Shown piece by piece: positions 1 to 64,000 of a DNA stretch of 64,000 bases. The position numbers and the translations under genes were made by a program. Location: contig SVDS01000002.1 of assembly GCA_015057715.1 (NCBI GenBank), forward strand, positions 1 through 64,000, read 5' to 3'. This DNA comes from Paenibacillaceae bacterium. GTDB taxonomy: Bacteria; Bacillota; Clostridia; Lachnospirales; Lachnospiraceae. The notes under the pieces are model-generated. The model saw only the letters and a list, made by a program, of their open reading frames with translations, did not search any database and was not told the origin of the DNA. Within the stretch, counting starts at the first letter, position 1. Every line of letters starts with the position of its first letter.

Positions 1-476
1 GTTTCCGGATCAAAATCCAGGCATCTGCCATCTGTCATGGGAACACAGAGATATTTTCCATCTGAACTGGCATGGGTAAATGCGGTCATTCTTCCTTCCG
101 GCACGGTATTTAAAACAGTAACAGTACCGGTTAAATCTGCCTTGCAGATCTTATCATCCTGGATAAAGTAAACCACATCCCTTTTGCTGTCCAGGCACAC
201 ACTGGCTTTTCCAAGCCCCTGACCCAATGTGCCGTCAAAATACACGTAACTTTTTAAAATACCCTTTTTATTCTCAGTCAGAAACCGTACCTCACCTGTC
301 AGTAAATCTTTAACCATGACATTGGGGTTTCCTCCTTTGTCACATATCATGTAGATCCTTTCGTCATTCTCACTGATGGACGATGAGGTGAAATACAAAA
401 GCTGAGTATTATAAAGATCCCTCTCTCCCGCACCTCCGGTCAGCATACGGCCATTTAGTATTGATTGTTCCATCAT
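1..476 (-). CDS. Beta-propeller protein resembling oligogalacturonate lyase (partial, C-terminus off the left edge)
   Basis: The reading frame begins with tandem ATG codons at 476-471, behind a GGGAGGG ribosome binding site at about 487-493, and stays open to the window edge. About 158 residues are visible. The N-terminus reads MMEQSILNGRMLTGGAG. It is followed by WD40/PQQ-like strands with phrases such as ERIYMICDKGGNPNV and KDLLTGEVRFLT, a pattern typical of oligogalacturonate-lyase-type seven-bladed propellers that act on unsaturated pectin fragments. The family assignment is made by eye and the catalytic half is not visible, so the function is tentative. It is separated from cheW by a terminator and is probably transcribed independently. 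Confidence 0.6.
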   Translation of the reverse strand, partial: MMEQSILNGRMLTGGAGERDLYNTQLLYFTSSSISENDERIYMICDKGGNPNVMVKDLLTGEVRFLTENKKGILKSYVYFDGTLGQGLGKASVCLDSKRDVVYFIQDDKICKADLTGTVTVLNTVPEGRMTAFTHASSDGKYLCVPMTDGRCLDFDPE

Positions 477-552
477 ATTACTACAGTCCCTCCCTTTTTT
501 CTGTACCAAGTATAGCATAGCTTTTGTTATTTGTTCCAGATAAATAACATAA

Positions 553-593
553 AATCAGGGTTAAAAACCACCCGTCGGTTTTCAGCCCTGATT
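553..593 (-). terminator. Rho-independent terminator after cheW
   Basis: AATCAGGG at 553-560 pairs with CCCTGATT at 586-593, and the inner AAAACC/GGTTTT pairs extend the stem. Read on the minus strand it lies just downstream of the cheW stop and is followed by TTTATG. It closes the chemoreceptor-cheW transcript. Confidence 0.7.
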
Positions 594-604
594 CACTTCT
601 CCAT

Positions 605-1120
605 TTATCTTTCTGCCAAAGCCAGTAATTCAAACTCTTCTTTACTAAGAAGTTTTTGAATATTTAAAAGAAAAATTATTTTCTCCACACTGCTTTCCGT
701 TGGTTCTTTTACAATTCCTGAGAAACAGCCATTTAAAGATTCATTATTAAAATAGGAAACCGGTAAAATTTCTTCCTGCAGCACCTGGCATACCGCTTCA
801 ACTCCATCAACAATAAATCCATATAAACTGTTAGAGATTTTTGTAATAATAATACAGTTCCTATCATTATAATCTTTTGCGTCTCCTCCAAGCTTTTGAC
901 ATAAATCAACAACTGGAAAAACATCGCCTCTCAAACTGACCATGCCTTTTACGTAAGCTGGAGAGTCTGGAAAATGTGTAATCCTTTGTAATCCAACAAT
1001 CTGCACAACACAGGTAATGGAAAGACCGAGCAACCGGTTATCTGCCCAAAATGTCAGGTATCTGTCTTTTAAGGTATCCGGATCTCCCTTCTGGTGAATC
1101 CGCAATTCCTGCCTTTTCAA
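605..1120 (-). CDS. cheW: CheW-like chemotaxis coupling protein
   Basis: This 171-residue protein is a single CheW domain, which couples chemoreceptors to the CheA kinase at the membrane array. The hallmark strand pair YVKGMVSLRGDVFPVVDL lies at about residues 56-73. It corresponds to the usual 'GvinlRG.v.PViDL' signature. Length is normal for CheW. It lies 28 nt downstream of the chemoreceptor gene and ends at a terminator, so the two form a bicistronic unit. No cheA or cheY is present here, so the pair presumably plugs into an array encoded elsewhere. Start supported by position only; the ribosome site is modest. Confidence 0.88.
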   Translation of the reverse strand: MKRQELRIHQKGDPDTLKDRYLTFWADNRLLGLSITCVVQIVGLQRITHFPDSPAYVKGMVSLRGDVFPVVDLCQKLGGDAKDYNDRNCIIITKISNSLYGFIVDGVEAVCQVLQEEILPVSYFNNESLNGCFSGIVKEPTESSVEKIIFLLNIQKLLSKEEFELLALAER

Positions 1121-1148
1121 CCTTCATTTCCCCCTTATTCCTGAAACA

Positions 1149-2495
1149 TCAATACTTTACATAGGAACCTGCTGATACATGCCTGGTATCGTCAAAAATC
1201 CTTCCTGACTCTGTCTTTCCATGACTGGTATATTCCTCATGCAGCTTGAATTTTCTAACTTCCTGCTGCAGTATTTCTGCCTGCGCAGCAAGTTCTTCAC
1301 TGGCTGCAGAGCTTTCTTCCGCAGTAGCCGCATTGGTCTGAACAACTGCAGACACCTGGGACAGACCCTGATTGATCTGTTCTATTGCTCCCGCCTGTTC
1401 GGTGGACGCTGATTCGATTTCATTAATAGCCTGTTCCACCATCTGGGCCTTATCTTTCACCGTAAATAAAAGCTTTAGTGTATCATCAGCCAGACGCTCC
1501 CCATGAGATACCATTGTTACCGATTTTTGAATCAGATCAGCCGTCTGCTTTGCAGCATCCGCCGATTTCGCTGCTAAATTACGTACTTCATCAGCTACTA
1601 CTGCAAAACCTTTTCCTGCATCACCGGCACGTGCAGCTTCTACAGCAGCATTGAGTGCAAGAATGTTGGTCTGAAATGCAATATCCTCCACAAGCTTGGT
1701 AATCTTTGATATTTCCTGGGAAGACTCCCCAATCTCTTTCATGGCAGTATTTAACTCCTGCATATATTTGTTACTTTCCATAACGCCCTGACCTGCCTGA
1801 TTTACATAATCAGCTGCTTTCTCAACACTTCTGGCATTTTTCGTTGCCTGATCAGCTACATTTCCTATGGAAGCATTTAACTCTTCCAGAGTTGCTGCCT
1901 GTTCTGTTGTTCCGCTTGACAGAGCCTGGGCACCGTCAGAAACCTGCCCTGATCCGGAATTGACCTGTTCTGCTATGGTAGTAATGGAAGAAGCCAGATT
2001 GTGAAACTTTTCAACTAATTCTGCAAGCGCTTTCCCAAGAATATCCTCTTCGGAGCGAATGGTCACAACAGTTGTTAAATCACCGTCTGCAATTGCCCTT
2101 GTCGTCCGGGCCAGCTCAATATTGTTAATAATCATTCTATCAAAGGCACTGGCCAGGCCACCAACTTCATCTTTCCTGGAAGCCCAGCCTCTTTCTTTTT
2201 CACCTGTGATTTTTTCAACTCCAAAATCTCCCACAGCCACCATACTGGCAAATGTCTCAAATATATAAAGGGGATAGGCAATAATATCTGACATATAACT
2301 GGAAAGATATAAGGAAAGAATCACAGAAACAATGGAAATTAATGCAATTACAATTATGATAGCTACCACATTCATGGTAAAATGCAGCACTGTAAAAATA
2401 CCTGCACCTGCTGTAATCATGGTAAATGCAACAATTAGCAGATAGCTGATTAACAGTTTCTTTGCAACTTTTAAATCCTCAAACCACTTTTTCAC
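1149..2495 (-). CDS. Methyl-accepting chemotaxis protein lacking a large extracytoplasmic sensor domain
   Basis: This 448-residue protein has two closely spaced hydrophobic segments (about 13-35 and 42-68), a HAMP-like linker (about 70-150) and a long signalling coiled coil. The conserved hairpin tip, containing [14 protein letters not shown] and [13 protein letters not shown], lies near residues 275-305. The gap between the membrane segments is only a few residues, so there is no ligand-binding domain outside the cell. The receptor must sense through the membrane, the HAMP/cytoplasmic region or a partner. It starts with GTG at 2495 behind GAGGGAA. The C-terminus has no obvious CheR/CheB pentapeptide tether. 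It is cotranscribed with cheW. Confidence 0.92.
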
Positions 2496-3055
2496 TTTAA
2501 CATTCCCTCTTTCATTTATTCCGGATGACTGGACCCGGTCTCCTCTTTTGTATCCGCCTGCAGTTAATTAAATATCATAGAACACCTCCGTTTTCTCTGC
2601 CTTTTTAAACCATTACAGACCTGGAAACAATCTTCGCAGTATATCTCATACTGTGTCTCATGCTGTGAAACATAAGATTATTGGCGGTTTCCTGGGATGC
2701 TGACGGTTTTAAAGACGGCGTATGGAATCGATGACTATTTAATTGAAATGGGGAACAAAAAAGGAGAAGAAATCATCCCTAAAGCGATATAGAACGATCA
2801 TGTGATAAAGTATGACGAGGTCTGTGACGGCGTTCTGCTATTAATAAAAAAATATTATGTAATATTTCAATGAAATTTCTAACATTTTCTTTCAATTATC
2901 GTTTATTTCACTGTATAAACTGTTGTTTGACAAAGAAAAGCAATTACTTTATAATGAGAAATGTCGAAATATATATAATTTTGCAACCGCAGTATGAGAT
3001 ATACTGCGCAAATATTTATATTTATGCACTACTTTCTGAATTTAATTTACAAAAT
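2496..3055. other. Intergenic region, no convincing gene
   Basis: About 560 bases between the chemoreceptor start and the malate-operon terminator. A 31-codon plus-strand frame (2697-2792) exists but has no ribosome binding site and no recognisable homology. The right half is very AT-rich. It presumably holds the promoter of the chemoreceptor unit, but I could not pick one out with confidence. Confidence 0.5.
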
Positions 3056-3095
3056 AGCCTCCGATGAAGATTATCGTATATCTTCATCGGAGGCT
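3056..3095 (-). terminator. Terminator of the malate transporter/malic enzyme operon
   Basis: AGCCTCCGATGAAGA (3056-3070) pairs perfectly with TCTTCATCGGAGGCT (3081-3095), a 15-bp stem. It lies directly after the transporter stop codon at 3120 on the minus strand. Confidence 0.8.
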
Positions 3096-3119
3096 TATCT
3101 TATTTCTCTATCCTTCTAT

Positions 3120-4397
3120 TTAAAATAATATCTGTATCAGTAAACTGGCGACTATGAGGATAAGTGCACCGCAGATTCTGGTGGCAATCTGCGCAAATGG
3201 CAGAAGTTCCATTCTCTTTGCTGCTGAAAGAACTGCGATATCTCCTGTTCCGCCCATGTTGGTTGTGCAAAGTCCGGCAGTAATTGCGGACTCCACCGGG
3301 TAGAAGCCAACCAGATGGCCACCGATTCCGGCACCTAATGATACACTTCCAACTACTACAAATACAAGAAGCAGATACATAGGGCTTACTGCCTGGGCAA
3401 CTGCACCTAAATCGATCATTGATATTCCAATACCGACTAAAAGTGCGCTGGTCCAGTTTTTCATAACAAACTGAGACCACTGGCGGGCGGAATCTTCAAA
3501 TTTTACCGGAATAATACCACATGCCTTACTGATAGCCACAAGAATAATCATCCATGCATAGGAATGAACTGCAGGAACAAATTTACTAATAATAACACCC
3601 AGTAAGAAGAAAAACATAGCGGTAATCATACCGATTCCCAATTCTTCCAAAGTGACAGATGAGTTGTTTTTTTCATTCATGTCAGAATTGTGGTTTCTCA
3701 TAAGACGTCCATTACCAGTCAGAGCAGGTTTTACTTCACCAAGCTTTGCCAGAAGACCAGCACCTACAATTGCCATGACATTACCAAGGGTGGAGGCTGG
3801 TATCATTCTTGATATGATAGCGGCTTTATCTGCCTGCAGTGCTTCTGCATACATACCGGATAAAGGAACTACTCCGGCACCCATTCCGCCTCCCATCATG
3901 GGAATTGCCACATACATGATGGCATCTACAAAGCCATATCCAACCAATGCTCCCACTGCGCCAACACTTAAGATTGCCACAGTCATGGCGCAAAGTGCAA
4001 CCGGGAGAAAACGGACTGCCGCTTTTAATAAAAGAGTACGGTCCATACCAAGAATACTTCCGGTAATTAAGGCTGCAATGTAGAAATTTAAAAATCCAGT
4101 CTTATTCATAAACTGATCTACATTCTCCACTACATCCTTTGGAATCAGACCCGCATACACCAAAGCAGCAGAAGCAAAGATGCACACAATTGCACCGCCG
4201 CCCAGGAAGGTTTTTACGATTGGAAGGTTATTACCAATAATATTAAACAATCCACCAAAAACCATCATAACCAGTAAGGCGCCGATCATGCCGGAGGGAA
4301 GCCACTTCATGGCAATAGAAACTGCGGTGATTACGGTAAATCCCAGATAAATGGGCAGTGGTATGCCGGATATTTTAATGCTTTTTACTTTATCCAT
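3120..4397 (-). CDS. 2-hydroxycarboxylate (malate/citrate-type) secondary transporter, CCS/2HCT family
   Basis: This 425-residue integral membrane protein has about eleven hydrophobic segments. Two glycine-rich re-entrant motifs typical of the 2-hydroxycarboxylate transporter family are visible: MMGGGMGAGVVPLSG near residue 170 and TTNMGGTGDIAVLSAAKRM near residue 375. The family (CitS, MaeN, CimH) carries malate, citrate or lactate by Na+/H+ symport or exchange. Its start is 2 nt from the stop of the upstream malic enzyme gene, so malate is the likely substrate. An operon terminator follows. Exact substrate and coupling ion cannot be read from the sequence. Confidence 0.9.
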   Translation of the reverse strand: MDKVKSIKISGIPLPIYLGFTVITAVSIAMKWLPSGMIGALLVMMVFGGLFNIIGNNLPIVKTFLGGGAIVCIFASAALVYAGLIPKDVVENVDQFMNKTGFLNFYIAALITGSILGMDRTLLLKAAVRFLPVALCAMTVAILSVGAVGALVGYGFVDAIMYVAIPMMGGGMGAGVVPLSGMYAEALQADKAAIISRMIPASTLGNVMAIVGAGLLAKLGEVKPALTGNGRLMRNHNSDMNEKNNSSVTLEELGIGMITAMFFFLLGVIISKFVPAVHSYAWMIILVAISKACGIIPVKFEDSARQWSQFVMKNWTSALLVGIGISMIDLGAVAQAVSPMYLLLVFVVVGSVSLGAGIGGHLVGFYPVESAITAGLCTTNMGGTGDIAVLSAAKRMELLPFAQIATRICGALILIVASLLIQILF

Positions 4398-4398
4398 T

Positions 4399-5568
4399 TT
4401 ATTTTACAACCCCCTGCTCCACCGCTTTTTGCTTCACCGCTTCAGCAACTGCTTTGGCAACACGTTCATCAAATGCTCCTGGTATGATGTATTCCTCTGT
4501 CAGTTCTTCTTCCTTTATAATACCTGCAATTGCATAAGCAGCCGCTATCTTCATCTCTTCCGTGATATCCGTTGCTTTTGCGTCAAGGGCGCCACGGAAT
4601 ATTCCCGGAAATACCAGTACATTGTTGATCTGATTTGGGAAATCGGAACGTCCTGTTGCAATAATTCTTGCTCCGCCTTCCTTTGCTTCATCGGGCATGA
4701 TCTCTGGTGTTGGATTTGCCATTGCAAATACAATTGGGTCCTTTGCCATAGAAGCGACCATTTGTGCAGTCACGATTCCTGGAGCGGAAACACCGATAAA
4801 GATATCTCTTCCTTCCATAATATCTTTTAATTCACCATGTTTGTTTTCCGGATTGGTAACCTGAGCCATCATCTTCTGAGCGTCATTCATCCACTCTTCG
4901 CCTTCTGCCAGAGCACCCTTTTTATCAACCAGAATCACATCTTTCATTCCAATGGATAATAAGAGCTTGCAGATTGATATACCGGCAGATCCTGCTCCGT
5001 TGATCACTGCTTTTACTTCATCGATTTTCTTTCCAACAACCTTTAATGCATTGATGATACCCGCAGATACCACAATGGCTGTTCCATGCTGATCGTCATG
5101 GAATACCGGAATATCCAGTTCCTCTTTTAAGCGGCGTTCTATTTCAAAACATCTGGGTGCGGAAATATCTTCTAAATTGATGCCTCCAAAACCCGGCGCA
5201 AGATAGCGGACTGTTTTGATAATTTCTTCTGTGTCTTTTGTATCGAGGCAGATAGGGAATGCATCTACTCCGCCAAATTCTTTAAAAAGAATAGATTTTC
5301 CTTCCATTACAGGCATTGCTGCTTCAGGGCCGATATCTCCAAGACCCAGTACAGCTGTTCCGTCTGTAACCACAGCAACCAGATTTCCTTTTGCTGTATA
5401 GCGGTATACTTCAGATTTATCATCTCTTATTTTTCTGCATGGCTCTGCCACACCCGGTGTATAAGCAGTGCTTAAATCTTCTCTGCATTTTACTGATACC
5501 TTTGATATTACTTCGATTTTTCCTTTGTTTTTTTCGTGAAGTTCCAGTGCAAGTTTGTTATAATCCAT
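4399..5568 (-). CDS. NAD(P)-dependent malic enzyme (oxaloacetate-decarboxylating), short bacterial form
   Basis: This 389-residue enzyme converts malate to pyruvate and CO2. The N-terminal domain carries YTPGVAEPC (about residues 36-44), followed by the metal/substrate segment [19 protein letters not shown] (about 157-175) and the dinucleotide-binding motif GAGSAGIS (about 191-198). The length fits the stand-alone malic enzymes of Gram-positives. It is the first gene of a two-gene operon with the transporter: malate uptake followed by oxidative decarboxylation. It is divergent from the sensor kinase gene, which suggests direct control by that two-component system. Cofactor preference is not decidable by eye. 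Confidence 0.93.
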
Positions 5569-5600
5569 AACTTTTCACCCTTCCCTTTCGTTGACTTTAT

Positions 5601-5606
5601 ATTATA
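5601..5606 (-). promoter_or_regulatory. Candidate -10 element of the malic enzyme operon
   Basis: TATAAT on the minus strand, 33 nt upstream of the malic enzyme ATG. The hexamer 17 nt further upstream (CAGTAT) is a poor -35, as expected for a promoter that needs an activator. The divergent response regulator is the obvious candidate. No binding site was identified. Confidence 0.35.
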
Positions 5607-5704
5607 ACCGTATGTTATCACCGATACTGGTCTTTTGAAATCTTGTGAACGTTATTAAAACCTTATGTAAGTAAAGAAAACCGATTTCATAATCCGGATA
5701 ACCG

Positions 5705-5733
5705 TTGATTTTCCAGCCTGTTTCTAATACAAT
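5705..5733 (+). promoter_or_regulatory. Sigma-A-type promoter of the sensor kinase/regulator operon
   Basis: TTGATT (5705-5710) and TACAAT (5728-5733) are separated by exactly 17 nt. The strong ribosome site GGAGGAAG follows at about 5743-5750 and the ATG at 5757, giving a very short leader. Confidence 0.6.
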
Positions 5734-5756
5734 AGATTCATTGGAGGAAGTACTAC

Positions 5757-7373
5757 ATGAAAGAAAAACCATTGGAACACCAGATCTACGTCTCTCAGAT
5801 TTTCAGCATAACTCTTGCTATTTTACTGACTTTGGGCGTGTCACTTCATTATAATCTGGTCACAAAAAGTAATTCTCTGGATATGAACATAAAAAATGCC
5901 GGTATTTTCATATCCGATATGCCTGAAGTAGCTGATATATTAAAAAAGGGGCAGCCCTCTGCCGCCTTTAATAAACGCATGGATCTGCTGATTAAAGAAC
6001 TGGACTATATTGATGTGGTTACCATCTGCAATAAAGACAGCATCCGCTTTTATCATAATAATAAGGCTCTGATCGGAAAAACCTTTGTTGGAGATGACGA
6101 GGCTGCCATATTAAACGGTGCTGCCCCATACATCACAAACGGAAAAGGTACTTTAGGAAACCAGCGCCGTGCTTTTTTTTCCATAAAAAATGAACAGGGT
6201 GAAATCATAGGATTTGTAATGGTTTCTGTACTGACTGCCAGTATTTCCCAGCTGACCAGAAATATCCTGCTTGTTTTTCTGCTCCTGGGACTGATGCTGC
6301 TTTCCATTGGCTTTATTGTTTCCGAGCTGCTGTATAGCCGTCTGAAAAAAATACTGCTGGGTTATAAACCGGAAGAATTTCGTAAAATTCATATTGAAAG
6401 GAAGGAAGTACTGGATGCCCTGGAAGAAGGAATCTTTGCCATCAATACCGAAGGCGAACTGATCCTTATCAATGAATCTGCAAAGAAAATACTGGATCTG
6501 GACACTATGCCGGAGTACGGAACAAAGCTGACGGAGCTATATCCGGATACAAAACTTCCTCAGGTCCTGAAGACGGGCTTGCCAGAATATAATATCAGCC
6601 TTATGATAAATGGCAAACACATCATGTCAAACCGGATTCCCATTATGGAAAATGGAAAAACTGCCGGAGCCGTATCCATTTTTCGCAATAAGACGGAATA
6701 CACCCGTCTGGCAGAAGAACTGACCGGAGCCCGCTACATGGTGGAGACACTCCGCGCCTTGAACCATGAATTTAAAAATAAGCTTCATATCATCCTGGGT
6801 TTTATTGAGATGGGACAGCCCAAAAAAGTAACTGATTTTATCATCAATACAAGCATGGCATCGACCCTTGCAGTCAGTGAGGTAACGAAGCAGATCCAGG
6901 TTTCCAGCATTGCAGCACTTTTAATTGGTAAGATTATCCGTGCAGGGGAACTTGGTATCCGTCTCACCATCAAACCTGACAGTTCCTGTGTGGAATCAGA
7001 GCTTCACCTGCCAGTGGATTTATACATTACCATTCTGGGTAATCTGATTGAAAATGCAATTGAAGAGTTAAATGACATAAGCTGTGATATTAAAGAAATT
7101 GAAGTAGGAATTAATATATGGCAATCGGGAAGTATCCTTTCAGTTGATGACACAGGAAGGGGAATCCCCGCCGATCTTCAGGATCATATTTTTCAAAAAG
7201 GAATTTCCACCAAAGGAGAAGGGCGAGGGTCTGGTATGTTCCTGATTAAGGAACTGGTGGACCAGCATCATGGCATCATTGAGATGGAATCGGAAGAAAA
7301 TACAGGTACTTCATTTACAATCACCTTTACAGAGGAGGATCATCATGTATCAGGTAATAATTATAGAGGATGA
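5757..7373 (+). CDS. Sensor histidine kinase, DcuS/CitA/MalK type
   Basis: This 538-residue protein has an N-terminal membrane segment (about 15-35), a ~130-residue extracytoplasmic Cache/PASC-like domain, a second membrane segment (about 165-195), a cytoplasmic PAS domain (about 215-315), and a kinase core. The H-box is ALNHEFKNKLHIILGF, with the phosphoacceptor His near residue 337. This is the NKLH-type box characteristic of di/tricarboxylate sensors. ATP-binding boxes follow: GNLIENAIEEL, DDTGRGIP and GEGRGSGMFLIKELV. It lies divergent from the malic enzyme/malate transporter operon, so it probably senses malate or a related C4-dicarboxylate. Its 3' end overlaps the response regulator gene by 29 nt. 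Confidence 0.92.
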   Translation: MKEKPLEHQIYVSQIFSITLAILLTLGVSLHYNLVTKSNSLDMNIKNAGIFISDMPEVADILKKGQPSAAFNKRMDLLIKELDYIDVVTICNKDSIRFYHNNKALIGKTFVGDDEAAILNGAAPYITNGKGTLGNQRRAFFSIKNEQGEIIGFVMVSVLTASISQLTRNILLVFLLLGLMLLSIGFIVSELLYSRLKKILLGYKPEEFRKIHIERKEVLDALEEGIFAINTEGELILINESAKKILDLDTMPEYGTKLTELYPDTKLPQVLKTGLPEYNISLMINGKHIMSNRIPIMENGKTAGAVSIFRNKTEYTRLAEELTGARYMVETLRALNHEFKNKLHIILGFIEMGQPKKVTDFIINTSMASTLAVSEVTKQIQVSSIAALLIGKIIRAGELGIRLTIKPDSSCVESELHLPVDLYITILGNLIENAIEELNDISCDIKEIEVGINIWQSGSILSVDDTGRGIPADLQDHIFQKGISTKGEGRGSGMFLIKELVDQHHGIIEMESEENTGTSFTITFTEEDHHVSGNNYRG

Positions 7374-8025
7374 CCCCATGGTAGCCTCTATTAACAGACA
7401 ATATGTGGAATTAAACAAATATCTAAAGGTAACCGGCCAGTTTTCCAACGGGAAAGATGCTCTTAATTATTTAAAGGACCATACCGCTGATCTGGCAATT
7501 ATGGATGTCTACATGCCGGTTATGGGAGGAGTCGAACTTCTTACTGAGATACGAAAGCTGCATAAGCACATCGATGTCATTATGGTTACTGCTGCAACTG
7601 ATGCTTCTCATGTAAAGAAGCTGCTAGGTCTTGGAGTCATTGATTATCTGGTGAAGCCTTTTGAATATATTCGTTTTAATCACGCATTGGCACGGTTTAT
7701 GGAACATCAGGAACTGCTTAAGCAGGAGACTTTCTCCCAGGAGCAGCTGGATTCCCTGTTTGAGGTTTCTGCAGGCACTTCTTCCCAGCAGGAGGTTCTT
7801 CGAAAGGGTCTTCAGGAAAAAACTCTGGATACCATCTTATCCTTTATGAGAGAACATCCTGCAGATTCACTCACCAGCGAAACCGTTGCAGAGGAGGTTC
7901 ATTTATCAAGGGTGACAGTACGCAGATATATGAATTATTTATTGGATAAAAAGCAAATTGTTAGTGACATCGATTATACCACTGGTGGACGGCCATCGAT
8001 TATTTACCGGTATGTAAAAGAATAA
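7345..8025 (+). CDS. Response regulator, DcuR/CitB/MalR type
   Basis: The 226-residue product starts at the ATG at 7345, directly after the ribosome site GAGGAGG at 7332-7338. A longer in-frame start at 7270 would add 25 unrelated residues inside the kinase gene and is rejected. The receiver domain (1-~120) has the acidic pair in IIIEDDPMV, the phospho-Asp in AIMDVYMPVMGG and the conserved Lys in YLVKPF. The C-terminal HTH (about 160-226) contains LSRVTVRRYMNYL and TTGGRPSIIYRY, typical of the CitB/DcuR subgroup. It is likely to activate the divergent malic enzyme/transporter operon in response to extracellular malate. Confidence 0.92.
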   Translation: MYQVIIIEDDPMVASINRQYVELNKYLKVTGQFSNGKDALNYLKDHTADLAIMDVYMPVMGGVELLTEIRKLHKHIDVIMVTAATDASHVKKLLGLGVIDYLVKPFEYIRFNHALARFMEHQELLKQETFSQEQLDSLFEVSAGTSSQQEVLRKGLQEKTLDTILSFMREHPADSLTSETVAEEVHLSRVTVRRYMNYLLDKKQIVSDIDYTTGGRPSIIYRYVKE

Positions 8026-8050
8026 CAGGTGAATTTTTTCACCTGTTATT
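8021..8050. terminator. Bidirectional terminator between regulator and binding-protein genes
   Basis: AATAACAGGTGAA (8021-8033) pairs with TTCACCTGTTATT (8038-8050), followed by TTTATTTTTG on the plus strand. The two flanking genes converge here, so one hairpin probably serves both. Confidence 0.8.
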
Positions 8051-8051
8051 T

Positions 8052-9188
8052 TTATTTTTGAATATCAATGATTTTATATAACCATTTTTCAAGTCCCGGT
8101 GTAAAGCTGACCCGGACGATTTCTTCATCTTTTCTGGCTTCATCCTCTTCATTATGAGATAGAGGAATTACTGTTACTCCTTTATCCACCATCTCTTTTT
8201 TCAGTTTCTCTTCTACAGAAACAATTTCTTTCTTGTTCCATTCCGAAGCCATTTTACCTGCCTCTCTTAAAAGATTCTGGTCTTGTTTGCTTAATGTGTT
8301 CCATTTTTGTTCTGACATCATGATGATTCCAGGGCTGAAAACGTGTCCACTTAAAAGATAATAAGGGGCAACCTCATAAAATCGGTTGGAAAGATACGCT
8401 GGAATGGGATTTTCAGCCCCCTCCAAATCACCGTTTGCCAATGCATTATATAAATCCTCATAACGCAAGGGAATGGGTTGTGCTCCCAGCGCAGATATGG
8501 TATCCATCATAAGAACCGATTCCGGTACTCTGATTCTTTTCCCTTTTAAATCAGCAAGGCCTTTAATGGGCTCTGTTGTAAAAATATTTCTGGCACCCTC
8601 ATCTGTATAAAAAAGGCCTACCATATTGGCACCAATTTCCTGTCCTTCATTTAGAAATGCTCTGCCAAGATCCTTATTGTCTAAAACCTTCCACATCCCT
8701 TCCCTGCTTTTAAAAATGTAGGGAAGACCAAACAGATTCAGCTTTTTAAACCCATACCCTGTCAGTACATTCGTATTGATACGGTACAAATCAAGCAATC
8801 CATTCCCTGTCTTTAATGAATTAAGAGATGTTTTCTCATCTCCCAGAACTGCCCCTGGAAATATATCAACCTTAATTCGTCCATCAGACAATTCATATAC
8901 GTATTCTGCAAACTTTTCTGCAACTTTAGTATCAATATTCCCCTCAGGGTTTACTTCTCCATATTTTAAGATCAGCTCCGGAACTGACGGAGTTGCCCTC
9001 ACCGCCTTTGTGGCTGCAGTGGATGTAGTGGCAGTGGCCGCCTTTGCTGTGGCCTGCGCTGCCTCTGCTTCTTCCGCCTTTGTTTCTGCTGAGGCTTTGC
9101 TGCTTTCTTTTACAGCGATACCGGAACCACAACCATTCAGACACAGGATCATTGCAGTAATAAATAGGAAAGCCAGTGGTTTCTTCAT
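8052..9188 (-). CDS. DctP-type (TRAP family) C4-dicarboxylate-binding lipoprotein
   Basis: The 378-residue product starts at 9188 behind GGAGGAGCGATT; an in-frame ATG 22 codons upstream lacks a ribosome site. Residues 1-20 form a lipoprotein signal ending in the lipobox LNGC. A striking Ala/Thr/Glu-rich linker of about 45 residues follows, then a DctP fold with GLPYIF, DLKGKRIRVPES and NALANGDLEGAENPI. No TRAP permease genes (dctQ/dctM) are adjacent. The protein lies beside the malate sensor kinase pair. A role as co-sensor rather than transporter subunit is therefore plausible, as reported for Bacillus subtilis DctB with DctS. Confidence 0.88.
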   Translation of the reverse strand: MKKPLAFLFITAMILCLNGCGSGIAVKESSKASAETKAEEAEAAQATAKAATATTSTAATKAVRATPSVPELILKYGEVNPEGNIDTKVAEKFAEYVYELSDGRIKVDIFPGAVLGDEKTSLNSLKTGNGLLDLYRINTNVLTGYGFKKLNLFGLPYIFKSREGMWKVLDNKDLGRAFLNEGQEIGANMVGLFYTDEGARNIFTTEPIKGLADLKGKRIRVPESVLMMDTISALGAQPIPLRYEDLYNALANGDLEGAENPIPAYLSNRFYEVAPYYLLSGHVFSPGIIMMSEQKWNTLSKQDQNLLREAGKMASEWNKKEIVSVEEKLKKEMVDKGVTVIPLSHNEEDEARKDEEIVRVSFTPGLEKWLYKIIDIQK

Positions 9189-9263
9189 AATCGCTCCTCC
9201 TGTTTGTTTCAAAAAACTTTTCTGTTTCATTATGCCCAGAAGTTTGTATTTCAATTAAAAAAA

Positions 9264-9300
9264 TTCCGCCAGGAAGCAGATCAAATCGTTCCTGGCAGAA
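9264..9300 (-). terminator. Terminator of recQ
   Basis: TTCCGCCAGGAA (9264-9275) pairs with TTCCTGGCAGAA (9289-9300). On the minus strand a run of seven T follows. It lies immediately after the recQ stop at 9305. Confidence 0.8.
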
Positions 9301-9304
9301 TTTA

Positions 9305-11137
9305 TTATTTTAAAATTTCTAAAAATCGTTCACCATATTTATCATATTTAAATGTTCCCACACCGGATACCAGAAGCATCTCTTCCCGGTTCTTTGGTTT
9401 TTGCACCGACATATGGATCAGGGTTTTATCGGAAAATACAATATAAGGGGGTACTTTTTCCTCTTTGGCTATTTTAAGCCGGAGTGTTCTTAATGTTTCA
9501 AACAGTTCTTCGTCCGCCTTAGTAAGATCCAGTGCCGATGAACTGCTCTTCTTTGTCTTACGGTTTTCTTTTGCCTGTGAAATGACGGCTTCTTCTTTTG
9601 CCATCTTCATGAGAATGGTTTCTTCTTCGTTTAAAACAGCACCTGCCTTTTGCGTCAGCTTTACAATGGCATATTCATCGTTGGTAACAGACAGATACTC
9701 CTTTAAAAGAAGATGGTTCATGACCTGCCTTAACTTGTATACAGGAACTTTTGATAAAACAGCATAATGGGGGTTTTCATTCATACCGTAATTCCTGATT
9801 TTAGCCGTATTGGCGCCATGCAAAGTATCCATAATTACATTGGCACCATACCGCTGTCTGCTGGTTTCCGTACATCCAATAAAAGCTCTTGCAATATCCG
9901 TCACATCCACAGTCTCAAATCCGGTTAGGCAGTTGGAACAATTCCCACAATAATTTTCCTTATACTCTCCAAAATAGCGAAGTATGTAATCCCTCAGACA
10001 ATCATTGGTAAAGCAGTAATAGGTCATTTTTTTCAGTCGTTCTCTGTCCCGTTCTTCCACAAGCTTTCGGGTGATTGGATCAAGCTCCTGATTATCCTGA
10101 TTGCTATCAATAAACATCTGATTGGTGATTACATCTTGACCACCATATAGAAGCAGGCATTCTCCCGGCTCCCCGTCTCTGGAACATCGTCCCACTTCCT
10201 GATAATAGGACTCCAGATTTTTTGGCATATTATAATGAATGACATAGCGGACATTGGACTTATCAATGCCCATTCCAAAGGCATTGGTAGCCACCATAAT
10301 AAGGCTCTTGTCATAAATAAAATCATCCTGATTGGTTCTGCGTTCTGCATCACTTAATCCTGCATGATACCTGGTTGCAGAAAATCCCTCTTTGTTTAAT
10401 TTCCCACAAACTTCCTCCACCATCTTTCTGGTAAGACAATAGATGATGCCGCACTGCCCTGGGTGTCTCTCCACAAAATTTTTCATGGTGGCATACTTAT
10501 CCTTAGGAGACTGCACACTTAAATAGAGATTCGGTCTGTCATAACCAGTAGATACAACAGCCGGATCCTGAAGCATTAAAATGTCAATAATATCTTCACG
10601 AACCTCCTTTGTTGCCGTAGCAGTAAAAGCACTGATAACAGGTCGTTTTGGAAGTTTTTCAATAAAATCAACAATCTTTAAATAGCTGGGTCTGAAGTCC
10701 TGTCCCCACTGGGATACGCAATGAGCTTCGTCCACTGCCACCATGGAAATCCGGACGTTTAAGCAAAAATCCAAAAATTCTTCGGTCAAAAGCCGTTCCG
10801 GTGCAACGTAAATAATGGGATAGCGCCCTTCCCGTGCATAAGCGAGGGCTTTAATATACTGACTTGAACTTAAAGAACTGTTAAGATATGCGGCGTGAAT
10901 GCCTGCCTGATTGAGTGAAGCGACCTGATCCTTCATCAGGGAAATCAAAGGTGAAATAACTAAAGTAATTCCTTCTGTCATAAGAGCCGGAACCTGAAAG
11001 CAAAGAGACTTACCTGAACCAGTCGGCATAATCCCCATGGCATCTCTCCCTGCCAGAATGCTGTCAATCAGTATTTCCTGCCCTTCCCGGAAACTGTCGT
11101 ATCCGAAATAGTGCCTGAGTACTTGATGTTTATCCAT
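9305..11137 (-). CDS. recQ: ATP-dependent DNA helicase RecQ
   Basis: This 610-residue superfamily 2 helicase has the RecQ order of domains. The N-terminal helicase core carries motif I MPTGSGKSLCFQVPAL (about residues 37-52) and the DEAH box VDEAHCVSQWGQDFRPSY (about 130-147). The second RecA domain contains GIIYCLTRK and TNAFGMGIDKSNVRYV. A zinc-binding region follows, with Cys residues in YYCFTNDCLRDY and YCGNCSNC (about 370-400), then a winged helix and a C-terminal HRDC domain (about 530-610). It unwinds 3'-5' at recombination and stalled-fork intermediates. It is a single-gene unit with its own terminator, of normal length, and all helicase motifs appear intact. Confidence 0.95.
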   Translation of the reverse strand: MDKHQVLRHYFGYDSFREGQEILIDSILAGRDAMGIMPTGSGKSLCFQVPALMTEGITLVISPLISLMKDQVASLNQAGIHAAYLNSSLSSSQYIKALAYAREGRYPIIYVAPERLLTEEFLDFCLNVRISMVAVDEAHCVSQWGQDFRPSYLKIVDFIEKLPKRPVISAFTATATKEVREDIIDILMLQDPAVVSTGYDRPNLYLSVQSPKDKYATMKNFVERHPGQCGIIYCLTRKMVEEVCGKLNKEGFSATRYHAGLSDAERRTNQDDFIYDKSLIMVATNAFGMGIDKSNVRYVIHYNMPKNLESYYQEVGRCSRDGEPGECLLLYGGQDVITNQMFIDSNQDNQELDPITRKLVEERDRERLKKMTYYCFTNDCLRDYILRYFGEYKENYCGNCSNCLTGFETVDVTDIARAFIGCTETSRQRYGANVIMDTLHGANTAKIRNYGMNENPHYAVLSKVPVYKLRQVMNHLLLKEYLSVTNDEYAIVKLTQKAGAVLNEEETILMKMAKEEAVISQAKENRKTKKSSSSALDLTKADEELFETLRTLRLKIAKEEKVPPYIVFSDKTLIHMSVQKPKNREEMLLVSGVGTFKYDKYGERFLEILK

Positions 11138-11260
11138 GTATCGTATTTTTGTGCTCCTTTTTCTATATTTGTTTGATTTTTTTCATTATAACATCATCCG
11201 CCCGATTTTTCCAGTTAACAGGTTCTTAAATTTTAAATGTTCCATATCTTCAAAAGAAAA

Positions 11261-11285
11261 AAGCGGGGAATTCATTCCGCCGCTT
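11261..11285 (-). terminator. Probable terminator of the small membrane protein gene
   Basis: AAGCGGGGAAT (11261-11271) pairs imperfectly with ATTCCGCCGCTT (11274-11285). Read on the minus strand it is followed by TTTTTTCTTTTG. It lies between the recQ start and the small gene at 11398. Confidence 0.55.
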
Positions 11286-11397
11286 CTTTCTTTTGTTGTT
11301 TTTCCGATCATTTATAATGATTGAAATCACAGTTTTTCATACTTGTTTGATTGCATATGATATTGATATTCCAAAACTGAACTGTAAAAATTGTATC

Positions 11398-11568
11398 TTA
11401 CACGAACAGCGCCAGTAATATGTAACCAAAACCAAAAATCAGAAAAAAGCCCCCTAAAACTTTAATCATTATTTTGGATTTGGCTGCCGGAAAAATTTCA
11501 AGAAATTTTTCATATGGCATAAATACCAGAAGCAACCCAATTACGATAAATGCTATTGCAGTAAAAAT
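11398..11568 (-). CDS. Small 56-residue membrane protein with a probable ATT start codon
   Basis: A frame of 56 codons lies between a perfect ribosome site GGAGGAG (11574-11580) and a TAA stop at 11398. The only start at proper spacing (5 nt) is ATT at 11568; no ATG, GTG or TTG lies near the ribosome site. The predicted protein has two hydrophobic segments (about 2-18 and 36-56) separated by a charged loop, PYEKFLEIFPAAKSKIM. It resembles generic small two-helix membrane proteins. ATT starts are rare (infC is the classic case), so either translation is tightly limited or the start lies elsewhere. A terminator follows 113 nt downstream. No function is assigned. Confidence 0.45.
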   Translation of the reverse strand: MFTAIAFIVIGLLLVFMPYEKFLEIFPAAKSKIMIKVLGGFFLIFGFGYILLALFV

Positions 11569-11726
11569 CGTATCTCCTCCCTTCCTGTTTCCATTGAGGT
11601 GATTATACTACAAAAGTCTGCATTTTTTTCGTTCATGTAATATTTAGCGCTCTACATGTAATTTTTGGTAAAAAATGGTTCTTTGGGGAGCCGTTTTTGG
11701 GGGGATTTAGCCGGATTGTACCGGAT

Positions 11727-13727
11727 TTAAATTTTTCCAATCAATTCTTTCTGATTATCGTCACAAAGAAAAATAGGAATTTGATCAATACCTGCTGTCT
11801 GATGAACAATTTGTCCTCCTTTGTATTTTGTTCCATCATAAATCAGAGTCCAGCTTGCTCCATGAGGAAGATACACATCTCTTTCATATGTATTCTCGTA
11901 AAGAATTGGCGCTACCAGAATATCGGAACCAAACATGTACTGATCGGTGAGATCCCAGCACATTTCATCCTGTGGGAATTCATAGAACATGGTACGCATG
12001 ACTGGTTTACCAGATTCATGGGCTTCATTCATTAATTTTCGTAAATAAGGCCGCATTGCTACTCTGAACTGTATGTATTTTTCTAAAATAGGTGTGTTTT
12101 CTTCTCCGAAGCTCCATATTTCATTATCTGCTCCAGTTGGCATAGATGGGGAACCGTCTGCGTGATTAACTGGCTTTGATGGACTCCGGTCTCCATGAAG
12201 CCGCATAACCGGACAGAACGTTCCCCACTGGAACCAGCGAACGAACAGCTGCTGGAAGGAAGGATCTGTGGGATCTCCGCCCATGAATCCTCCGATGTCA
12301 GTTGTCCACCAGGGAATTCCTGCTATTCCCATATTCAGACCTGCACAAAGCTGTTCTCTCAACGTCTTCCAATCGCTGTGGATATCCCCGGACCATACAA
12401 GCGCGCCATAGCGCTGGCTGCCTGCCCAGGCACAGCGCAGCAGATTAACCGCTGTATCCATACCGGCGGCTATCTGACCGTCATAGAAGGTTTTTGCGTA
12501 GAGCTGGGGATAAATGTTTCCGATCTGGTTAACTGGTCCCATATAGTAACGGTAATTATCATACTCATATGTGGAAAATTCCGGCTCGGCCTCATCAAGC
12601 CAGAAGGTTTTAATCCCAAAGTCATAATAATTCTTTCTGCATAAGTTCCATACATATTCTCTGGCTTTTGGATTGGTTGCATCAAAGAATGCGTTCTCCC
12701 CCTGGAACCTCATCGCAATGGGAACTCCACGTTCTGATTTTACAAGCAGCCCTTTCTGTTTCATTTCCTCATAATTTTCACTGGTTAAGTTCACCTGTGG
12801 CCAGATGGAAACCATCAGCTCCATACCATAACTGTTTAGTTCTTCAACCATGGCTTTTGGATCGGGGAAATCATTTTCATCAAAACGGTAGTCACCGCAC
12901 TTAGGCCAGTGGTAGAAATCAACTACAATCACGTCTACCGGAATTCCTCTTTTATGATATTCTCTGGCAACGTTTAGAAGTTCTTCCTGATTCCAGTATC
13001 TTAACTTGCACTGCCAGAATCCCAGACCATGTTCGGGCATGGGAGGAGGTGTCCCCGTGGCTTTGGCATAGGCTCTCACGATTTCTTCGGGGGTATCCCC
13101 TGCGGTAATCCAGTAATCCATCTGCCTGGTGCTTTCCGCATACCACTGGGTAATGTTCTTTCCAAAAGAGGCATTTCCCACTGCAGGGTTATGCCAGAAA
13201 AAACCATATCCTTTATCGGAAAGTACAAACGGAACAGAGGCCTGGGAGTTTCTATGGGCAAGTTCTAAAATGCAGTTCTTCATGTTTAAGACTTCCTGCT
13301 GATACTGTCCCATTCCGTACAGCCGTTCTGACTGGTCGGAGGCAAAGGTAACAGTCAGCTCATAGTCACCTCCCAGTCTGGGTTTAAAATTTCTGGTCTT
13401 TTTATTAAGGGCTCCTCCGGCCTTTTCTTCTTCCAGGAGAAGTTCTCCCTTCTGGTTAAAAAAGCTTACCCTGCATCTTTTGTGCCAGTCATCTACCGAT
13501 AAAGATGCGGTGATTGCTCCATTGGTAATTGAGCCGTTAAACTTATCTTTTATTATGATTGCGACTGATGTAAATGGTGCTGAAAGAAGTGCGTAATCCG
13601 TATCTTTGATATCTCCCATCATCACAGCGCGCACCCGCAGGGAATTTTCGCCCCACGGCTCGATACGGAGGGTTTCTCCGTCATTCTCAAAAATAATAGC
13701 TCCCTGGTCTTCTCTGATATAATTCAT
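11727..13727 (-). CDS. Glycoside hydrolase family 31 (alpha-glucosidase/alpha-xylosidase type)
   Basis: This 666-residue enzyme has an N-terminal beta-sandwich (about 1-220), a catalytic (beta/alpha)8 barrel and C-terminal beta domains. The barrel shows MPEHGLGFWQCKLRYW, DVIVVDFYHWP and the nucleophile segment TFWLDEAEPE (Asp near residue 377). The acid/base region is WSGDIHSDWKTLREQL, followed by GIPWWTTDIGGF and the C-terminal PYLRKLMNEAHESGKPVMR. These are GH31 signatures. There is no signal peptide, so it acts in the cytoplasm on imported oligosaccharides. The neighbouring AraC-type regulator is the likely local controller. Substrate (glucoside or xyloside) is uncertain. Confidence 0.9.
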   Translation of the reverse strand: MNYIREDQGAIIFENDGETLRIEPWGENSLRVRAVMMGDIKDTDYALLSAPFTSVAIIIKDKFNGSITNGAITASLSVDDWHKRCRVSFFNQKGELLLEEEKAGGALNKKTRNFKPRLGGDYELTVTFASDQSERLYGMGQYQQEVLNMKNCILELAHRNSQASVPFVLSDKGYGFFWHNPAVGNASFGKNITQWYAESTRQMDYWITAGDTPEEIVRAYAKATGTPPPMPEHGLGFWQCKLRYWNQEELLNVAREYHKRGIPVDVIVVDFYHWPKCGDYRFDENDFPDPKAMVEELNSYGMELMVSIWPQVNLTSENYEEMKQKGLLVKSERGVPIAMRFQGENAFFDATNPKAREYVWNLCRKNYYDFGIKTFWLDEAEPEFSTYEYDNYRYYMGPVNQIGNIYPQLYAKTFYDGQIAAGMDTAVNLLRCAWAGSQRYGALVWSGDIHSDWKTLREQLCAGLNMGIAGIPWWTTDIGGFMGGDPTDPSFQQLFVRWFQWGTFCPVMRLHGDRSPSKPVNHADGSPSMPTGADNEIWSFGEENTPILEKYIQFRVAMRPYLRKLMNEAHESGKPVMRTMFYEFPQDEMCWDLTDQYMFGSDILVAPILYENTYERDVYLPHGASWTLIYDGTKYKGGQIVHQTAGIDQIPIFLCDDNQKELIGKI

Positions 13728-13850
13728 GCCTTTTTACCCCTTTCAATCGGATTCATACTATTATTTTAGTTGTATGCACATGAAGTTACCCTGTTTATAT
13801 TGACCTCTTTTATTAAAAAAGTGACTTTACAGGGGAGAGGGGTAAAAAAG

Positions 13851-13882
13851 AGAGGAGCTCCGTAAATGAAAGGGGCTCCTCT
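13851..13882 (-). terminator. Terminator after the AraC-type regulator
   Basis: AGAGGAGC (13851-13858) pairs with GCTCCTCT (13875-13882), followed on the minus strand by a TTTTTT-containing tract. It lies 25 nt after the regulator stop codon and separates it from the GH31 gene. Confidence 0.7.
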
Positions 13883-13906
13883 TCTAGTGAGATTGGTGCA
13901 GTGTGA

Positions 13907-14860
13907 TTAAATATTGACTTCGTTACGGTATTTTGTGGGAATCATGTGATAATGTTTCTTAAAACTGACAGTAAAATAATTGGAATTGGAAAAGCCGGTA
14001 CGGATTGCAATTTCCTCCATACCCAGGTGTGTGGTGCGAACCAGATTTTCAGCTTCCCGCAGCCGCACATGAGTCAGATACTCATGAAATGTCATGTGAA
14101 ATGCATGTTTAAAGTAGCGGCAAAAATACCCCTTGCTCATGGAAACGTGCTTTGCTGCATCACTAAGTTCGATTTTGTTTGTGTAATTTTCCGTTATGTA
14201 ATGATTGATGTTTTTCATAAATAAGCCGATTCCTGTATCGCTCTGTTCCTGAATTGGAGAAATATTTTCGCTTTTTACTATTTCATAGAAAAATTCCAGA
14301 ATTCTGGCTTTTAAAAGCAGTTCAAATCCTTTTTGGCCATTTTCATATATGGCGTATGCATCATTTAAAAGTTGATACTGTCTTTCACTCTCCTGCTGTC
14401 CGGATGGCGAAAAGATATAAGGTCCGGTCGTTAGGGAAAAAAGGGGATCGATGTAATTTTGCCTGATGACATCATTCTCCATACTGCCTACGAACTCGTA
14501 GCTGAATAAGATTGTCCGGTAGATGAGGTCTTCTTTTAAAAAATCGTTGGAGCCGTGAATTCTGTCTGGGCGGATTAGCAAAACGTCTCCTGTACAAACT
14601 TGAATCTCTTCATTTTCTATGCTGATTCTGGCAATTCCTTTGCATACCCAGAATAGCTCCAGTTCCTTGTGGCAGTGGAAATATAGGGGAGGCTCCTGAC
14701 CCAGACCAACCAGACCTCCAAAGTTCTCTCCGTTCATAATGTAGGTGTGAAAGGTTTTACCTTCCCTTAGCCTGATATCGGTTTCGTGGGTGCTGAATGG
14801 GAAGAAGGCGTTTCCGTGCTGGATTGGTTCTTTGTATTTTGATCTTCTGGTTGATTCCAC
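13907..14860 (-). CDS. AraC-family transcriptional regulator with cupin sensor domain
   Basis: This 317-residue protein has an N-terminal cupin-like ligand domain: FHCHKELELFWVCKG near residues 56-70, then TGDVLLIRPDRIHGSND. The C-terminal part is a double helix-turn-helix (about 215-317) with SDAAKHVSMSKGYFCRYFK and MEEIAIRTGFSNSNYFTVSF. Such proteins regulate carbohydrate genes in response to a sugar. It lies upstream of and codirectional with the GH31 gene. A terminator between them argues for separate transcription, so control in trans is more likely than cotranscription. No inducer can be inferred. Confidence 0.92.
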   Translation of the reverse strand: MESTRRSKYKEPIQHGNAFFPFSTHETDIRLREGKTFHTYIMNGENFGGLVGLGQEPPLYFHCHKELELFWVCKGIARISIENEEIQVCTGDVLLIRPDRIHGSNDFLKEDLIYRTILFSYEFVGSMENDVIRQNYIDPLFSLTTGPYIFSPSGQQESERQYQLLNDAYAIYENGQKGFELLLKARILEFFYEIVKSENISPIQEQSDTGIGLFMKNINHYITENYTNKIELSDAAKHVSMSKGYFCRYFKHAFHMTFHEYLTHVRLREAENLVRTTHLGMEEIAIRTGFSNSNYFTVSFKKHYHMIPTKYRNEVNI

Positions 14861-15008
14861 TGGTTTTCAGGCTCCTTTCACCTACATCAAGTAACTGTTA
14901 TAAACGGAATTTAGTCCTTTTTATATCACTCTTTCATCGACAATAATTGTGTAAGACATAAGCCTGTTTGTAATGTGGAAGCGAAGAATTGTTCATTATA
15001 AAGCTAAA

Positions 15009-15218
15009 TTAATTACTTAATAAATCTGCATAGCGATATTCTTTCCCAGTAGCATCATTTTTCCATATCTGATTTATCTTATTATTCTCTGTAAACCACT
15101 CCGAATGTTAATAAGGGCCTGAATTATGTCTATGATAATTGTCCTCATAGAAAAAAATGTCTAAATTGACCCAACTCTTATTATCATAATTTGTGCTGCC
15201 TTTTAAATAACTTGACAT
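15009..15218 (-). pseudogene. Short gene interrupted by an in-frame stop, possible polymorphic-toxin accessory remnant
   Basis: An ATG at 15218, 11 nt after the 225-residue gene, opens 36 codons that end in TAA at 15110-15108. The same frame then continues for 32 more codons to TAA at 15011-15009. The text on both sides looks like one compositionally uniform polar protein (NYHRHNSGPY before the stop, WFTENNKINQIW after). This suggests a single ~69-residue gene broken by a point mutation. I recognise no family. Its position in the toxin/immunity graveyard behind Rhs module A suggests an immunity or toxin-tail remnant. Confidence 0.3.
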
Positions 15219-15229
15219 TTTTATAATCT

Positions 15230-15907
15230 TCAATCATCAACATCAACTAATGCAACCTCTGCACCCAACTTATTAGTTATGATAAATTTGTTTTCTTCCC
15301 ATCTAGATTTTTTAAAATAATCTCTTCTATCTAGATAATCTGGTATATTAGCTAACCATTGAATCTTAGTCTGGTCTGAATTGCCACATTTAATTTGCAC
15401 ACACCATGCTTCACCCACTGTTCTATTTAAGCATCTAAAAACTTCTGCTTTATATTTTCCTCCCTTTGAAGTCTTAGATAATGTCTTGATTTTCTTCCTC
15501 AGTGATAAATCTTGATCAATCATTTTCTTAATTGTGGCTTTAATTGTATTGCTTTTTTCCTCATTTTTACCAGACATATTTGTAATGTCAATTAATACTT
15601 CTTCAATAATATTTAAAATATACTTCTCTGCATCTTCAGATTCTAAAAGTTCTAATGTCTTTATCTGCTCCTTATCAAGATAATATGAAGAAGCATGAAA
15701 AGCCTTATAATTATTGTATTTTTTAGCATTTTGCCTTCTATTCCTTGTAGCTAAAATGGTCAACTGCCCATTTCCATCTAACTCCAATTCAGGGCATAAC
15801 TCTATAAAAAGTTCCGTTATATGATGTGACTTCCACCTAATTGGAAATAACTTATTCTCTTTTTCATATTTAGGATCACCTTCTAAAATAATCTTTTTTA
15901 ATAACAC
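15230..15907 (-). CDS. Uncharacterised 225-residue protein, possible orphan immunity protein
   Basis: I do not recognise this family. It is a soluble, Lys/Glu/Asn-rich protein with no signal peptide or membrane segment. The middle is helical and charged (about 75-150), and the C-terminus has Trp- and Tyr-containing strands (IQWLANIPDYLDRRDYF). Codon use and AT content are higher than in the Rhs genes, like the other small genes behind the toxin modules. It lies 24 nt downstream of a broken IS256-type transposase and upstream of a stop-interrupted small gene. Location alone suggests an orphan immunity or accessory gene left by an earlier toxin cassette. Confidence 0.5.
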   Translation of the reverse strand: MLLKKIILEGDPKYEKENKLFPIRWKSHHITELFIELCPELELDGNGQLTILATRNRRQNAKKYNNYKAFHASSYYLDKEQIKTLELLESEDAEKYILNIIEEVLIDITNMSGKNEEKSNTIKATIKKMIDQDLSLRKKIKTLSKTSKGGKYKAEVFRCLNRTVGEAWCVQIKCGNSDQTKIQWLANIPDYLDRRDYFKKSRWEENKFIITNKLGAEVALVDVDD

Positions 15908-15931
15908 AATAAAACCTCCTGATATAAATCA

Positions 15932-16759
15932 TTATTTTTCTCTCCATGTATTCTTAATTCTAATAGCACATACAAGCATTAAAGCACTTTGCCCATCAGG
16001 AAAAGCGCCAATAGCACGGGTTCTACGTTTGATTTCCCGGTTCAGACGTTCAATGGTATTGTTAGTGCGAATTCTAGTCCAGTGTTGGCTGGGAAAATCC
16101 ATATATGTTAGGGTTTCCTCAATTCCATCTTCGATCTTTTTAGCTGCCGAAGTTAATTTCATCTCGCGAAGTTTATCCGCTACTTATTTCGCTTTTTCCT
16201 TTGCAGATGTTTTGCATTCTTGAGCATGGATGGCCTTCAGCAACATAGAGACTTCTTTCAGCTTTAAATAAACTCCATCTACAAACACATAAGGATAAGA
16301 ACCGGTAAGTTTGCGACTTCTCCTCGTTTCAATGTGTTCATAGGCTTTTTTATTAAGATTACTTATTGTTCCTGGTGAAACTTTGGTTCCCCATAATGCC
16401 TCGGTAATATCCTCAACACGGCGAACAGAAACACCTGCGAGATACATTTCAATGAGAGCTTCTTCTACAGAGCATTCTCTGCGGCGATAGCGTTTAATGA
16501 AGGCAGTTACAAACGGAACGCCCTTTAGCTTTGGCATCTTTAAATTTACTTTACCAGCCATGGTTTGAAAGTTTCTGCTGTAATGTCCGGAACGATATCC
16601 TTTACGTTCACCGGAACGCTCATATTTATCGGCATTAACGAGTTCATCTGCCTCATGATCCAGCAAGGCGTTGAGGGTTTCCTCAACGCTGTTACGTACT
16701 AAATCTTTCAATTCGTTATGGATAAGTTCCAGGTTTAATTGTATAATGTTATCGGACAT
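15932..16759 (-). pseudogene. Degenerate IS256-family (Mutator-type) transposase with internal deletion and in-frame stop
   Basis: The N-terminal part (start 16759 behind AGGAGGCTATAGAAC) shows LLDHEADELVNADKYERSG, then SGHYSRNFQT and the first catalytic Asp in YVFVDGVYLKLK. The sequence then jumps to KAIHAQECKTSAKEKAK, which in intact IS256 transposases lies about 150 residues further on, so the middle of the DDE domain is deleted. A TAA stop at 16186-16184 interrupts the same frame, which then resumes with VADKLRE. The C-terminal NNTIERLNREIKRRTRAIG retains the catalytic Glu. The element cannot encode a working transposase. Confidence 0.85.
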
Positions 16760-16859
16760 GTTCTATAGCCTCCTTTGTGAGATTTGGTTGTGGTGACTTT
16801 ATTTTACCAAACGGCTATAGACCATGTCTATTTTTATTAAAATGAATTTGCGAAATTAA

Positions 16860-16991
16860 TTATACGTAATCGCGGAATATCTCGCTACGTCCATCCTGAT
16901 CAATAATTTCACAAACCTTACCCTGGCTGTTGTAACGATATGTAATCACCGCCTTTTCCCTCACGCTTGATCCTTGTTTAGCGATTGCCAT
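16860..16991 (-). pseudogene. Displaced fragment of Rhs core (43 codons)
   Basis: A short frame from ATG 16991 to TAA 16862-16860 contains TYRYNSQGKVCEIIDQDG followed by RSEIFR. It is nearly identical in DNA sequence to the module A rhs gene around 19820-19890 and similar to module B around 38190-38260. There is no ribosome site, and a terminator hairpin lies immediately upstream. It is therefore a leftover piece of rhs coding DNA, not a gene. It shows that recombination or deletion of an rhs copy took place here, next to the IS256 remnant. Confidence 0.8.
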
Positions 16992-17003
16992 AGAAAAAGC
17001 TCC

Positions 17004-17044
17004 CTTCTGGGAATGAATAATTAATCTAATCCATTCCCAGAAAG
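17004..17044 (-). terminator. Terminator of payload module A
   Basis: CTTCTGGGAATG (17004-17015) pairs with CATTCCCAGAAAG (17032-17044). On the minus strand GGGAGCTTTTTC follows. It lies about 145 nt after the immunity candidate and probably ends the module A transcript. Confidence 0.65.
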
Positions 17045-17187
17045 AAGCAATTTGTTTCTAGAGACACAAATTTTATTACACTTACCAAAAATATAAAGAA
17101 TTAATAATAAGCTTTAATATTAAGTCATAATTATTTCATAATCTTCGTCGTAAAAGCACTTAAACTTTTATATTTGTGTAAACTACT

Positions 17188-17727
17188 CTACTCGGATTCC
17201 ATAGACGATTCTAAAATATATCTGTTATTTCCACCATTCCCTATAATTGTAATTCCATTTTCATACATTTCTTTTACTTTTTGTGTATATCTATGATCTT
17301 TGTAATATTTTTTTACTCCATTATATTCTCCAATAATATAAACTCCTTTAAACATTGTTTTTTTATACTGATTTATTATGATTCTCCATAATTTAAGATT
17401 CTCATTTTCCGCTATACAACCAATAGTGGATTCACTTAATATTTTATTATCTTGCTTTCCCAGCCTAATACATAAAAAACCACTATTATTTCTTAAGAAT
17501 TCTATATAATTTTTTTCATCTTTAATGGGTTGATTCATATAAAGCAAAACCATTTCAGCTTTACATAGCATTTCTTCGGATATGTTTAAGTAATCAATAA
17601 CTTTGTACTCAAAATTTGGAAATGTTTGCAATATCACTACTTTTAAATTATTTTCTTTGACTTTATTCAAAATAAAAGCTGATGTTTCTTCCCTTGTTGC
17701 GTGAAATTGAAAATTAATTTTTGCCAT
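17188..17727 (-). CDS. Putative immunity protein for the module A Rhs toxin
   Basis: This 179-residue soluble protein lies directly downstream of the rhs gene on the same strand and starts behind GGAGATGATATA. It belongs to no family I recognise. It is AT-rich and Lys/Ile/Asn-rich, unlike the rhs gene, as is typical of polymorphic immunity genes that travel with their toxin tip. The gap to rhs is 207 nt and holds a hairpin, so the pair is not tightly coupled as in module B. The immunity role is inferred from position; neutralisation of the putative nuclease toxin would occur in the cytoplasm. Confidence 0.5.
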   Translation of the reverse strand: MAKINFQFHATREETSAFILNKVKENNLKVVILQTFPNFEYKVIDYLNISEEMLCKAEMVLLYMNQPIKDEKNYIEFLRNNSGFLCIRLGKQDNKILSESTIGCIAENENLKLWRIIINQYKKTMFKGVYIIGEYNGVKKYYKDHRYTQKVKEMYENGITIIGNGGNNRYILESSMESE

Positions 17728-17754
17728 TATATCATCTCCTATTTATAAATCGTA

Positions 17755-17778
17755 GCTAGGGATTCAAATCTCCCTAGC
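17755..17778 (-). other. RNA hairpin between rhs toxin and immunity genes
   Basis: GCTAGGGA (17755-17762) pairs perfectly with TCCCTAGC (17771-17778) around an 8-nt loop. No T-tract follows on the minus strand, so it may be a processing or attenuation site rather than a terminator. Confidence 0.4.
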
Positions 17779-17934
17779 CACGTTTATTCTTTTAGCATTT
17801 ACATTGTATTTGCTAAAGCTCATATTACTTATAAATCCATATGCCAGATTATTATAATATTGATTTCATAAATCCTATTAAAATCACAAACCCATTTACC
17901 TTACAACGACTGATATATTATAATCACCACTTAA

Positions 17935-20900
17935 CTACTTGTCATAAGGTACAAAATACATAGGATATCCCGCATCTTCCAAATCATATATTGCAAGCAC
18001 TTCTCTTTTTATAGGAGCACCTTTTGCTGTTGTCTTTCCCACATTTATTCCATATTGTGATCCATCTGCTCTTTCTACCAAAATATCGGGTCTTCGTTTA
18101 GATTTTACTCCATTTGGAGTAGGAATAACTGCTTCTGGGATTCCAGTTCCTCCGCCTGCTATAACAGTTCCATCTTTAACACTTGCCGCTACTTCTGCAA
18201 TTTTAACATTATGTGGTCCTTTACCATCTGTCTTCGGTCCTGTTTTTGCTTTGGCTTTCTTATTTCCATCAGAAGTTCCATCATCAAAGCTTTTGTTCCC
18301 CTTGGTAGTCTGTGCCGCCCCATTGGTATCACTATCTGTCTTGACCTTACCACTAGGTGTACCACCGTCTCCAGCTGGCTCTCCCCCATCTTTACCATAA
18401 CAGTCATTTGCATTATACCCACTAGGATCATAATACATCACCGGATTGTTTGCGCAATACGCATACAGATTCAGCCCATCCCCCCGGTAAACATCCTCCT
18501 GCAGGAATCTTCCCACCACCGGATTATAAAACCTGGCTCTAAGATAATACTGTGCTGTCTCCTGATCATACTGCTGGCCCGTATATAATATCCGGTTTTG
18601 AATTTCCTCCGACTGGCTACGGATAGCTCCAAAGGCATCATAAGCATAGAAGTTCTCAATATTCCTCTGACTGCCTGTTATATACGCAGTATTGTTTCTC
18701 TCATCCAGATGATACGCATGGTATCCGTCCTGTCCTTCCACTTCACTGGCTGCCACTCCATAGCCTGGAATATGCCTGCTTATGGCATTTAAGTCCTCAT
18801 CTGCTTCTGCCTGCATTTCTCCATTATAGAAGATGAAACGGGATACCTGTCCATTTACAGACATTCCGGCCCTTAACAGCTCTCCGTCGTAGAAGTTCTC
18901 CAGCTTTAACTTATCTGATTCTACTGCAGTCTGCTGACCAAACGGATTATAATGGTACCTCCTCTCCTTACCTTCTCCGGTTTCTTCCAGAATATTTCCC
19001 TGAGCATCATACCGGTATGTATAGTTTCGTCCAGACGCATTCCGCTCTATCAGCTGGTTTCTTCTATTATAGCAGTACGTCTCTTTCCCTGCAACGGATG
19101 TCTTCTCCAACCGGTTTCCACAGCGGTCATACACATAATGAGCATCGTCCCCATCAAATCTCTCTTCAGTCAGACGGTTCATGGAATCATAGTGATAATA
19201 GACAGTGGTCTTTTGCGCACAACTGCCTTCCACCATAACGCAGACACCCTCTTTGGCCGTCCTGTTTCCATTGAGATCGTACTCATATCTGTAATCAAAC
19301 AAAGGATTGCTTTCTGACAAAAATGTTGCAAGGCGGCTGATGTTTCCATCTGTATCGTATTCGTAAAGAGTCTTTATTCCGTTTAAATGGGTGATTGTCT
19401 CAAGCCTTCCGTCTTTCCGGTGACTATATTGGACTATTTCTCTTCCTTCATCGTCTTTAATACTGGTAAGCTTTCCTCTCCAGTCATATCCGTAATGCAG
19501 CCTTTTTCCAGTCACATCGGTCATGGTTTTTAAGCTTCCATCTTTACTGTAAGTACAGGATATTAAGGTTTTTCCGCAGGAATTCTTTTTCATCAGCTTT
19601 CCATCGGGACGATACTCATAGGTATAGCAGAAACCGTCAGCGATTGCTTTTTTTCTCAATCCGAAAGAATCGTACTCCCAGCTTCTGGTTACGGAATTCT
19701 TTCCTTCCTGGTCGCACCCTGTTTCCATTACCGGATTTCCATCTACATTATAGACTGTCCTTACCTGATTCTGATTCCTGTCTATATGCAGGATCTGCCG
19801 TCCTTCTCTGTCATAGCGGAATATCTCGCTGCGTCCATCCTGATCAATAATTTCACAAACCTTACCCTGGCTGTTGTAACGATAGGTGATGACACCCCCG
19901 TTTGGATCCGTTGTACTGGTGACATTACCCATACTGTCATAGGTGTAGTTCTCAATTCCTCCGTCTCCGTTTCTGACTTTCCTGATTCTTCCCCAGTTAT
20001 CCGTATCGTAATTTGTCCGGTTTCCATTTCCATCGGCAACTCCCGTAATCCGTCCATTTGCATCATACGTATAAATCTGGGACGGCTTTCCTGCCTCTCT
20101 GCTTCTTAATGTTTCCAGACTGGTTAACTTTCCATGAAATCCATACGTATACGTACACTGATTTCCATCCGCCGTTCTTTTTATCTCCAGATTTCCATCC
20201 GGGAGATACTGGTTTTCTTCCAGAACAGTTCCAGCTCCATCTGTGTGTGAGAGAATATTACCGTAAGAATCATAAGCATAAGATAAGTTATTTTTATACT
20301 TCTTATCCGATCCCTCCTCACCGATCGACAAAATTTCTTTTTCCAGGCGGTCATTCTTATCGTATTCATATCTAAATACCGGCCCCAGACAATCTTTCAC
20401 ATATGTAATTCGGTTCTTTAAATCATAGTCATAAGAAAGTTCCCACAATTCCCCGCCTTTTCCCTGACGGGCAATTCTCGTTATATTTCCCGCCCGATCA
20501 TAGGTTATGGAGACTGTCCTGTCGATTCCGTTTTGCTTATCCAGTGTACGTTCAGCAATCAGACGGTCACAGGAATCATATTCTCTGATAATCTCATAAC
20601 CCTCTGGCGTTTGTATTCTGGTTCTGTTTCCATTTTCATCATAGTTATAGATGGTAATCGCATATCTTGCTTCACCTTTGACAGGAATCAGTCCGCTATT
20701 TAGCAGTTCTTTTATCTCTGCAAGTCTCCCTGCTTTATCATAATTATAACGAATGATCTGATGTACATCTTTAGAGATAACCTTCTCTTCATAGATCTTT
20801 TTCCCCTGTATATCATACCGGTAAATGATATCAGCTCCATGTCCATCTTTTACCTGGATCAGCCGTTCTCTTTTATCATAAATAAAGCTTAACTTCAGAC

Positions 20901-23900
20901 CCTCGTCAGCCTCGTCAATCAGATGTCCATCTCCGCTCCAGTATCCCCCATGACGATGTTCCTCCACCTTGTTACCATTTGCATCGTAGAGATAAGTGGT
21001 TCTCTGGTAAAGGACTTCACCATCCTTTTTTTCTACCGGCCGCATTACCTCGCATAACTGATTTCTTCTGTCATAACTATACGTAACAGTTCTGCCCATC
21101 GCATCGGTCTTTTTAGTGAGATTACCGGAAATGTCATAACTATATTCTGCCTGTCGGATACCGTCCGGACCGGTTACCGTCTCCAGCCGTCCTTCCACTC
21201 CATAAGTATACTTCCAGCCTGCGCCGTCATCAGTCCGTGCATCATAATCCTGAGGCATAACATGCTTAATTCTGTTTCCTGCTGCATCATAAAACAGTCT
21301 TTCACAGCCTCCGTCCGGATAATGAATCCGAATCTGGTTTCCGTCACTGTCATAATCAAAGGAAACACCGGCTCCGTCATCCGTGTTTTCTTCGTAGGCA
21401 TTGGGATGAATTTCCTTTAATACTTTTCCTTCCCCATCCAGAAATTTCCTGCTGTGGCTACCATCCGGAGAAATACTGTCTGTCAGCCGATCAAGGAAAT
21501 CATACCTGTATGTATACTCACCTTTTCTCTCTTTCCAGGCTTTTGGAGGATACATGGCCATCAGTCTTCCCATTCCATCATAAAGATAGCGGGACTCATT
21601 TCCTTCCCCATCTTTTATCATAGTACGGTAGTTATTTGCATTATAGCCATATTCTTTTCTGCCGCATTCACTTTCTTCAGCCATCAGGCGTCCCATGGAG
21701 TCATATTCGAACCGGACTTCTTCTCCATCGGGATAAGTGATCACATCTGGTTTCCCCGAATTATCCTTATAATGATATACGGTAGTATTTCCAACCGGAT
21801 TTGTCTCTTCTAACAGCCTGCCTCTTCGGTCGTAGTAATAACTATGAGCAAACCAGTTTCCCTCTTCTGTTTCTTCCTTTTTCTCAATCAGATTGTGATT
21901 ATCATCATACTCAAAATAGAATCTTCTGCCTGTATTGTCCGTTTTCTCTTCCAGATCATCACTTTGATTATAATGATAATTCGTTATAAGGCCACCTGCC
22001 AGTTTTTCTTCTGCCAGCCTCCCCTTTAAATCATAGCTCCATTCTTTTCTGCTGCCTGATCTGTCCGTTACGCTGGATCGGTATCCCTGTTTATCATATT
22101 CATAGAAGACCCCGGTTCCATCCTCATAATGTACGGCCAATATCTCCATATTTTTTCCATACTTATAAAGAACCGTTTTATTATCCACACTGCTAAATGC
22201 CCTGACACTTCGTTCTTCATCCAGATATTCTAACCGGTATACATCCCCATTTGCTAATGTCTGAAGTACTGTTCGTCCCCTTCTGTCATATTGATTCTCC
22301 AGGTACCCTACTTTGGTCTGGTCAACCGCTTTGGTCAGATATCCATTTTCATCATACTCATAATGTGTGATTCCCTGATCCATGTGGACAATATCAGTTA
22401 ATAGTCCCTTCTCATATCTGTACTGCATGGTTCTTCCCATATTGTCAGATATTTGAATTAAATGCCCCTCTTTCATGGTAAGGTTTAAATGATATCCCAG
22501 TGAAGTTGTAATTCCTTCAAGGACCTCTCCTCTGTATGTGAAGCTTATGGCTTGTCCATTCCGATCTCTGATTGACAGTAAAAAGCCCTGGGCATTGTAA
22601 GAATAGGTTCGGTGTTCTTTTCTGTCAGCTAAACTCCAGCCATCATTTTCTTTTATGAGATCAAACCATCCGCACCCATAAGAGATATTTTCAGCCTTTA
22701 CTCCATCCCACTCAAAGGTCAGATGATGGCCGGTATCCAAAACAACATGGCGCTTGGACCCATCCTGATAAAGTCTTCCTTCATAAGGAAATCTCCAGCC
22801 AGTTCCCATTATTCCCGGCTGTTTATTCGTAGAATAATATCTTCTGGTTATTTTTATGGAATCCCTTATATCAGGCAGAATAAAATCGGTTGCCATAATT
22901 AAAAATGCTCCAGAGACAGCGTCAATCGGCTCCCCTAACAGCTGTGCCAGACCGCTGGAGACAAAGTTTTCCTGAAGAGATCTCCATACATCTACATTTC
23001 TGTCCGGGAGTAACGCATCACGGGTAACATCCATTACCGTACCCGATAACGTTCCCACTCCTGCTCCCACCAGTTTATTAACCAGTCTGGAATCGGTTTT
23101 TAATGCTCCCTGCACTTTTCCAATCAGTTTTGTCTGGGCAACACCCTTAAACATACCGAACATAAAGTTACCAGCTGAATTCTTTAAACTAACCTTTCCA
23201 GTTGTTTCATATTCCTGTATCATTCCAAATAATAGGGATCCGGTTCCCTGGACTAAAGTATTTGTGACCTGGGATTTTGAACACAGGATTTTGCTTAGTT
23301 TTCCTGCAGAACCTGCATTTTTTAACGCCTTTCCAGTAACTACATCAAATACCACATCTGTAATACCAGATGCAAGATTATACGCAGCATCATTACCCTG
23401 AAATACAGTATCCCTGATAAAATTTGCGGGCCGCGAGGCATCAAGTGCATTTACTTTACTGTAACCATCAAGTCCTTCTGCTATATCTGCAACTGCAAAA
23501 GCAGTTTTTGCACCGGCTACGGCAATTAGCAGCGGACCTGCAGCTCCTCCTGTTGCAACGGTCAGTGCTACTGCACCCACTACGGTGGCAATACTCAGTA
23601 CTCCATTTAAAACCTTCTGTTTACTTTCCTGCTTCCTGGCCGCAAGTGCAGATGCAAGCTGATTGTTATTTTCTTCACGGGCTGCACTGTCTCCACTTGT
23701 CAATTCTGCTTCAAGATCTCCTGCAGACGGTGAAGCCGCTGAATGGGTTTCTGCTTTATGGATAACAAGAGCTGATTTAATATCCGTTTTCTCCTCCAGG
23801 GTGATGATATCATCTCCACTGTCCCCAATCTGCAGTACCACTTTATTCTCGCCGGATATCATCAGCTTCTGGACTGGAGATTTTCCTCCTGCCATTAAGC

Positions 23901-25158
23901 CTTTCTGGGTTTTTATATTGATATTTTTCCCTGTAAGGGATACAAATCCGGATTTATTTAAATTAAGAACAATGGAACCGCTGGAATCAGGAGCATAGTT
24001 TAAGGAGTCCGGAGTCAGATTCATTGCACTGCCGCTTGGATCGGAAAAATTTTTATTATCTGGCTTTTTATTTCCACTGCCTCCGCTTCCGCTTCCTATT
24101 GCATGAACTGCAACTGCGCTCTGCTCGTCATGCTCAGGAAAATAAATATGTACTCTGCTTCCAACTTCCGGCATACAATAAAAGCTGCTGCTTTCAATTG
24201 CATAGGTAAAATATTTCATATGAGCCGAGGGTTCGTAACGTTTATCAATATCAAAATGGACCCTGACCTGGTTTCCTCCCCGCTCCTTTACTGTAGCAGG
24301 TATGCTCATTCCATATATCCTTGGATTCTGTTCCTTTTCTCTGCGAATCCCCTCTTTTCTGGAAAGAGTATAACGATAAACCAGTTCACCCTTGCCAGTA
24401 GAAATATCCATTGCCGTAACAACTGCTGCAATTTTATTAAAAGAGACTGCTTCTCCCATGCGCAGATATTTACGAGTAGAAATATTCCAATGAGAGGCTT
24501 CCTGTGACAAAATGCCGGATGGTTCCAGGACTTTAGCAAAATGATTCATGTCTTTTTCCATAACATAATCTTCTTTTGCCAGTTCTGTCCCAAAGTTCAT
24601 TTCAGGAACTCCAAAATACACTTTTCCCATTGGAGATGAGGCATCAGCCAGCAGACTGGAACCAAAATGGCTTGCAAGCCTTCTTAAAAATACCCAGTCG
24701 TTTTCTTCATACTGCAAAAGCATTTCAGGTATCTTGGCATCTTTCGTAATTTCATCTTTGATATCAAACTGCCCATAGTCAGCAAGCACCTTTCTCGCTA
24801 CATCCAGATATGTCATTTGGCTGTCCAGGAAACTTCTGCTCTTATCCGTCCGCTCCCAATCTTTTGTATAGGAGTAAGCTTCCAGATAGAGATATGATAA
24901 GCCTTTCTCTGTTTTTATATAGACAGTTTCGATTTTTCCCTGAAAGATTACCTGACCACCGGTACTCTCCTTTTCACGCACAATAACCGGCTGAACCGTT
25001 GCCATATTTACATAATCTTCCGGATTCTCTCCATCTGTCAATAATTTTAAAGAAAGAAACTCATGTTCATTTAATCTATGTGTCAGCTGAAACAGCTCAA
25101 CCTGGATGGCACCGTCAAGTGACAGTTCAATCTCCAGTTCTTTATATTTCATTTTCAT
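17935..25158 (-). CDS. VgrG-Rhs polymorphic toxin fusion, module A, with putative PD-(D/E)XK nuclease tip
   Basis: This giant protein has 2407 residues. Residues 1-~350 are VgrG/gpD-like, with the hub motif YEENDWVFLRRLASHFGSS and an OB-fold segment SSFYCMPEVGSRVHIYFPEHD. Residues ~370-500 look like a spike needle. A hydrophobic pair follows (about 525-565, IATVVGAVALTVATGGAAG). From ~760 on it is Rhs/YD repeats, ending in the core closure RILYTGQQYDQETAQYYLRA and NLYAYCANNPVMYYDPSGY (to ~2248). The variable tip (~159 residues) has a Gly/Lys linker, then KRRPDILVERADGSQYGINV and KREVLAIYDLEDAGYPMYF. I infer a restriction-endonuclease-fold nuclease, although the usual ExK is not clear. It probably acts as a secreted, encapsulated toxin on the spike. 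Confidence 0.85.
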   Translation of the reverse strand: MKMKYKELEIELSLDGAIQVELFQLTHRLNEHEFLSLKLLTDGENPEDYVNMATVQPVIVREKESTGGQVIFQGKIETVYIKTEKGLSYLYLEAYSYTKDWERTDKSRSFLDSQMTYLDVARKVLADYGQFDIKDEITKDAKIPEMLLQYEENDWVFLRRLASHFGSSLLADASSPMGKVYFGVPEMNFGTELAKEDYVMEKDMNHFAKVLEPSGILSQEASHWNISTRKYLRMGEAVSFNKIAAVVTAMDISTGKGELVYRYTLSRKEGIRREKEQNPRIYGMSIPATVKERGGNQVRVHFDIDKRYEPSAHMKYFTYAIESSSFYCMPEVGSRVHIYFPEHDEQSAVAVHAIGSGSGGSGNKKPDNKNFSDPSGSAMNLTPDSLNYAPDSSGSIVLNLNKSGFVSLTGKNINIKTQKGLMAGGKSPVQKLMISGENKVVLQIGDSGDDIITLEEKTDIKSALVIHKAETHSAASPSAGDLEAELTSGDSAAREENNNQLASALAARKQESKQKVLNGVLSIATVVGAVALTVATGGAAGPLLIAVAGAKTAFAVADIAEGLDGYSKVNALDASRPANFIRDTVFQGNDAAYNLASGITDVVFDVVTGKALKNAGSAGKLSKILCSKSQVTNTLVQGTGSLLFGMIQEYETTGKVSLKNSAGNFMFGMFKGVAQTKLIGKVQGALKTDSRLVNKLVGAGVGTLSGTVMDVTRDALLPDRNVDVWRSLQENFVSSGLAQLLGEPIDAVSGAFLIMATDFILPDIRDSIKITRRYYSTNKQPGIMGTGWRFPYEGRLYQDGSKRHVVLDTGHHLTFEWDGVKAENISYGCGWFDLIKENDGWSLADRKEHRTYSYNAQGFLLSIRDRNGQAISFTYRGEVLEGITTSLGYHLNLTMKEGHLIQISDNMGRTMQYRYEKGLLTDIVHMDQGITHYEYDENGYLTKAVDQTKVGYLENQYDRRGRTVLQTLANGDVYRLEYLDEERSVRAFSSVDNKTVLYKYGKNMEILAVHYEDGTGVFYEYDKQGYRSSVTDRSGSRKEWSYDLKGRLAEEKLAGGLITNYHYNQSDDLEEKTDNTGRRFYFEYDDNHNLIEKKEETEEGNWFAHSYYYDRRGRLLEETNPVGNTTVYHYKDNSGKPDVITYPDGEEVRFEYDSMGRLMAEESECGRKEYGYNANNYRTMIKDGEGNESRYLYDGMGRLMAMYPPKAWKERKGEYTYRYDFLDRLTDSISPDGSHSRKFLDGEGKVLKEIHPNAYEENTDDGAGVSFDYDSDGNQIRIHYPDGGCERLFYDAAGNRIKHVMPQDYDARTDDGAGWKYTYGVEGRLETVTGPDGIRQAEYSYDISGNLTKKTDAMGRTVTYSYDRRNQLCEVMRPVEKKDGEVLYQRTTYLYDANGNKVEEHRHGGYWSGDGHLIDEADEGLKLSFIYDKRERLIQVKDGHGADIIYRYDIQGKKIYEEKVISKDVHQIIRYNYDKAGRLAEIKELLNSGLIPVKGEARYAITIYNYDENGNRTRIQTPEGYEIIREYDSCDRLIAERTLDKQNGIDRTVSITYDRAGNITRIARQGKGGELWELSYDYDLKNRITYVKDCLGPVFRYEYDKNDRLEKEILSIGEEGSDKKYKNNLSYAYDSYGNILSHTDGAGTVLEENQYLPDGNLEIKRTADGNQCTYTYGFHGKLTSLETLRSREAGKPSQIYTYDANGRITGVADGNGNRTNYDTDNWGRIRKVRNGDGGIENYTYDSMGNVTSTTDPNGGVITYRYNSQGKVCEIIDQDGRSEIFRYDREGRQILHIDRNQNQVRTVYNVDGNPVMETGCDQEGKNSVTRSWEYDSFGLRKKAIADGFCYTYEYRPDGKLMKKNSCGKTLISCTYSKDGSLKTMTDVTGKRLHYGYDWRGKLTSIKDDEGREIVQYSHRKDGRLETITHLNGIKTLYEYDTDGNISRLATFLSESNPLFDYRYEYDLNGNRTAKEGVCVMVEGSCAQKTTVYYHYDSMNRLTEERFDGDDAHYVYDRCGNRLEKTSVAGKETYCYNRRNQLIERNASGRNYTYRYDAQGNILEETGEGKERRYHYNPFGQQTAVESDKLKLENFYDGELLRAGMSVNGQVSRFIFYNGEMQAEADEDLNAISRHIPGYGVAASEVEGQDGYHAYHLDERNNTAYITGSQRNIENFYAYDAFGAIRSQSEEIQNRILYTGQQYDQETAQYYLRARFYNPVVGRFLQEDVYRGDGLNLYAYCANNPVMYYDPSGYNANDCYGKDGGEPAGDGGTPSGKVKTDSDTNGAAQTTKGNKSFDDGTSDGNKKAKAKTGPKTDGKGPHNVKIAEVAASVKDGTVIAGGGTGIPEAVIPTPNGVKSKRRPDILVERADGSQYGINVGKTTAKGAPIKREVLAIYDLEDAGYPMYFVPYDK

Positions 25159-25233
25159 ATATCAATTCCCCCTTTTTATGAAGCAGAGGTTATCTCTTCA
25201 TCTGGTGTCTTACTCAAATTATCATCTGTTCCA

Positions 25234-25743
25234 TCAACTCCCTGCCTCCGGCTGTCCGGACTCTATAATCTCAATCTCGCCTCCATACATGCAGTATAGC
25301 TTTGCCCCGCCCATTAATGGCCGGTCGCTGTCAGTTTCCACTCCATCCTGCCCGTAATCCCATTCCCGGGCTATGATGCGGGGGGTACAGACGCCTAATA
25401 CCTGGGGAACGCCTTCTGCAGGAGCAGCTTCTTCCTCTTGTTTTTTCTTTTTCCCTCCTGCAAAAAATCCCATAACTTTATCAAGAAACGTATCCGGACT
25501 TAATTCCTTTACTTTATCCTGAACTTTTTGGGCTTCTTCCTGTGTACTTGGATTTTCCATACTGTAGCACCCTCCAAAGCAGATCACATGATATTCTCCC
25601 TTGCAATCCTTGACTGTCATCTGAGCCTGCTTTTTCAAAAAAACTCCGTGGGTCTCATGAAGTACTACTCTGCTTTGTCTCATTCCCATGGTACACTGGG
25701 TACAGGCACCATGAACCACATATGTATCAGTTAATTCTGCCAT
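25234..25743 (-). CDS. DUF4280-type PAAR-like spike tip protein, module A
   Basis: This 169-residue protein has the DUF4280 pattern. The N-terminus reads TYVVHGACTQCTMGMRQSRV, with LHETHGVFLKK and QAQMTVKDC following, then VICFGGCYSMENP (about residues 50-62). The spaced Cys/His residues suggest metal binding, as in PAAR tips that sharpen T6SS/eCIS spikes. The middle is charged and low-complexity (GGKKKKQEEEAAPAE). The C-terminal part, RPLMGGAKLYCMYGGEIEII, repeats the tip motif. It sits just upstream of the VgrG-Rhs gene and overlaps the preceding gene. It is paralogous to 43578-44066. Confidence 0.82.
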   Translation of the reverse strand: MAELTDTYVVHGACTQCTMGMRQSRVVLHETHGVFLKKQAQMTVKDCKGEYHVICFGGCYSMENPSTQEEAQKVQDKVKELSPDTFLDKVMGFFAGGKKKKQEEEAAPAEGVPQVLGVCTPRIIAREWDYGQDGVETDSDRPLMGGAKLYCMYGGEIEIIESGQPEAGS

Positions 25744-26264
25744 GCTTCCACCTCCACTTCCTTAAATACAATGCCAATTATATTTCTGCGAAGCAGGCTT
25801 TCCACTACTTCCAGGCTGACGATTGGGTTTGGAAAGCGTTTATCATTCAACAGAAATACCTTATGCTCCCCTATCTTTGCCGGATCCAGAACCAGACATT
25901 TGATACTTCCATTTGAATAAAATTCCGTTTTCTCTGAGAACATGTCCATTCGCTCAAGAAGCAGGTGATGGTAAACCATTATGGTTTCCCGCTCCTTACT
26001 GGCAATGGTAACCGTTTTAAAAACCATATCATCTTCATACATGTCAAGGACTTCCTTGACTTTATCTGAGACTAAGGAAACCGGGCTCTGGATGAAATCC
26101 GGCGCAGTTTCGCCGCTGTCTTTAGTCAGATACATCATATTTGATTCCTGTATATCCCCTGCATCTTCTTTATAAAAAATATGTCTTGGGCCGCGGATAT
26201 CAAAATCACGAAACTGTATTACATCTGGCAGCCTCTTATCCTGTTCCATTGTGAAAAATCTCAT
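25731..26264 (-). CDS. Conserved spike-module protein of ~177 residues, module A (function unknown)
   Basis: Paralogue of 44067-44591, with the same opening (MRFFTMEQDK) and the same closing pattern (NPIVSLEVVESLLRRNIIG, then a short acidic strand). It has no membrane segment. The fold pattern reminds me of the DUF1629/Imm11-like proteins found near polymorphic toxins, but this is only an impression. It is translationally coupled on both sides, with 4-nt and 13-nt overlaps to its neighbours. Strict conservation of its place between the pentapeptide protein and the PAAR-like tip argues for a structural or loading role in the spike rather than immunity. Confidence 0.65.
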   Translation of the reverse strand: MRFFTMEQDKRLPDVIQFRDFDIRGPRHIFYKEDAGDIQESNMMYLTKDSGETAPDFIQSPVSLVSDKVKEVLDMYEDDMVFKTVTIASKERETIMVYHHLLLERMDMFSEKTEFYSNGSIKCLVLDPAKIGEHKVFLLNDKRFPNPIVSLEVVESLLRRNIIGIVFKEVEVEAWQN

Positions 26265-27232
26265 TCCATGTCCCTCCTGTCAACAAAAATAACCTGCAGC
26301 TGCTGGGGATCCAGATGCAGAAACGGGATATCCTTTTCCTGGAAAACGGCATTTTCTACATCAGCCCCTGTAAAATCATTTTCTACCCATGTACAATTGG
26401 AAAAATCAGACTGCCGCACATTGGCATTACAGAAACTGCATCTTCTGATCCTGCAGTTTCTAAACTGTATCCCAGTCAAGTCAGCCCCGTCAAAACAAAG
26501 CCCTGTCAAATCACAGTCTTCAAACTGGCTGAATAAAAGAAGCTTGTTGCTGCAATCCGAGTCCTTTAAATCAGCCTGGTACCAGAACTTGTTTATCATG
26601 GCCTCTTCCTGCTCTTTAGAAAGACGCAGACATCTGTCCCAATCCTTCTGCTCCTTTTTTTCTCTGTCTGCGAAAGCCACAAGTTCACTTTCATCCCGAT
26701 ACTCTCCCCAATAGATTCCCCATGTGGGATACTTGGGAATCTGTGCAAAGTCCTCATTCGCCTCCATATCACGAAACATATAATGCAGCTGAATGGAAAG
26801 AATCTGGTTCCACTCCATTACACAGTTCTGAATCATATTTGCCACATCATAGGAATTGACCTTTCCCATGTATTTTCTTCTGTCAAGTTCCAGCTTCTCT
26901 TTCAGTTCCTTCAATGGTTCAAATAAATAATCAATGGAAAATGTGGTTTCAGCGGCTTCCTCATCCATATGCCAGTTTGCGTCCATGGCACGCACGAATA
27001 CTTGATAATGATCATCCAGCATATCTGCCCGAAGAAGGGAAAAATAAATAAACATAATTTTTTCTTTCTTTTTCTTTTCTATCTCTTTCCTCAGGACCGA
27101 AAGTACCTGTCTGATGGAATTTGAAAATTCTTCCGCCTTCTCCTCCAGCCCAATGATAAACCGTTCTTTTTTCTCCTCAAATAAATAGAGTTCCTCATCC
27201 TGAAATGCTGACAATGCTTCCTGTCTGGTCAT
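26261..27232 (-). CDS. Pentapeptide-repeat spike-module protein, module A
   Basis: This 323-residue protein has two parts. An alpha-helical N-terminal domain (about 1-210) is rich in Glu/Lys and aromatic residues (FIYFSLLRADMLDDHYQVFV, YPTWGIYWGEYRDESELVAF). A C-terminal pentapeptide-repeat right-handed beta-helix follows (about 225-305), for example FSQFEDCDLTGLCFDGADLT. The paralogue at 44603-45556 has the same architecture. Pentapeptide beta-helices are rigid protein-binding rods and occur in many T6SS loci. The role here is unknown; adaptor or spike collar are options. It is tightly packed in the operon, with its start 9 nt after the VgrG-like 2 stop. Confidence 0.8.
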   Translation of the reverse strand: MTRQEALSAFQDEELYLFEEKKERFIIGLEEKAEEFSNSIRQVLSVLRKEIEKKKKEKIMFIYFSLLRADMLDDHYQVFVRAMDANWHMDEEAAETTFSIDYLFEPLKELKEKLELDRRKYMGKVNSYDVANMIQNCVMEWNQILSIQLHYMFRDMEANEDFAQIPKYPTWGIYWGEYRDESELVAFADREKKEQKDWDRCLRLSKEQEEAMINKFWYQADLKDSDCSNKLLLFSQFEDCDLTGLCFDGADLTGIQFRNCRIRRCSFCNANVRQSDFSNCTWVENDFTGADVENAVFQEKDIPFLHLDPQQLQVIFVDRRDME

Positions 27233-27241
27233 ACAAACCTC

Positions 27242-28651
27242 CTAATTTACCTTTACCTCGGTTCCCTGTATATATACATTTCCATCCTCAGGCATTTGGA
27301 TCATTCCTCCCTTGGAACAAGTGATTACTGCCTGTTCCAGTGCCTGCAGGCTGATTGCTTCTTCTGCTGTGATATCCAGATTTTCTGCAGCTTCTATATT
27401 AATGGTTCCTTTGGCGCTTAATGTAATATCTCCACCATTTCCGATTTTTACAGCGGAAGCACCTTTATTGCTTGATAAATAGATACCATCGGCTCCCAGC
27501 TTCATTTCCTGCCCCTGTGGATTACTTAAATACTTGCTGGAAGAATCCCCCATACGGTCAGGCACTCCTCCGCTTTTTCCGTCATAGGAACTTACTGCAC
27601 TGACAGCAATCACATCTTTGGTATATTTGGAAGCGAAATAAACCCGGATTTTATCACCCTTTTCAGGCATGTAATACCAGCCGCTTCCATCTGGTGAAGC
27701 GGAAAGGGTGGAAAACGGAAACCAATATAAGTCTCCTGCTCCTGAACTGCCGTCAATATCAAGATGAACCTTTATTTTGGTACCTGAGATGGCAAGTACT
27801 GTTCCCTGGAGAGCCGTTCCAATGATATGCATCGGGTATTTTGTTTTTGCCAGAACACCCGTTTTTTTCTGAAGCTCCATACGGCAGAGCAGCATTCCTC
27901 TAACTAACTGGCAGGAGTATTGCCGAATAACAAATGTACGTCCTTTATCCTCCACCTGTTCAAATAGCTCAGGTAAATGTTCTGTTTCGATCTGCATAAT
28001 CAGAAAATCGTTGTCATTGACGGCTTTCCCTCTCTGTGTCCAGTCGCTGTATTCTCCCATTTCCTTTGTAAATCCTATTTTTTCATAGTCCCATTTTCCC
28101 CATGGAATATCCGGAACACCTCCGTACAATTTAATTGTCTCAGACTGGCATCTGCATGCCAGAACTGCATTCAGCATGGAAAGCATTCGTTTTAGAAACT
28201 CCCAGTCTGTCTCCTGATACTGAACCGCTATCTCTCCAATTGGTTTATCTTCAATAGAGAGCCGGATATCACTGCCTGGGTATTCAGAAAGAATGATCTT
28301 GAAAAGCTGTCCGTAGGTCATATTAATATCCTGAAAAGTTCTGGAACGTCTTTTCTGATCCATCAGAATGCTTCTGCTTTGTGCGTTTGCCGTAATTTTA
28401 ACCATGTTCCCTTCCGAAGAGGTAGAAACTTCAGTCAGGACGCCGGAAAATACAGGCTTACCCTTTTCCACATAGACAGTCACAGAGTCATTTTCCGTGA
28501 GTCCAAACAGAGTCTCCTCTCCTTTATCCTCCGGCAGATAGGCCGAAAATCTAAGACTCCCATGCTCACCTGGTTTGCAGTTGATGCAAAGCTCTGTCAA
28601 TTGTTCCACTGGAATTCCTTTTATTACAATCTGTTCCGCTGTATACGCCAT
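27242..28651 (-). CDS. VgrG-like spike protein 2, module A
   Basis: This 469-residue protein has a gp27/gpD-like hub domain with the diagnostic YQETDWEFLKRMLSMLNAVL near residues 148-167. A gp5-like OB domain includes LYWFPFSTLSASPDGSGWYY and MPEKGDKIRVYFASKYTKD (about 300-350). The C-terminal beta-prism/needle repeats read ITLSAKGTINIEAAENLDIT. There is no fused effector. It differs from VgrG-like 1 and from the VgrG part of the Rhs fusion, so module A encodes three non-identical hub proteins. It probably forms the spike that sits on the Hcp-like tube. Paralogue in module B: 45566-46966. Confidence 0.85.
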   Translation of the reverse strand: MAYTAEQIVIKGIPVEQLTELCINCKPGEHGSLRFSAYLPEDKGEETLFGLTENDSVTVYVEKGKPVFSGVLTEVSTSSEGNMVKITANAQSRSILMDQKRRSRTFQDINMTYGQLFKIILSEYPGSDIRLSIEDKPIGEIAVQYQETDWEFLKRMLSMLNAVLACRCQSETIKLYGGVPDIPWGKWDYEKIGFTKEMGEYSDWTQRGKAVNDNDFLIMQIETEHLPELFEQVEDKGRTFVIRQYSCQLVRGMLLCRMELQKKTGVLAKTKYPMHIIGTALQGTVLAISGTKIKVHLDIDGSSGAGDLYWFPFSTLSASPDGSGWYYMPEKGDKIRVYFASKYTKDVIAVSAVSSYDGKSGGVPDRMGDSSSKYLSNPQGQEMKLGADGIYLSSNKGASAVKIGNGGDITLSAKGTINIEAAENLDITAEEAISLQALEQAVITCSKGGMIQMPEDGNVYIQGTEVKVN

Positions 28652-28662
28652 ACAATCACCTC

Positions 28663-30111
28663 CTAATTCTCAAAGATCTCATTGCCGTGAAATGCTACCG
28701 TTCCTTTTTTTATCTCAATATCTGCTCCAGCCTGATTCACAATCTTTATGGAATCCTGAGATTTTATGGTTAAATCCTTTTTAGCGGAAAGATTTAAATT
28801 CTCCACAGCTGAAATTGTAAAATCTTTAATTGCATTTAAAATAACTTCCCCGTCTTTTTTCAAAAGAATGCTGCCCTGTCCATCCCCCGCCGCAATCAGG
28901 ACTCCCTCCGGAGTCATCTGCACTTCGTTGCCCTGAGCGGTTTTAATGTTCCTCTGATTTGGATTTCTTTGAGAACCGGAGGCACCGCCGGCATTTGGTT
29001 TCTCACCCTTAACATTTGTCACTACATAGGCCTCTTTCTCATCATCTACAGGAAAATAAACACGTACGTTCTCTCCATTCTCTGGCATGCAGTACCATCC
29101 GCTTCCGTCTGATGAAGCTGCAACGGTAGAAAATGAGAACCAATACTTTTCTCCTGTTCCGGCTTCTATCTCCATATTTACCTGAACCTGATTCCGTTTC
29201 ACTGCAGCAATTACACCCTCAATTGAAATACCTGTGATTCTTTTATTAAAATAAGGCAGTATTTTCATGCTTTCTTTCTGCCTCAGCCGGTATCTGTTTA
29301 TTAACAGTCCATCCTGCAGGCTGCGCATGGCAGTTTCTACAAACCAGGGAGTTCCCTTATAGGTAATCTGACTCCCGATTGAGACGATATCATAGGATAC
29401 AATCTCATAAACTGTATTTTGAGATCTTGTTAAATCCCCAAGTCCGTTTACTTTTAAATCATTGAGTCTTATGAAGTCTTGGGATAATTGATAAGGAAGC
29501 TCATCCCATTTCTGCTTTTCCGGCTTGGGAGATAATCCTGCTTCAAATCGAATGTTGGGAAATGCAGGGTCAGGATAAAGTGCATCGTTATATTTAGAAA
29601 GAAAACGTTTTAAGAACTCCCAGTCTGTCTCTTCGTACTGGACTACCAGCTGCCCAATGGGGACATCCGGGATATGTACCATGTGATCGGAACCCACATA
29701 GGATTTCATGATTTCTGAAACAAGACCTGTTACACTCATCTGAGGATTTTGAAATATCCGTTTCCGCCTGGTTACATCCATCTGGTGGGTACCATCCCAT
29801 GCTTCAATGGTAATTATTTTTTCTCCTCCATCTCTGGATAAGGAAACCTTGTCCAGAATTCCATAAAAAAGCACATGATCTTTTCCGTCTTTTTTATAAA
29901 CAAGAGACACAGAGGTGCTGATTCCATGAAGATCATTATCATCAATCTCACTGTCCATAACTGCTTCTGCATATAGAAAAGCATGCTCTCCCGGTCTTTC
30001 CCTGATATCGATCTTCCTGAAATATACAAGTCCCTGTACTCCTAAAAAAAGATCTTTGTAGGTGACCGCTTCCTGACCGCCTGATATCTGTGTAGTGTTA
30101 CTGTTTCCCAT
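28663..30111 (-). CDS. VgrG-like spike protein 1, module A
   Basis: This 482-residue protein has the same order as VgrG-like 2. The hub motif YEETDWEFLKRFLSKYNDAL lies near residues 162-181, followed by an OB region with YWFSFSTVAASSDGSGWYCM and PENGENVRVYFP. A Gly/Asn-rich linker leads to a C-terminal beta-helical needle, DFTISAVENLNLSAKKDLTI. It opens with a segment containing TYKDLFLGVQGLVYFRKIDI that is shared with the module B paralogue 46984-48375. It is the second gene of module A, 11 nt from VgrG-like 2 and 12 nt from the adaptor. No enzymatic extension is present. Confidence 0.85.
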   Translation of the reverse strand: MGNSNTTQISGGQEAVTYKDLFLGVQGLVYFRKIDIRERPGEHAFLYAEAVMDSEIDDNDLHGISTSVSLVYKKDGKDHVLFYGILDKVSLSRDGGEKIITIEAWDGTHQMDVTRRKRIFQNPQMSVTGLVSEIMKSYVGSDHMVHIPDVPIGQLVVQYEETDWEFLKRFLSKYNDALYPDPAFPNIRFEAGLSPKPEKQKWDELPYQLSQDFIRLNDLKVNGLGDLTRSQNTVYEIVSYDIVSIGSQITYKGTPWFVETAMRSLQDGLLINRYRLRQKESMKILPYFNKRITGISIEGVIAAVKRNQVQVNMEIEAGTGEKYWFSFSTVAASSDGSGWYCMPENGENVRVYFPVDDEKEAYVVTNVKGEKPNAGGASGSQRNPNQRNIKTAQGNEVQMTPEGVLIAAGDGQGSILLKKDGEVILNAIKDFTISAVENLNLSAKKDLTIKSQDSIKIVNQAGADIEIKKGTVAFHGNEIFEN

Positions 30112-30123
30112 CTCAATCCCCCC

Positions 30124-30744
30124 TTATATCGCCGAAAACAGATTGTTTAAAGTTATCACCATCGCTTCCAGAAAGACTCCATATGTATCCTCATCCTGTT
30201 TCCTGCAGTTATAATTTCCAGTAAATTGCTGTCCTGTTCCCTTAAGCCGGAATACAATGTTATAGAGCTTATCTTTTCCAGATGGCACATCAAAGCAGAT
30301 ATAGTCCACAAAATCCAGTTCCTCTGTCTTCACAACTTTCGCATGCAGCCGGTTGGCAGCCATTCCATTTACCAGAAGATTGGCCCATTGCTTCATGGTT
30401 ACCGGTTTAATTGGTTCCTTGGGCCAGGATAGAATCTGACTGACCTCATGGGTGTGACTGACATATATGACTCCTTCCGGCTCCTCCTGGGAGGCTTCAA
30501 AGAAATTTCTAAAGGTAACAACAGGGATCTGGCTGGCTGTAAAAGTTCTGGTTTCGAACTCAAATATCTCTCCGCTTTCCAGTCTGAGCTCTCCTGTGCG
30601 GATGCCTTCCATTGCTTCCTCTAACGTTAATTTTTTCGCTGGCTCCTTTGGGGTACTTTCTTTTTGTTTAGCCTGAAGTTTCTCCTCTTTCTCCTGTTGT
30701 CTTCTTGCACGCTCCAGTAATGCAATCTTTTCATCTAATCTCAT
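30124..30744 (-). CDS. Putative spike-loading adaptor (DcrB/EagR-like), module A
   Basis: The start is set at 30744, behind AAAGGAGAAGTACTA; an ATG six codons earlier overlaps the ribosome site and is rejected. The 206-residue product has a charged coiled N-terminus (about 1-50) and a compact alpha/beta domain ending in YNIVFRLKGTGQQFTGNYNC and a C-terminal helix. This arrangement resembles the DcrB/DUF1795 fold of EagR chaperones, which hold transmembrane segments of PAAR/Rhs effectors. The resemblance is by pattern only. The Rhs fusion in the same operon does carry hydrophobic segments, which fits. Paralogue: 48372-48977. It is the first gene after the module promoter. Confidence 0.55.
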   Translation of the reverse strand: MRLDEKIALLERARRQQEKEEKLQAKQKESTPKEPAKKLTLEEAMEGIRTGELRLESGEIFEFETRTFTASQIPVVTFRNFFEASQEEPEGVIYVSHTHEVSQILSWPKEPIKPVTMKQWANLLVNGMAANRLHAKVVKTEELDFVDYICFDVPSGKDKLYNIVFRLKGTGQQFTGNYNCRKQDEDTYGVFLEAMVITLNNLFSAI

Positions 30745-30854
30745 TAGTACTTCTCCTTTCATTTCTAAAATGGTTCAGAATCATTAAATCGGTTACATTA
30801 TTTAATTTTATTATATTTATTTTTCTATTTTGTATCCTTTTTTTTATTTTGTTC

Positions 30855-30883
30855 ATCATAATATATAAAATGACACATTTCAA
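30855..30883 (-). promoter_or_regulatory. Sigma-A-type promoter of payload module A
   Basis: On the minus strand TTGAAA (plus positions 30883-30878) and TATGAT (30860-30855) are separated by exactly 17 nt. It lies about 110 nt upstream of the adaptor start, in an AT-rich spacer just after the terminator at 30964-30999. Module A can therefore be expressed independently of module B. Confidence 0.6.
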
Positions 30884-30963
30884 CACAAGTGCTAAAATTA
30901 TACGCATTAGCTTCCAAAATTTGCACATAGCCATTTAATGCGCAGGTATAATAAGTTTATAAA

Positions 30964-30999
30964 TAAAAAAACACAACCAATTTGAGGCTGTGTTTTTTT
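30964..30999. terminator. Bidirectional-looking terminator upstream of module A
   Basis: AAAAAAACACAACC pairs with GGCTGTGTTTTTTT around an AATTTGA loop. It isolates module A from the orphan toxin/immunity genes upstream. Confidence 0.75.
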
Positions 31000-31180
31000 A
31001 TCTGTTAAGTACCTAATCGTTATAATTAAAGGTTGACTCTATCGACAGCTAGTGTTCAAGTCGCACAATTGCTCCTTCTTTAGATTCCTGAACTATAGAT
31101 TCTCCCTCTATTTTACTCCAAAAGCAGCGGTAAACCATTTTGCAGTTAGTACTTTATATTTGATTAATAATCCTAAATAA
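31000..31180. other. Spacer with a weak 29-codon frame only
   Basis: A minus-strand frame from 31138 to 31049 opens MVYRCFWSKIEGES but lacks a ribosome site. It may be decayed coding DNA. No RNA structure was recognised. The AT-rich spacer 30745-30963 next to it holds the module A promoter. Confidence 0.35.
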
Positions 31181-31528
31181 TTACAGGCTTTCAAATGCCT
31201 CTTGAAGGCTATCAGAATAGCATTCGTATTCCCAGTTACCAATTGCATCCTTTCTGCCTTTGTACCATACTCCCCTCTCATCAATTGTTTCCATCAAATA
31301 ATAATTGCTAAACTTTATAACTCTATATGGTACAGCTTTCTCATACTTTTGTTTCATAAAATAGGTATTATCTGTTGGTTTAAAACAATCATTGTAAGAG
31401 TAATCACCATACTCATTTAAAATATAACTCTCACCATCAATCAAAGATAATATTTCATAATACTTTCCTCCAAATTTCTGTAATATACTTTTTTCCTCAT
31501 CACTGAACTTAATATTAAGATTGACCAT
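31181..31528 (-). CDS. Putative orphan immunity protein (115 residues)
   Basis: A small soluble acidic protein, 15 nt downstream of an orphan Rhs C-terminal toxin cassette and on the same strand. The sequence is rich in Tyr/Asp (SLIDGESYILNEYGDYSYND), with a central SMI1-like feel, but I cannot name a family. It is AT-rich relative to the rhs genes. The toxin-then-immunity order, small size and position all match an immunity gene. With the toxin fragment detached from any rhs core, it may be retained for protection against sibling cells carrying the intact toxin. Confidence 0.5.
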   Translation of the reverse strand: MVNLNIKFSDEEKSILQKFGGKYYEILSLIDGESYILNEYGDYSYNDCFKPTDNTYFMKQKYEKAVPYRVIKFSNYYLMETIDERGVWYKGRKDAIGNWEYECYSDSLQEAFESL

Positions 31529-31543
31529 TATGCATCTCCTATA

Positions 31544-31879
31544 CTATTTATTCCATACACCTGTAGAAAATGTTTTATCTACTTTTCCTTCGCCATTGAG
31601 CATAATATGGTAATTCCATTTTGTCTTATATTTTCCATTTGTTCCTTTTGCCTGTATTTCTATATTGATATGATTTGTAGGATTTGGGTAACCATAATCG
31701 AGCATTGGATGTGCGTTCTCTCCGACATCCATTCTAAAAATAGCTTTTGTATTGTCATCTATCTGTGTTATTATATTTTTTCCATCGCTTGTTTTTTGCC
31801 CTTGTTTCATAATATCCAAAATATCATCTACACCCGACGTACTAGCCCCCGAACCCTCAGGTGGAGTACTGACATATCC
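31544..31879 (-). pseudogene. Orphan Rhs C-terminal toxin cassette cut off from its core
   Basis: The open frame begins in DNA encoding VGYVSTPPEGSGAS, which matches the place right after the DPSGY core-closing motif of the intact rhs genes. It continues to a 91-residue domain with AIFRMDVGENAHPM and NPTNHINIEIQAKG. The spaced Arg, Asp and His residues resemble RNase-type (BECR-like) toxins; that part is inference. Upstream, the frame meets a stop and then the terminator of the IS110 transposase gene. The rhs core that should precede it is missing, and there is no ATG with a ribosome site. It looks like a silent toxin tip left after replacement or IS insertion. Confidence 0.6.
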
Positions 31880-31904
31880 GACGAACAGTAAAAATCTTTA
31901 TTCA

Positions 31905-31934
31905 ATTAAAAAAATTATAGCACGTCTTTGTGCT
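31905..31934 (-). terminator. Terminator after the IS110 transposase
   Basis: AGCAC (31919-31923) pairs with GTGCT (31930-31934). On the minus strand the hairpin is followed by ATAATTTTTTT. It lies between the transposase stop (31952) and the orphan toxin cassette. Confidence 0.6.
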
Positions 31935-31951
31935 GTTTTTAAATAGAAAAA

Positions 31952-33265
31952 TTACTGTTCTTTTTCTGGCAGTGGTTCAAGGTATTCCGTCTTATTTTTC
32001 ATCATTCCATACACAATGTTTACCAATCGGCGCATGATGCAGACCAGTGCCTGAGACTTTGTCTTTCCTTCACCGATTTTCCGCATATAATAGTCATAAA
32101 ATACCGGATGATTGGGTGATCCGTTCTTTGGTCTGGACACCATGGTTACCGCCAAGAAATAAAACAGTCCATGTAACTGACGGTTCCCTTGTCTGGAGCT
32201 TTGTTCCTTGCCTTTTCCTGCAGAACTGAACTTTACAGGAGCTACTCCTGCAAATCTTGCCAGCTTATCAGCATTGGGAAATCTTCGGATATCTCCGATT
32301 TCTGCAATTAACTTGCTTGCGATAGACGTTCCAATCCCCGGCATACTGGTCAGTTTGTAATCAAAGCTAAACAGGATCTTCTCGATTTCTTTATCAAGCC
32401 CTGCCAATTCTTCTTTCTGATGTTCCAAGTCTCGTACCAGACTTATTGTAATAAAATCTCTGGATTCCTGATATTCCCGAAAGGTATTTCCATCATTCTG
32501 AACACAATCCAGAATCAACTCCGCTTTATCTTTTCTCGCAATGCGGGATATTTCCTTAAATTCAATTGTCAGGTCTTCTGCCGTCTTTTCCTGCAAATGG
32601 ACAGGGGACGGGTAGGTCTTCCAAAAGTACATGGCACATTTCCCGTCTATTTCGCTGAAAAACTTACTGTAGCTGGGATATGTCATGGATATTTGCTCAT
32701 GAAGTCCGTTCTTAAAACGGATACCGTCTTTCACCAGTAAATCTCTCCGATTTACTAATTGTGCCAGTGTCCACTCGTTATCTTTCGGCTTTGCATCAGG
32801 CAAGGTATGTAACTGGTTAATCAGAACCGTTGCAACGCAGTACGCATCATACTCATCATTTTTTCGGTACATGGGCGCGCTTTTTCTCTGGTCATAAGCC
32901 AGAGCAGGATTTATATCTTTCACGATGTAACCATTTTCAATCAGCCAGACAGCTAAACTTCTGCCGTAGCCGTATGCATTCTCCAATCCGTAAATAGGCT
33001 CAAGCCCAAGATGATTGGATTTTCTGTTTACCTTTTCTGCCAGCTTTTTAAATTCACTGGGCTTGTTTTCTATCACAACTACCTCTAGCTTTTCATTCCA
33101 ACAGTTCACCATCACTGCGGTGTGGGTTTCCTTATGCAGGTCGATCCCCACATAAAGCAGATTTTCTCTTCTCTGCAATTCTCTCCCTCCTGATCTTGTT
33201 TCCAACCAATCAGTTCCCGTACCGGCAACCTCAGATGACAGCGTTAACTCATATTGAGTCCGCAA
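31952..33265 (-). CDS. IS110-family transposase (DEDD recombinase), apparently intact
   Basis: This 437-residue protein has the N-terminal DEDD RuvC-like domain (VGIDLHKETHTAVMV near residues 38-52; YGLENAYGYGRSLAVWL; DEYDAYCVA) and the C-terminal Transposase_20 domain. The C-terminal part has MPGIGTSIASKLIAEIGDI and FARFAGVAPVKF-like text with the conserved Ser region SSRQGNRQLHGLFY. These enzymes cut and paste without classic inverted repeats and use a structured noncoding RNA from the element. The start could be at 33265 or at an internal codon near VGIDLHKE. A truncated second copy lies at 35310-36018. Confidence 0.92.
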   Translation of the reverse strand: MRTQYELTLSSEVAGTGTDWLETRSGGRELQRRENLLYVGIDLHKETHTAVMVNCWNEKLEVVVIENKPSEFKKLAEKVNRKSNHLGLEPIYGLENAYGYGRSLAVWLIENGYIVKDINPALAYDQRKSAPMYRKNDEYDAYCVATVLINQLHTLPDAKPKDNEWTLAQLVNRRDLLVKDGIRFKNGLHEQISMTYPSYSKFFSEIDGKCAMYFWKTYPSPVHLQEKTAEDLTIEFKEISRIARKDKAELILDCVQNDGNTFREYQESRDFITISLVRDLEHQKEELAGLDKEIEKILFSFDYKLTSMPGIGTSIASKLIAEIGDIRRFPNADKLARFAGVAPVKFSSAGKGKEQSSRQGNRQLHGLFYFLAVTMVSRPKNGSPNHPVFYDYYMRKIGEGKTKSQALVCIMRRLVNIVYGMMKNKTEYLEPLPEKEQ

Positions 33266-33775
33266 GGGTTCGACAGCCTATCTACAACAAACCAATGGGT
33301 GAAAGGACAAGTTATTTCTTTTATTGGTTGTTGATGTTAACTCTGTATGGAATGGATTGCAAGTTATTTCTGGATTTATTTTCAGGAGAAAAAACGGCAG
33401 AAAAAAGAACAGAAATGGGGGCTACAGAAACGGTATTTTTACCCCCTGTAACCCCCGGCAGCCCCATTTTACCATAGAACCAGATTCCTGTAAATTCCAT
33501 GGTTCACCATGAACCATGGGAGTAGACAGTTATAATAAATCAATGGCAACACAGAATTGATGTACCATTCTCGTTTAGCCCTGTGTCGCAAAATTTCGCC
33601 CCTGTATGACCTTTGAAACCGATGATGGAACACGTATGCCATTCAGGCAATAAAAAACCTTGTTGGGCAAATTTGAATAAAAAAGAGGGGTATCCTTTTC
33701 TCTGATAAATGTTTGAATTGATGTTGCCACCTGTTCAGCTTTCTGCTACTTTTAAAATAAGTCGCATCTATGGCT
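33266..33775 (-). ncRNA. Candidate bridge (seek) RNA region of the IS110 element
   Basis: IS110-type recombinases are guided by a structured RNA transcribed from the noncoding end of the element. This noncoding stretch is strongly conserved in the truncated copy at 35475-36018, including a perfect 19-base palindrome at 33499-33517. Two short patches (about 33526-33550 and 33671-33710) differ completely between copies while their flanks match. That is the pattern expected for programmable loops. The RNA itself is not proven. Confidence 0.4.
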
Positions 33776-34221
33776 GTTCTTTTATATGTCCTTAAGTCAC
33801 ATACTTGCTGCTATTTAAAAATCTGGTTAAGGAATATTTCCGCTCATTTCCTGCACTAAAACAGGGGTGAACCATGGGGTCGAAAATGATGCAGGTTAAA
33901 GGCAGGTGCACCTTACGGCGCTCCTGCCAATTTACAGCAGCCGGCAATGCCGACTGCATAAGGGTTTCAGACATAGTCCTACATTTTTATTAGGTGGCTG
34001 TCAATAAGGTAAAAGTCACCTATTAGGTGGTCGTAACCACACTGAAACCAACTAAGTTGAAGGTTTTTAAGGTGTCTGTGTAGGTACACCTCATAGAACA
34101 TCACTAACTTATTTCCGCCAATATACACAGTATCATTATGGATTCATGGTTGAATTAACGGTTATAAAATACATTCACAAATTATGATATTTATTTTCAT
34201 ACCATCTTAATTTATGCTATT
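33776..34221. other. Noncoding DNA with hairpins next to the IS110 element
   Basis: No supported gene. It holds a GGCAGG...CCTGCC hairpin (33902-33928), an adjacent GCAG-GGCA/TGCC-CTGC hairpin (33937-33957), and a direct repeat of TATTAGGTGG (near 33987 and 34022). A GTGAACCATGGGG-like string near 33868 echoes the IS110 palindrome. It may be debris of another element. Confidence 0.4.
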
Positions 34222-34782
34222 TTAACCCATATATAATTCTAAATCATCTCTTACTTCCATCAAAATAAAACCTAATAAATTTGTTCCTCTCCATACTAAG
34301 GGGTTTTTTATATCTTTGGCATTTTCATCAAGTCCAATTCCCCATATCAGATCTACCGGGCTTGCTTCTACTAAAATTTTACTATTAGTTGACAATAAAT
34401 AATTTTTCAAATCCTCATTTTGCCCAAATTTTTCATAGTTCCCTCTTTTTACTATTTCATAGCAATTTTCTTTCCAAACATCTTCTCTAAATCCTTTTAC
34501 TTTACGTCCTAATTCTTTAGCATATTTTGAATCTGTAGATTTTAGTATTTTTTCTCTTATCTCATAATCTTTAAATAGCAAGGCTTTCTCAGCCATCATA
34601 TAGTGCTCTGCACTTTGATATTTAATACCATCTACAAAAAATAAGCAAGGCCACCATTGACTTAGGCATCTTTTATCAATTATGCTTTTATCTTTTGCAT
34701 GATGACCCCAAAAGAATATATATTCTATATTATTATCGCTCTCATTAAATTTATTTCTTGCCCATTCTAATGTATACTTCAT
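34222..34782 (-). CDS. NADAR-family (YbiA-like, DUF1768) protein
   Basis: This 186-residue protein is a clear NADAR domain. The opening block reads YIFFWGHH, then LSQWWPCLFFVDGIKYQSAE and HYMMAEKALLFKD. Further on come KELGRKVKGF, YEKFGQNEDLKNYLLST, and the closing ASPVDLIWGIGLDENA followed by WRGTNLLGFILMEVRD. NADAR proteins act on ADP-ribose or riboflavin-pathway N-glycosides; some remove ADP-ribose from guanosine in DNA/RNA and serve as antitoxins. Its place among toxin/immunity genes, a few genes behind an NAD+-consuming toxin, suggests a protective role. The start is supported by AAGGAAATTAAATT. Confidence 0.88.
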   Translation of the reverse strand: MKYTLEWARNKFNESDNNIEYIFFWGHHAKDKSIIDKRCLSQWWPCLFFVDGIKYQSAEHYMMAEKALLFKDYEIREKILKSTDSKYAKELGRKVKGFREDVWKENCYEIVKRGNYEKFGQNEDLKNYLLSTNSKILVEASPVDLIWGIGLDENAKDIKNPLVWRGTNLLGFILMEVRDDLELYMG

Positions 34783-34814
34783 AATTTAATTTCCTTATTA
34801 TTAAATTTATCTTA

Positions 34815-34851
34815 CCAAAACCCTCAAATATTTTAAATTTGAAGGTTTTGG
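34815..34851 (-). terminator. Hairpin between the orphan immunity gene and the NADAR gene
   Basis: CCAAAACCCTCAAAT (34815-34829) pairs with ATTTGAAGGTTTTGG (34837-34851), a 15-bp stem with one mismatch. It lies directly after the stop of the 138-residue gene. The T-tract is weak, so termination may be partial. Confidence 0.55.
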
Positions 34852-34867
34852 GTTAAACTTATTTGAA

Positions 34868-35284
34868 TTATTTATTTAAGCTTTCTGTCCATCTCTCAAA
34901 AAAATCATTTTGTTTATCACAAGACACACAACTATCAAAATCACTCTCCTCAAAAATATCAACTACATCAACAAGTTTTGCTTGTCTTCCTAACGCTAAC
35001 GAATACGCATTATGTCCACTTCCCGCATTTAGCTGCATTGCAGATGGATATACATTTTCATTACTGCCTTTACAAAGTATCTTTTCATTTCTATCTTCTA
35101 AATATCTTCTTAGCTTTTCTAATGCATCAAAATAATTATCTGCACTAAATGCCATAGTTTGTTCTTTATTCTTGAACACTATCTTAATATTATCATCTAA
35201 TTGTTCAACGTATAACTCTAATTCACATTCATAAAGCTCCTTTTTATCATTTGCAATTTTTACTTTTAATATTTCATCTAACAT
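34868..35284 (-). CDS. Putative orphan immunity protein (138 residues)
   Basis: A soluble protein with two halves. N-terminal beta strands (ELYECELELYVEQLDDNIKI) are followed by KLRRYLEDRNEKILCKGSNE and NVYPSAMQLNAG. Text of this type recurs in small proteins beside Rhs toxins in Firmicutes, although I cannot give the family number. The start is supported by AAAGGATAATTA. The truncated IS110 copy ends only about 26 bases upstream of its ATG. No partner toxin is left in the window, so it is probably an orphan immunity gene from an earlier cassette. Confidence 0.5.
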   Translation of the reverse strand: MLDEILKVKIANDKKELYECELELYVEQLDDNIKIVFKNKEQTMAFSADNYFDALEKLRRYLEDRNEKILCKGSNENVYPSAMQLNAGSGHNAYSLALGRQAKLVDVVDIFEESDFDSCVSCDKQNDFFERWTESLNK

Positions 35285-35309
35285 TAATTATCCTTTCCAT
35301 AATTAGGAT

Positions 35310-36018
35310 TTTCCAACAGTTCACCATCACTGCGGTGTGAGTTTCCTTATGCAGGTCAATCCCAACATAAAGCAGATTTTCTCTTCTCTGCAATTCTCTC
35401 CCTCCTGATCTTGATCCCAACCGATCAGTTCCCGTACCGGCAACCTCAGATGACAGCGTTAACTCGATTCGCATATGTTTATGCGTTGAGTCCGTAAGGG
35501 TTCGACAGCCTATCTACAGCGAACCAATGGGTGAATGGACAAGTTATTTCTTTTATTGGTTGTTGATGTTAACTCCGTATTGAATGGATTGCAAGTCATT
35601 TCTGGATTTATTTTCAGGAAAAACGGCAGAAGAAAGAACAGAAAAGGGAGCTACAGAAATGATATTTTCACCCCCTGTAACCCCCGGCAGCCCCATTTTA
35701 CCATAGAACCAGATTCCTGTAATTCCTATGGTTCACCATGAACCATGGGGGTAGGTGATCTGGCTAAGTTTCTGGTGAAATAGAATTAATATACCACTTT
35801 CAGTATGCCCTGTGTCGCAAGATATTGCCCCTGCGTGACCTTTAAAACTGATGGTAGAACATGTATGCCATTCAGGTGATAAAAAGCCTTGTTGGGCAAA
35901 TATGAAAATGAAAGTATTTTTCCTTTTTCCTGAAAAATGTTTGAATTGCTGTTGCCACCTGTTCTTCATTCTGCTACTTTAAGAAAAAGTTGCATCTATG
36001 GCTGTTTTTTTATATGGC
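35310..36018 (-). mobile_element. Truncated IS110 copy: 5' noncoding segment and first ~55 codons of the transposase
   Basis: The sequence matches the full element from its noncoding end (about 36018) into the transposase, which stops being similar after VGIDLHKETHTAVMVNCW. The rest of the gene is missing and replaced by the upstream edge of the 138-residue gene. A small insertion near 35461-35490 also changes the N-terminus. It retains the palindrome (35728-35746) and the candidate bridge-RNA segment, but no functional transposase. It sits immediately behind the module B immunity gene. Confidence 0.8.
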
Positions 36019-36030
36019 ATCAAGTCCCCA

Positions 36031-36264
36031 TTAATTAAACATTACGCCAGTTAAATATTCATAAAAATACTGACAAGCATCTTCTTCTCCCTTAAAAGTT
36101 TTCAAATCATGCTTCACACCACGTTCGTCGCAATAATAAACCATCCATTCATCATTATTAAAATATAATTCAAATCGATCTGGATAGAATTTTCCGTCTA
36201 AACTATATGTATTTGTCGGTATTTTTTTTTCGATTAAAATTTTTTCTAATTCATTTTTTGTCAT
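36031..36264 (-). CDS. Putative immunity protein for the TNT toxin of module B
   Basis: This 77-residue acidic protein (opening MTKNELEKILIEKKIPTNTY) has a central WMVYYCDERG strand and ends ACQYFYEYLTGVMF. Its ATG overlaps the rhs stop codon as ATGA, so toxin and partner are translationally coupled. That is the strongest positional argument for immunity. It resembles other small Firmicutes immunity proteins and is much smaller than the mycobacterial TNT antitoxin IFT, so it is probably unrelated to that inhibitor. It would have to bind the TNT domain in the cytoplasm to stop NAD+ depletion. Confidence 0.65.
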   Translation of the reverse strand: MTKNELEKILIEKKIPTNTYSLDGKFYPDRFELYFNNDEWMVYYCDERGVKHDLKTFKGEEDACQYFYEYLTGVMFN

Positions 36265-39200
36265 TCCTTTATCTCCTTTAACGAACCATTATCAATAAGA
36301 TTTTTTACTCTGTCAGTTAATTTGTATTGAGTCCCTCCCCCTGCTTCATCAAACCATGGAGCAATTGTAGCAGATTCAGCTTCTATTGGCTTCAGAACTT
36401 CATATACATGATAGTCATTTATATCAGTTGACGATGATAAAGCTCGATTGGTAAAAGGTGTGTCTGTAGGAGAAGTATAATATCCAAACGGATGACCGTA
36501 TCTGTCAATACGTGTTCCTGGAGATAATGTAATAGGTCCTTCTGTTCCAGGAACAGCTCCATTATTTGGTGGCCACCATATTTCTCCATTAGGTTTTTTC
36601 CAACCAGATTGTCTTGCTGCATCAATTTCTATCAGTGGACCCATAAAAGTTGGATCACCCGGCTTTGGTAACTGCCCCGAACCCTCAGTGAACACCTCTC
36701 CCGTAGCATTCGGCCCCTGGCTGTTCTCACCATTTGGCTTCTGTGTTTTATTATAACCGCTCGGATCATAATACACTACCGGATTATTCTCACAGTATGC
36801 ATACAGATTAAGGCCATCTCCTCGATACACATCTTCCTGCAGAAAGCGTCCGATTACCGGATTATAAAATCTCGCTCTTAAATAGTATTGGCCGCTCTCC
36901 TGGTCGTACTGCTGTCCTGTGTACAAAATCCGATTCGGAACTGCTTCACTTCTTTGTGTCACCACGCCAAAAGCATCATATTCATAAGAATTATGTATCT
37001 CCTGCCCGTTTCCTGTCACATAGACCGTACTGCCGCTTTCGTCCTGATGAACCGTATTATATTTCCCACCATTTCCTGCCGCTGCCACTCCATATCCTCT
37101 GACATAATGGCTCACTGGCTTCTGGCTTTCATCCATCTCTGACAGGATCTCTCCATTCAGGAACAGATACCGGCTGCGCTTTCCATTTACCTGCTTTTCT
37201 GCTCGCAGTCCTTCCCCGTCATAGAGGTTCCTTATCTTACTTCCATCCGGTCTCCCTATCATCTCCTGACGGTTCAATGGGTCATAATGATAATCCCAGT
37301 TTCCATCTGTTCCGGTTTCCTCTATCAGATTTCCCTGGCGGTCATACTGATAAGTCCATCTTCCTTTCTTGGTTTCTCGGCTGATCAACTGATTCTTATT
37401 GTTATAGCAGTAGCCCGTCTGCTCTCCATCTTCCACTTTCTCCAGACGGTTCCCACAGGGATCATAACGGTAAGTAATACAGGAAGCTTTCTCTCCTCCA
37501 GCCTCTTCTTCCGTTCTTGTTGCTTCCTCTGTTAAACGGTTCCTGACATCATACTGGAAATCTTTCCAGATCTTCTTAAATAGGTACGTTCCATCTTCTC
37601 CCAGTCTCTGGAATCCTCCGGTTTTTGCTGTCCGATTCCCGTTTCCATCATATTCATAAGCAAAGTCTAACAAAGCTTCCCCGTCTTTTAGCTTCGTCCG
37701 CAGGTGGATGATATTTCCGTCCGTATCATACTCATAGCTGGTCTCTATTCCATTTTTATACCGGATTCCAGCTAACCGTCCTCCTGGTGTATGCCGGTAA
37801 GATACGATCTCTTTTCCTGTCTTATCACGTATTCTCTTAATCCTACCGCATAAGTCATATTCATAATGTATGGTTTCCCCGCTGTGATCTTTCACAGACT
37901 TCAGACTTCCGTCTGCATTCCATTCACACTGCACCAGCGTCTTTCCCGATGATGACTTTCTAAGCAGCTTACCATCCGGACGGTACTGGTAGGTATAACT
38001 AAATCCCCCTGCAACAGACTTTTTAAGCTGACCGCTGCTGTTATACTCCCATGAACGGCTCTCACGCCGGCCTTCCTTCGATACTGCCGTCTGGCATAGT
38101 GGCTTTCCATCCACGTTATAGCTTGTCTCTGCCCGGTTCCCGTTCCGGTCCACATGCAGGATCAACCGCCCCTCCCTGTCATAACGGAAGGTCTCATGGT
38201 TTCCATCCTGGTCGATGATCTCACATACTTTTCCCTGGCTGTTGTAACGGTATTGGAGGATATTCCCGTTCCCATCCTTCGTACTGGTCATATTTCCAGC
38301 ATAGTCATATGTATACGTTTCGTTTCCGCCGTCCGCTGTCTTTGTTTCTTTCACCCTTCCCCAGGCGTCAACACAGTAAGCAGTTTCGTTTCCATTTCCA
38401 TCCCATACGCCGACTATCTGTCCCCGCTTATTATAACGGTAGGTCTGGATCGGTTTTCCCAGGGTATGGCTTCTGGTTGTCATGACTGCTGTTGGATTTC
38501 CGCAGACGTCATAGACATAGTCTGTCCGGCCTCCGTCTGCTTCCTGTCTGCTTACTACTCTTCCTGCTCCGTCATGATCAATAAGCTGTTCCTTGACTCC
38601 CATTGGGTTCCAGCTCTCTTTTAACCGGCCTTTTGTATCATAGACAAAACGATAGGTCCGTTGGCTTACTGGACTTACCTCGTTTTCACCAGCGATACCA
38701 GATTCCACTTCACTATTTCCTGCCACCGGAAGAAACCTTCCGACCAATCGGTCATTGCTGTCATACTCATATCCGAACACGGCACCTTCCGATTCCTTCA
38801 CATGAGTGATGCGGTTCTTTAAGTCATAGGTACATTCTGCCTCATGGGCTTCCGCTCCAGCTCCCTGGCGGCGGATGCGTGTAATATTTCCAGCCGGATC
38901 ATATTCAATGGTAGTTATCCTGTCGATTCCTCCGGTCTTATCAATGACCCTCTCCTTTGTCAGCCTGTCCCTTATGTCATACTCCCGGCTGATCCGGTAT
39001 CCTTCCGGGGTAATGACCTGGGTCTGGTTCCCGTTTTCATCATACTGATAGGTGGTCACAGCCTCTTTCGCCTCTCCTTCCAGAGGTTCCAGTCCACTGT
39101 TTATTATCTCCCGCTTTTCCACCATACGATCCGCGTGATCATACCTCCATGCAAACTTTCGGGACACGGTATCACTGATCCTGGTCTCCTCATAGGTCTT

Positions 39201-42200
39201 ATTCCCATGGCAGTCATACCCGTATTTTCCCTTAGCACCAGTGGAATCTTCAATCGTATGAAGCCTTCCCATGGCATCATATCCATAGGTGATCTCCAGG
39301 CATTCCTCTCCTTCCCGGTATTCTTTGATCCGATGGCCCATGGCATCATAAACATAACGGATTCTCCCAGACGTCGTGTTTTTACAGACCAACCTTGCGG
39401 CCAGATCGTATTCATAACATTCCTTTTCCCCTGATCCGTTGGTATAGCAGGTTAGGTTCCCTGCTATATCATAGCTGTAGGAGGCTGCTGTCTCCTGATC
39501 TGGGCCTGTCACCTTTATAATATGCCCTTCCCTGTCATAGATGTACTGATAGCCCGGACCATCGTCAGCTTCAGACTCATATTCCTCTGGCAGTACATGT
39601 TTTACCCGCCGTCCTTCCGGGTCATAGAAGAACCGCTCCGTCCCTCCATCCGGATAATGAATGCGGATCAGGTGCTGGTCACTGTCATAATCATAGCAGA
39701 TACCCTCTCCGTCATCAAGCTCCGCTTGATAGGCATTGGGATGTACCCTCTTGATCAAATGCCCCTCTCCATTGTAAAACTGCCTTTCGTGGGTTCCATC
39801 CGGATACAGGGTGTCTATCTTCTCATTCTGGAAATCATATCTATATAAGGTTTCAGCTGCTTTTTTATCATCCCATTTCTTCGGAGAGTATTCCACTTTT
39901 AGAAGCCCGATTCCATTATAAACCCTCCTGGTCTCATTGCCTTCCCCATCCCGGTAAAGGGTCATGTTGCTGGCAGAATCATATCCAAACTCCCGTCTTC
40001 CACAGGCATCTGCTTCAACGGTCACCCTTCCTGCAGCATCGTATTCATAGATCAGTTCCTGCCCATCCGGCCGGATCACCATTGACGGAACGCTTTTTCT
40101 GTCCTCGTACATATATGTGGTCACATGACCTATAGGATCCGTCTTCTTCATCAGCCGTCCCATCAGGTCATACTCAAAGAACCACTTGCTCAAGGTATTA
40201 TTTCCATTCTCCAACCGCTGACCTTTAAAAATCAGGTTGTGATGAGAATCGTATTCATAACGGATACACCGTCCTGTCTGATCTGATATACTCTCTAATT
40301 CACCAGTTGAATGGTAAGTCAGGGTACTCTCTATTCCTTCCGGAGCCTTCTCCCTTATCTTCCGTCCCCAGTCGTCATACGCCCATTCCCAGATTCCATT
40401 TACACGATCCTCCATTTCAATGCAGCGCATGTACGTGTCATAATGGTACTTTCTTGCAGTCCCATCCGGATAGTCAATCTGGGTAAGCTTATACTCCCGG
40501 TTCCATGAATAAACGGTGGTACTATCCGATAAAGAGGAATGAACAATGGTCTTTCTTCTGCCATCATCATAAGTAAATGTGTAAATATCTCCGTTAGCAA
40601 GGGTCTGGCTGGTTACACGACCATTCTTATCATAGGTATTCACTAAATTTGAATTTCCTGTCTGATTTGTTGCCTTTACCAAATACCCGTCTGATGAGTA
40701 TTCATAATATGACACGCCCTGATCCATGTGGGTCACCTGTATCAGACAGCCGCTCTTGTAATGGAATTTTATGCTTCTTCCAATGGTATCCTCCATCTTT
40801 GTCAGATGACCTTCCTGAAATGTAAAACGGATGGAATGACCCACAGGCGTTTCCATCTTTTTCAGCCTGTCCCCCTGATAGGAAAAACGGAGTTCCTGAC
40901 CGCACTGATCCCTGACTAATAAAAGCAGTCCATTTTCCTGATAAAGATAAGTCTTGAACTCCTGATGATCCTTTAACAGCCAGTCCCTTTCTTCCGTCTG
41001 GGACAGCAGAAAACGTTCTCCATACCCACTGGCAGTCAGGTACTTTTCTCCTGTCATCGGGAAGATCAGATACAGTCCCTCCGGAAGACTTACATGAAGC
41101 CCCTTTTCTCTATCCCTGCACAGTCTGCCCTCATAAGTGAAGCTCCATCCCTTTCCCAGTATTCCTGCTGATTGATTGACGGACTGGTACTTTCGCATGA
41201 GCGTAATGGGTTCTCTGATACCGGGAAGGATAAAGTCAGTTTCATCAATGAGAAAGCAGCCAGTGACTGCAAGGACCGGGTCTGCAACACTTTGTTGATG
41301 CATAGCGTTATATTCCATCCCATACCCCAAATAGCTTATAATCGCCGTTGACTTAATATCAACCGCAACATCCAGCAGCTTCCCGGCTCCATATGTCATG
41401 GCCGTTTCCGAAGTTCCTGCTGCAGCTGCATAAATGAGAGTTCCGCCCAGTCTGGTAGCCGCTACTCCTCCTATTAAACTGCTGTCTTTTGCTAATTGCA
41501 GTGCCTTACCGCCGATATTCATAGAGCACATTGAAATAAGATTTAAAGTTAGATTAAATGCAAAATTTTTTATATCAAATTCGCCCTTGTAATTCACGCT
41601 GTTACCAGCGGCATTTATAAACATATAACTGCTTGTCAGTGCAGCGCTACCGAAAGACTGAATCCCCTGTAATGTTACAAGATTCATTGCAAAAACTGTA
41701 GCATCCTTTGTTAAGTTATATACATCCTCTCCAAGACCTACAGAAGCCATAGAATCCTTAATAAAATTATTAGCGTGGCTTGTAGTATCATGTTGGTCCG
41801 CCAGCGCAACCAGTTCTCTGCCCTCCTGTATCTCTGCGACTCCGTATGCTGCAGAAGCTGTTATTACTAATCCTGCTGCAATCGGAGCTGCAGCTCCCGC
41901 AGTAGCAACCACCAGCACTGCAATACCCACACCCGCCAGAATTTTTAACCCTCCCCATATTTTTTCTTCTCCTTCTTGTCTTCTCTTCGCCTCCTCCGCT
42001 TCTCTCTGCGCAATCACCTGATCTGCCATCTGCTCCAACGCCTCTTTGGCTTTTCCATTTATATCACTAAGCATGGCAGCATCATCCACACTTAACTCAT
42101 CACTCAGCTCCCCTGCAGTTGGGGTTGGGCCTGTTAATTTTTCAGCTTGATGTATAATCATTTCTGACTGGACATTGGTATTTCCATCAAGGACAATTTT

Positions 42201-43547
42201 TTTGGAGCCAACCTGCAGCGTCAGCATTGTTGCCGCCTGGACAGTAATATTATCTGAAACAGCATCCTCCGACTCACCCACAGATAATTTTGAAGCAGCT
42301 TCTAAAATAATATTTGCTGCACTAATAAAAATTTGACCGTCCTTCCCCAGATGAAGCCGGGAATTCCCTGATACAAAATCGAAACTCCCCTGACCCATGG
42401 ACATCATGGAACCACCAGGATCCGAAAATGTTTTTACAGCCGGGTTCGTTCCTCCCGACGTACGGATTGCATGTACTGCAATCGCATCCTGCTCGTCATG
42501 GCTGGGAAAATAAAGCTGTACCCTGCTTTCCAATTCTGGCATACAGTAAAAGCTGCTACTTTCTATGGCATAAGTAAAATATTTTAGATTTCCTCCGGCC
42601 GGATATACCGGATCAATATCCAAATGGACCCGTACCTGATTGCCCCTCCTCTCTTTGACGGTCGCAGGTAAGCTCATTCCAAAGATTTCTTCATTTTTCT
42701 TTTTATGGGTCAGAATTCCTTTTCTTCTGCATAACTCATATGTCTTTAACAGCTCCCCATGGGATGTGCGAATATCAATTCCGGTAACAACCATTAAAAG
42801 GCCGTTGAAAGTCAATTCTTCACCCATAAAAAGACGTTTTCTTGAAGTAATCCTCCACCTTATCATCTCCTGAGATAGGAGTTCATCCGACAGTTTTGGC
42901 CTGCTGCTTATAATTTTATTATACTCCCACTGGTCCTGCACCATCTCATAATCCCCATGCACCAACACCGTTCCATAATTTATGACAGGGACTCCAAAAT
43001 AAACCTGTCCAAATGGGGCCGTACTATCTGTTATTAAATAAGTTGAGAAATGACTTGCCAGCCTTTGTAAAAACATCCAATCTGTCTCTTCGTATTGCAG
43101 AAGGAAGCCTGGTATCAGTTCTCCTCCGGTTACTTCGTCTTTTATATCCTTTTTAGGGTATTCAGAAAGGATATCTTTCAGTACCTGGGCATAGGTAGCA
43201 GCAGTATTGCAAAAACTCTGGCTTTTTAATGTCAGATCCCATTCCGATGTATATGTAATAAACTCTGTATACAGATAAAAACTTCCAGACTCCCGAATTG
43301 TCCGTAAAGACTTAAGCTTCCCGCGGAATATAACACTACCGGAAGCTTCTCCTTTCATTTCTCTTACAACAACAGACATATTTCTGTCTGAATAAAGGAC
43401 CGCACGACTGGCGGCTTCCTCCTCAATTAAAAATTTAACTTTCAGGATTCCATGCTCATTCAAAGCTTCTTTAACCTGCAGATACTCAACTCCTATAATA
43501 CCTTCTAATGCTACATCCAGTTCTATTTCATGATACGACAGCTTCAT
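36261..43547 (-). CDS. VgrG-Rhs polymorphic toxin fusion, module B, with TNT NAD+ glycohydrolase tip
   Basis: This 2428-residue protein has the same layout as module A. There is a VgrG hub (YEETDWMFLQRLASHFSTYL near residue 150), an OB fold, a needle, a hydrophobic stretch (about 535-570) and Rhs repeats closing with GRFLQEDVYRGDG and NNPVVYYDPSGYN (~2265). The ~163-residue tip is a TNT (tuberculosis necrotizing toxin) domain. It shows GTRIDRYGHPFGYYTSP, the candidate catalytic His in YHVYEVLKPI, and the candidate catalytic Gln in FDEAGGGTQYKL. TNT hydrolyses NAD+/NADP+ and kills by depletion. The toxin half is therefore well assigned. Delivery by the upstream apparatus is inferred from the VgrG N-terminus and gene context. 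Confidence 0.92.
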   Translation of the reverse strand: MKLSYHEIELDVALEGIIGVEYLQVKEALNEHGILKVKFLIEEEAASRAVLYSDRNMSVVVREMKGEASGSVIFRGKLKSLRTIRESGSFYLYTEFITYTSEWDLTLKSQSFCNTAATYAQVLKDILSEYPKKDIKDEVTGGELIPGFLLQYEETDWMFLQRLASHFSTYLITDSTAPFGQVYFGVPVINYGTVLVHGDYEMVQDQWEYNKIISSRPKLSDELLSQEMIRWRITSRKRLFMGEELTFNGLLMVVTGIDIRTSHGELLKTYELCRRKGILTHKKKNEEIFGMSLPATVKERRGNQVRVHLDIDPVYPAGGNLKYFTYAIESSSFYCMPELESRVQLYFPSHDEQDAIAVHAIRTSGGTNPAVKTFSDPGGSMMSMGQGSFDFVSGNSRLHLGKDGQIFISAANIILEAASKLSVGESEDAVSDNITVQAATMLTLQVGSKKIVLDGNTNVQSEMIIHQAEKLTGPTPTAGELSDELSVDDAAMLSDINGKAKEALEQMADQVIAQREAEEAKRRQEGEEKIWGGLKILAGVGIAVLVVATAGAAAPIAAGLVITASAAYGVAEIQEGRELVALADQHDTTSHANNFIKDSMASVGLGEDVYNLTKDATVFAMNLVTLQGIQSFGSAALTSSYMFINAAGNSVNYKGEFDIKNFAFNLTLNLISMCSMNIGGKALQLAKDSSLIGGVAATRLGGTLIYAAAAGTSETAMTYGAGKLLDVAVDIKSTAIISYLGYGMEYNAMHQQSVADPVLAVTGCFLIDETDFILPGIREPITLMRKYQSVNQSAGILGKGWSFTYEGRLCRDREKGLHVSLPEGLYLIFPMTGEKYLTASGYGERFLLSQTEERDWLLKDHQEFKTYLYQENGLLLLVRDQCGQELRFSYQGDRLKKMETPVGHSIRFTFQEGHLTKMEDTIGRSIKFHYKSGCLIQVTHMDQGVSYYEYSSDGYLVKATNQTGNSNLVNTYDKNGRVTSQTLANGDIYTFTYDDGRRKTIVHSSLSDSTTVYSWNREYKLTQIDYPDGTARKYHYDTYMRCIEMEDRVNGIWEWAYDDWGRKIREKAPEGIESTLTYHSTGELESISDQTGRCIRYEYDSHHNLIFKGQRLENGNNTLSKWFFEYDLMGRLMKKTDPIGHVTTYMYEDRKSVPSMVIRPDGQELIYEYDAAGRVTVEADACGRREFGYDSASNMTLYRDGEGNETRRVYNGIGLLKVEYSPKKWDDKKAAETLYRYDFQNEKIDTLYPDGTHERQFYNGEGHLIKRVHPNAYQAELDDGEGICYDYDSDQHLIRIHYPDGGTERFFYDPEGRRVKHVLPEEYESEADDGPGYQYIYDREGHIIKVTGPDQETAASYSYDIAGNLTCYTNGSGEKECYEYDLAARLVCKNTTSGRIRYVYDAMGHRIKEYREGEECLEITYGYDAMGRLHTIEDSTGAKGKYGYDCHGNKTYEETRISDTVSRKFAWRYDHADRMVEKREIINSGLEPLEGEAKEAVTTYQYDENGNQTQVITPEGYRISREYDIRDRLTKERVIDKTGGIDRITTIEYDPAGNITRIRRQGAGAEAHEAECTYDLKNRITHVKESEGAVFGYEYDSNDRLVGRFLPVAGNSEVESGIAGENEVSPVSQRTYRFVYDTKGRLKESWNPMGVKEQLIDHDGAGRVVSRQEADGGRTDYVYDVCGNPTAVMTTRSHTLGKPIQTYRYNKRGQIVGVWDGNGNETAYCVDAWGRVKETKTADGGNETYTYDYAGNMTSTKDGNGNILQYRYNSQGKVCEIIDQDGNHETFRYDREGRLILHVDRNGNRAETSYNVDGKPLCQTAVSKEGRRESRSWEYNSSGQLKKSVAGGFSYTYQYRPDGKLLRKSSSGKTLVQCEWNADGSLKSVKDHSGETIHYEYDLCGRIKRIRDKTGKEIVSYRHTPGGRLAGIRYKNGIETSYEYDTDGNIIHLRTKLKDGEALLDFAYEYDGNGNRTAKTGGFQRLGEDGTYLFKKIWKDFQYDVRNRLTEEATRTEEEAGGEKASCITYRYDPCGNRLEKVEDGEQTGYCYNNKNQLISRETKKGRWTYQYDRQGNLIEETGTDGNWDYHYDPLNRQEMIGRPDGSKIRNLYDGEGLRAEKQVNGKRSRYLFLNGEILSEMDESQKPVSHYVRGYGVAAAGNGGKYNTVHQDESGSTVYVTGNGQEIHNSYEYDAFGVVTQRSEAVPNRILYTGQQYDQESGQYYLRARFYNPVIGRFLQEDVYRGDGLNLYAYCENNPVVYYDPSGYNKTQKPNGENSQGPNATGEVFTEGSGQLPKPGDPTFMGPLIEIDAARQSGWKKPNGEIWWPPNNGAVPGTEGPITLSPGTRIDRYGHPFGYYTSPTDTPFTNRALSSSTDINDYHVYEVLKPIEAESATIAPWFDEAGGGTQYKLTDRVKNLIDNGSLKEIKE

Positions 43548-43577
43548 GTTTTCCCTCCTGCCTTTATCCTTTGCAAC

Positions 43578-44066
43578 CTATGACTCGGTCTGTCCTGTTT
43601 GTATAAATTCAATTTTGCCACCGTATTTACACATCAGTGTGGCGCTTCCTTTTATTGGCTTATCTCCGTTAATTTCTACCAGATCGTTGACTTCATCCCA
43701 GGAATCGGCAATGATGACAGGTATGCATTCACCTGCACAGCCCATTTTTTTTACAGAAGAATCTCCATCTCCTTCACTTATACAAAAAATATCCATGACC
43801 TGATCCTCAAAGGACTCGCCTTTCTCCTCTTTTACCTCTAAGGCAATTTCACGGGCCTTCTCCATTGTTTTTGGATTTTCAGCACTAAAGCAACCACCGA
43901 AACTTAATACATTGAGCATACCCTTGCAGTCCTTTTCCGTTACCTGAGGCATGTTCTGCAAAAACACACCATGAGTGAGCTGCAAAGCCACTCTGCTGGG
44001 CCGCATTCCCATAGAACACTTGACCGGTGCTGTATGTACCACGTATGTCTTTTCTTTATCTTCCAC
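43578..44066 (-). CDS. DUF4280-type PAAR-like spike tip protein, module B
   Basis: This 162-residue paralogue of 25234-25743 has the same Cys/His pattern: TYVVHTAPVKCSMGMRPSRV, QLTHGVFLQNMPQVTEKDC and LSFGGCFSAENP. A central acidic stretch follows, and the C-terminus reads PIKGSATLMCKYGGKIEFIQ. The first Cys of module A (HGACTQC) is replaced here by HTAPVKC, so one of the candidate metal ligands differs. It lies between the 174-residue protein and the VgrG-Rhs fusion. The likely role is the sharpened tip capping the spike, possibly joining spike and Rhs cargo. Confidence 0.82.
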   Translation of the reverse strand: MEDKEKTYVVHTAPVKCSMGMRPSRVALQLTHGVFLQNMPQVTEKDCKGMLNVLSFGGCFSAENPKTMEKAREIALEVKEEKGESFEDQVMDIFCISEGDGDSSVKKMGCAGECIPVIIADSWDEVNDLVEINGDKPIKGSATLMCKYGGKIEFIQTGQTES

Positions 44067-44591
44067 TTAAACCACCTCAATTTCTTTTAATATAACCCCT
44101 GTGAGCTTTCGCCTTAACAGGCTCTCCGCTACTTCCAGGCTAATAACGGGCTTCCTGATCCGGCTATCTTTCAGCATAAATGCTCTGTAATCACCTATCT
44201 TATCTTTACTCAGACATACCTTTTTTTCTGTTCCGTCCGGATAACGTTCTAACAACGGATCCAGACCCTCAATTTCTTCAAATAGCACATGATAATACAT
44301 AATCTGTGAAGAATTTATCTTATCAATCATCACCACTCTTTTAAATATCAGGCTATCTTCATACATGGAAAGAACCTTTTGTACCATATCAGATACCATG
44401 TAAACCGGGCTTTGCAGAAAATCCGGAGCGATCTCACCGCTATTCTCACCCAGATATAAAACGGTTGTGTCATTCAGCCTTGGAGCATCTTTCTTTAAAA
44501 ATATATGTTTTGGTCCCTTAATATCAAAACGCTCAAGACAAATGGAATTACTTATACTTTTGTCCTGCTCCATAAAAAAATACCGCTTCAT
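44067..44591 (-). CDS. Conserved spike-module protein of ~174 residues, module B (function unknown)
   Basis: The start is set at 44591 behind GAGAGGAGACAG; the upstream in-frame ATGs lack ribosome sites and fall inside the preceding gene. It opens MKRYFFMEQDKSI, then FDIKGPKHIFLKKDAPRLND, and closes KPVISLEVAESLLRRKLTGV. This mirrors the module A paralogue almost line by line. No catalytic motif is visible. The shared block IAPDFLQSPVYMVSDMVQKV suggests a conserved binding face. The same order in both modules points to an obligate part of the spike or its loading. Confidence 0.65.
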   Translation of the reverse strand: MKRYFFMEQDKSISNSICLERFDIKGPKHIFLKKDAPRLNDTTVLYLGENSGEIAPDFLQSPVYMVSDMVQKVLSMYEDSLIFKRVVMIDKINSSQIMYYHVLFEEIEGLDPLLERYPDGTEKKVCLSKDKIGDYRAFMLKDSRIRKPVISLEVAESLLRRKLTGVILKEIEVV

Positions 44592-44602
44592 TCTGTCTCC
44601 TC

Positions 44603-45556
44603 TCATTCCGCCAGAAGCATATATTCCCATTGTTCTTCGGAGAATTCCTCCACCGGAATACCTTTTTTTGAAAAGACAGAATATGTTGTATCCGCCTGTT
44701 CAAATGTTACATTTTCCCAACTGCAGTCAATGAATTTTGCCATACGCAGATCTGCCTTGTGAAACTGGCAATCCCGGATTGTACAGTTTATAAACCTTGC
44801 TCCATACAAATTACTGTTACAAAAATTCATATTTTCCAAAATACATTCGTGAAAAGTCGTATAGGAAAAATTCTTATCAGAACATGAACAACTTTCCAGT
44901 CCGGCCTGATACCAATAACCATTTGCCATAACAGCCGGTTTTCGTTCTAATTGTGTGAACAATGTATCCCAGTCCCTGCGGGTCTTTTTTTCATAATCTG
45001 CATGGCAGATAATCACTGTATCCCCACGGTATTCTCCCCATAACAGACTCCAGGCAAGGGCTTTTTTAATCTGGCAGAAATCGTTATTCTCTTCTATATT
45101 CCAGCTCACAGTCCGTATGATTTCGGCTATATATCCGCCGCATTCCATAACCATATCACAAATCATGTTATAAATATCATATTGGATGATCTTTCCCATA
45201 TAAGGTCTGACTGCTTCCAACAAATCATCCCAAAGTTCATCAATACCTTCAAAAAGAAAATCCATTGTCATATAAAGTGATACCGTATTGGGATCCTGAA
45301 ACCATTCTTTCCCCATACATTCTACAAGCACCCTATAATCCCGGTTAAGAATGTCACACCGAAGAATAGAAAAATAGATATAAGTGACTTCCTGATTTTC
45401 CGGTAAACGGATCCGCAGTTCCTTAAACACAAATAAAAATCGTTCTATAAATACCGGTAATTTTTTTTCCAGGTTTTTTTGAAATAGTATCCGATACTCC
45501 TGAAGCCGTTGTTGCTGTTCTGCATTAAATTGTTTAATTGCTTCTTCCCGATTCAT
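44603..45556 (-). CDS. Pentapeptide-repeat spike-module protein, module B
   Basis: This 317-residue protein has a helical N-terminal domain (about 1-205, including FIERFLFVFKELRIRLPENQ and ALAWSLLWGEYRGDTVIICH) and a C-terminal pentapeptide helix (about 225-300). An example of the latter is FINCTIRDCQFHKADLRMAK. It is collinear with 26261-27232 and conserves WGEYRGD/WGEYRDE and the DW.....L pattern before the repeats. It lies 9 nt downstream of VgrG-like 2. Function is unknown; the paired occurrence with VgrG genes suggests a spike-associated adaptor. Confidence 0.8.
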   Translation of the reverse strand: MNREEAIKQFNAEQQQRLQEYRILFQKNLEKKLPVFIERFLFVFKELRIRLPENQEVTYIYFSILRCDILNRDYRVLVECMGKEWFQDPNTVSLYMTMDFLFEGIDELWDDLLEAVRPYMGKIIQYDIYNMICDMVMECGGYIAEIIRTVSWNIEENNDFCQIKKALAWSLLWGEYRGDTVIICHADYEKKTRRDWDTLFTQLERKPAVMANGYWYQAGLESCSCSDKNFSYTTFHECILENMNFCNSNLYGARFINCTIRDCQFHKADLRMAKFIDCSWENVTFEQADTTYSVFSKKGIPVEEFSEEQWEYMLLAE

Positions 45557-45565
45557 CTCTTCTCC

Positions 45566-46966
45566 TTATCCGACAACCAGATCTTTTCCCTGTATCAGCA
45601 GATTCCCATCTTCTGACAATGTGAGATTCCCCTCCTTGCAAATATAAGCTCCCTGGGTTTTACTGTGCATACTTAATGGCCCTGTTACATTCAGCGTAAT
45701 TTTATCTGCAGCCGATATCGTAATTGCATTGGAGGTTGACAAATTGATGCCATCGCCGGTTCCTATCTCCACCCTGGAAGGACCATTTTTTAGCCTTACA
45801 TCGCCGCTAAGGCTCATCGTCTGTCCATTTTGGGTACGCAGATATCTGGTACCTGGATTTCCCATTCTGTCTTTTCCTCCTTTTCCGCTATAGCTGCTAA
45901 CGGAACTGATTGCAATGACATCCTTCGTATCCTTGGTTGGAAAATTCACTCTTACCCGGTCTCCCTTCTCCGGCATGCAGTACCAACCACTTCCATCCGG
46001 GGATGCAGATAGGGAAGAATATGGAAACCAGTAAAGCGCAGATGATACCTCTCCACCGTCAATATCCAGAAGAACACGAATTTTGCTTCCAGCCACATCT
46101 GTAACTGTCCCTTCCAGAGCCATTCCAATCAAATGCATGGGATATATTGGTCTTACCAATATCCCCTCTTTACTCTGCAATTTTAAGGTACTTCTAAGGG
46201 TTCCTTTTTCACTCTTCTGGTTTACACCGGAAAACAGAAGCGACTGTTGAAGCAACATAGTTCTTTGAAACAAACTGATCCTGGCATTGGTTTCTGCTTT
46301 GCAGAAAAACATATGAATCTCCTGAATATCAACACCCATTTCCTTCCAATAATAAAACTGTCCCATTTCTTTTGCATATTCTGTTGCAGAAAGCTTCTCC
46401 TTACGGCATTCCAGCTCTGGTATTCCGGCATAAAGCTGAAGATTTTTACCTTCCACAGCACAGGATAAGGGCTGATAAATAAGGGACAGCATTCTCTTTA
46501 AAAATTCCCAGTCTGTTTCCTGATATTGAACGGCAATCGTTCCAATAGGCTGGTCAGTGAAACAAAGCATACAGTCAGCACCCGGATACTCTTCTATAAC
46601 CTTCTTAACCAACTGATGGTATGTCATTGCTGTATTCTGAAAAGTCCTGGACTTTTTTACCACATCCATACAACAGCTAAAACTTTTTGCCGTAATAACC
46701 AGACTGCAAAGACCGCTGTTCCCCTCCATCACTGCCTGACTCACCAATCCGTTAAAAAGTGGTTCTCTTCCCCCTTTTTTTTCTGCGTATAATGAAAAAA
46801 TAGTATCTTCCTTTATATTACATATCTGTTCTTTGCAGTCTTCAGATTCCATCGACCCACTTATTGTCAGAACTGCGTGTTCACCGTAAGAGTGACTAAT
46901 ATCAACACCATGTATTTGCTTCAGACAAACGCCCTCTGCGCGAAGCTCTCCTAACGTATAAGCCAT
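45566..46966 (-). CDS. VgrG-like spike protein 2, module B
   Basis: This 466-residue counterpart of 27242-28651 has the hub motif YQETDWEFLKRMLSLIYQPL (about 147-166) and OB-domain text LYWFPYSSLSASPDGSGWYC and MPEKGDRVRVNFPTKDTKDV. The needle repeats read NLSTSNAITISAADKITLNV. No effector domain is fused. N-terminal divergence from VgrG-like 1 is substantial, while the OB domain is nearly shared. This fits a hub whose three protomers have specialised. Confidence 0.85.
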   Translation of the reverse strand: MAYTLGELRAEGVCLKQIHGVDISHSYGEHAVLTISGSMESEDCKEQICNIKEDTIFSLYAEKKGGREPLFNGLVSQAVMEGNSGLCSLVITAKSFSCCMDVVKKSRTFQNTAMTYHQLVKKVIEEYPGADCMLCFTDQPIGTIAVQYQETDWEFLKRMLSLIYQPLSCAVEGKNLQLYAGIPELECRKEKLSATEYAKEMGQFYYWKEMGVDIQEIHMFFCKAETNARISLFQRTMLLQQSLLFSGVNQKSEKGTLRSTLKLQSKEGILVRPIYPMHLIGMALEGTVTDVAGSKIRVLLDIDGGEVSSALYWFPYSSLSASPDGSGWYCMPEKGDRVRVNFPTKDTKDVIAISSVSSYSGKGGKDRMGNPGTRYLRTQNGQTMSLSGDVRLKNGPSRVEIGTGDGINLSTSNAITISAADKITLNVTGPLSMHSKTQGAYICKEGNLTLSEDGNLLIQGKDLVVG

Positions 46967-46983
46967 TTATACATACCTCCCGG

Positions 46984-48375
46984 TTAATTTTCATAAATCT
47001 CTTGTCCATGTAAAGTTACGTCATCCGGTGTTATCAGGATATCTGAACCACCGTCATTCTTAAGATTCACTTCTGTTTCAGAATTAACTTCAATCTCTGG
47101 AGCTTCGAATCGTATTTCGCTCCCTGCAGATAAAACAATCCCTTTTTTTGACTTGATTGTTGTAATCCCGTCTTTTCCCAGGCTTATATAACCTCCATGG
47201 GATCCAGTTTCAATCAGTATTCCATCTTTTTTGTATTTCACCTGACTTCCATAAGGACTGCGGATACTTCTGACATCAGGAGTTCCTTTACTTTCTCCTT
47301 TTATATTGGTAACACCGTACGCATCTGCTTCAACACAAGTCGGAAAATAAATCCGTATGCTCTCGCCTTTTTCTGGCATACAATACCATCCGCTTCCATC
47401 TGCTGAAGCTGCGACTGTAGAATAAGGAAACCAGTATTTGCTTTCCTTGCACTGCAGCCTGTCCTCTGCCAGTGTTACCTGAATTTTATCTCTGGAAACT
47501 GCATCAACTTTTCCATCTACGGAAATTCCTGCGATTCTCTCATTATATTTACGCATCATGGCGAGACCTTTTTTCTGTGTCAATTCATATCGGCTGACAA
47601 GAATCCCTCCTTCCAAAGTTCGTTCTAAATAACTGATGAACCAGGGGGCTGAGCCGTAAGTCACCTGGCTGCCAATCGGCAGAACATCATAACCGGTCAC
47701 CATATAACTGATAAAATCTGTCTGCAGCAGATCCTCTTTTCCATTTTTCATTAATAAACGGTATCTGTCTAAATTCATTTTCATCCGGAATGGATTATTA
47801 TCCCATTCTACGTCTTCTACCTGTAAGGAAAGCCCTGCCTTTATCTGTATCCCGTCTCCAATAGCACCTGGATATATGCTATCGGAATACTTTGATAGAA
47901 ATCTACATAAAAATTCCCAATCCGTCTCTTCATACTGATAAATAAGCTCTCCGATAGGTTCATTAGGTATATTTTTTAAACAATCCGGTGATGGGTATTC
48001 AGAAAGAATCTGATCAATGACCTGATGGGAAGTCATAGATAAATTCTGAAAACATCTTGTTTCCCTGGATATATCCATCCAATAGGTTGAATCCAGCATT
48101 TTCATTGTTAAAACCCGATGTTCCCCTTCTCTGTACAGAGTATGTGCTGTCAATGCACCTCTGAATAATATCTGTTCCCCCTCCTCAGCCAAATATTTTA
48201 GGGCAACGGTTTGAGGCATTTCATAAAACAGACTGTCTCCCATTTCTGCGTCCAGCAATACAGTAACCGAAAGCTCGGCATGCCGATTAGGGTAATGATT
48301 GATTTTTAAGTCGAGAATAGAAATTATCTCTCCAAAAGAAAAAAAAAGGTCTTTATATGTAATACCATTTTTCAT
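46984..48375 (-). CDS. VgrG-like spike protein 1, module B
   Basis: This 463-residue counterpart of 28663-30111 opens ITYKDLFFSFGEIISILDLK. It carries YEETDWEFLCRFLSKYSDSI (about 155-174) and the OB segment KYWFPYSTVAASADGSGWYC. The C-terminal needle includes IVLSAGSEIRFEAPEIEVNS. The ATG overlaps the adaptor stop by 4 nt, indicating translational coupling. With VgrG-like 2 and the Rhs fusion it gives three different hub-type proteins in the same transcript. Confidence 0.85.
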   Translation of the reverse strand: MKNGITYKDLFFSFGEIISILDLKINHYPNRHAELSVTVLLDAEMGDSLFYEMPQTVALKYLAEEGEQILFRGALTAHTLYREGEHRVLTMKMLDSTYWMDISRETRCFQNLSMTSHQVIDQILSEYPSPDCLKNIPNEPIGELIYQYEETDWEFLCRFLSKYSDSIYPGAIGDGIQIKAGLSLQVEDVEWDNNPFRMKMNLDRYRLLMKNGKEDLLQTDFISYMVTGYDVLPIGSQVTYGSAPWFISYLERTLEGGILVSRYELTQKKGLAMMRKYNERIAGISVDGKVDAVSRDKIQVTLAEDRLQCKESKYWFPYSTVAASADGSGWYCMPEKGESIRIYFPTCVEADAYGVTNIKGESKGTPDVRSIRSPYGSQVKYKKDGILIETGSHGGYISLGKDGITTIKSKKGIVLSAGSEIRFEAPEIEVNSETEVNLKNDGGSDILITPDDVTLHGQEIYEN

Positions 48376-48977
48376 ACTTTATCACTCCTTTGCAGCTGCT
48401 CATGGCTCTCCAGCAGCAGAGCCTCCAGTAAACGTCCAAATGTATTTTTATCCTTTAGCATGCAATTATAATTACCCATAACCCTGCGGTTATGTTTATG
48501 AATCCGATATACAAGGTTATACGTCCAAGTGTTTTTTTCACAAACCTCATAACATATATAATCCATATACGTTAATTTTCTAGTTAAGAAATTTCTGACT
48601 TGGTTTCCAGCTCTTTTCAAATCCCTTTCTATATTACTTCTCCATACCTCCAAAGGAATATCTTCCATATCCTTAGGCAAATGGATAATAAGCTGAACCG
48701 TTCCTGATTTTGGATTCATCCGTAAGAGTGCATCTTCATTTGTTTCACATGCTGCATCCGCATCTTCAATTTTTATTAACGGTATATTTTCTGCAAAGCA
48801 GAACACAGTTGAGAATTTCATTTCCTCTGAATCCGGCAGCTTTAATATACCCTTTTTGATTCCATCTCTAAGAGTTTCTAAATCCCAGCCTCTTTCCTCC
48901 CCGGTCTCTTCTTTTCTTTTTTCTTCAAGTTTCTTTTCCCGTTCCCATGCGGCAATCCGCTCATCCATCTGTTCCAT
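48372..48977 (-). CDS. Putative spike-loading adaptor (DcrB/EagR-like), module B
   Basis: This 201-residue paralogue of 30124-30744 has a charged N-terminal helix (MDERIAAWEREKKLEEKRKE). A compact alpha/beta domain follows, ending TYNLVYRIHKHNRRVMGNYN, and then a C-terminal helix. It shares the MDYICYEV/VDYICFDV strand and the GNYNC turn with the module A protein. The DcrB-type resemblance is based on strand order only. It connects the apparatus genes upstream to the module B spike genes without a visible terminator, so module B probably belongs to the apparatus transcript. Confidence 0.55.
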   Translation of the reverse strand: MEQMDERIAAWEREKKLEEKRKEETGEERGWDLETLRDGIKKGILKLPDSEEMKFSTVFCFAENIPLIKIEDADAACETNEDALLRMNPKSGTVQLIIHLPKDMEDIPLEVWRSNIERDLKRAGNQVRNFLTRKLTYMDYICYEVCEKNTWTYNLVYRIHKHNRRVMGNYNCMLKDKNTFGRLLEALLLESHEQLQRSDKV

Positions 48978-49067
48978 AAAGTCCTCCTTCTGAAATATTG
49001 TGTCTACAGATTCATAACGCTCCTTTTGTTCTAATTGCCGATTAAATCACAAAACTCATGTCATCGT

Positions 49068-49844
49068 TTAAATGAGCAGCATCCCCCTGTTACCATGGCT
49101 TCCTGTTCTTCTCTTAAATTCACCTTTTCCATTATCTTTCAATATTTCCAGGAGTCCCCTGTAGATAGCTCCATTTCCATTGCCGTTAAAATCCTCCCCA
49201 TGTCTGGCTGAAAGGTATTCTTCCATGCAGGAAACTGATACTACTCCATCATTTGATAAGGCCGCCATAGAAAAGCCGGCATCCAGTGGATCGGAGACTC
49301 CGCCTTTTATTAACTCTCTGGCAAACTGGCAGACGAGCCTGGGATTTAACGTGCTTCCTCCCGCTGCTGCATAGGGCTGGTAAATCAAGTTGATGGTATC
49401 GTATTCCGTGGAGTAATCGGAAAAACTCTCATAGGTACTACGGAGCCTGGCTCCGTTTTGCAGCCGGAACCTGCATAATTCCATTTCAGTCACACCATCT
49501 GCTTTTTTCTCTTCCAGTACAATCCTGGTGTTCCCGATAATTCTTCCCATTTCCATTGCTTCCGTAAGAAATTGCACTTTTAAATACCGCATTCTGTCTT
49601 CAGCTTTACAGTCCATAATAAAAGGCTCCGTCAACATATACAGTTTTTCACTGTGATAAATAATTCCTGGAGAAACGGTCAGCACACTATTATCCCAGTT
49701 GAAACTGCAGCCATTTACTATACCGTCGCCAAACCCCTGAAATGACAAATCAAATAAATTCTTCGGGTAATCCCTTAACTGATCCAGCATCTCTACCCTG
49801 AGAAGCCTCTTTTTCTCAAATTGAGGATAAACATATTGAAACAT
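49068..49844 (-). CDS. Candidate baseplate or fibre-attachment protein (258 residues)
   Basis: The start is set at 49844, behind AGGAGGCGGTGAG. I recognise no named family. The N-terminus (QYVYPQFEKKRLLRVEML, then FGDGIVNGCSFNWDNSVLTV and SPGIIYHSEKLYMLTEP) has the look of a beta-rich attachment domain. The pattern resembles the N-terminal shell of T6SS TssK and phage fibre adaptors. The C-terminal ~90 residues are helical and end in a Gly/Arg-rich tail. There is no signal peptide or membrane segment. Its position right before the spike module suggests a baseplate component. Alternative: a cytoplasmic assembly factor. Confidence 0.45.
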   Translation of the reverse strand: MFQYVYPQFEKKRLLRVEMLDQLRDYPKNLFDLSFQGFGDGIVNGCSFNWDNSVLTVSPGIIYHSEKLYMLTEPFIMDCKAEDRMRYLKVQFLTEAMEMGRIIGNTRIVLEEKKADGVTEMELCRFRLQNGARLRSTYESFSDYSTEYDTINLIYQPYAAAGGSTLNPRLVCQFARELIKGGVSDPLDAGFSMAALSNDGVVSVSCMEEYLSARHGEDFNGNGNGAIYRGLLEILKDNGKGEFKRRTGSHGNRGMLLI

Positions 49845-49858
49845 CTCACCGCCTCCTG

Positions 49859-50554
49859 TCAGCACATAATAATTTCATCTATTTCCATTGTTTCTTCAAT
49901 TCCCATAATTCCAAAGTGGTGTTCATAATAAATCTCCACATGATAAGGCAATTCAACAAACATCTTGACCAGAAACTTCATTTTTCCATCTAATGTCTTA
50001 TCCATCTTTCTGCCAATGAACACCAGTATTTCATAGGAATTCTGGTTGCTGTGATACACGATATTATCGGGAATCAATTCTTCCATCATATCCTTAAACA
50101 TATCCAGGGAGCTGCCGGTTTCATACTGCTTCAACATACCGCTTAAGATAAATTCCCGTTCATCCCGGGTAAACAGACCTATGGCATATCTGGATAATTC
50201 TCCAAATGCACATTCCTCCAAATCCCGGTACAGGAGCTTTTTATGATACTCCTCCTTTGTCATACCTGACAAAGCATCATTTTGAGCGAGAAGATGGAAG
50301 ATCAGGTGAAACAGATTATCACGTAGCATGGGATAATCTTTAAGATCCGGCTGATAGAAAATCTTGAAAATATTGTAGAAACGGTAATACGGATTAACTT
50401 CAATTACTTCCCCCTCTCTCATCTCTTCCTGATTTAAGCATGGAATGGACAATTCCATATAGGAGCTAAACCTGTGGGGCATTTTAAAACGCACTGTAGA
50501 TTCCGTCACGCCCTGCTTTCTCAGCTGAAGCATTGCTTCCCACAAATAATTCAT
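49859..50554 (-). CDS. Candidate baseplate protein (231 residues)
   Basis: The start is 50554, overlapping the previous stop as ATGA behind GGAGGAAAG; an ATG six codons upstream is rejected. The protein is soluble. The middle is helical (NLFHLIFHLLAQNDALSGMT, SRYAIGLFTRDEREFILSGM). The C-terminal strand pair, LVKMFVELPYHVEIYYEHHF, recalls the end of phage tail protein I/TssG-like wedge proteins. That resemblance is weak and unverified. Tight coupling to the 429-residue gene suggests the two products interact, as TssF and TssG do. Confidence 0.4.
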   Translation of the reverse strand: MNYLWEAMLQLRKQGVTESTVRFKMPHRFSSYMELSIPCLNQEEMREGEVIEVNPYYRFYNIFKIFYQPDLKDYPMLRDNLFHLIFHLLAQNDALSGMTKEEYHKKLLYRDLEECAFGELSRYAIGLFTRDEREFILSGMLKQYETGSSLDMFKDMMEELIPDNIVYHSNQNSYEILVFIGRKMDKTLDGKMKFLVKMFVELPYHVEIYYEHHFGIMGIEETMEIDEIIMC

Positions 50555-51840
50555 ATGAGCTTTCCTCCGCATTCATATTCCGGATACAATTCCTGAACCT
50601 CTGAGGTAATAAAGCTTGCTAAATCCCGCAAAAGCCACTTTTCTCTCCCTCTTGCTTTAAAGTAAATAACTAACCTCTTTTTCCCCGACCGGTCCCGGAT
50701 CTCATCCTCCATAAAAAAATTCATGGGATAGGTTTCCAAAGCCTCCTGGTTCTGTTCTAAAAGTGCACAGTCCTTATATTCGATAAACTCCTCCAGTCCA
50801 AATCCACGAATAAACCGCTCCAGTTCCCCTTTTGTCTTCACCATCTGTCTTGTTTTTTCCTGAAAACGTTCAGCAAACCCATCTTTTCTCAAATTTTCCA
50901 TAACAGGATAGGTGTAACGATCAATTTTCTGGTCGGCCCCACTCCTGATCATATACACATCCCATTTTTTCGCATTTGCAATCTTTCCTGTTACAAGAAG
51001 CTTTTCTCCGCTTTGTCTGACGCTTCGAATTCCTGCTTTTTCTTCCACCAGGTATGAGTGGTCTGTTCCAAAATCACGAATGGAAATCACGTGTTCATAG
51101 TTTTCATGATCACTGCAGGCCACTGGAAATCCAACACTTTCCAGCTTTAAATGCCTTACATTCCAAATTGGTATCATATCGTACTGAACAAATGGATTAT
51201 ATTCTCCAAAATCTGCTCCAAAGCTGGTAATAACCTCATCGTCACCAATCTCATCCGGGAGACTGGTAATACAGATATCCGCCATCTTAAACAGATAGGG
51301 GGCATTAATTGTTTTCCAGGGTATGCCATTTTTCATAAACAGGTGATAAAGATGCTCTAACTCCTGCCTGTATCGTTTGCTGGGCTCCAGTGAAATGGAA
51401 ACAGGATATTCCTCTCCTATCTTTAACCTACCGGTAAAGTTGTCCTGATTTTTTAAGACTTCCTCCACCTCCATGGCATCGCAACGGAGAAATACGGTAG
51501 TAAGACAGAAACGTCCTTCCTCCTCAAGTTTTTTTCTTACCTCAGAAATCTCAAAAACCTGAGTATCCAAATCCGATTCACAAATGGGAGTCATTAAATG
51601 ATGGGAATTGTCTAAATATCCACGTTCTATAATGCCTGTCCGAATCAGATAGCGGTTCACATCATACACCAGATCATTCATTACCCGCTCCTCTAACATG
51701 CGGTACATCTGGACATTTGTCTCATACAGTTCTAAAAAAACTCCCTCCATCAGATTTTTAAATACAATCCTCTCCTCCAAATTGGTGATTGACTGTATCT
51801 CTTCCCGGATCATTGCCTTCATCTCTTCTATCTGATCCAT
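50551..51840 (-). CDS. Candidate baseplate wedge protein (429 residues, TssF/gp6-like by position)
   Basis: No catalytic motif is visible. The N-terminal ~95 residues are helical (FKNLMEGVFLELYETNVQMY). The central part has repeated beta strands (FCLTTVFLRCDAMEVEEVLK, YPVSISLEPSKRYRQELEHL, NPFVQYDMIPIWNVRHLKLE). The C-terminal ~60 residues form a compact domain (KRLVIYFKARGREKWLLRDL). Size, lack of signal peptide and place in the contractile locus make a baseplate wedge role plausible, but I cannot show homology by eye. The stop overlaps the start of the next gene. Confidence 0.45.
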   Translation of the reverse strand: MDQIEEMKAMIREEIQSITNLEERIVFKNLMEGVFLELYETNVQMYRMLEERVMNDLVYDVNRYLIRTGIIERGYLDNSHHLMTPICESDLDTQVFEISEVRKKLEEEGRFCLTTVFLRCDAMEVEEVLKNQDNFTGRLKIGEEYPVSISLEPSKRYRQELEHLYHLFMKNGIPWKTINAPYLFKMADICITSLPDEIGDDEVITSFGADFGEYNPFVQYDMIPIWNVRHLKLESVGFPVACSDHENYEHVISIRDFGTDHSYLVEEKAGIRSVRQSGEKLLVTGKIANAKKWDVYMIRSGADQKIDRYTYPVMENLRKDGFAERFQEKTRQMVKTKGELERFIRGFGLEEFIEYKDCALLEQNQEALETYPMNFFMEDEIRDRSGKKRLVIYFKARGREKWLLRDLASFITSEVQELYPEYECGGKLI

Positions 51841-51898
51841 TCGTACCTGTCCTCCTAACGTTTATTGCCATTTTTGTAATTCCTTTTATCTTTTATTG

Positions 51899-52747
51899 TT
51901 ATTTCTCAGTACTCATCCTTATATCAAATTTCTTTATTAATTCTATTGAACTCTTTGAATCATTTGAATTATTTTTCTTATTTTGTGAAATCATTAAATT
52001 CGATTTTTCTTCTTCTGCTACATTTATATTTTTAAAATCTTTTCCACTTTTAGATATATAATATGTAAATTGAATGTCACAATTATTTGACTCTTCTAGT
52101 AACTCATTTATTGTATTAATAATTATTTGCTCGTTACCTTTCATCTCATTATTATCAGGAGTAAACAAATTAATATTGATATCCAGTCTAGTAAAATCAC
52201 TTTTTAGAAAGTCTAGTAATTGCGATTTTGGCGTTATACTATTATTAAATGTTAAATCTGGATAGATACTAATTACTAACTTATATTCCTTTAAAATACC
52301 ATCTAATTCATTTTCAATACACGCTCTCAACTCATTCCGAAGAAATTTCCAACAATAATTATCTCGTATTTGCTCACTGTATTGATTATTATTTGTATCA
52401 ATATCAAAATAAACACGAAATACATAATTGGGATCCTCCAATGATGAGGCCTCATAACAAAGTTTATAATTATGTTCTACTTGTCCTGGTATAAAAGATT
52501 CAACATCATTAAAGCCATCAGGGTTAACCAAAAATTTTATTCCATATTTATTTTCAAGATAATTTTCTGCTCTCTCAACAATTTTTGCCTCCCGAATTTG
52601 CGTTTCTTGGTCCTCTATCTTTTGCTTTTCTTTCATTTTTATTAATAACATCACAAAAGCACCAAATATGATTCCAATTATTAATAATGCTGTAATCACT
52701 ACTGTAAATATGATTAGAATAATTTTTTTATTAGAACTGTCTTTCAT
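51899..52747 (-). CDS. Uncharacterised membrane-anchored protein (282 residues), AT-rich insertion in the operon
   Basis: A single N-terminal membrane segment (about 9-35, IIFTVVITALLIIGIIFGAF) is followed by a charged coil and an extracytoplasmic-looking alpha/beta domain. The C-terminus is Asn/Ser/Lys-rich. The gene is clearly more AT-rich than both neighbours and is set off by 58- and 91-nt gaps, while most genes around it overlap. That suggests a later insertion into the apparatus operon or a fast-evolving component. No family recognised. It could be an immunity-like or envelope-docking protein. Confidence 0.5.
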   Translation of the reverse strand: MKDSSNKKIILIIFTVVITALLIIGIIFGAFVMLLIKMKEKQKIEDQETQIREAKIVERAENYLENKYGIKFLVNPDGFNDVESFIPGQVEHNYKLCYEASSLEDPNYVFRVYFDIDTNNNQYSEQIRDNYCWKFLRNELRACIENELDGILKEYKLVISIYPDLTFNNSITPKSQLLDFLKSDFTRLDININLFTPDNNEMKGNEQIIINTINELLEESNNCDIQFTYYISKSGKDFKNINVAEEEKSNLMISQNKKNNSNDSKSSIELIKKFDIRMSTEK

Positions 52748-52838
52748 ATTTATCTCCCACCACCGTCTCTATAGAACCAGCTTTTTAAGGAATGATCCGG
52801 AAGCTAAGTAAAGATCCAGATTAATTTCTTCCATCAAT

Positions 52839-55310
52839 TTACTTCCTCCCATCAAAGAAGTTCTCTTCCCACGTATCATCCTCAAAATCGAAGAATGTCT
52901 CTTTTCCTTTATATAGCACCTCATTTTCCCTCAAAACCGGAAGCACAATAAAGCCCCATCTTTTTCTGGATACCCATACGAAAAATTTCATCTCACCTTC
53001 CAAAATGGTATCTGTCTCCTCCTGAATGACACTACCTGCATACTGAGTGTCGATCTCTTCCTGGGTTGTCTGGTCAAAAGAGGCTGTATCATACTGAAAA
53101 TAACAGGTTTTTAAATGTTTTCCCTTTTCATCATTTAAATAAAGGTCCAGCTGCTTTCCGACCATAAACCGGGAAATGCATCCGATATGTTCTTCCGGAT
53201 CCAGGCTTCGAATCAGTATCTTTTCCTGGTTTTCATGGGTATAAGCCATAATTTCATAAGGAAGTGTCCGAACCTGATAATTCTGATTTACCTTCATATA
53301 TCCTCTCTTACAATTCATGAAGTAGGAAAGTGCACCAGTTAGACAGCACATTTTCAGTTCAGTTTCATCTGCTTCTCTCTTTGTATTCTGAATCAGTTTT
53401 CCTGGGACATACTGCTTTAAAGCCTCCGTAAACAGACTTGATTTGCAGGATTGACCCGTAAGTTTTAGCATCTCATAGTCCTGAAGCTCCCCCTGCTCAA
53501 ATTTCTGATCCAGAAAGCGTTCCATAACATGGTAGATATCCGGTCTTAAAATTCTCTCAATTTCATTTAAGTATAGAGAAAATGTTATTTCCCGGTCAGC
53601 ATGAACCAGATGCCCATCCTCAAATACAGAAAGCTTCCATTTGTCCAGAAACATCTGATTCCTTTCCTCACTTCGCGTAGTACTGATTAAAAGCTCGTAT
53701 TGAAATTTTGCCTGGAAAAATGATTTTTTAACCTCTTCTGCAAGCTGAAATAAATAGTAATAATTGTTTTTTACACGGAAATACGATTCTCTGTCCCGTT
53801 CTTCATATTCCTTAAAACAGGTTGGGAGAAATTTCTCCGCTCTCTTATATTGATCCGTTAATTCCTGAATGTCGTCTCCTTCATTAGTAAATCCTGGTTC
53901 TTCTGCTTTTATATATCCCCATGCCTTTGCAATCCTGATCTTAAGCATTTGCAGAATACGATATGTCAGATTATTTCCGCCAAAATTCGTATCCCCGTTT
54001 TCATAGCTTGTCTCCAGATCAATGGTGTAGGAAACCCGGCTGTTATCAATTAAGAAGCGGCCCGAAGTCAGATCTGTAGTACCGCCTCCACAGTCAATGA
54101 TCAGCGCATGATATTTTCGTCCCCTCTCATAGAGATTCTGACTAATCATTCCATATATGCTGTGAAAGAGAACTGCCATCCCCTCATCAAGTTCACAGCT
54201 CACGGAATAATCCGGTAAAAGCTCCTTAAACAATTCCTGGAACTTTTCTTTCTGGCGGATTGGAGCAAGAAACTGTATATTTTGGAAGCTGCATTTAAAC
54301 TGCTGCTTGGCAAGATCAATTAAATACTCCAAAAATGCCTTCAGCATATCCCGGCGTGGAATTAAATATTTATAACCGCTTTTTAAAATCACGCCTTCCG
54401 GACGGTTAGGATCGCTGATCCACCGTTTCATATCGTAAAAAACAGGGATATCCTCATCCTGATAATTCTGGCTAGCCAGCGTCAGAGCATCAAAACCAAA
54501 TACAAACTCTGGTTTTCCTTCGCTTTCCCTGACACCGATTACACTGGGTATAATGTTTCCGCCCCCCGCCTTCGCAATTTTAACAGACCCGTCATTTAAG
54601 CAGATTCCCATGGCAGTGTTGGAGCTTCCAAAGTCAATTACAAGAGGAAGATCTGTTTTTGCCACCTCTTTTATTTCAATGTCTAAAAGCGGGATCCGGA
54701 TTCCTTCCATATGTCCGGGTATTACAGAATGATTTCCCTGGTAACAGTCATAAAGGAATTCTGAATCCCGCTCATTTGGGAAATACAGAATAAAATACTG
54801 ATGCTTTTCCAGAGGAAGAATTTCCATGTCCTTTCCCTGGAACAAATAATAAGTATCTTTTATTTTTTTTATGTAAAAACAGGTATAAATACTGAAGTTT
54901 TCATCTACAAGAAGTAAATTTCCCTCATAGAGCAAAACATCAGATTCAACCGTATATCCGTCGAGTTCATTTAAGCCGGTTCCCTGGTGGATTGCAATTG
55001 TACCAGGTATTCTCACATTCTGACTGGAAGTAATATGTACTAAATTCCGGTCAAAAAACTCCTGAAGACGGGACAGTCCTCCATTGCAGGATGAGGTAAT
55101 ATGCCGATATTCCTTCTGCCCCCGAAAGCGCATAATCAACCTTAACAGTCCCTCCCGGTCCATAGAATTCCCAGACGGTATTACTAACTTTTCCCTGCGG
55201 CATATTTCTCTCAGCTGAAATGTAGTCATACTTTCCAGCCCGCTTTTTTTATAGGTATTTCTATCCGGTTCCTTTTTCCCCGGGTGTAAGGTATAGGTGT
55301 ATCGGCTCAT
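52839..55310 (-). CDS. Hsp70/actin-fold ATPase with N-terminal SAP-like segment
   Basis: This 823-residue protein carries an Hsp70-like nucleotide-binding domain from about residue 212. Phosphate 1 is LVIDFGSSNTAMGICLNDG, phosphate 2 is ALIIDCGGGTTDLTSGRF (about 400-417), and the adenosine region lies near MLKLTGQSCKSSLFTEAL. The first ~210 residues are extra; MTTFQLREICRREKLVIPSG resembles a SAP-type helix-loop-helix. No ordinary substrate-binding domain follows. The C-terminal ~150 residues form beta-rich sequence. With the J-domain protein at 59040-59471 it may form a dedicated chaperone pair for the giant Rhs effectors or for apparatus assembly. Confidence 0.8.
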   Translation of the reverse strand: MSRYTYTLHPGKKEPDRNTYKKSGLESMTTFQLREICRREKLVIPSGNSMDREGLLRLIMRFRGQKEYRHITSSCNGGLSRLQEFFDRNLVHITSSQNVRIPGTIAIHQGTGLNELDGYTVESDVLLYEGNLLLVDENFSIYTCFYIKKIKDTYYLFQGKDMEILPLEKHQYFILYFPNERDSEFLYDCYQGNHSVIPGHMEGIRIPLLDIEIKEVAKTDLPLVIDFGSSNTAMGICLNDGSVKIAKAGGGNIIPSVIGVRESEGKPEFVFGFDALTLASQNYQDEDIPVFYDMKRWISDPNRPEGVILKSGYKYLIPRRDMLKAFLEYLIDLAKQQFKCSFQNIQFLAPIRQKEKFQELFKELLPDYSVSCELDEGMAVLFHSIYGMISQNLYERGRKYHALIIDCGGGTTDLTSGRFLIDNSRVSYTIDLETSYENGDTNFGGNNLTYRILQMLKIRIAKAWGYIKAEEPGFTNEGDDIQELTDQYKRAEKFLPTCFKEYEERDRESYFRVKNNYYYLFQLAEEVKKSFFQAKFQYELLISTTRSEERNQMFLDKWKLSVFEDGHLVHADREITFSLYLNEIERILRPDIYHVMERFLDQKFEQGELQDYEMLKLTGQSCKSSLFTEALKQYVPGKLIQNTKREADETELKMCCLTGALSYFMNCKRGYMKVNQNYQVRTLPYEIMAYTHENQEKILIRSLDPEEHIGCISRFMVGKQLDLYLNDEKGKHLKTCYFQYDTASFDQTTQEEIDTQYAGSVIQEETDTILEGEMKFFVWVSRKRWGFIVLPVLRENEVLYKGKETFFDFEDDTWEENFFDGRK

Positions 55311-55325
55311 GTATATTTCCTCACT

Positions 55326-57101
55326 TTACTTTTTATCTGTTTTTTTACTGTCAACTCCAGGACCATATTCTCCTGATGTTTCTTTGTCTGATTCGGAATC
55401 GTTTTCTAAACTGGCTTTTTTCTCTTCTCTTGCCTTGATTCCTGCTTTGGCTGCAGCAATCTTTTGGTTCAGCCCGTCTGCAACATCGGAAAGTTCCAGG
55501 CGCACATAGATTGCCTGGGCAGTCTGATAATAAGTGATTGCACTTTCATACTTTTCGTCGGTCAAAAGCTCATTTCCTTTATTTTCCAGATCTATGGCAT
55601 TCTTTTGATCATTTAACTTCTGCTGATTTTCCAGCTCCCGCTGTTCATCCTCTTCCTTTTTTGCCTTTTCCTCGTCAGCTTTCACAGACTCATCTTCTGC
55701 TTCTTTTGCAGCTTTGCTCTCTTCTTTCGCAGCAGCCTGGGCAGATGCTGTTTTCTGACTGTCCTTATCCATCTTTTCTTCTAATGCCGCCAGCTTTGCC
55801 GTCGCCTCTTCTTTTCCAGCTGCAAAATAAAGGGAAGCTGCCTTGTCTCTGGCCTCACGGTAGGCCTTTAATGCGCCTTCCAATTCACCATACCCCTCTT
55901 TTTGCTGTCCCGACTCGATTAAATCAAATACACTGATATAATCTCTGGTACGCTTTAACTGGCTCTCTATGTATTGTTTCCCCACGTTTCCCGATTCCAC
56001 GGATAAATCCTTAGCTTTCAGATAAAGATCCTGGGCTTTCTGATACGCTTCCCCTTTCATCGCATCATCAGCCAGAAGAATCTGATCTGCCAGCCTCTTA
56101 TATAAATCTGCTTCTTTGGATTCTTTTTTCTTCTTTAAGCCGTCAGCAAGCTTCTTTGCCTCTTTGTAATCCTCAGATGCTTTCAAATAGTTGTCATAAC
56201 GTAAATACTCCTCGCCACTTTCCATATGGATTTTAAGACTCTCTTCTTTACGCTCTATACTTCTGTGACGAAGGAAAAGTCCAAGGCTGATTCCTCCTGC
56301 TGCCAGCAGAATAGGCAGTGCAATAAGTAAAACTTTCTTTACCGTAATCTTCTTGGCAGGAGGCTGGTAGACCTTGTCCACAAAAGTCACAGCAAGGCTG
56401 TAATTATCCACCTCATCCGTTTCCTGTTTTCCCAGGATGGAATCTTCCGCTTTATCAAGTATTTCTCCTGGCTCAGTCGCCTCCTTAACTGCTTCTAAGA
56501 ATTCATCCTCACCATAATTTTCCCATGCACCTCTGGTAAAAAGAGCAAAACTATCACCATCCTCAAGGCGGATTTTCTTTGAGCCCGAAATCTCCGGCTG
56601 TCCCCGCTCTCCAAGATAGGAATACAGATTATTCCGTGCTTCGTGAGCGGCCGCCTGATCCAGCGTAATCCGCTCCTCACGAAGCAGATTTTCAGTAAGG
56701 GACTGATCTGTTGTCTTTACTAAGATACGGGCATTTCTCACCAGATAAAACCGGCTGTTTCCTGCATAGAAAAAGCGAATGTTCCTGTAGTCTGACACAA
56801 CCAGAACAACGGAAGCCTTCAGATGCATTCCTCCCCGCTGCTTAAGAAGCTCCTTGTGGGCAAGATTTATGTAGTGCTTTAACTTCCCTTTTTTCATGGA
56901 AGGTCCTTCTACAAAGCTGCGAATCACACTTTCCACCACCAGCTTGGCACTGTTGATTTCCAGTTCACCGTCAAGACTGTCTGCAAGCACGTAGCAGGCA
57001 AAGTCATCCATTTCCACATAACCAAAGTAATCTCTGTTTGTCAGCTTATGACCTTCCTCCGAGATATACCTTGTCCGGAATTCAGAGTTAATTCTTCTCA
57101 T
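55326..57101 (-). CDS. PP2C-like (degenerate) protein with membrane anchor and long coiled/TPR-like region
   Basis: Of 591 residues, the first ~245 are PP2C-like: NRDYFGYVEMDDFACYVLAD, then SVVLVVSDYRNIRFFYAGNS and DGDSFALFTRGAWENYGEDE. A membrane segment (about 258-282, VLLIALPILLAAGGISLGLF) follows. The remaining ~300 residues are Lys/Glu/Ala-rich helices with TPR-like spacing. Several usual metal ligands look replaced: AGNSR instead of AGDSR, and TRG instead of SDG. It may be a pseudophosphatase scaffold. It overlaps the preceding PP2C gene by 14 nt. The membrane anchor suggests docking of the apparatus at the inner face of the membrane. Confidence 0.78.
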   Translation of the reverse strand: MRRINSEFRTRYISEEGHKLTNRDYFGYVEMDDFACYVLADSLDGELEINSAKLVVESVIRSFVEGPSMKKGKLKHYINLAHKELLKQRGGMHLKASVVLVVSDYRNIRFFYAGNSRFYLVRNARILVKTTDQSLTENLLREERITLDQAAAHEARNNLYSYLGERGQPEISGSKKIRLEDGDSFALFTRGAWENYGEDEFLEAVKEATEPGEILDKAEDSILGKQETDEVDNYSLAVTFVDKVYQPPAKKITVKKVLLIALPILLAAGGISLGLFLRHRSIERKEESLKIHMESGEEYLRYDNYLKASEDYKEAKKLADGLKKKKESKEADLYKRLADQILLADDAMKGEAYQKAQDLYLKAKDLSVESGNVGKQYIESQLKRTRDYISVFDLIESGQQKEGYGELEGALKAYREARDKAASLYFAAGKEEATAKLAALEEKMDKDSQKTASAQAAAKEESKAAKEAEDESVKADEEKAKKEEDEQRELENQQKLNDQKNAIDLENKGNELLTDEKYESAITYYQTAQAIYVRLELSDVADGLNQKIAAAKAGIKAREEKKASLENDSESDKETSGEYGPGVDSKKTDKK

Positions 57102-57948
57102 CAGACACCTCCGCTTTTATTAGCACTACACTTCCGTTTTCTTTGTCCATACCTTTTTTCTGTTCTGCTTCCATAATCAGACTGTCTGACTTTTCCTTTA
57201 ATGTGTAGTCTCTCAGCAAAATGTCTTCCATTTCTGCCCATGAGAGAACATCAAAAATCCCCTTGGTCATCATCATAATGATGTCTCCCTGCCTCAGACG
57301 TATGGGTTTGTCACATACTTCAATATCCCGAAATCCATCAATTCCAAGATAATTCCATATCCGGTCCTCTTCCATCGTCCAAATGGTTTCCTGTCTGGAT
57401 AAGACGCCTTCCTGATATGCATTTAATGCCAGTACATTCAGAGTCTGTCCCTTGCTTATGGGGATCAGCTCCTGATTTCGAAACAGGGCAATTCTTATAT
57501 CACCTGCCAGACCATAATGAAACGTAAATCCGTTTATGAAAGCTGCAGCAAGACACGTTCCGCCTCTTCGTTCCCCCAGTGTCTTCTGCACTCTTTGATT
57601 GGCTTCATAAAACGATGTTTTAAAGAAATATTCAGGGTTATGTAAAACCTGATAGGGCTGAAAAGCGTCAAGAACAGTATCCATGGCTGTCTGAGCGCAT
57701 ACTTTTCCTGTATTGGCTTTTCCAATGCCATCGGAAAGAACAGCCATCACCCCTGCGCTACTGGATTCAAATCCTGCCATATCTGACTGTATTTCCTTAT
57801 CTCCTATTGTATGGCTGATTACGCACCGCCCAAAAGAGCCGCTCTTATTTTCCTCGTTTCTGTTCATTTCCTCTCCAGGCAAAAGAAGTCTGCCTGCGAC
57901 GGAAACAAGTAAAGCTGCTCCAATACCAATCATTATTGTCAGCATCAT
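57088..57948 (-). CDS. PP2C-type protein with N-terminal membrane segment
   Basis: This 286-residue protein has an N-terminal hydrophobic anchor (about 3-22). The PP2C domain has VMAVLSDGIGKANTGK (metal Asp retained), GGTCLAAAFINGFTFHYGLA followed by GDIR, and GDIIMMMTKGIFDVLS, where the usual SDG is TKG. Canonical PP2C enzymes remove phosphate from Ser/Thr, and in T6SS such a protein (PppA) counteracts the kinase PpkA that acts on FHA proteins. Two FHA proteins are encoded just upstream. Loss of the third Asp could reduce or abolish activity. The start overlaps the zinc ribbon-FHA gene by 4 nt. Confidence 0.82.
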   Translation of the reverse strand: MMLTIMIGIGAALLVSVAGRLLLPGEEMNRNEENKSGSFGRCVISHTIGDKEIQSDMAGFESSSAGVMAVLSDGIGKANTGKVCAQTAMDTVLDAFQPYQVLHNPEYFFKTSFYEANQRVQKTLGERRGGTCLAAAFINGFTFHYGLAGDIRIALFRNQELIPISKGQTLNVLALNAYQEGVLSRQETIWTMEEDRIWNYLGIDGFRDIEVCDKPIRLRQGDIIMMMTKGIFDVLSWAEMEDILLRDYTLKEKSDSLIMEAEQKKGMDKENGSVVLIKAEVSDEKN

Positions 57949-58442
57949 TTTTGATCATCCCATTCAAAGTTTTCTCCGCACAAAGGTACAAATAAGAAAC
58001 GACTTTTCCCCAGTTCTATTACATCATATGGTTTTAATTCTGTTGGAATATAAACCGCTTCCTCATTCAGATAGGCTAGTCCAGCTGCATCGCCAGGCAG
58101 AATCACCGTATTCCTCTTTTTCTGATCGTAAACAATTATGGTGTGATTCTTCCGGTTGATCTCATTGTCTCCCAGGATCTGTATATCCATGTCATCTCCT
58201 CTGCCAACGAAATTTTTGCCGCCATGAATCTTATAATCCATTCCAATTCTGGCTCCAGCTATGCACACCAGCCATCCGCATACCGGACTGACCTCTTCCT
58301 GAAGCAGTTCAACAGCCGGCTCAAAACCAAGGGGTTTGGTATCATCCTTTTCATCCTTTAATTTCATCTGACAGTATGGACAGGTATTTCCATAACGTCT
58401 TGCATTAAATACATGTCCGTTTGGGCATCTTACTAAGCTCAT
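57945..58442 (-). CDS. Zinc ribbon plus FHA domain protein
   Basis: This 165-residue protein begins MSLVRCPNGHVFNARRYGNT and then CPYCQMKL, giving a three-Cys-plus-His zinc ribbon (C6, H10, C21, C24). The FHA domain (about 65-160) has FVGRGDDMDIQILGDNEINR followed by KNHTIIVYD and a closing strand pair. FHA domains bind phosphothreonine. In contractile systems they recruit regulators to the baseplate. It is cytoplasmic, with no membrane segment. Short gaps or overlaps join it to the FHA-membrane protein and the PP2C gene, forming a phospho-signalling block. Confidence 0.85.
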   Translation of the reverse strand: MSLVRCPNGHVFNARRYGNTCPYCQMKLKDEKDDTKPLGFEPAVELLQEEVSPVCGWLVCIAGARIGMDYKIHGGKNFVGRGDDMDIQILGDNEINRKNHTIIVYDQKKRNTVILPGDAAGLAYLNEEAVYIPTELKPYDVIELGKSRFLFVPLCGENFEWDDQK

Positions 58443-58465
58443 GTTTTATTCTCCAATCTATGTTC

Positions 58466-59020
58466 TTATGTCAATAAGAGACGGGTATTTGCTATGTAAA
58501 TAATATCTCCCGCCGATAATCTGCAAGGCCGGTTTGTTACCTGGTAACAGCCGCCGTCTTCCACCTTTTTGATTTTTACACCATTTTGAGAACCCAAATC
58601 CTCCAGATACCAGGAATCCAGGCAAAAATTTAATACTGCATGCTGAGAGTCAATAAATGTGCTGTATTCACAATCTTCTAAATCAACATCGACCTCTTCT
58701 TCGTCATTCTTCTTTCCTATAATCAAAGCCGTTTTTCCAGCCAGATCCCAGGATTTTAATGGTCTTTCCTTTTCATCCAGAAGTACCAGCTGACAGACTC
58801 CTGACATTATTTTATAATCTGCCGCGTTTTGCCTTTTTTTTGTATCATGTGAGGTCAATAAAACAAGAATATCCGCCAGAGCCAGAACCGAAACTACTCC
58901 GATTGGAATCTGTATCCACATGCCTTTGCGGTTTAAATAAAAGAAACACAGGTTAAATAATACCGAGCAGATCAACACTGCCATATCAAGTACAATTTTC
59001 TTTTTTTTGATGGATTTCAT
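58466..59020 (-). CDS. Membrane-anchored FHA domain protein
   Basis: In this 184-residue protein two hydrophobic segments (about 10-30 and 35-58) form an N-terminal hairpin. A cytoplasmic FHA domain follows (about 95-184) with KTALIIGKKNDEEEVDVDLE, STFIDSQHAVLNFCLDSWYL and EDLGSQNGVKI. The SxxH and SQNG core residues of FHA phosphopeptide binding are present (S..DSQH; GSQNG). It would place a phosphothreonine reader at the membrane, next to the PP2C-like proteins. It may take over part of the membrane-docking job done by other proteins in classical T6SS. Confidence 0.85.
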   Translation of the reverse strand: MKSIKKKKIVLDMAVLICSVLFNLCFFYLNRKGMWIQIPIGVVSVLALADILVLLTSHDTKKRQNAADYKIMSGVCQLVLLDEKERPLKSWDLAGKTALIIGKKNDEEEVDVDLEDCEYSTFIDSQHAVLNFCLDSWYLEDLGSQNGVKIKKVEDGGCYQVTNRPCRLSAGDIIYIANTRLLLT

Positions 59021-59039
59021 GCACCTTCGGGCTCCTTCA

Positions 59040-59471
59040 TCATTTTTTTACGCCAAAAAAAGAAGAAAACAAATCATCCGGATTTACCGGTCCAGTGGAT
59101 TTTTTAGAGTTATTAGTCTCTTTGTAGGTTTCCATTCCCTTTCCAGGCTGAAAACCAAAAAAACGTTCAAACTGGCTTAAATCAGGAGCTGGTCTTTCCG
59201 TCTCATTATTTGAATAGCCACGGCCGTTTTTCCCCTGCTCTTGCCTTGTGCTCTCCCTATTTTCACTATAGCCAAGATCGTACCGTTTCCGCTTTTCTTC
59301 ATCTCCAAGAACCTCATAAGCTTCCTGGATCTCATACATCTTTTTATTTCCCTCCGGATCATCCTTTATTACATCCGGATGGTACTTCTTTGCCAGCTTT
59401 CTATACGCCGCCTTAATCTCTTTCTCTGTTGCCTGTGAGGATACCCCCAGAATCTTATAGTAGTTGAGCAT
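59040..59471 (-). CDS. J-domain (DnaJ/Hsp40-type) co-chaperone
   Basis: The start chosen is the ATG at 59471, where [20 protein letters not shown] begins the J domain; an upstream in-frame codon would add ten non-family residues. The J domain (1-~65) has the HPD triad in [11 protein letters not shown], followed by [20 protein letters not shown]. The C-terminal ~70 residues are polar and end SSFFGVKK, with no zinc finger or substrate domain. It is a specialised J protein, likely to stimulate a particular Hsp70; the Hsp70-like product of 52839-55310 is the obvious partner. It sits directly after the tube genes. Confidence 0.88.
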
Positions 59472-59519
59472 AATATTTTCCTTAGCGAAAAGGGCTGCCA
59501 AACGGCAGCCCCCACATGT

Positions 59520-59945
59520 TTACACGCTGTATCCGCCTTCCACAGCGATTTGCGCCATCTTGTCTTTTTTCTGCTTCACAATTAGCTTAAATGTACCAAC
59601 ACCCTCGGTATCGCCGTAATCTTCTTTATAGTCAACTACGAATGCATTGGGGTATGTAAATTTACGAATTACCTGGGAAGCTGCAATTACTTCAATGGTT
59701 ACTTTCCGATAACAGTCAGATTTCTCTGCAGGTACTAAGGACCAGAGTCCCAGCTGTCTTGTTGCATCAAATGGATCTCCGTCAACTGCTGTTAAAATCT
59801 TTCCTGAAATTTCTACAGTGCTTCCCATATCAGTGGAACGGGCATTGGAGTCATGGGGAATATCGGTTCTGAATTTCACTCCTGTAATGCTGATTGTTCC
59901 TAAATCAATGGTAGATGGTCCTTCTACTTTTAATGTAAATCCCAT
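59520..59945 (-). CDS. Hcp-like tube protein 2
   Basis: This 141-residue beta-rich protein reads LKVEGPSTIDLGTISITGVK, FRTDIPHDSNARSTDMGSTV and EISGKILTAVDGD. It ends with NAFVVDYKEDYGDTEGVGTF and LIVKQKKDKM. Length and strand pattern fit the Hcp/tail-tube fold, a hexameric ring stacked into the inner tube. Homologues in clostridia are often labelled with an uninformative name ('membrane-associated protease 1'), as far as I recall. No protease motif is visible. It is paralogous to 59979-60407 with about half the residues shared. It lies next to the sheath gene, as tube genes usually do. Confidence 0.65.
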   Translation of the reverse strand: MGFTLKVEGPSTIDLGTISITGVKFRTDIPHDSNARSTDMGSTVEISGKILTAVDGDPFDATRQLGLWSLVPAEKSDCYRKVTIEVIAASQVIRKFTYPNAFVVDYKEDYGDTEGVGTFKLIVKQKKDKMAQIAVEGGYSV

Positions 59946-59978
59946 AATCGGTTCCTTCCTTTCTTTTCCTTATTTTAA

Positions 59979-60407
59979 TTATTCTCCGCTGAATCCGCCT
60001 TCAAATTTCAGGTTTACCATCTTATCTTTTTTCTGCTTGATAAGAAGTTTGAAAATACCGGTACCGGTTTCATCTGTAAAATCCTCTGAGTAGTCCACAA
60101 CGAAAGCGTTGGGTACTGTAATTTGTCTTACCACCTGAGATGCATTAACTACATCAATCTGAACATTACGGTAGCAATCGGAATTCTCTGCCGGAACAAG
60201 AGACCATCTGGCCAGCTTACTGGTATCGTCTGCGGCTTCCCCGCCTACTGCTGCCAGTATTTTTCCTTCAATCAGTACCGTTGAGCCAAGATCTGTTGAT
60301 CTTGCGTTGGAATCGTGGGGAATATCTGCTCCAAACACCACGTTTGTGATGCTTGTCTCACGCAGTTCCACAGATTCGCTGCCTGTGATTTTCATTCTAA
60401 GTCCCAT
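59979..60407 (-). CDS. Hcp-like tube protein 1
   Basis: This 142-residue paralogue starts behind GGAGGAAAATTT. It shows the same blocks as tube protein 2 (VVFGADIPHDSNARSTDLGS, ARWSLVPAENSDCYRNVQID, NAFVVDYSEDFTDETGTGIF). The all-beta pattern with one central helix fits the tail-tube superfamily. Two tube-type proteins in tandem may be major and minor subunits, alternate in the stack, or serve the two spike modules separately. Assignment is by size, pattern and position beside the sheath gene; there is no direct proof. Confidence 0.65.
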   Translation of the reverse strand: MGLRMKITGSESVELRETSITNVVFGADIPHDSNARSTDLGSTVLIEGKILAAVGGEAADDTSKLARWSLVPAENSDCYRNVQIDVVNASQVVRQITVPNAFVVDYSEDFTDETGTGIFKLLIKQKKDKMVNLKFEGGFSGE

Positions 60408-60488
60408 AAATTTTCCTCCATTCTCTTTTATCTATTTTTTTGTAAACTATAAGCCCTGTAAATTCGGCTTTCAGTTACCGATAGGAAT

Positions 60489-60514
60489 GATCTTTTCTAA
60501 CTTCTGAAAAGATC
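60489..60514 (-). other. Perfect hairpin between sheath/microprotein and tube genes
   Basis: GATCTTTTC (60489-60497) pairs perfectly with GAAAAGATC (60506-60514) around an 8-nt loop. No T-tract follows on the minus strand. It may be an mRNA processing or stabiliser site that raises tube-protein output relative to sheath. Confidence 0.45.
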
Positions 60515-60536
60515 TGATTGTACGCAGAAACTATAA

Positions 60537-60629
60537 TTATCCGCGTTTTTTCTTTATAACCTTGTAAATGGCAAATACAAAACAAACCACAAAGAAAATA
60601 TCAAGTCCAATTTTTACCGCATTATACAT
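60537..60629 (-). CDS. 30-residue single-span membrane microprotein
   Basis: The frame starts with ATG at 60629 behind AAGGAAG (spacing about 9 nt) and reads MYNAVKIGLDIFFVVCFVFA followed by a basic tail IYKVIKKKRG and TAA. This is one membrane helix (about 5-24) with positive residues inside. It lies between the sheath gene (stop 60644) and the tube genes. Its ribosome site, hydropathy and placement make it a credible small gene. Possible roles are membrane docking of the contractile apparatus or a small accessory of sheath assembly. No homologue is recognised. Confidence 0.5.
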   Translation of the reverse strand: MYNAVKIGLDIFFVVCFVFAIYKVIKKKRG

Positions 60630-60643
60630 AATCAATTACTTCC

Positions 60644-62845
60644 TTATGCGGACTGTCCTTTTCTGGTCAATTCAACTTTTAAGTTTCTGGTTGTATTGCT
60701 GAACGTCAGCTGAACATTGCAGATACCATTTTTTTCATCTATATTGAAATCCAGTTCATCTCCATCCTGAAGTAAGGAGTTAACGTACTGGCGGTTTGCA
60801 TCCCATTTACTCTTCTGGCTGCTTGGATTATTGCTGAAAAACTTAAGGATCTTGTCCTGCTTGAAATCACCGCTGTAAAAACGCAGCATTCTTTCTATGT
60901 AGGTAACCACAAGAGTCTTGTAAATGGGTTCGAATTCTGTTCCGTTGCTTAGTAAATTTCTTGCTTTGTAAACCATAATATTTCTGATATCCCTGCCCTT
61001 ATGCTGAGCATTATCGGAAGTAAACACAAAGCCAAAGCCGGTATTGTTAATGGAATTTTTAATTGCATTGGTAAATCCTGAAATTTCCTTTGTCATGCTG
61101 GTAGTTACAAGCAGGGCATTATCATCTGCTTCAATATCGTAACGCACACCCGGATATTCCATGGACGTATTGGGGAATCTCTGTTTTAAATATTCCGGAC
61201 ACTGCCAGGAAGCTGCAATACCTGCTGCGCCATAAGCGGCTCCTATGTAAACACCCTCGATCCACATTTTCATAATGTCTTCTTTTTCCTTAGAAAGAGC
61301 AACATTTCCTTCCTCATCAATCACCATACGGTTATCGAGAATCAGTCCTGATTTATCCTTTGGTATAATGGTTACGTTAGGAATACAGGGAACTACAAAT
61401 TCGCTGTACTCTTTTTTCATTAAAGGTGTACATTTATCTTTAAAGATACCAATACCCTCTGTTGCCACATAGCTGAAGGTGCTTTCTTCACCAGTGGAAA
61501 AGCTGAAGAATGTAGTAATCTTATAAGGTGTAATGGCATTCATCAGGGTAGCAAGACTTTCCATGGAATTGGTTCCAGGTTTCTTTACTTTCTGATTACC
61601 CGCAAACCGCATTCTCTGAAGCTTACCGCCACCGGACTGATTGAGTTCCACATCAGGTACAATTCCAAACCACAGAGTATTTTCAAACTCATTTTTATCA
61701 TTTGTGGTATTTAAGTAGGTTAAAAGTCTTGGAAGATTGCTTGATTTTACTAACATTTCCAAAGGAATATTTGTAATAAGTAGCTTTGGCTGCATTCCTT
61801 TTTCCTTTACCTGATACTGATCAAAAAATGCCTTAACGCCAAGAATCTTTTCAATCAGAGGTTTTACAGCCTTTACAAAATCGTCCTTGCTCTTTTTGTA
61901 GAATTCCAGGTATGTATTGTAATTGCGGACTTCTAATTCACGGTCTACGCTGCTTTCCACGGTTGAGGTAAGCGGACAGAAGGTTCTAACTACCAGTTCC
62001 CTTACATAATCGGAAGGAGTATCATTTAAAGCATCGTAGTCATCTCTAAATGTCTGCACCAGGCTGGAATTAACATGATCATCTACAACTGCCAGCTGGG
62101 TTCCCTCCTCCTGTTTCATCTCCAGAATCTTTAATTCTCCGTCGTCTCCCATGCTTAACAGTCCGGCCTTAAATTCCTGTCCGCCCTGTGCCGATTCTCC
62201 GCTTCCAAGAAGGAGACGGGTTTTAATATCTTCAATTGCAAGAGGAAGCATGGCTAAAACATTATTGTAGTTATGGCTCGCCTGTTCAAACTGAAAGTTT
62301 AACTGGTCTCCCATATCCAGGCGTTTGGGATCCTCATCATCAAGCTCCATATACTTGCCGTATGTATACTGAATCTCTTTTCTCACCTGGCGGATATCTT
62401 CCATAATTTTTTTCGGTGAAATCATATCAAGAACATTGCTGAACTTAAAATCCACATTTGCCACTCCCATAGCCCCTTTTGCGCCCTGAAGAGTAATCAG
62501 CATATTTAATAGGTCGTTCATTTCATTTAGCGGAATTTCCGTAATGCAATTGTCTGGGATATTCTCTGGTTTCACCAGACTGTACTGGATACTTCCTGTT
62601 TTGGCATCGCACCAGGAGTAAACAACTGGCGCAAATTTCTCCAGAAATTCTGCGAAACTTTCTACCAGAAGCATTTCATTGATTTCCTTGATCTTGTCAT
62701 CATCAAGGCTTGTCTTTCCTCTGACATCTCCGATCAGGGTGAGTAAATTCAGCTTTTCCGGATTGATTTCTGAGAATAATATTGTCCGGTTTGTTTGTGT
62801 AATTGTTTCCATAAGCTTCTCTCTCTCTTTCTTACTTTTATTCAT
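60644..62845 (-). CDS. Sheath-like protein of the contractile apparatus (TssB/TssC-like, 733 residues)
   Basis: This 733-residue soluble protein lies directly upstream of the tube genes. The N-terminal ~160 residues contain INEMLLVESFAEFLEKFAPV and VDFKFSNVLDMISPKKIMED, which resembles the small sheath component. The large middle has WFGIVPDVELNQSGGGKLQR, VPCIPNVTIIPKDKSGLILD and GVYIGAAYGAAGIAASWQCP. The C-terminus has YIERMLRFYSGDFKQDKILK and a final beta strand. The overall plan fits a fused TssB-TssC or phage-like sheath. It was recognised by plan and context, not by a signature motif. Start may instead be the ATG 11 codons later (METITQTN). No ClpV-type ATPase is nearby. Confidence 0.55.
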   Translation of the reverse strand: MNKSKKEREKLMETITQTNRTILFSEINPEKLNLLTLIGDVRGKTSLDDDKIKEINEMLLVESFAEFLEKFAPVVYSWCDAKTGSIQYSLVKPENIPDNCITEIPLNEMNDLLNMLITLQGAKGAMGVANVDFKFSNVLDMISPKKIMEDIRQVRKEIQYTYGKYMELDDEDPKRLDMGDQLNFQFEQASHNYNNVLAMLPLAIEDIKTRLLLGSGESAQGGQEFKAGLLSMGDDGELKILEMKQEEGTQLAVVDDHVNSSLVQTFRDDYDALNDTPSDYVRELVVRTFCPLTSTVESSVDRELEVRNYNTYLEFYKKSKDDFVKAVKPLIEKILGVKAFFDQYQVKEKGMQPKLLITNIPLEMLVKSSNLPRLLTYLNTTNDKNEFENTLWFGIVPDVELNQSGGGKLQRMRFAGNQKVKKPGTNSMESLATLMNAITPYKITTFFSFSTGEESTFSYVATEGIGIFKDKCTPLMKKEYSEFVVPCIPNVTIIPKDKSGLILDNRMVIDEEGNVALSKEKEDIMKMWIEGVYIGAAYGAAGIAASWQCPEYLKQRFPNTSMEYPGVRYDIEADDNALLVTTSMTKEISGFTNAIKNSINNTGFGFVFTSDNAQHKGRDIRNIMVYKARNLLSNGTEFEPIYKTLVVTYIERMLRFYSGDFKQDKILKFFSNNPSSQKSKWDANRQYVNSLLQDGDELDFNIDEKNGICNVQLTFSNTTRNLKVELTRKGQSA

Positions 62846-62909
62846 CCGCTCTCATCCTGAAAAAGGAATGGCAAGCGTAAACAACTATGTTGGTATCGAT
62901 TTAAAACTG

Positions 62910-64000
62910 TTACTGAATCATTGATATATAATGAATCTCCAGATCATAGATTCTATCCGGTGCGGTTATGGATATAATGTCACCAAAGCTGACACTGTAC
63001 TGGATCTTCTTACAGACAATAGAGCTGCCAATCATAATAGAGGAATTAGATGAATGATACAAAATCATGCGCCGATCCTCATCTGCTATCAGAAATATAT
63101 TATCCAGTCCTAAGTTGGCAGAAGCTTCCGGGTATTCTTTCATCAGATCCCCAAGACTGACTCTGTTGTCTTTAATCTTATACATAGGGAAGGTAAGAGG
63201 CGGGATTTCTTCATCTCCCTCAGGCTGCCCAATAAAGTAAGCATCCATTTTTCCCTGAAAACGGTTCTGCGCTTTCTTCTCGGTTATAACTTCAAGCTCA
63301 GGCTTGGGTTTATGGAATATTCTCCATATAATCCCACCAAGTATCAGGACCGCGATTAAAATCGCCCACCAATATGCCTGCCATACAGGCATAACTGCAA
63401 TCAGGTACGTATAGGATATGGCTGTCTCTCCATCAGATATTTTAAAAATAACATTCTGGAGACCGGATTTAACGGGTTTAACATGTAGAACCCCTTCTTC
63501 TATGGATACCTTGGCAGCACTGTCTGAATTTTGTTCCAGTGTATAGGCAAGGGCATCTCCATCCGAATCTGTAAAATAATCATTGAGTACAAATTTTTTT
63601 TCACCACTTAGCGGATTATATTTAATTTGATCCGGAAGAGCGCCTGCCGGTGGTGTATTCATTACTAAAACCCTGACGGTGTCAAATATGCAGGATTCCA
63701 TAGCATCGTCTAAACGGCTTTCTATGTAATAAGTTCCTGATTTTGTAAGCGTTACTTCCCCTGTAATCACTCCATCTTTCACAGTTGTACTAAGGCTGCT
63801 TCGTCCGCCTTCCGATTGTCCATCTGCATAAAATTCAATTTTAGGTGTAAACCCCTTGTAAAAATTCTCATCTGAGATCACAGTCCCGGCTTCATCTTTA
63901 AAATAAATCTTAAACGGCAGCGGCTTGTTCCTGCCTGTGGACGTATCTAATTCCAAAGTTGGAATTAGATCTCTGTAACTGATCAGGTAAATCTTTAATC
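62910..64000 (-). CDS. Membrane-anchored beta-sandwich protein of the apparatus locus (partial, N-terminus off the right edge)
   Basis: The frame is open to the window edge (… LKIYLISYRDLIPT upstream of the first possible TTG start at 63956), so the N-terminus is missing. Visible parts are two extracytoplasmic Ig/cadherin-like beta domains (VKDGVITGEVTLTKSGTYYI; VLNDYFTDSDGDALAYTLEQ), one membrane segment (AYWWAILIAVLILGGIIWRI), and a ~130-residue cytoplasmic domain with FHA-like spacing (SSNSSIMIGSSIVCKKIQYS, VSFGDIISITAP). It could anchor the apparatus in the single membrane of a Gram-positive cell, replacing TssJLM. A VWA domain upstream is possible but not visible. Confidence 0.6.
   Translation of the reverse strand, partial: LKIYLISYRDLIPTLELDTSTGRNKPLPFKIYFKDEAGTVISDENFYKGFTPKIEFYADGQSEGGRSSLSTTVKDGVITGEVTLTKSGTYYIESRLDDAMESCIFDTVRVLVMNTPPAGALPDQIKYNPLSGEKKFVLNDYFTDSDGDALAYTLEQNSDSAAKVSIEEGVLHVKPVKSGLQNVIFKISDGETAISYTYLIAVMPVWQAYWWAILIAVLILGGIIWRIFHKPKPELEVITEKKAQNRFQGKMDAYFIGQPEGDEEIPPLTFPMYKIKDNRVSLGDLMKEYPEASANLGLDNIFLIADEDRRMILYHSSNSSIMIGSSIVCKKIQYSVSFGDIISITAPDRIYDLEIHYISMIQ

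Follow-up and report, generated by a model that had tools for sequence, protein, structure and literature searches.

A conserved Bacillota operon combining a predicted contractile sheath with Hcp-like tube proteins and VgrG/DUF4280 tips, probably a contractile injection system of a separate lineage

The window, bases 1-64000 of a 101,409-bp contig, contains a long series of minus-strand genes that a sequence-only reading had taken for a contractile apparatus. The open reading frames named in that reading were all found where it had placed them, and all lie on the minus strand. They are given below in operon order, from the vWA gene to f265, followed by the tip module that begins with f201. TM segments were called by a plain hydropathy scan; the assignments as Imm11-like, TPR and zinc-ribbon are weak or were made by eye.

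62910..64000, minus, cut by the window edge: vWA/Ig-like protein, N-terminus signal-like, single TM-like segment (residues 514-536)
60644..62845, minus: contractile sheath protein, single chain of 733 aa, predicted from an AF2 model compared with the PDB; no sequence family
59979..60407, minus: Hcp-like tube protein A, 142 aa, by weak profile matches
59520..59945, minus: Hcp-like tube protein B, 141 aa, a 60% identical paralogue of A, by weak profile matches
59040..59501, minus: J-domain (DnaJ) protein
58466..59020, minus: FHA protein with two N-terminal TM-like segments
57945..58442, minus: soluble FHA-like protein with an N-terminal Cys-rich stretch (zinc-ribbon-like, by eye)
57088..57948, minus: PP2C-like phosphatase with an N-terminal TM-like segment
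55326..57101, minus: 591-aa TM protein, PP2C-like in part (matched by the PP2C family profile), TM-like stretch at 251-278, weak C-terminal TPR matches
52839..55310, minus: Hsp70/actin-like ATPase, 823 aa, by weak DnaK matches and motifs
51899..52747, minus: single-TM protein in AT-rich DNA, between the Hsp70-like gene and f429
50551..51840, minus: f429, a core protein and baseplate candidate that the most divergent relatives retain
49859..50572, minus: core protein f237, baseplate candidate, gene overlapping f429
49068..49865, minus: core protein f265, baseplate/adaptor candidate
48372..48977, minus: f201, possible adaptor
46984..48375, minus: VgrG-like spike 1 (PF05954, E 5.8e-8)
45566..46966, minus: VgrG-like spike 2 (PF05954, E 2.3e-10; PF04717, E 2.9e-5)
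44603..45556, minus: pentapeptide-repeat protein
44067..44630, minus: Imm11-like protein (PF07791, E 0.0017, below its cut-off)
43578..44066, minus: DUF4280 (PAAR-like) tip (E 1.5e-22)
36261..43547, minus: VgrG-Rhs effector, 2428 aa, TNT domain at its end
17935..30762, minus: second tip module of f201, two VgrG, pentapeptide, Imm11-like, DUF4280 and VgrG-Rhs (2407 aa) genes

The identity of the 60644-62845 product as a contractile sheath, which the sequence-only reading had proposed, can be taken as settled as far as the predicted fold goes. In one structural comparison of the model with the PDB (VIA; a family absent from its match list may still be similar), phage, tailocin and eCIS sheaths, the last-named ranking among the best matches, aligned between about residues 1-19 and 716-728, whereas T6SS sheath chains aligned only from about 299-328. 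No convincing match came from searching the sequence against Pfam, NCBIfam, PHROGs and PDB sequences, and seven families that each matched one of 18 sheath members (best E 0.0033) were taken as chance matches.

Sheath relatives were found in 13 of the 250 genomes of a family sample and 6 of the 299 genomes of a phylum sample, the window's own genome being included in both counts. Of the 544 candidate stretches in genome_contigs, 413 proved to encode a relative, under titles such as Lacrimispora, Enterocloster, Clostridium, Anaerovirgula, Paenibacillus, Aneurinibacillus, Pelosinus and Propionispira. Two records titled Lacrimispora encode proteins 98% and 99% identical to the sheath and a third one 90% identical, and that of the MAG titled Paenibacillaceae bacterium SIG288 is 100% identical. 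Judging by what genes the near relatives carry, the host is likely one of the Lachnospiraceae. The best 80 of the 413 loci were read, each with at most 10 kb of flank such that many stop before the downstream genes. Matches were found to the sheath and tube in 80 of these, both FHA and both PP2C proteins in 79, the Hsp70-like protein in 77, the J-protein in 76, f429 in 71, f237 in 66, vWA in 62, f265 in 20 and VgrG and DUF4280 in 5 each. In 18 genome loci lying on longer stretches the counts were 18 for the sheath, 18 for the tube (two detected only by tblastn), 17 for the Hsp70-like protein, 16 each for f429 and f237, 15 for f265 and 12 for VgrG; the absences of the Hsp70-like protein, f429, f237 and f265 are confined to G020, G084 and G162, whose contigs end there. 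The gene set is real and widely inherited, and none of the family databases tried recognizes it. A 505-aa protein with an N-terminal lipoprotein-like hydrophobic stretch is encoded upstream of the vWA gene (contig 65097-66614; L002:5097-6614), with a match in 3 of the 80 loci.

The tube proteins are likely Hcp-like, as judged from weak but repeated profile matches. Pfam TssD matched 15 of 25 members of the tube family at E <= 0.1 (best 0.0011), the window's own protein giving E 0.022, below the curated cut-off, and the sole PDB sequence match of the family profile was 6bdc 'Hcp1' (E 0.0041). The two earlier tube calls hold to this extent, on profiles (TssD, 6bdc) and not on a fold. Sheath and tube genes were adjacent in 80 of the 80 loci read (the best 80 of 413), indicating a pairing beyond chance. 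Two tube copies were present in 70 of these loci and one in the other ten, which all belong to Paenibacillus or Aneurinibacillus.

The proteins encoded at 49068-51840 had been proposed as baseplate components. They proved to be part of the conserved core, with the genes of f429 and f237 overlapping in 63 of 66 pairs, but f429, f237 and f265 matched no known family. A gp25-type match was likewise absent among the operon proteins scanned by profile. An f237 row in the PDB search (E 2.3e-6, with no stretch passing alone) and ion-channel rows at E 0.023 and above were taken as chance, and the f265-family PDB rows at E 0.33 and 1.3, the second a virion structural protein, were too weak to use. The neighboring 51899-52747 protein was matched in just 2 of the 80 loci and is therefore a local passenger.

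The VgrG-like spikes and DUF4280 tips seen in the letters were confirmed by the profile matches listed above, and VgrG supplies the spike/hub of contractile injection systems. A Phage_GPD stretch that falls below the curated cut-off (E 3.3e-5 and 5e-6) opens each of the two Rhs proteins, and one of them ends with the TNT domain (E 3.7e-29). Downstream of the TNT-ended Rhs gene lies that of a NADAR-domain protein (34222-34782, E 2.2e-53), which is possibly linked to NAD toxicity or protection. An IS110-type transposase and a Mutator-type transposase fragment (31952-33265 and 16184-16759) lie between and beside the tip modules and may be relevant to the duplication of the module. The sheath locus does not always have tip genes linked to it: no VgrG was found in the 40 kb read for G054, whose VgrG module is on another contig (L145).

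Sheath and DUF4280 tended to occur together, although the p values come from related genomes, which are non-independent draws, and the tables assume from shared handles and counts that the same genomes were searched for both: in the family sample 12 genomes had both, 1 the sheath only, 19 DUF4280 only and 218 neither (p 1.8e-11), and in the phylum sample the numbers were 6, 0, 2 and 291 (p 3e-11). G084, whose sheath locus lies close to the end of a contig, has no DUF4280 match. DUF4280 without a sheath match was seen in 19 genomes of the family sample and 2 of the phylum sample, which makes 20 distinct genomes (G180 is in both). Six DUF4280 neighborhoods from such genomes were read, of which five (L138-L142) are eCIS-like and share a Pvc16-type gene; L143 showed nothing similar. 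Matches of ten proteins from four of these neighborhoods included Baseplate_J, Pvc16, CIS_tube and Phage_base_V. DUF4280 was therefore rejected as an exclusive marker, and judging from these neighborhoods it seems to serve two machines in this bacterial family. The L138 cluster also holds HAMP and MORN proteins.

The membrane-anchored beta-sandwich protein of the sequence-only reading is the vWA protein, whose full reading frame encodes 677 aa (contig 62910-64943), and its FHA and PP2C-like calls were upheld by profiles (FHA, E 9.2e-9 and, for the second protein, 9.8e-4, just under the cut-off; PP2C, E 1.6e-4). ORFs with kinase-like motifs were found in 11 of the best 80 of 413 genome_contigs loci and in 4 of the 18 genome loci, directly upstream of the sheath in G054, G354 and G465; none was found in the 80-kb stretch of the window itself. 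In the Paenibacillus and Aneurinibacillus loci L122, L125-L133 and L121 such ORFs lie upstream of the sheath, with two in L121. The two relatives most divergent by sequence identity, G068 and G495 (sheath 26-27% identical), share a DUF4280 fusion, a small partner protein, sheath, tube, VgrG, f429, f237, the Hsp70-like protein and f265, and their loci gave no match to vWA, FHA, PP2C or the J-protein. This gene content argues that the vWA/FHA/PP2C membrane set is accessory. Pelosinus and Propionispira have two membranes. Since records with these titles carry the system, monoderms are not its only hosts. Neither observation supports the single-membrane docking that was first envisaged.

The 52839-55310 protein matched a DnaK model (E 0.0044) and DnaK 5obx (E 0.075), both weakly. 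DFGxxNT and DCGGG were each found in 76 of 77 homologues and HPD in 76 of 76 J-protein homologues, motifs that we take to be Hsp70-like and J-protein signatures. The DnaK matches support assignment to the Hsp70 class, the match outside the motifs being weak.

Comparison with T6SS gave a mixed result. The likenesses are the Hcp-like tube, VgrG with a PAAR-type tip (here the PAAR-like DUF4280), Rhs effectors, FHA and PP2C proteins and the sheath fold. The FHA and PP2C proteins, together with the kinase-like proteins of some loci, are reminiscent of PpkA-Fha-PppA, the threonine-phosphorylation pathway of T6SS. Unlike T6SS, the system has one 733-aa sheath chain rather than the two-protein TssB/TssC sheath, an Hsp70-like ATPase in the operon and candidate baseplate proteins without a known family. 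Genome-wide profile searches of the assembly (99.15% complete) gave no match to VipB/TssC (PF05943), IcmF/TssM (PF06761) or TssK (PF05936), the E. coli control matching each time. Of the canonical T6SS genes reported as not visible, TssM gave no match genome-wide, and TssJ, TssL and ClpV gave none among the operon proteins scanned. A single-chain sheath is shared with the extracellular systems (Afp/PVC, Streptomyces and Anabaena CIS), from which the present system differs in its Hcp/VgrG-like parts and phospho-regulatory set.

We read the operon as encoding a chromosomal contractile injection system that forms a Bacillota lineage of its own, with a probability of roughly 0.85. Of the apparatus first proposed, the sheath (by predicted fold), the Hcp-like tube (by weak profiles), VgrG, DUF4280, FHA and PP2C stand, and Rhs domains and conservation of the operon come in addition; its single-membrane docking is not supported. 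We infer a mechanism, including contraction, baseplate roles, docking site, target cells, kinase relay and Hsp70 role, as follows. The two Hcp-like paralogues would form a tube, and the single-chain sheath would assemble around it on a baseplate whose probable components are f429, f237 and f265 and which VgrG, DUF4280 and VgrG-Rhs toxins would close. Sheath contraction would drive the tipped tube out of the cell and so deliver the Rhs toxin. In most members a membrane-bound relay of FHA and PP2C proteins, sometimes with a linked Ser/Thr kinase, and the vWA protein may sense and gate firing, and the Hsp70-like ATPase with the J-protein may assemble or recycle the sheath in place of ClpV. The most far-reaching form of the proposal is tentative, and we rate it slightly below an even chance: a third cell-based contractile injection lineage, in Bacillota with one or two membranes, that joins a phage/eCIS-like sheath to a T6SS-like tube and tips, an unrelated baseplate, an Hsp70/J motor replacing ClpV and a kinase-FHA-phosphatase firing relay, and sends VgrG-Rhs toxins across the thick cell wall.

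The single-chain sheath, aligning over nearly its full length with those of phage, tailocins and eCIS and only in part with those of T6SS, could also belong to a remnant or domesticated prophage or tailocin tail that is released by lysis and is no cell-based secretion device. The same genome encodes two phage-type sheaths elsewhere. One belongs to a prophage that also has portal and major head proteins; the other sits in a phage-tail cluster close to an endolysin-like gene (L149, contig C172). A sheath/tube set elsewhere had been named as grounds against the original call and literally exists, but these two sheaths probably do not replace that of the system. Profile comparison linked the system's sheath to neither of the two, a point against our main reading. 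The L149 cluster, a tailocin or prophage, holds a sheath, a tube, the endolysin-like gene and two large ORFs without a PHROG match. Sheath homologues were absent from 50,697 phage records, 72,556 plasmid records and viral contigs, and a prophage, plasmid or viral origin was accordingly rejected. No head, tape-measure or lysis family was found among the core proteins scanned, in agreement with the earlier lack of visible phage morphogenesis genes. The Hcp-like tube, the VgrG-Rhs and DUF4280 tips and the FHA and PP2C matches in 79 of the best 80 of 413 loci also speak against a lysis-released tail, which we consider very unlikely. A diverged extracellular CIS of the Afp/PVC type, to which the single-chain sheath and the DUF4280 genes of the family's eCIS-like clusters would point, is if anything more improbable. 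Baseplate_J, Pvc16 and CIS_tube recognize those clusters and none matched among the operon proteins scanned, and when the profiles of the sheath, f429 and f237 were set against local eCIS/prophage proteins in 80 clusters, no probability exceeded 3.2%, a weak test given the small reference alignments.

A further possibility, compatible with an injection system of this kind, concerns only the Hsp70-like/J pair, which might instead serve as a chaperone in loading or folding the very large Rhs effectors, or as a switch bound to the baseplate. The Hsp70-like gene is mostly beside f429/f237 and not beside the sheath, and G068 and G495 keep it without a J-protein. Its retention in the smallest gene sets is what one would expect of a machine part and speaks against this alternative, but those sets also carry DUF4280-fusion cargo, so that the point is not decisive. 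We rate this alternative as a serious one, somewhat below an even chance.

DUF4280 in Gram-positives had pointed to an unknown phage-like translocation system (PMC5349215), as suggested also by PAAR_H2/Phage_GPD neighbors (PMC8651086). In the passages of these papers considered here, DUF4280 and Phage_GPD proteins occur in Firmicutes without nearby T6SS/eCIS genes, much as here, and sheath, tube, baseplate and ATPase, proposed here, go unnamed. Haloarchaeal Cis11 is stated in PMC11566945 to have its closest relatives in Bacillota; we take these to be a different, eCIS-type lineage. No published description of the system was recognized among the matches listed, in a search covering neither preprints nor most subscription journals. 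The present machine may explain the orphan DUF4280 spike-tip proteins of Gram-positives known since 2016, as the locus provides the DUF4280-linked injection machine suspected since then with a predicted sheath and a likely tube, together with an ATPase and candidates for the baseplate. Lacrimispora, Enterocloster and Paenibacillus are among the carriers in which this can be put to a direct test. One carrier, G172 (L023, L024, L028, L029 and L144), has two loci for the sheath and as many as 12 matches to DUF4280, in an assembly of 2.2 Mb. Should the machine fire, delivery of toxins on contact could be common in Bacillota, and an Hsp70-type rather than an AAA+ ATPase could drive the recycling of the sheath.
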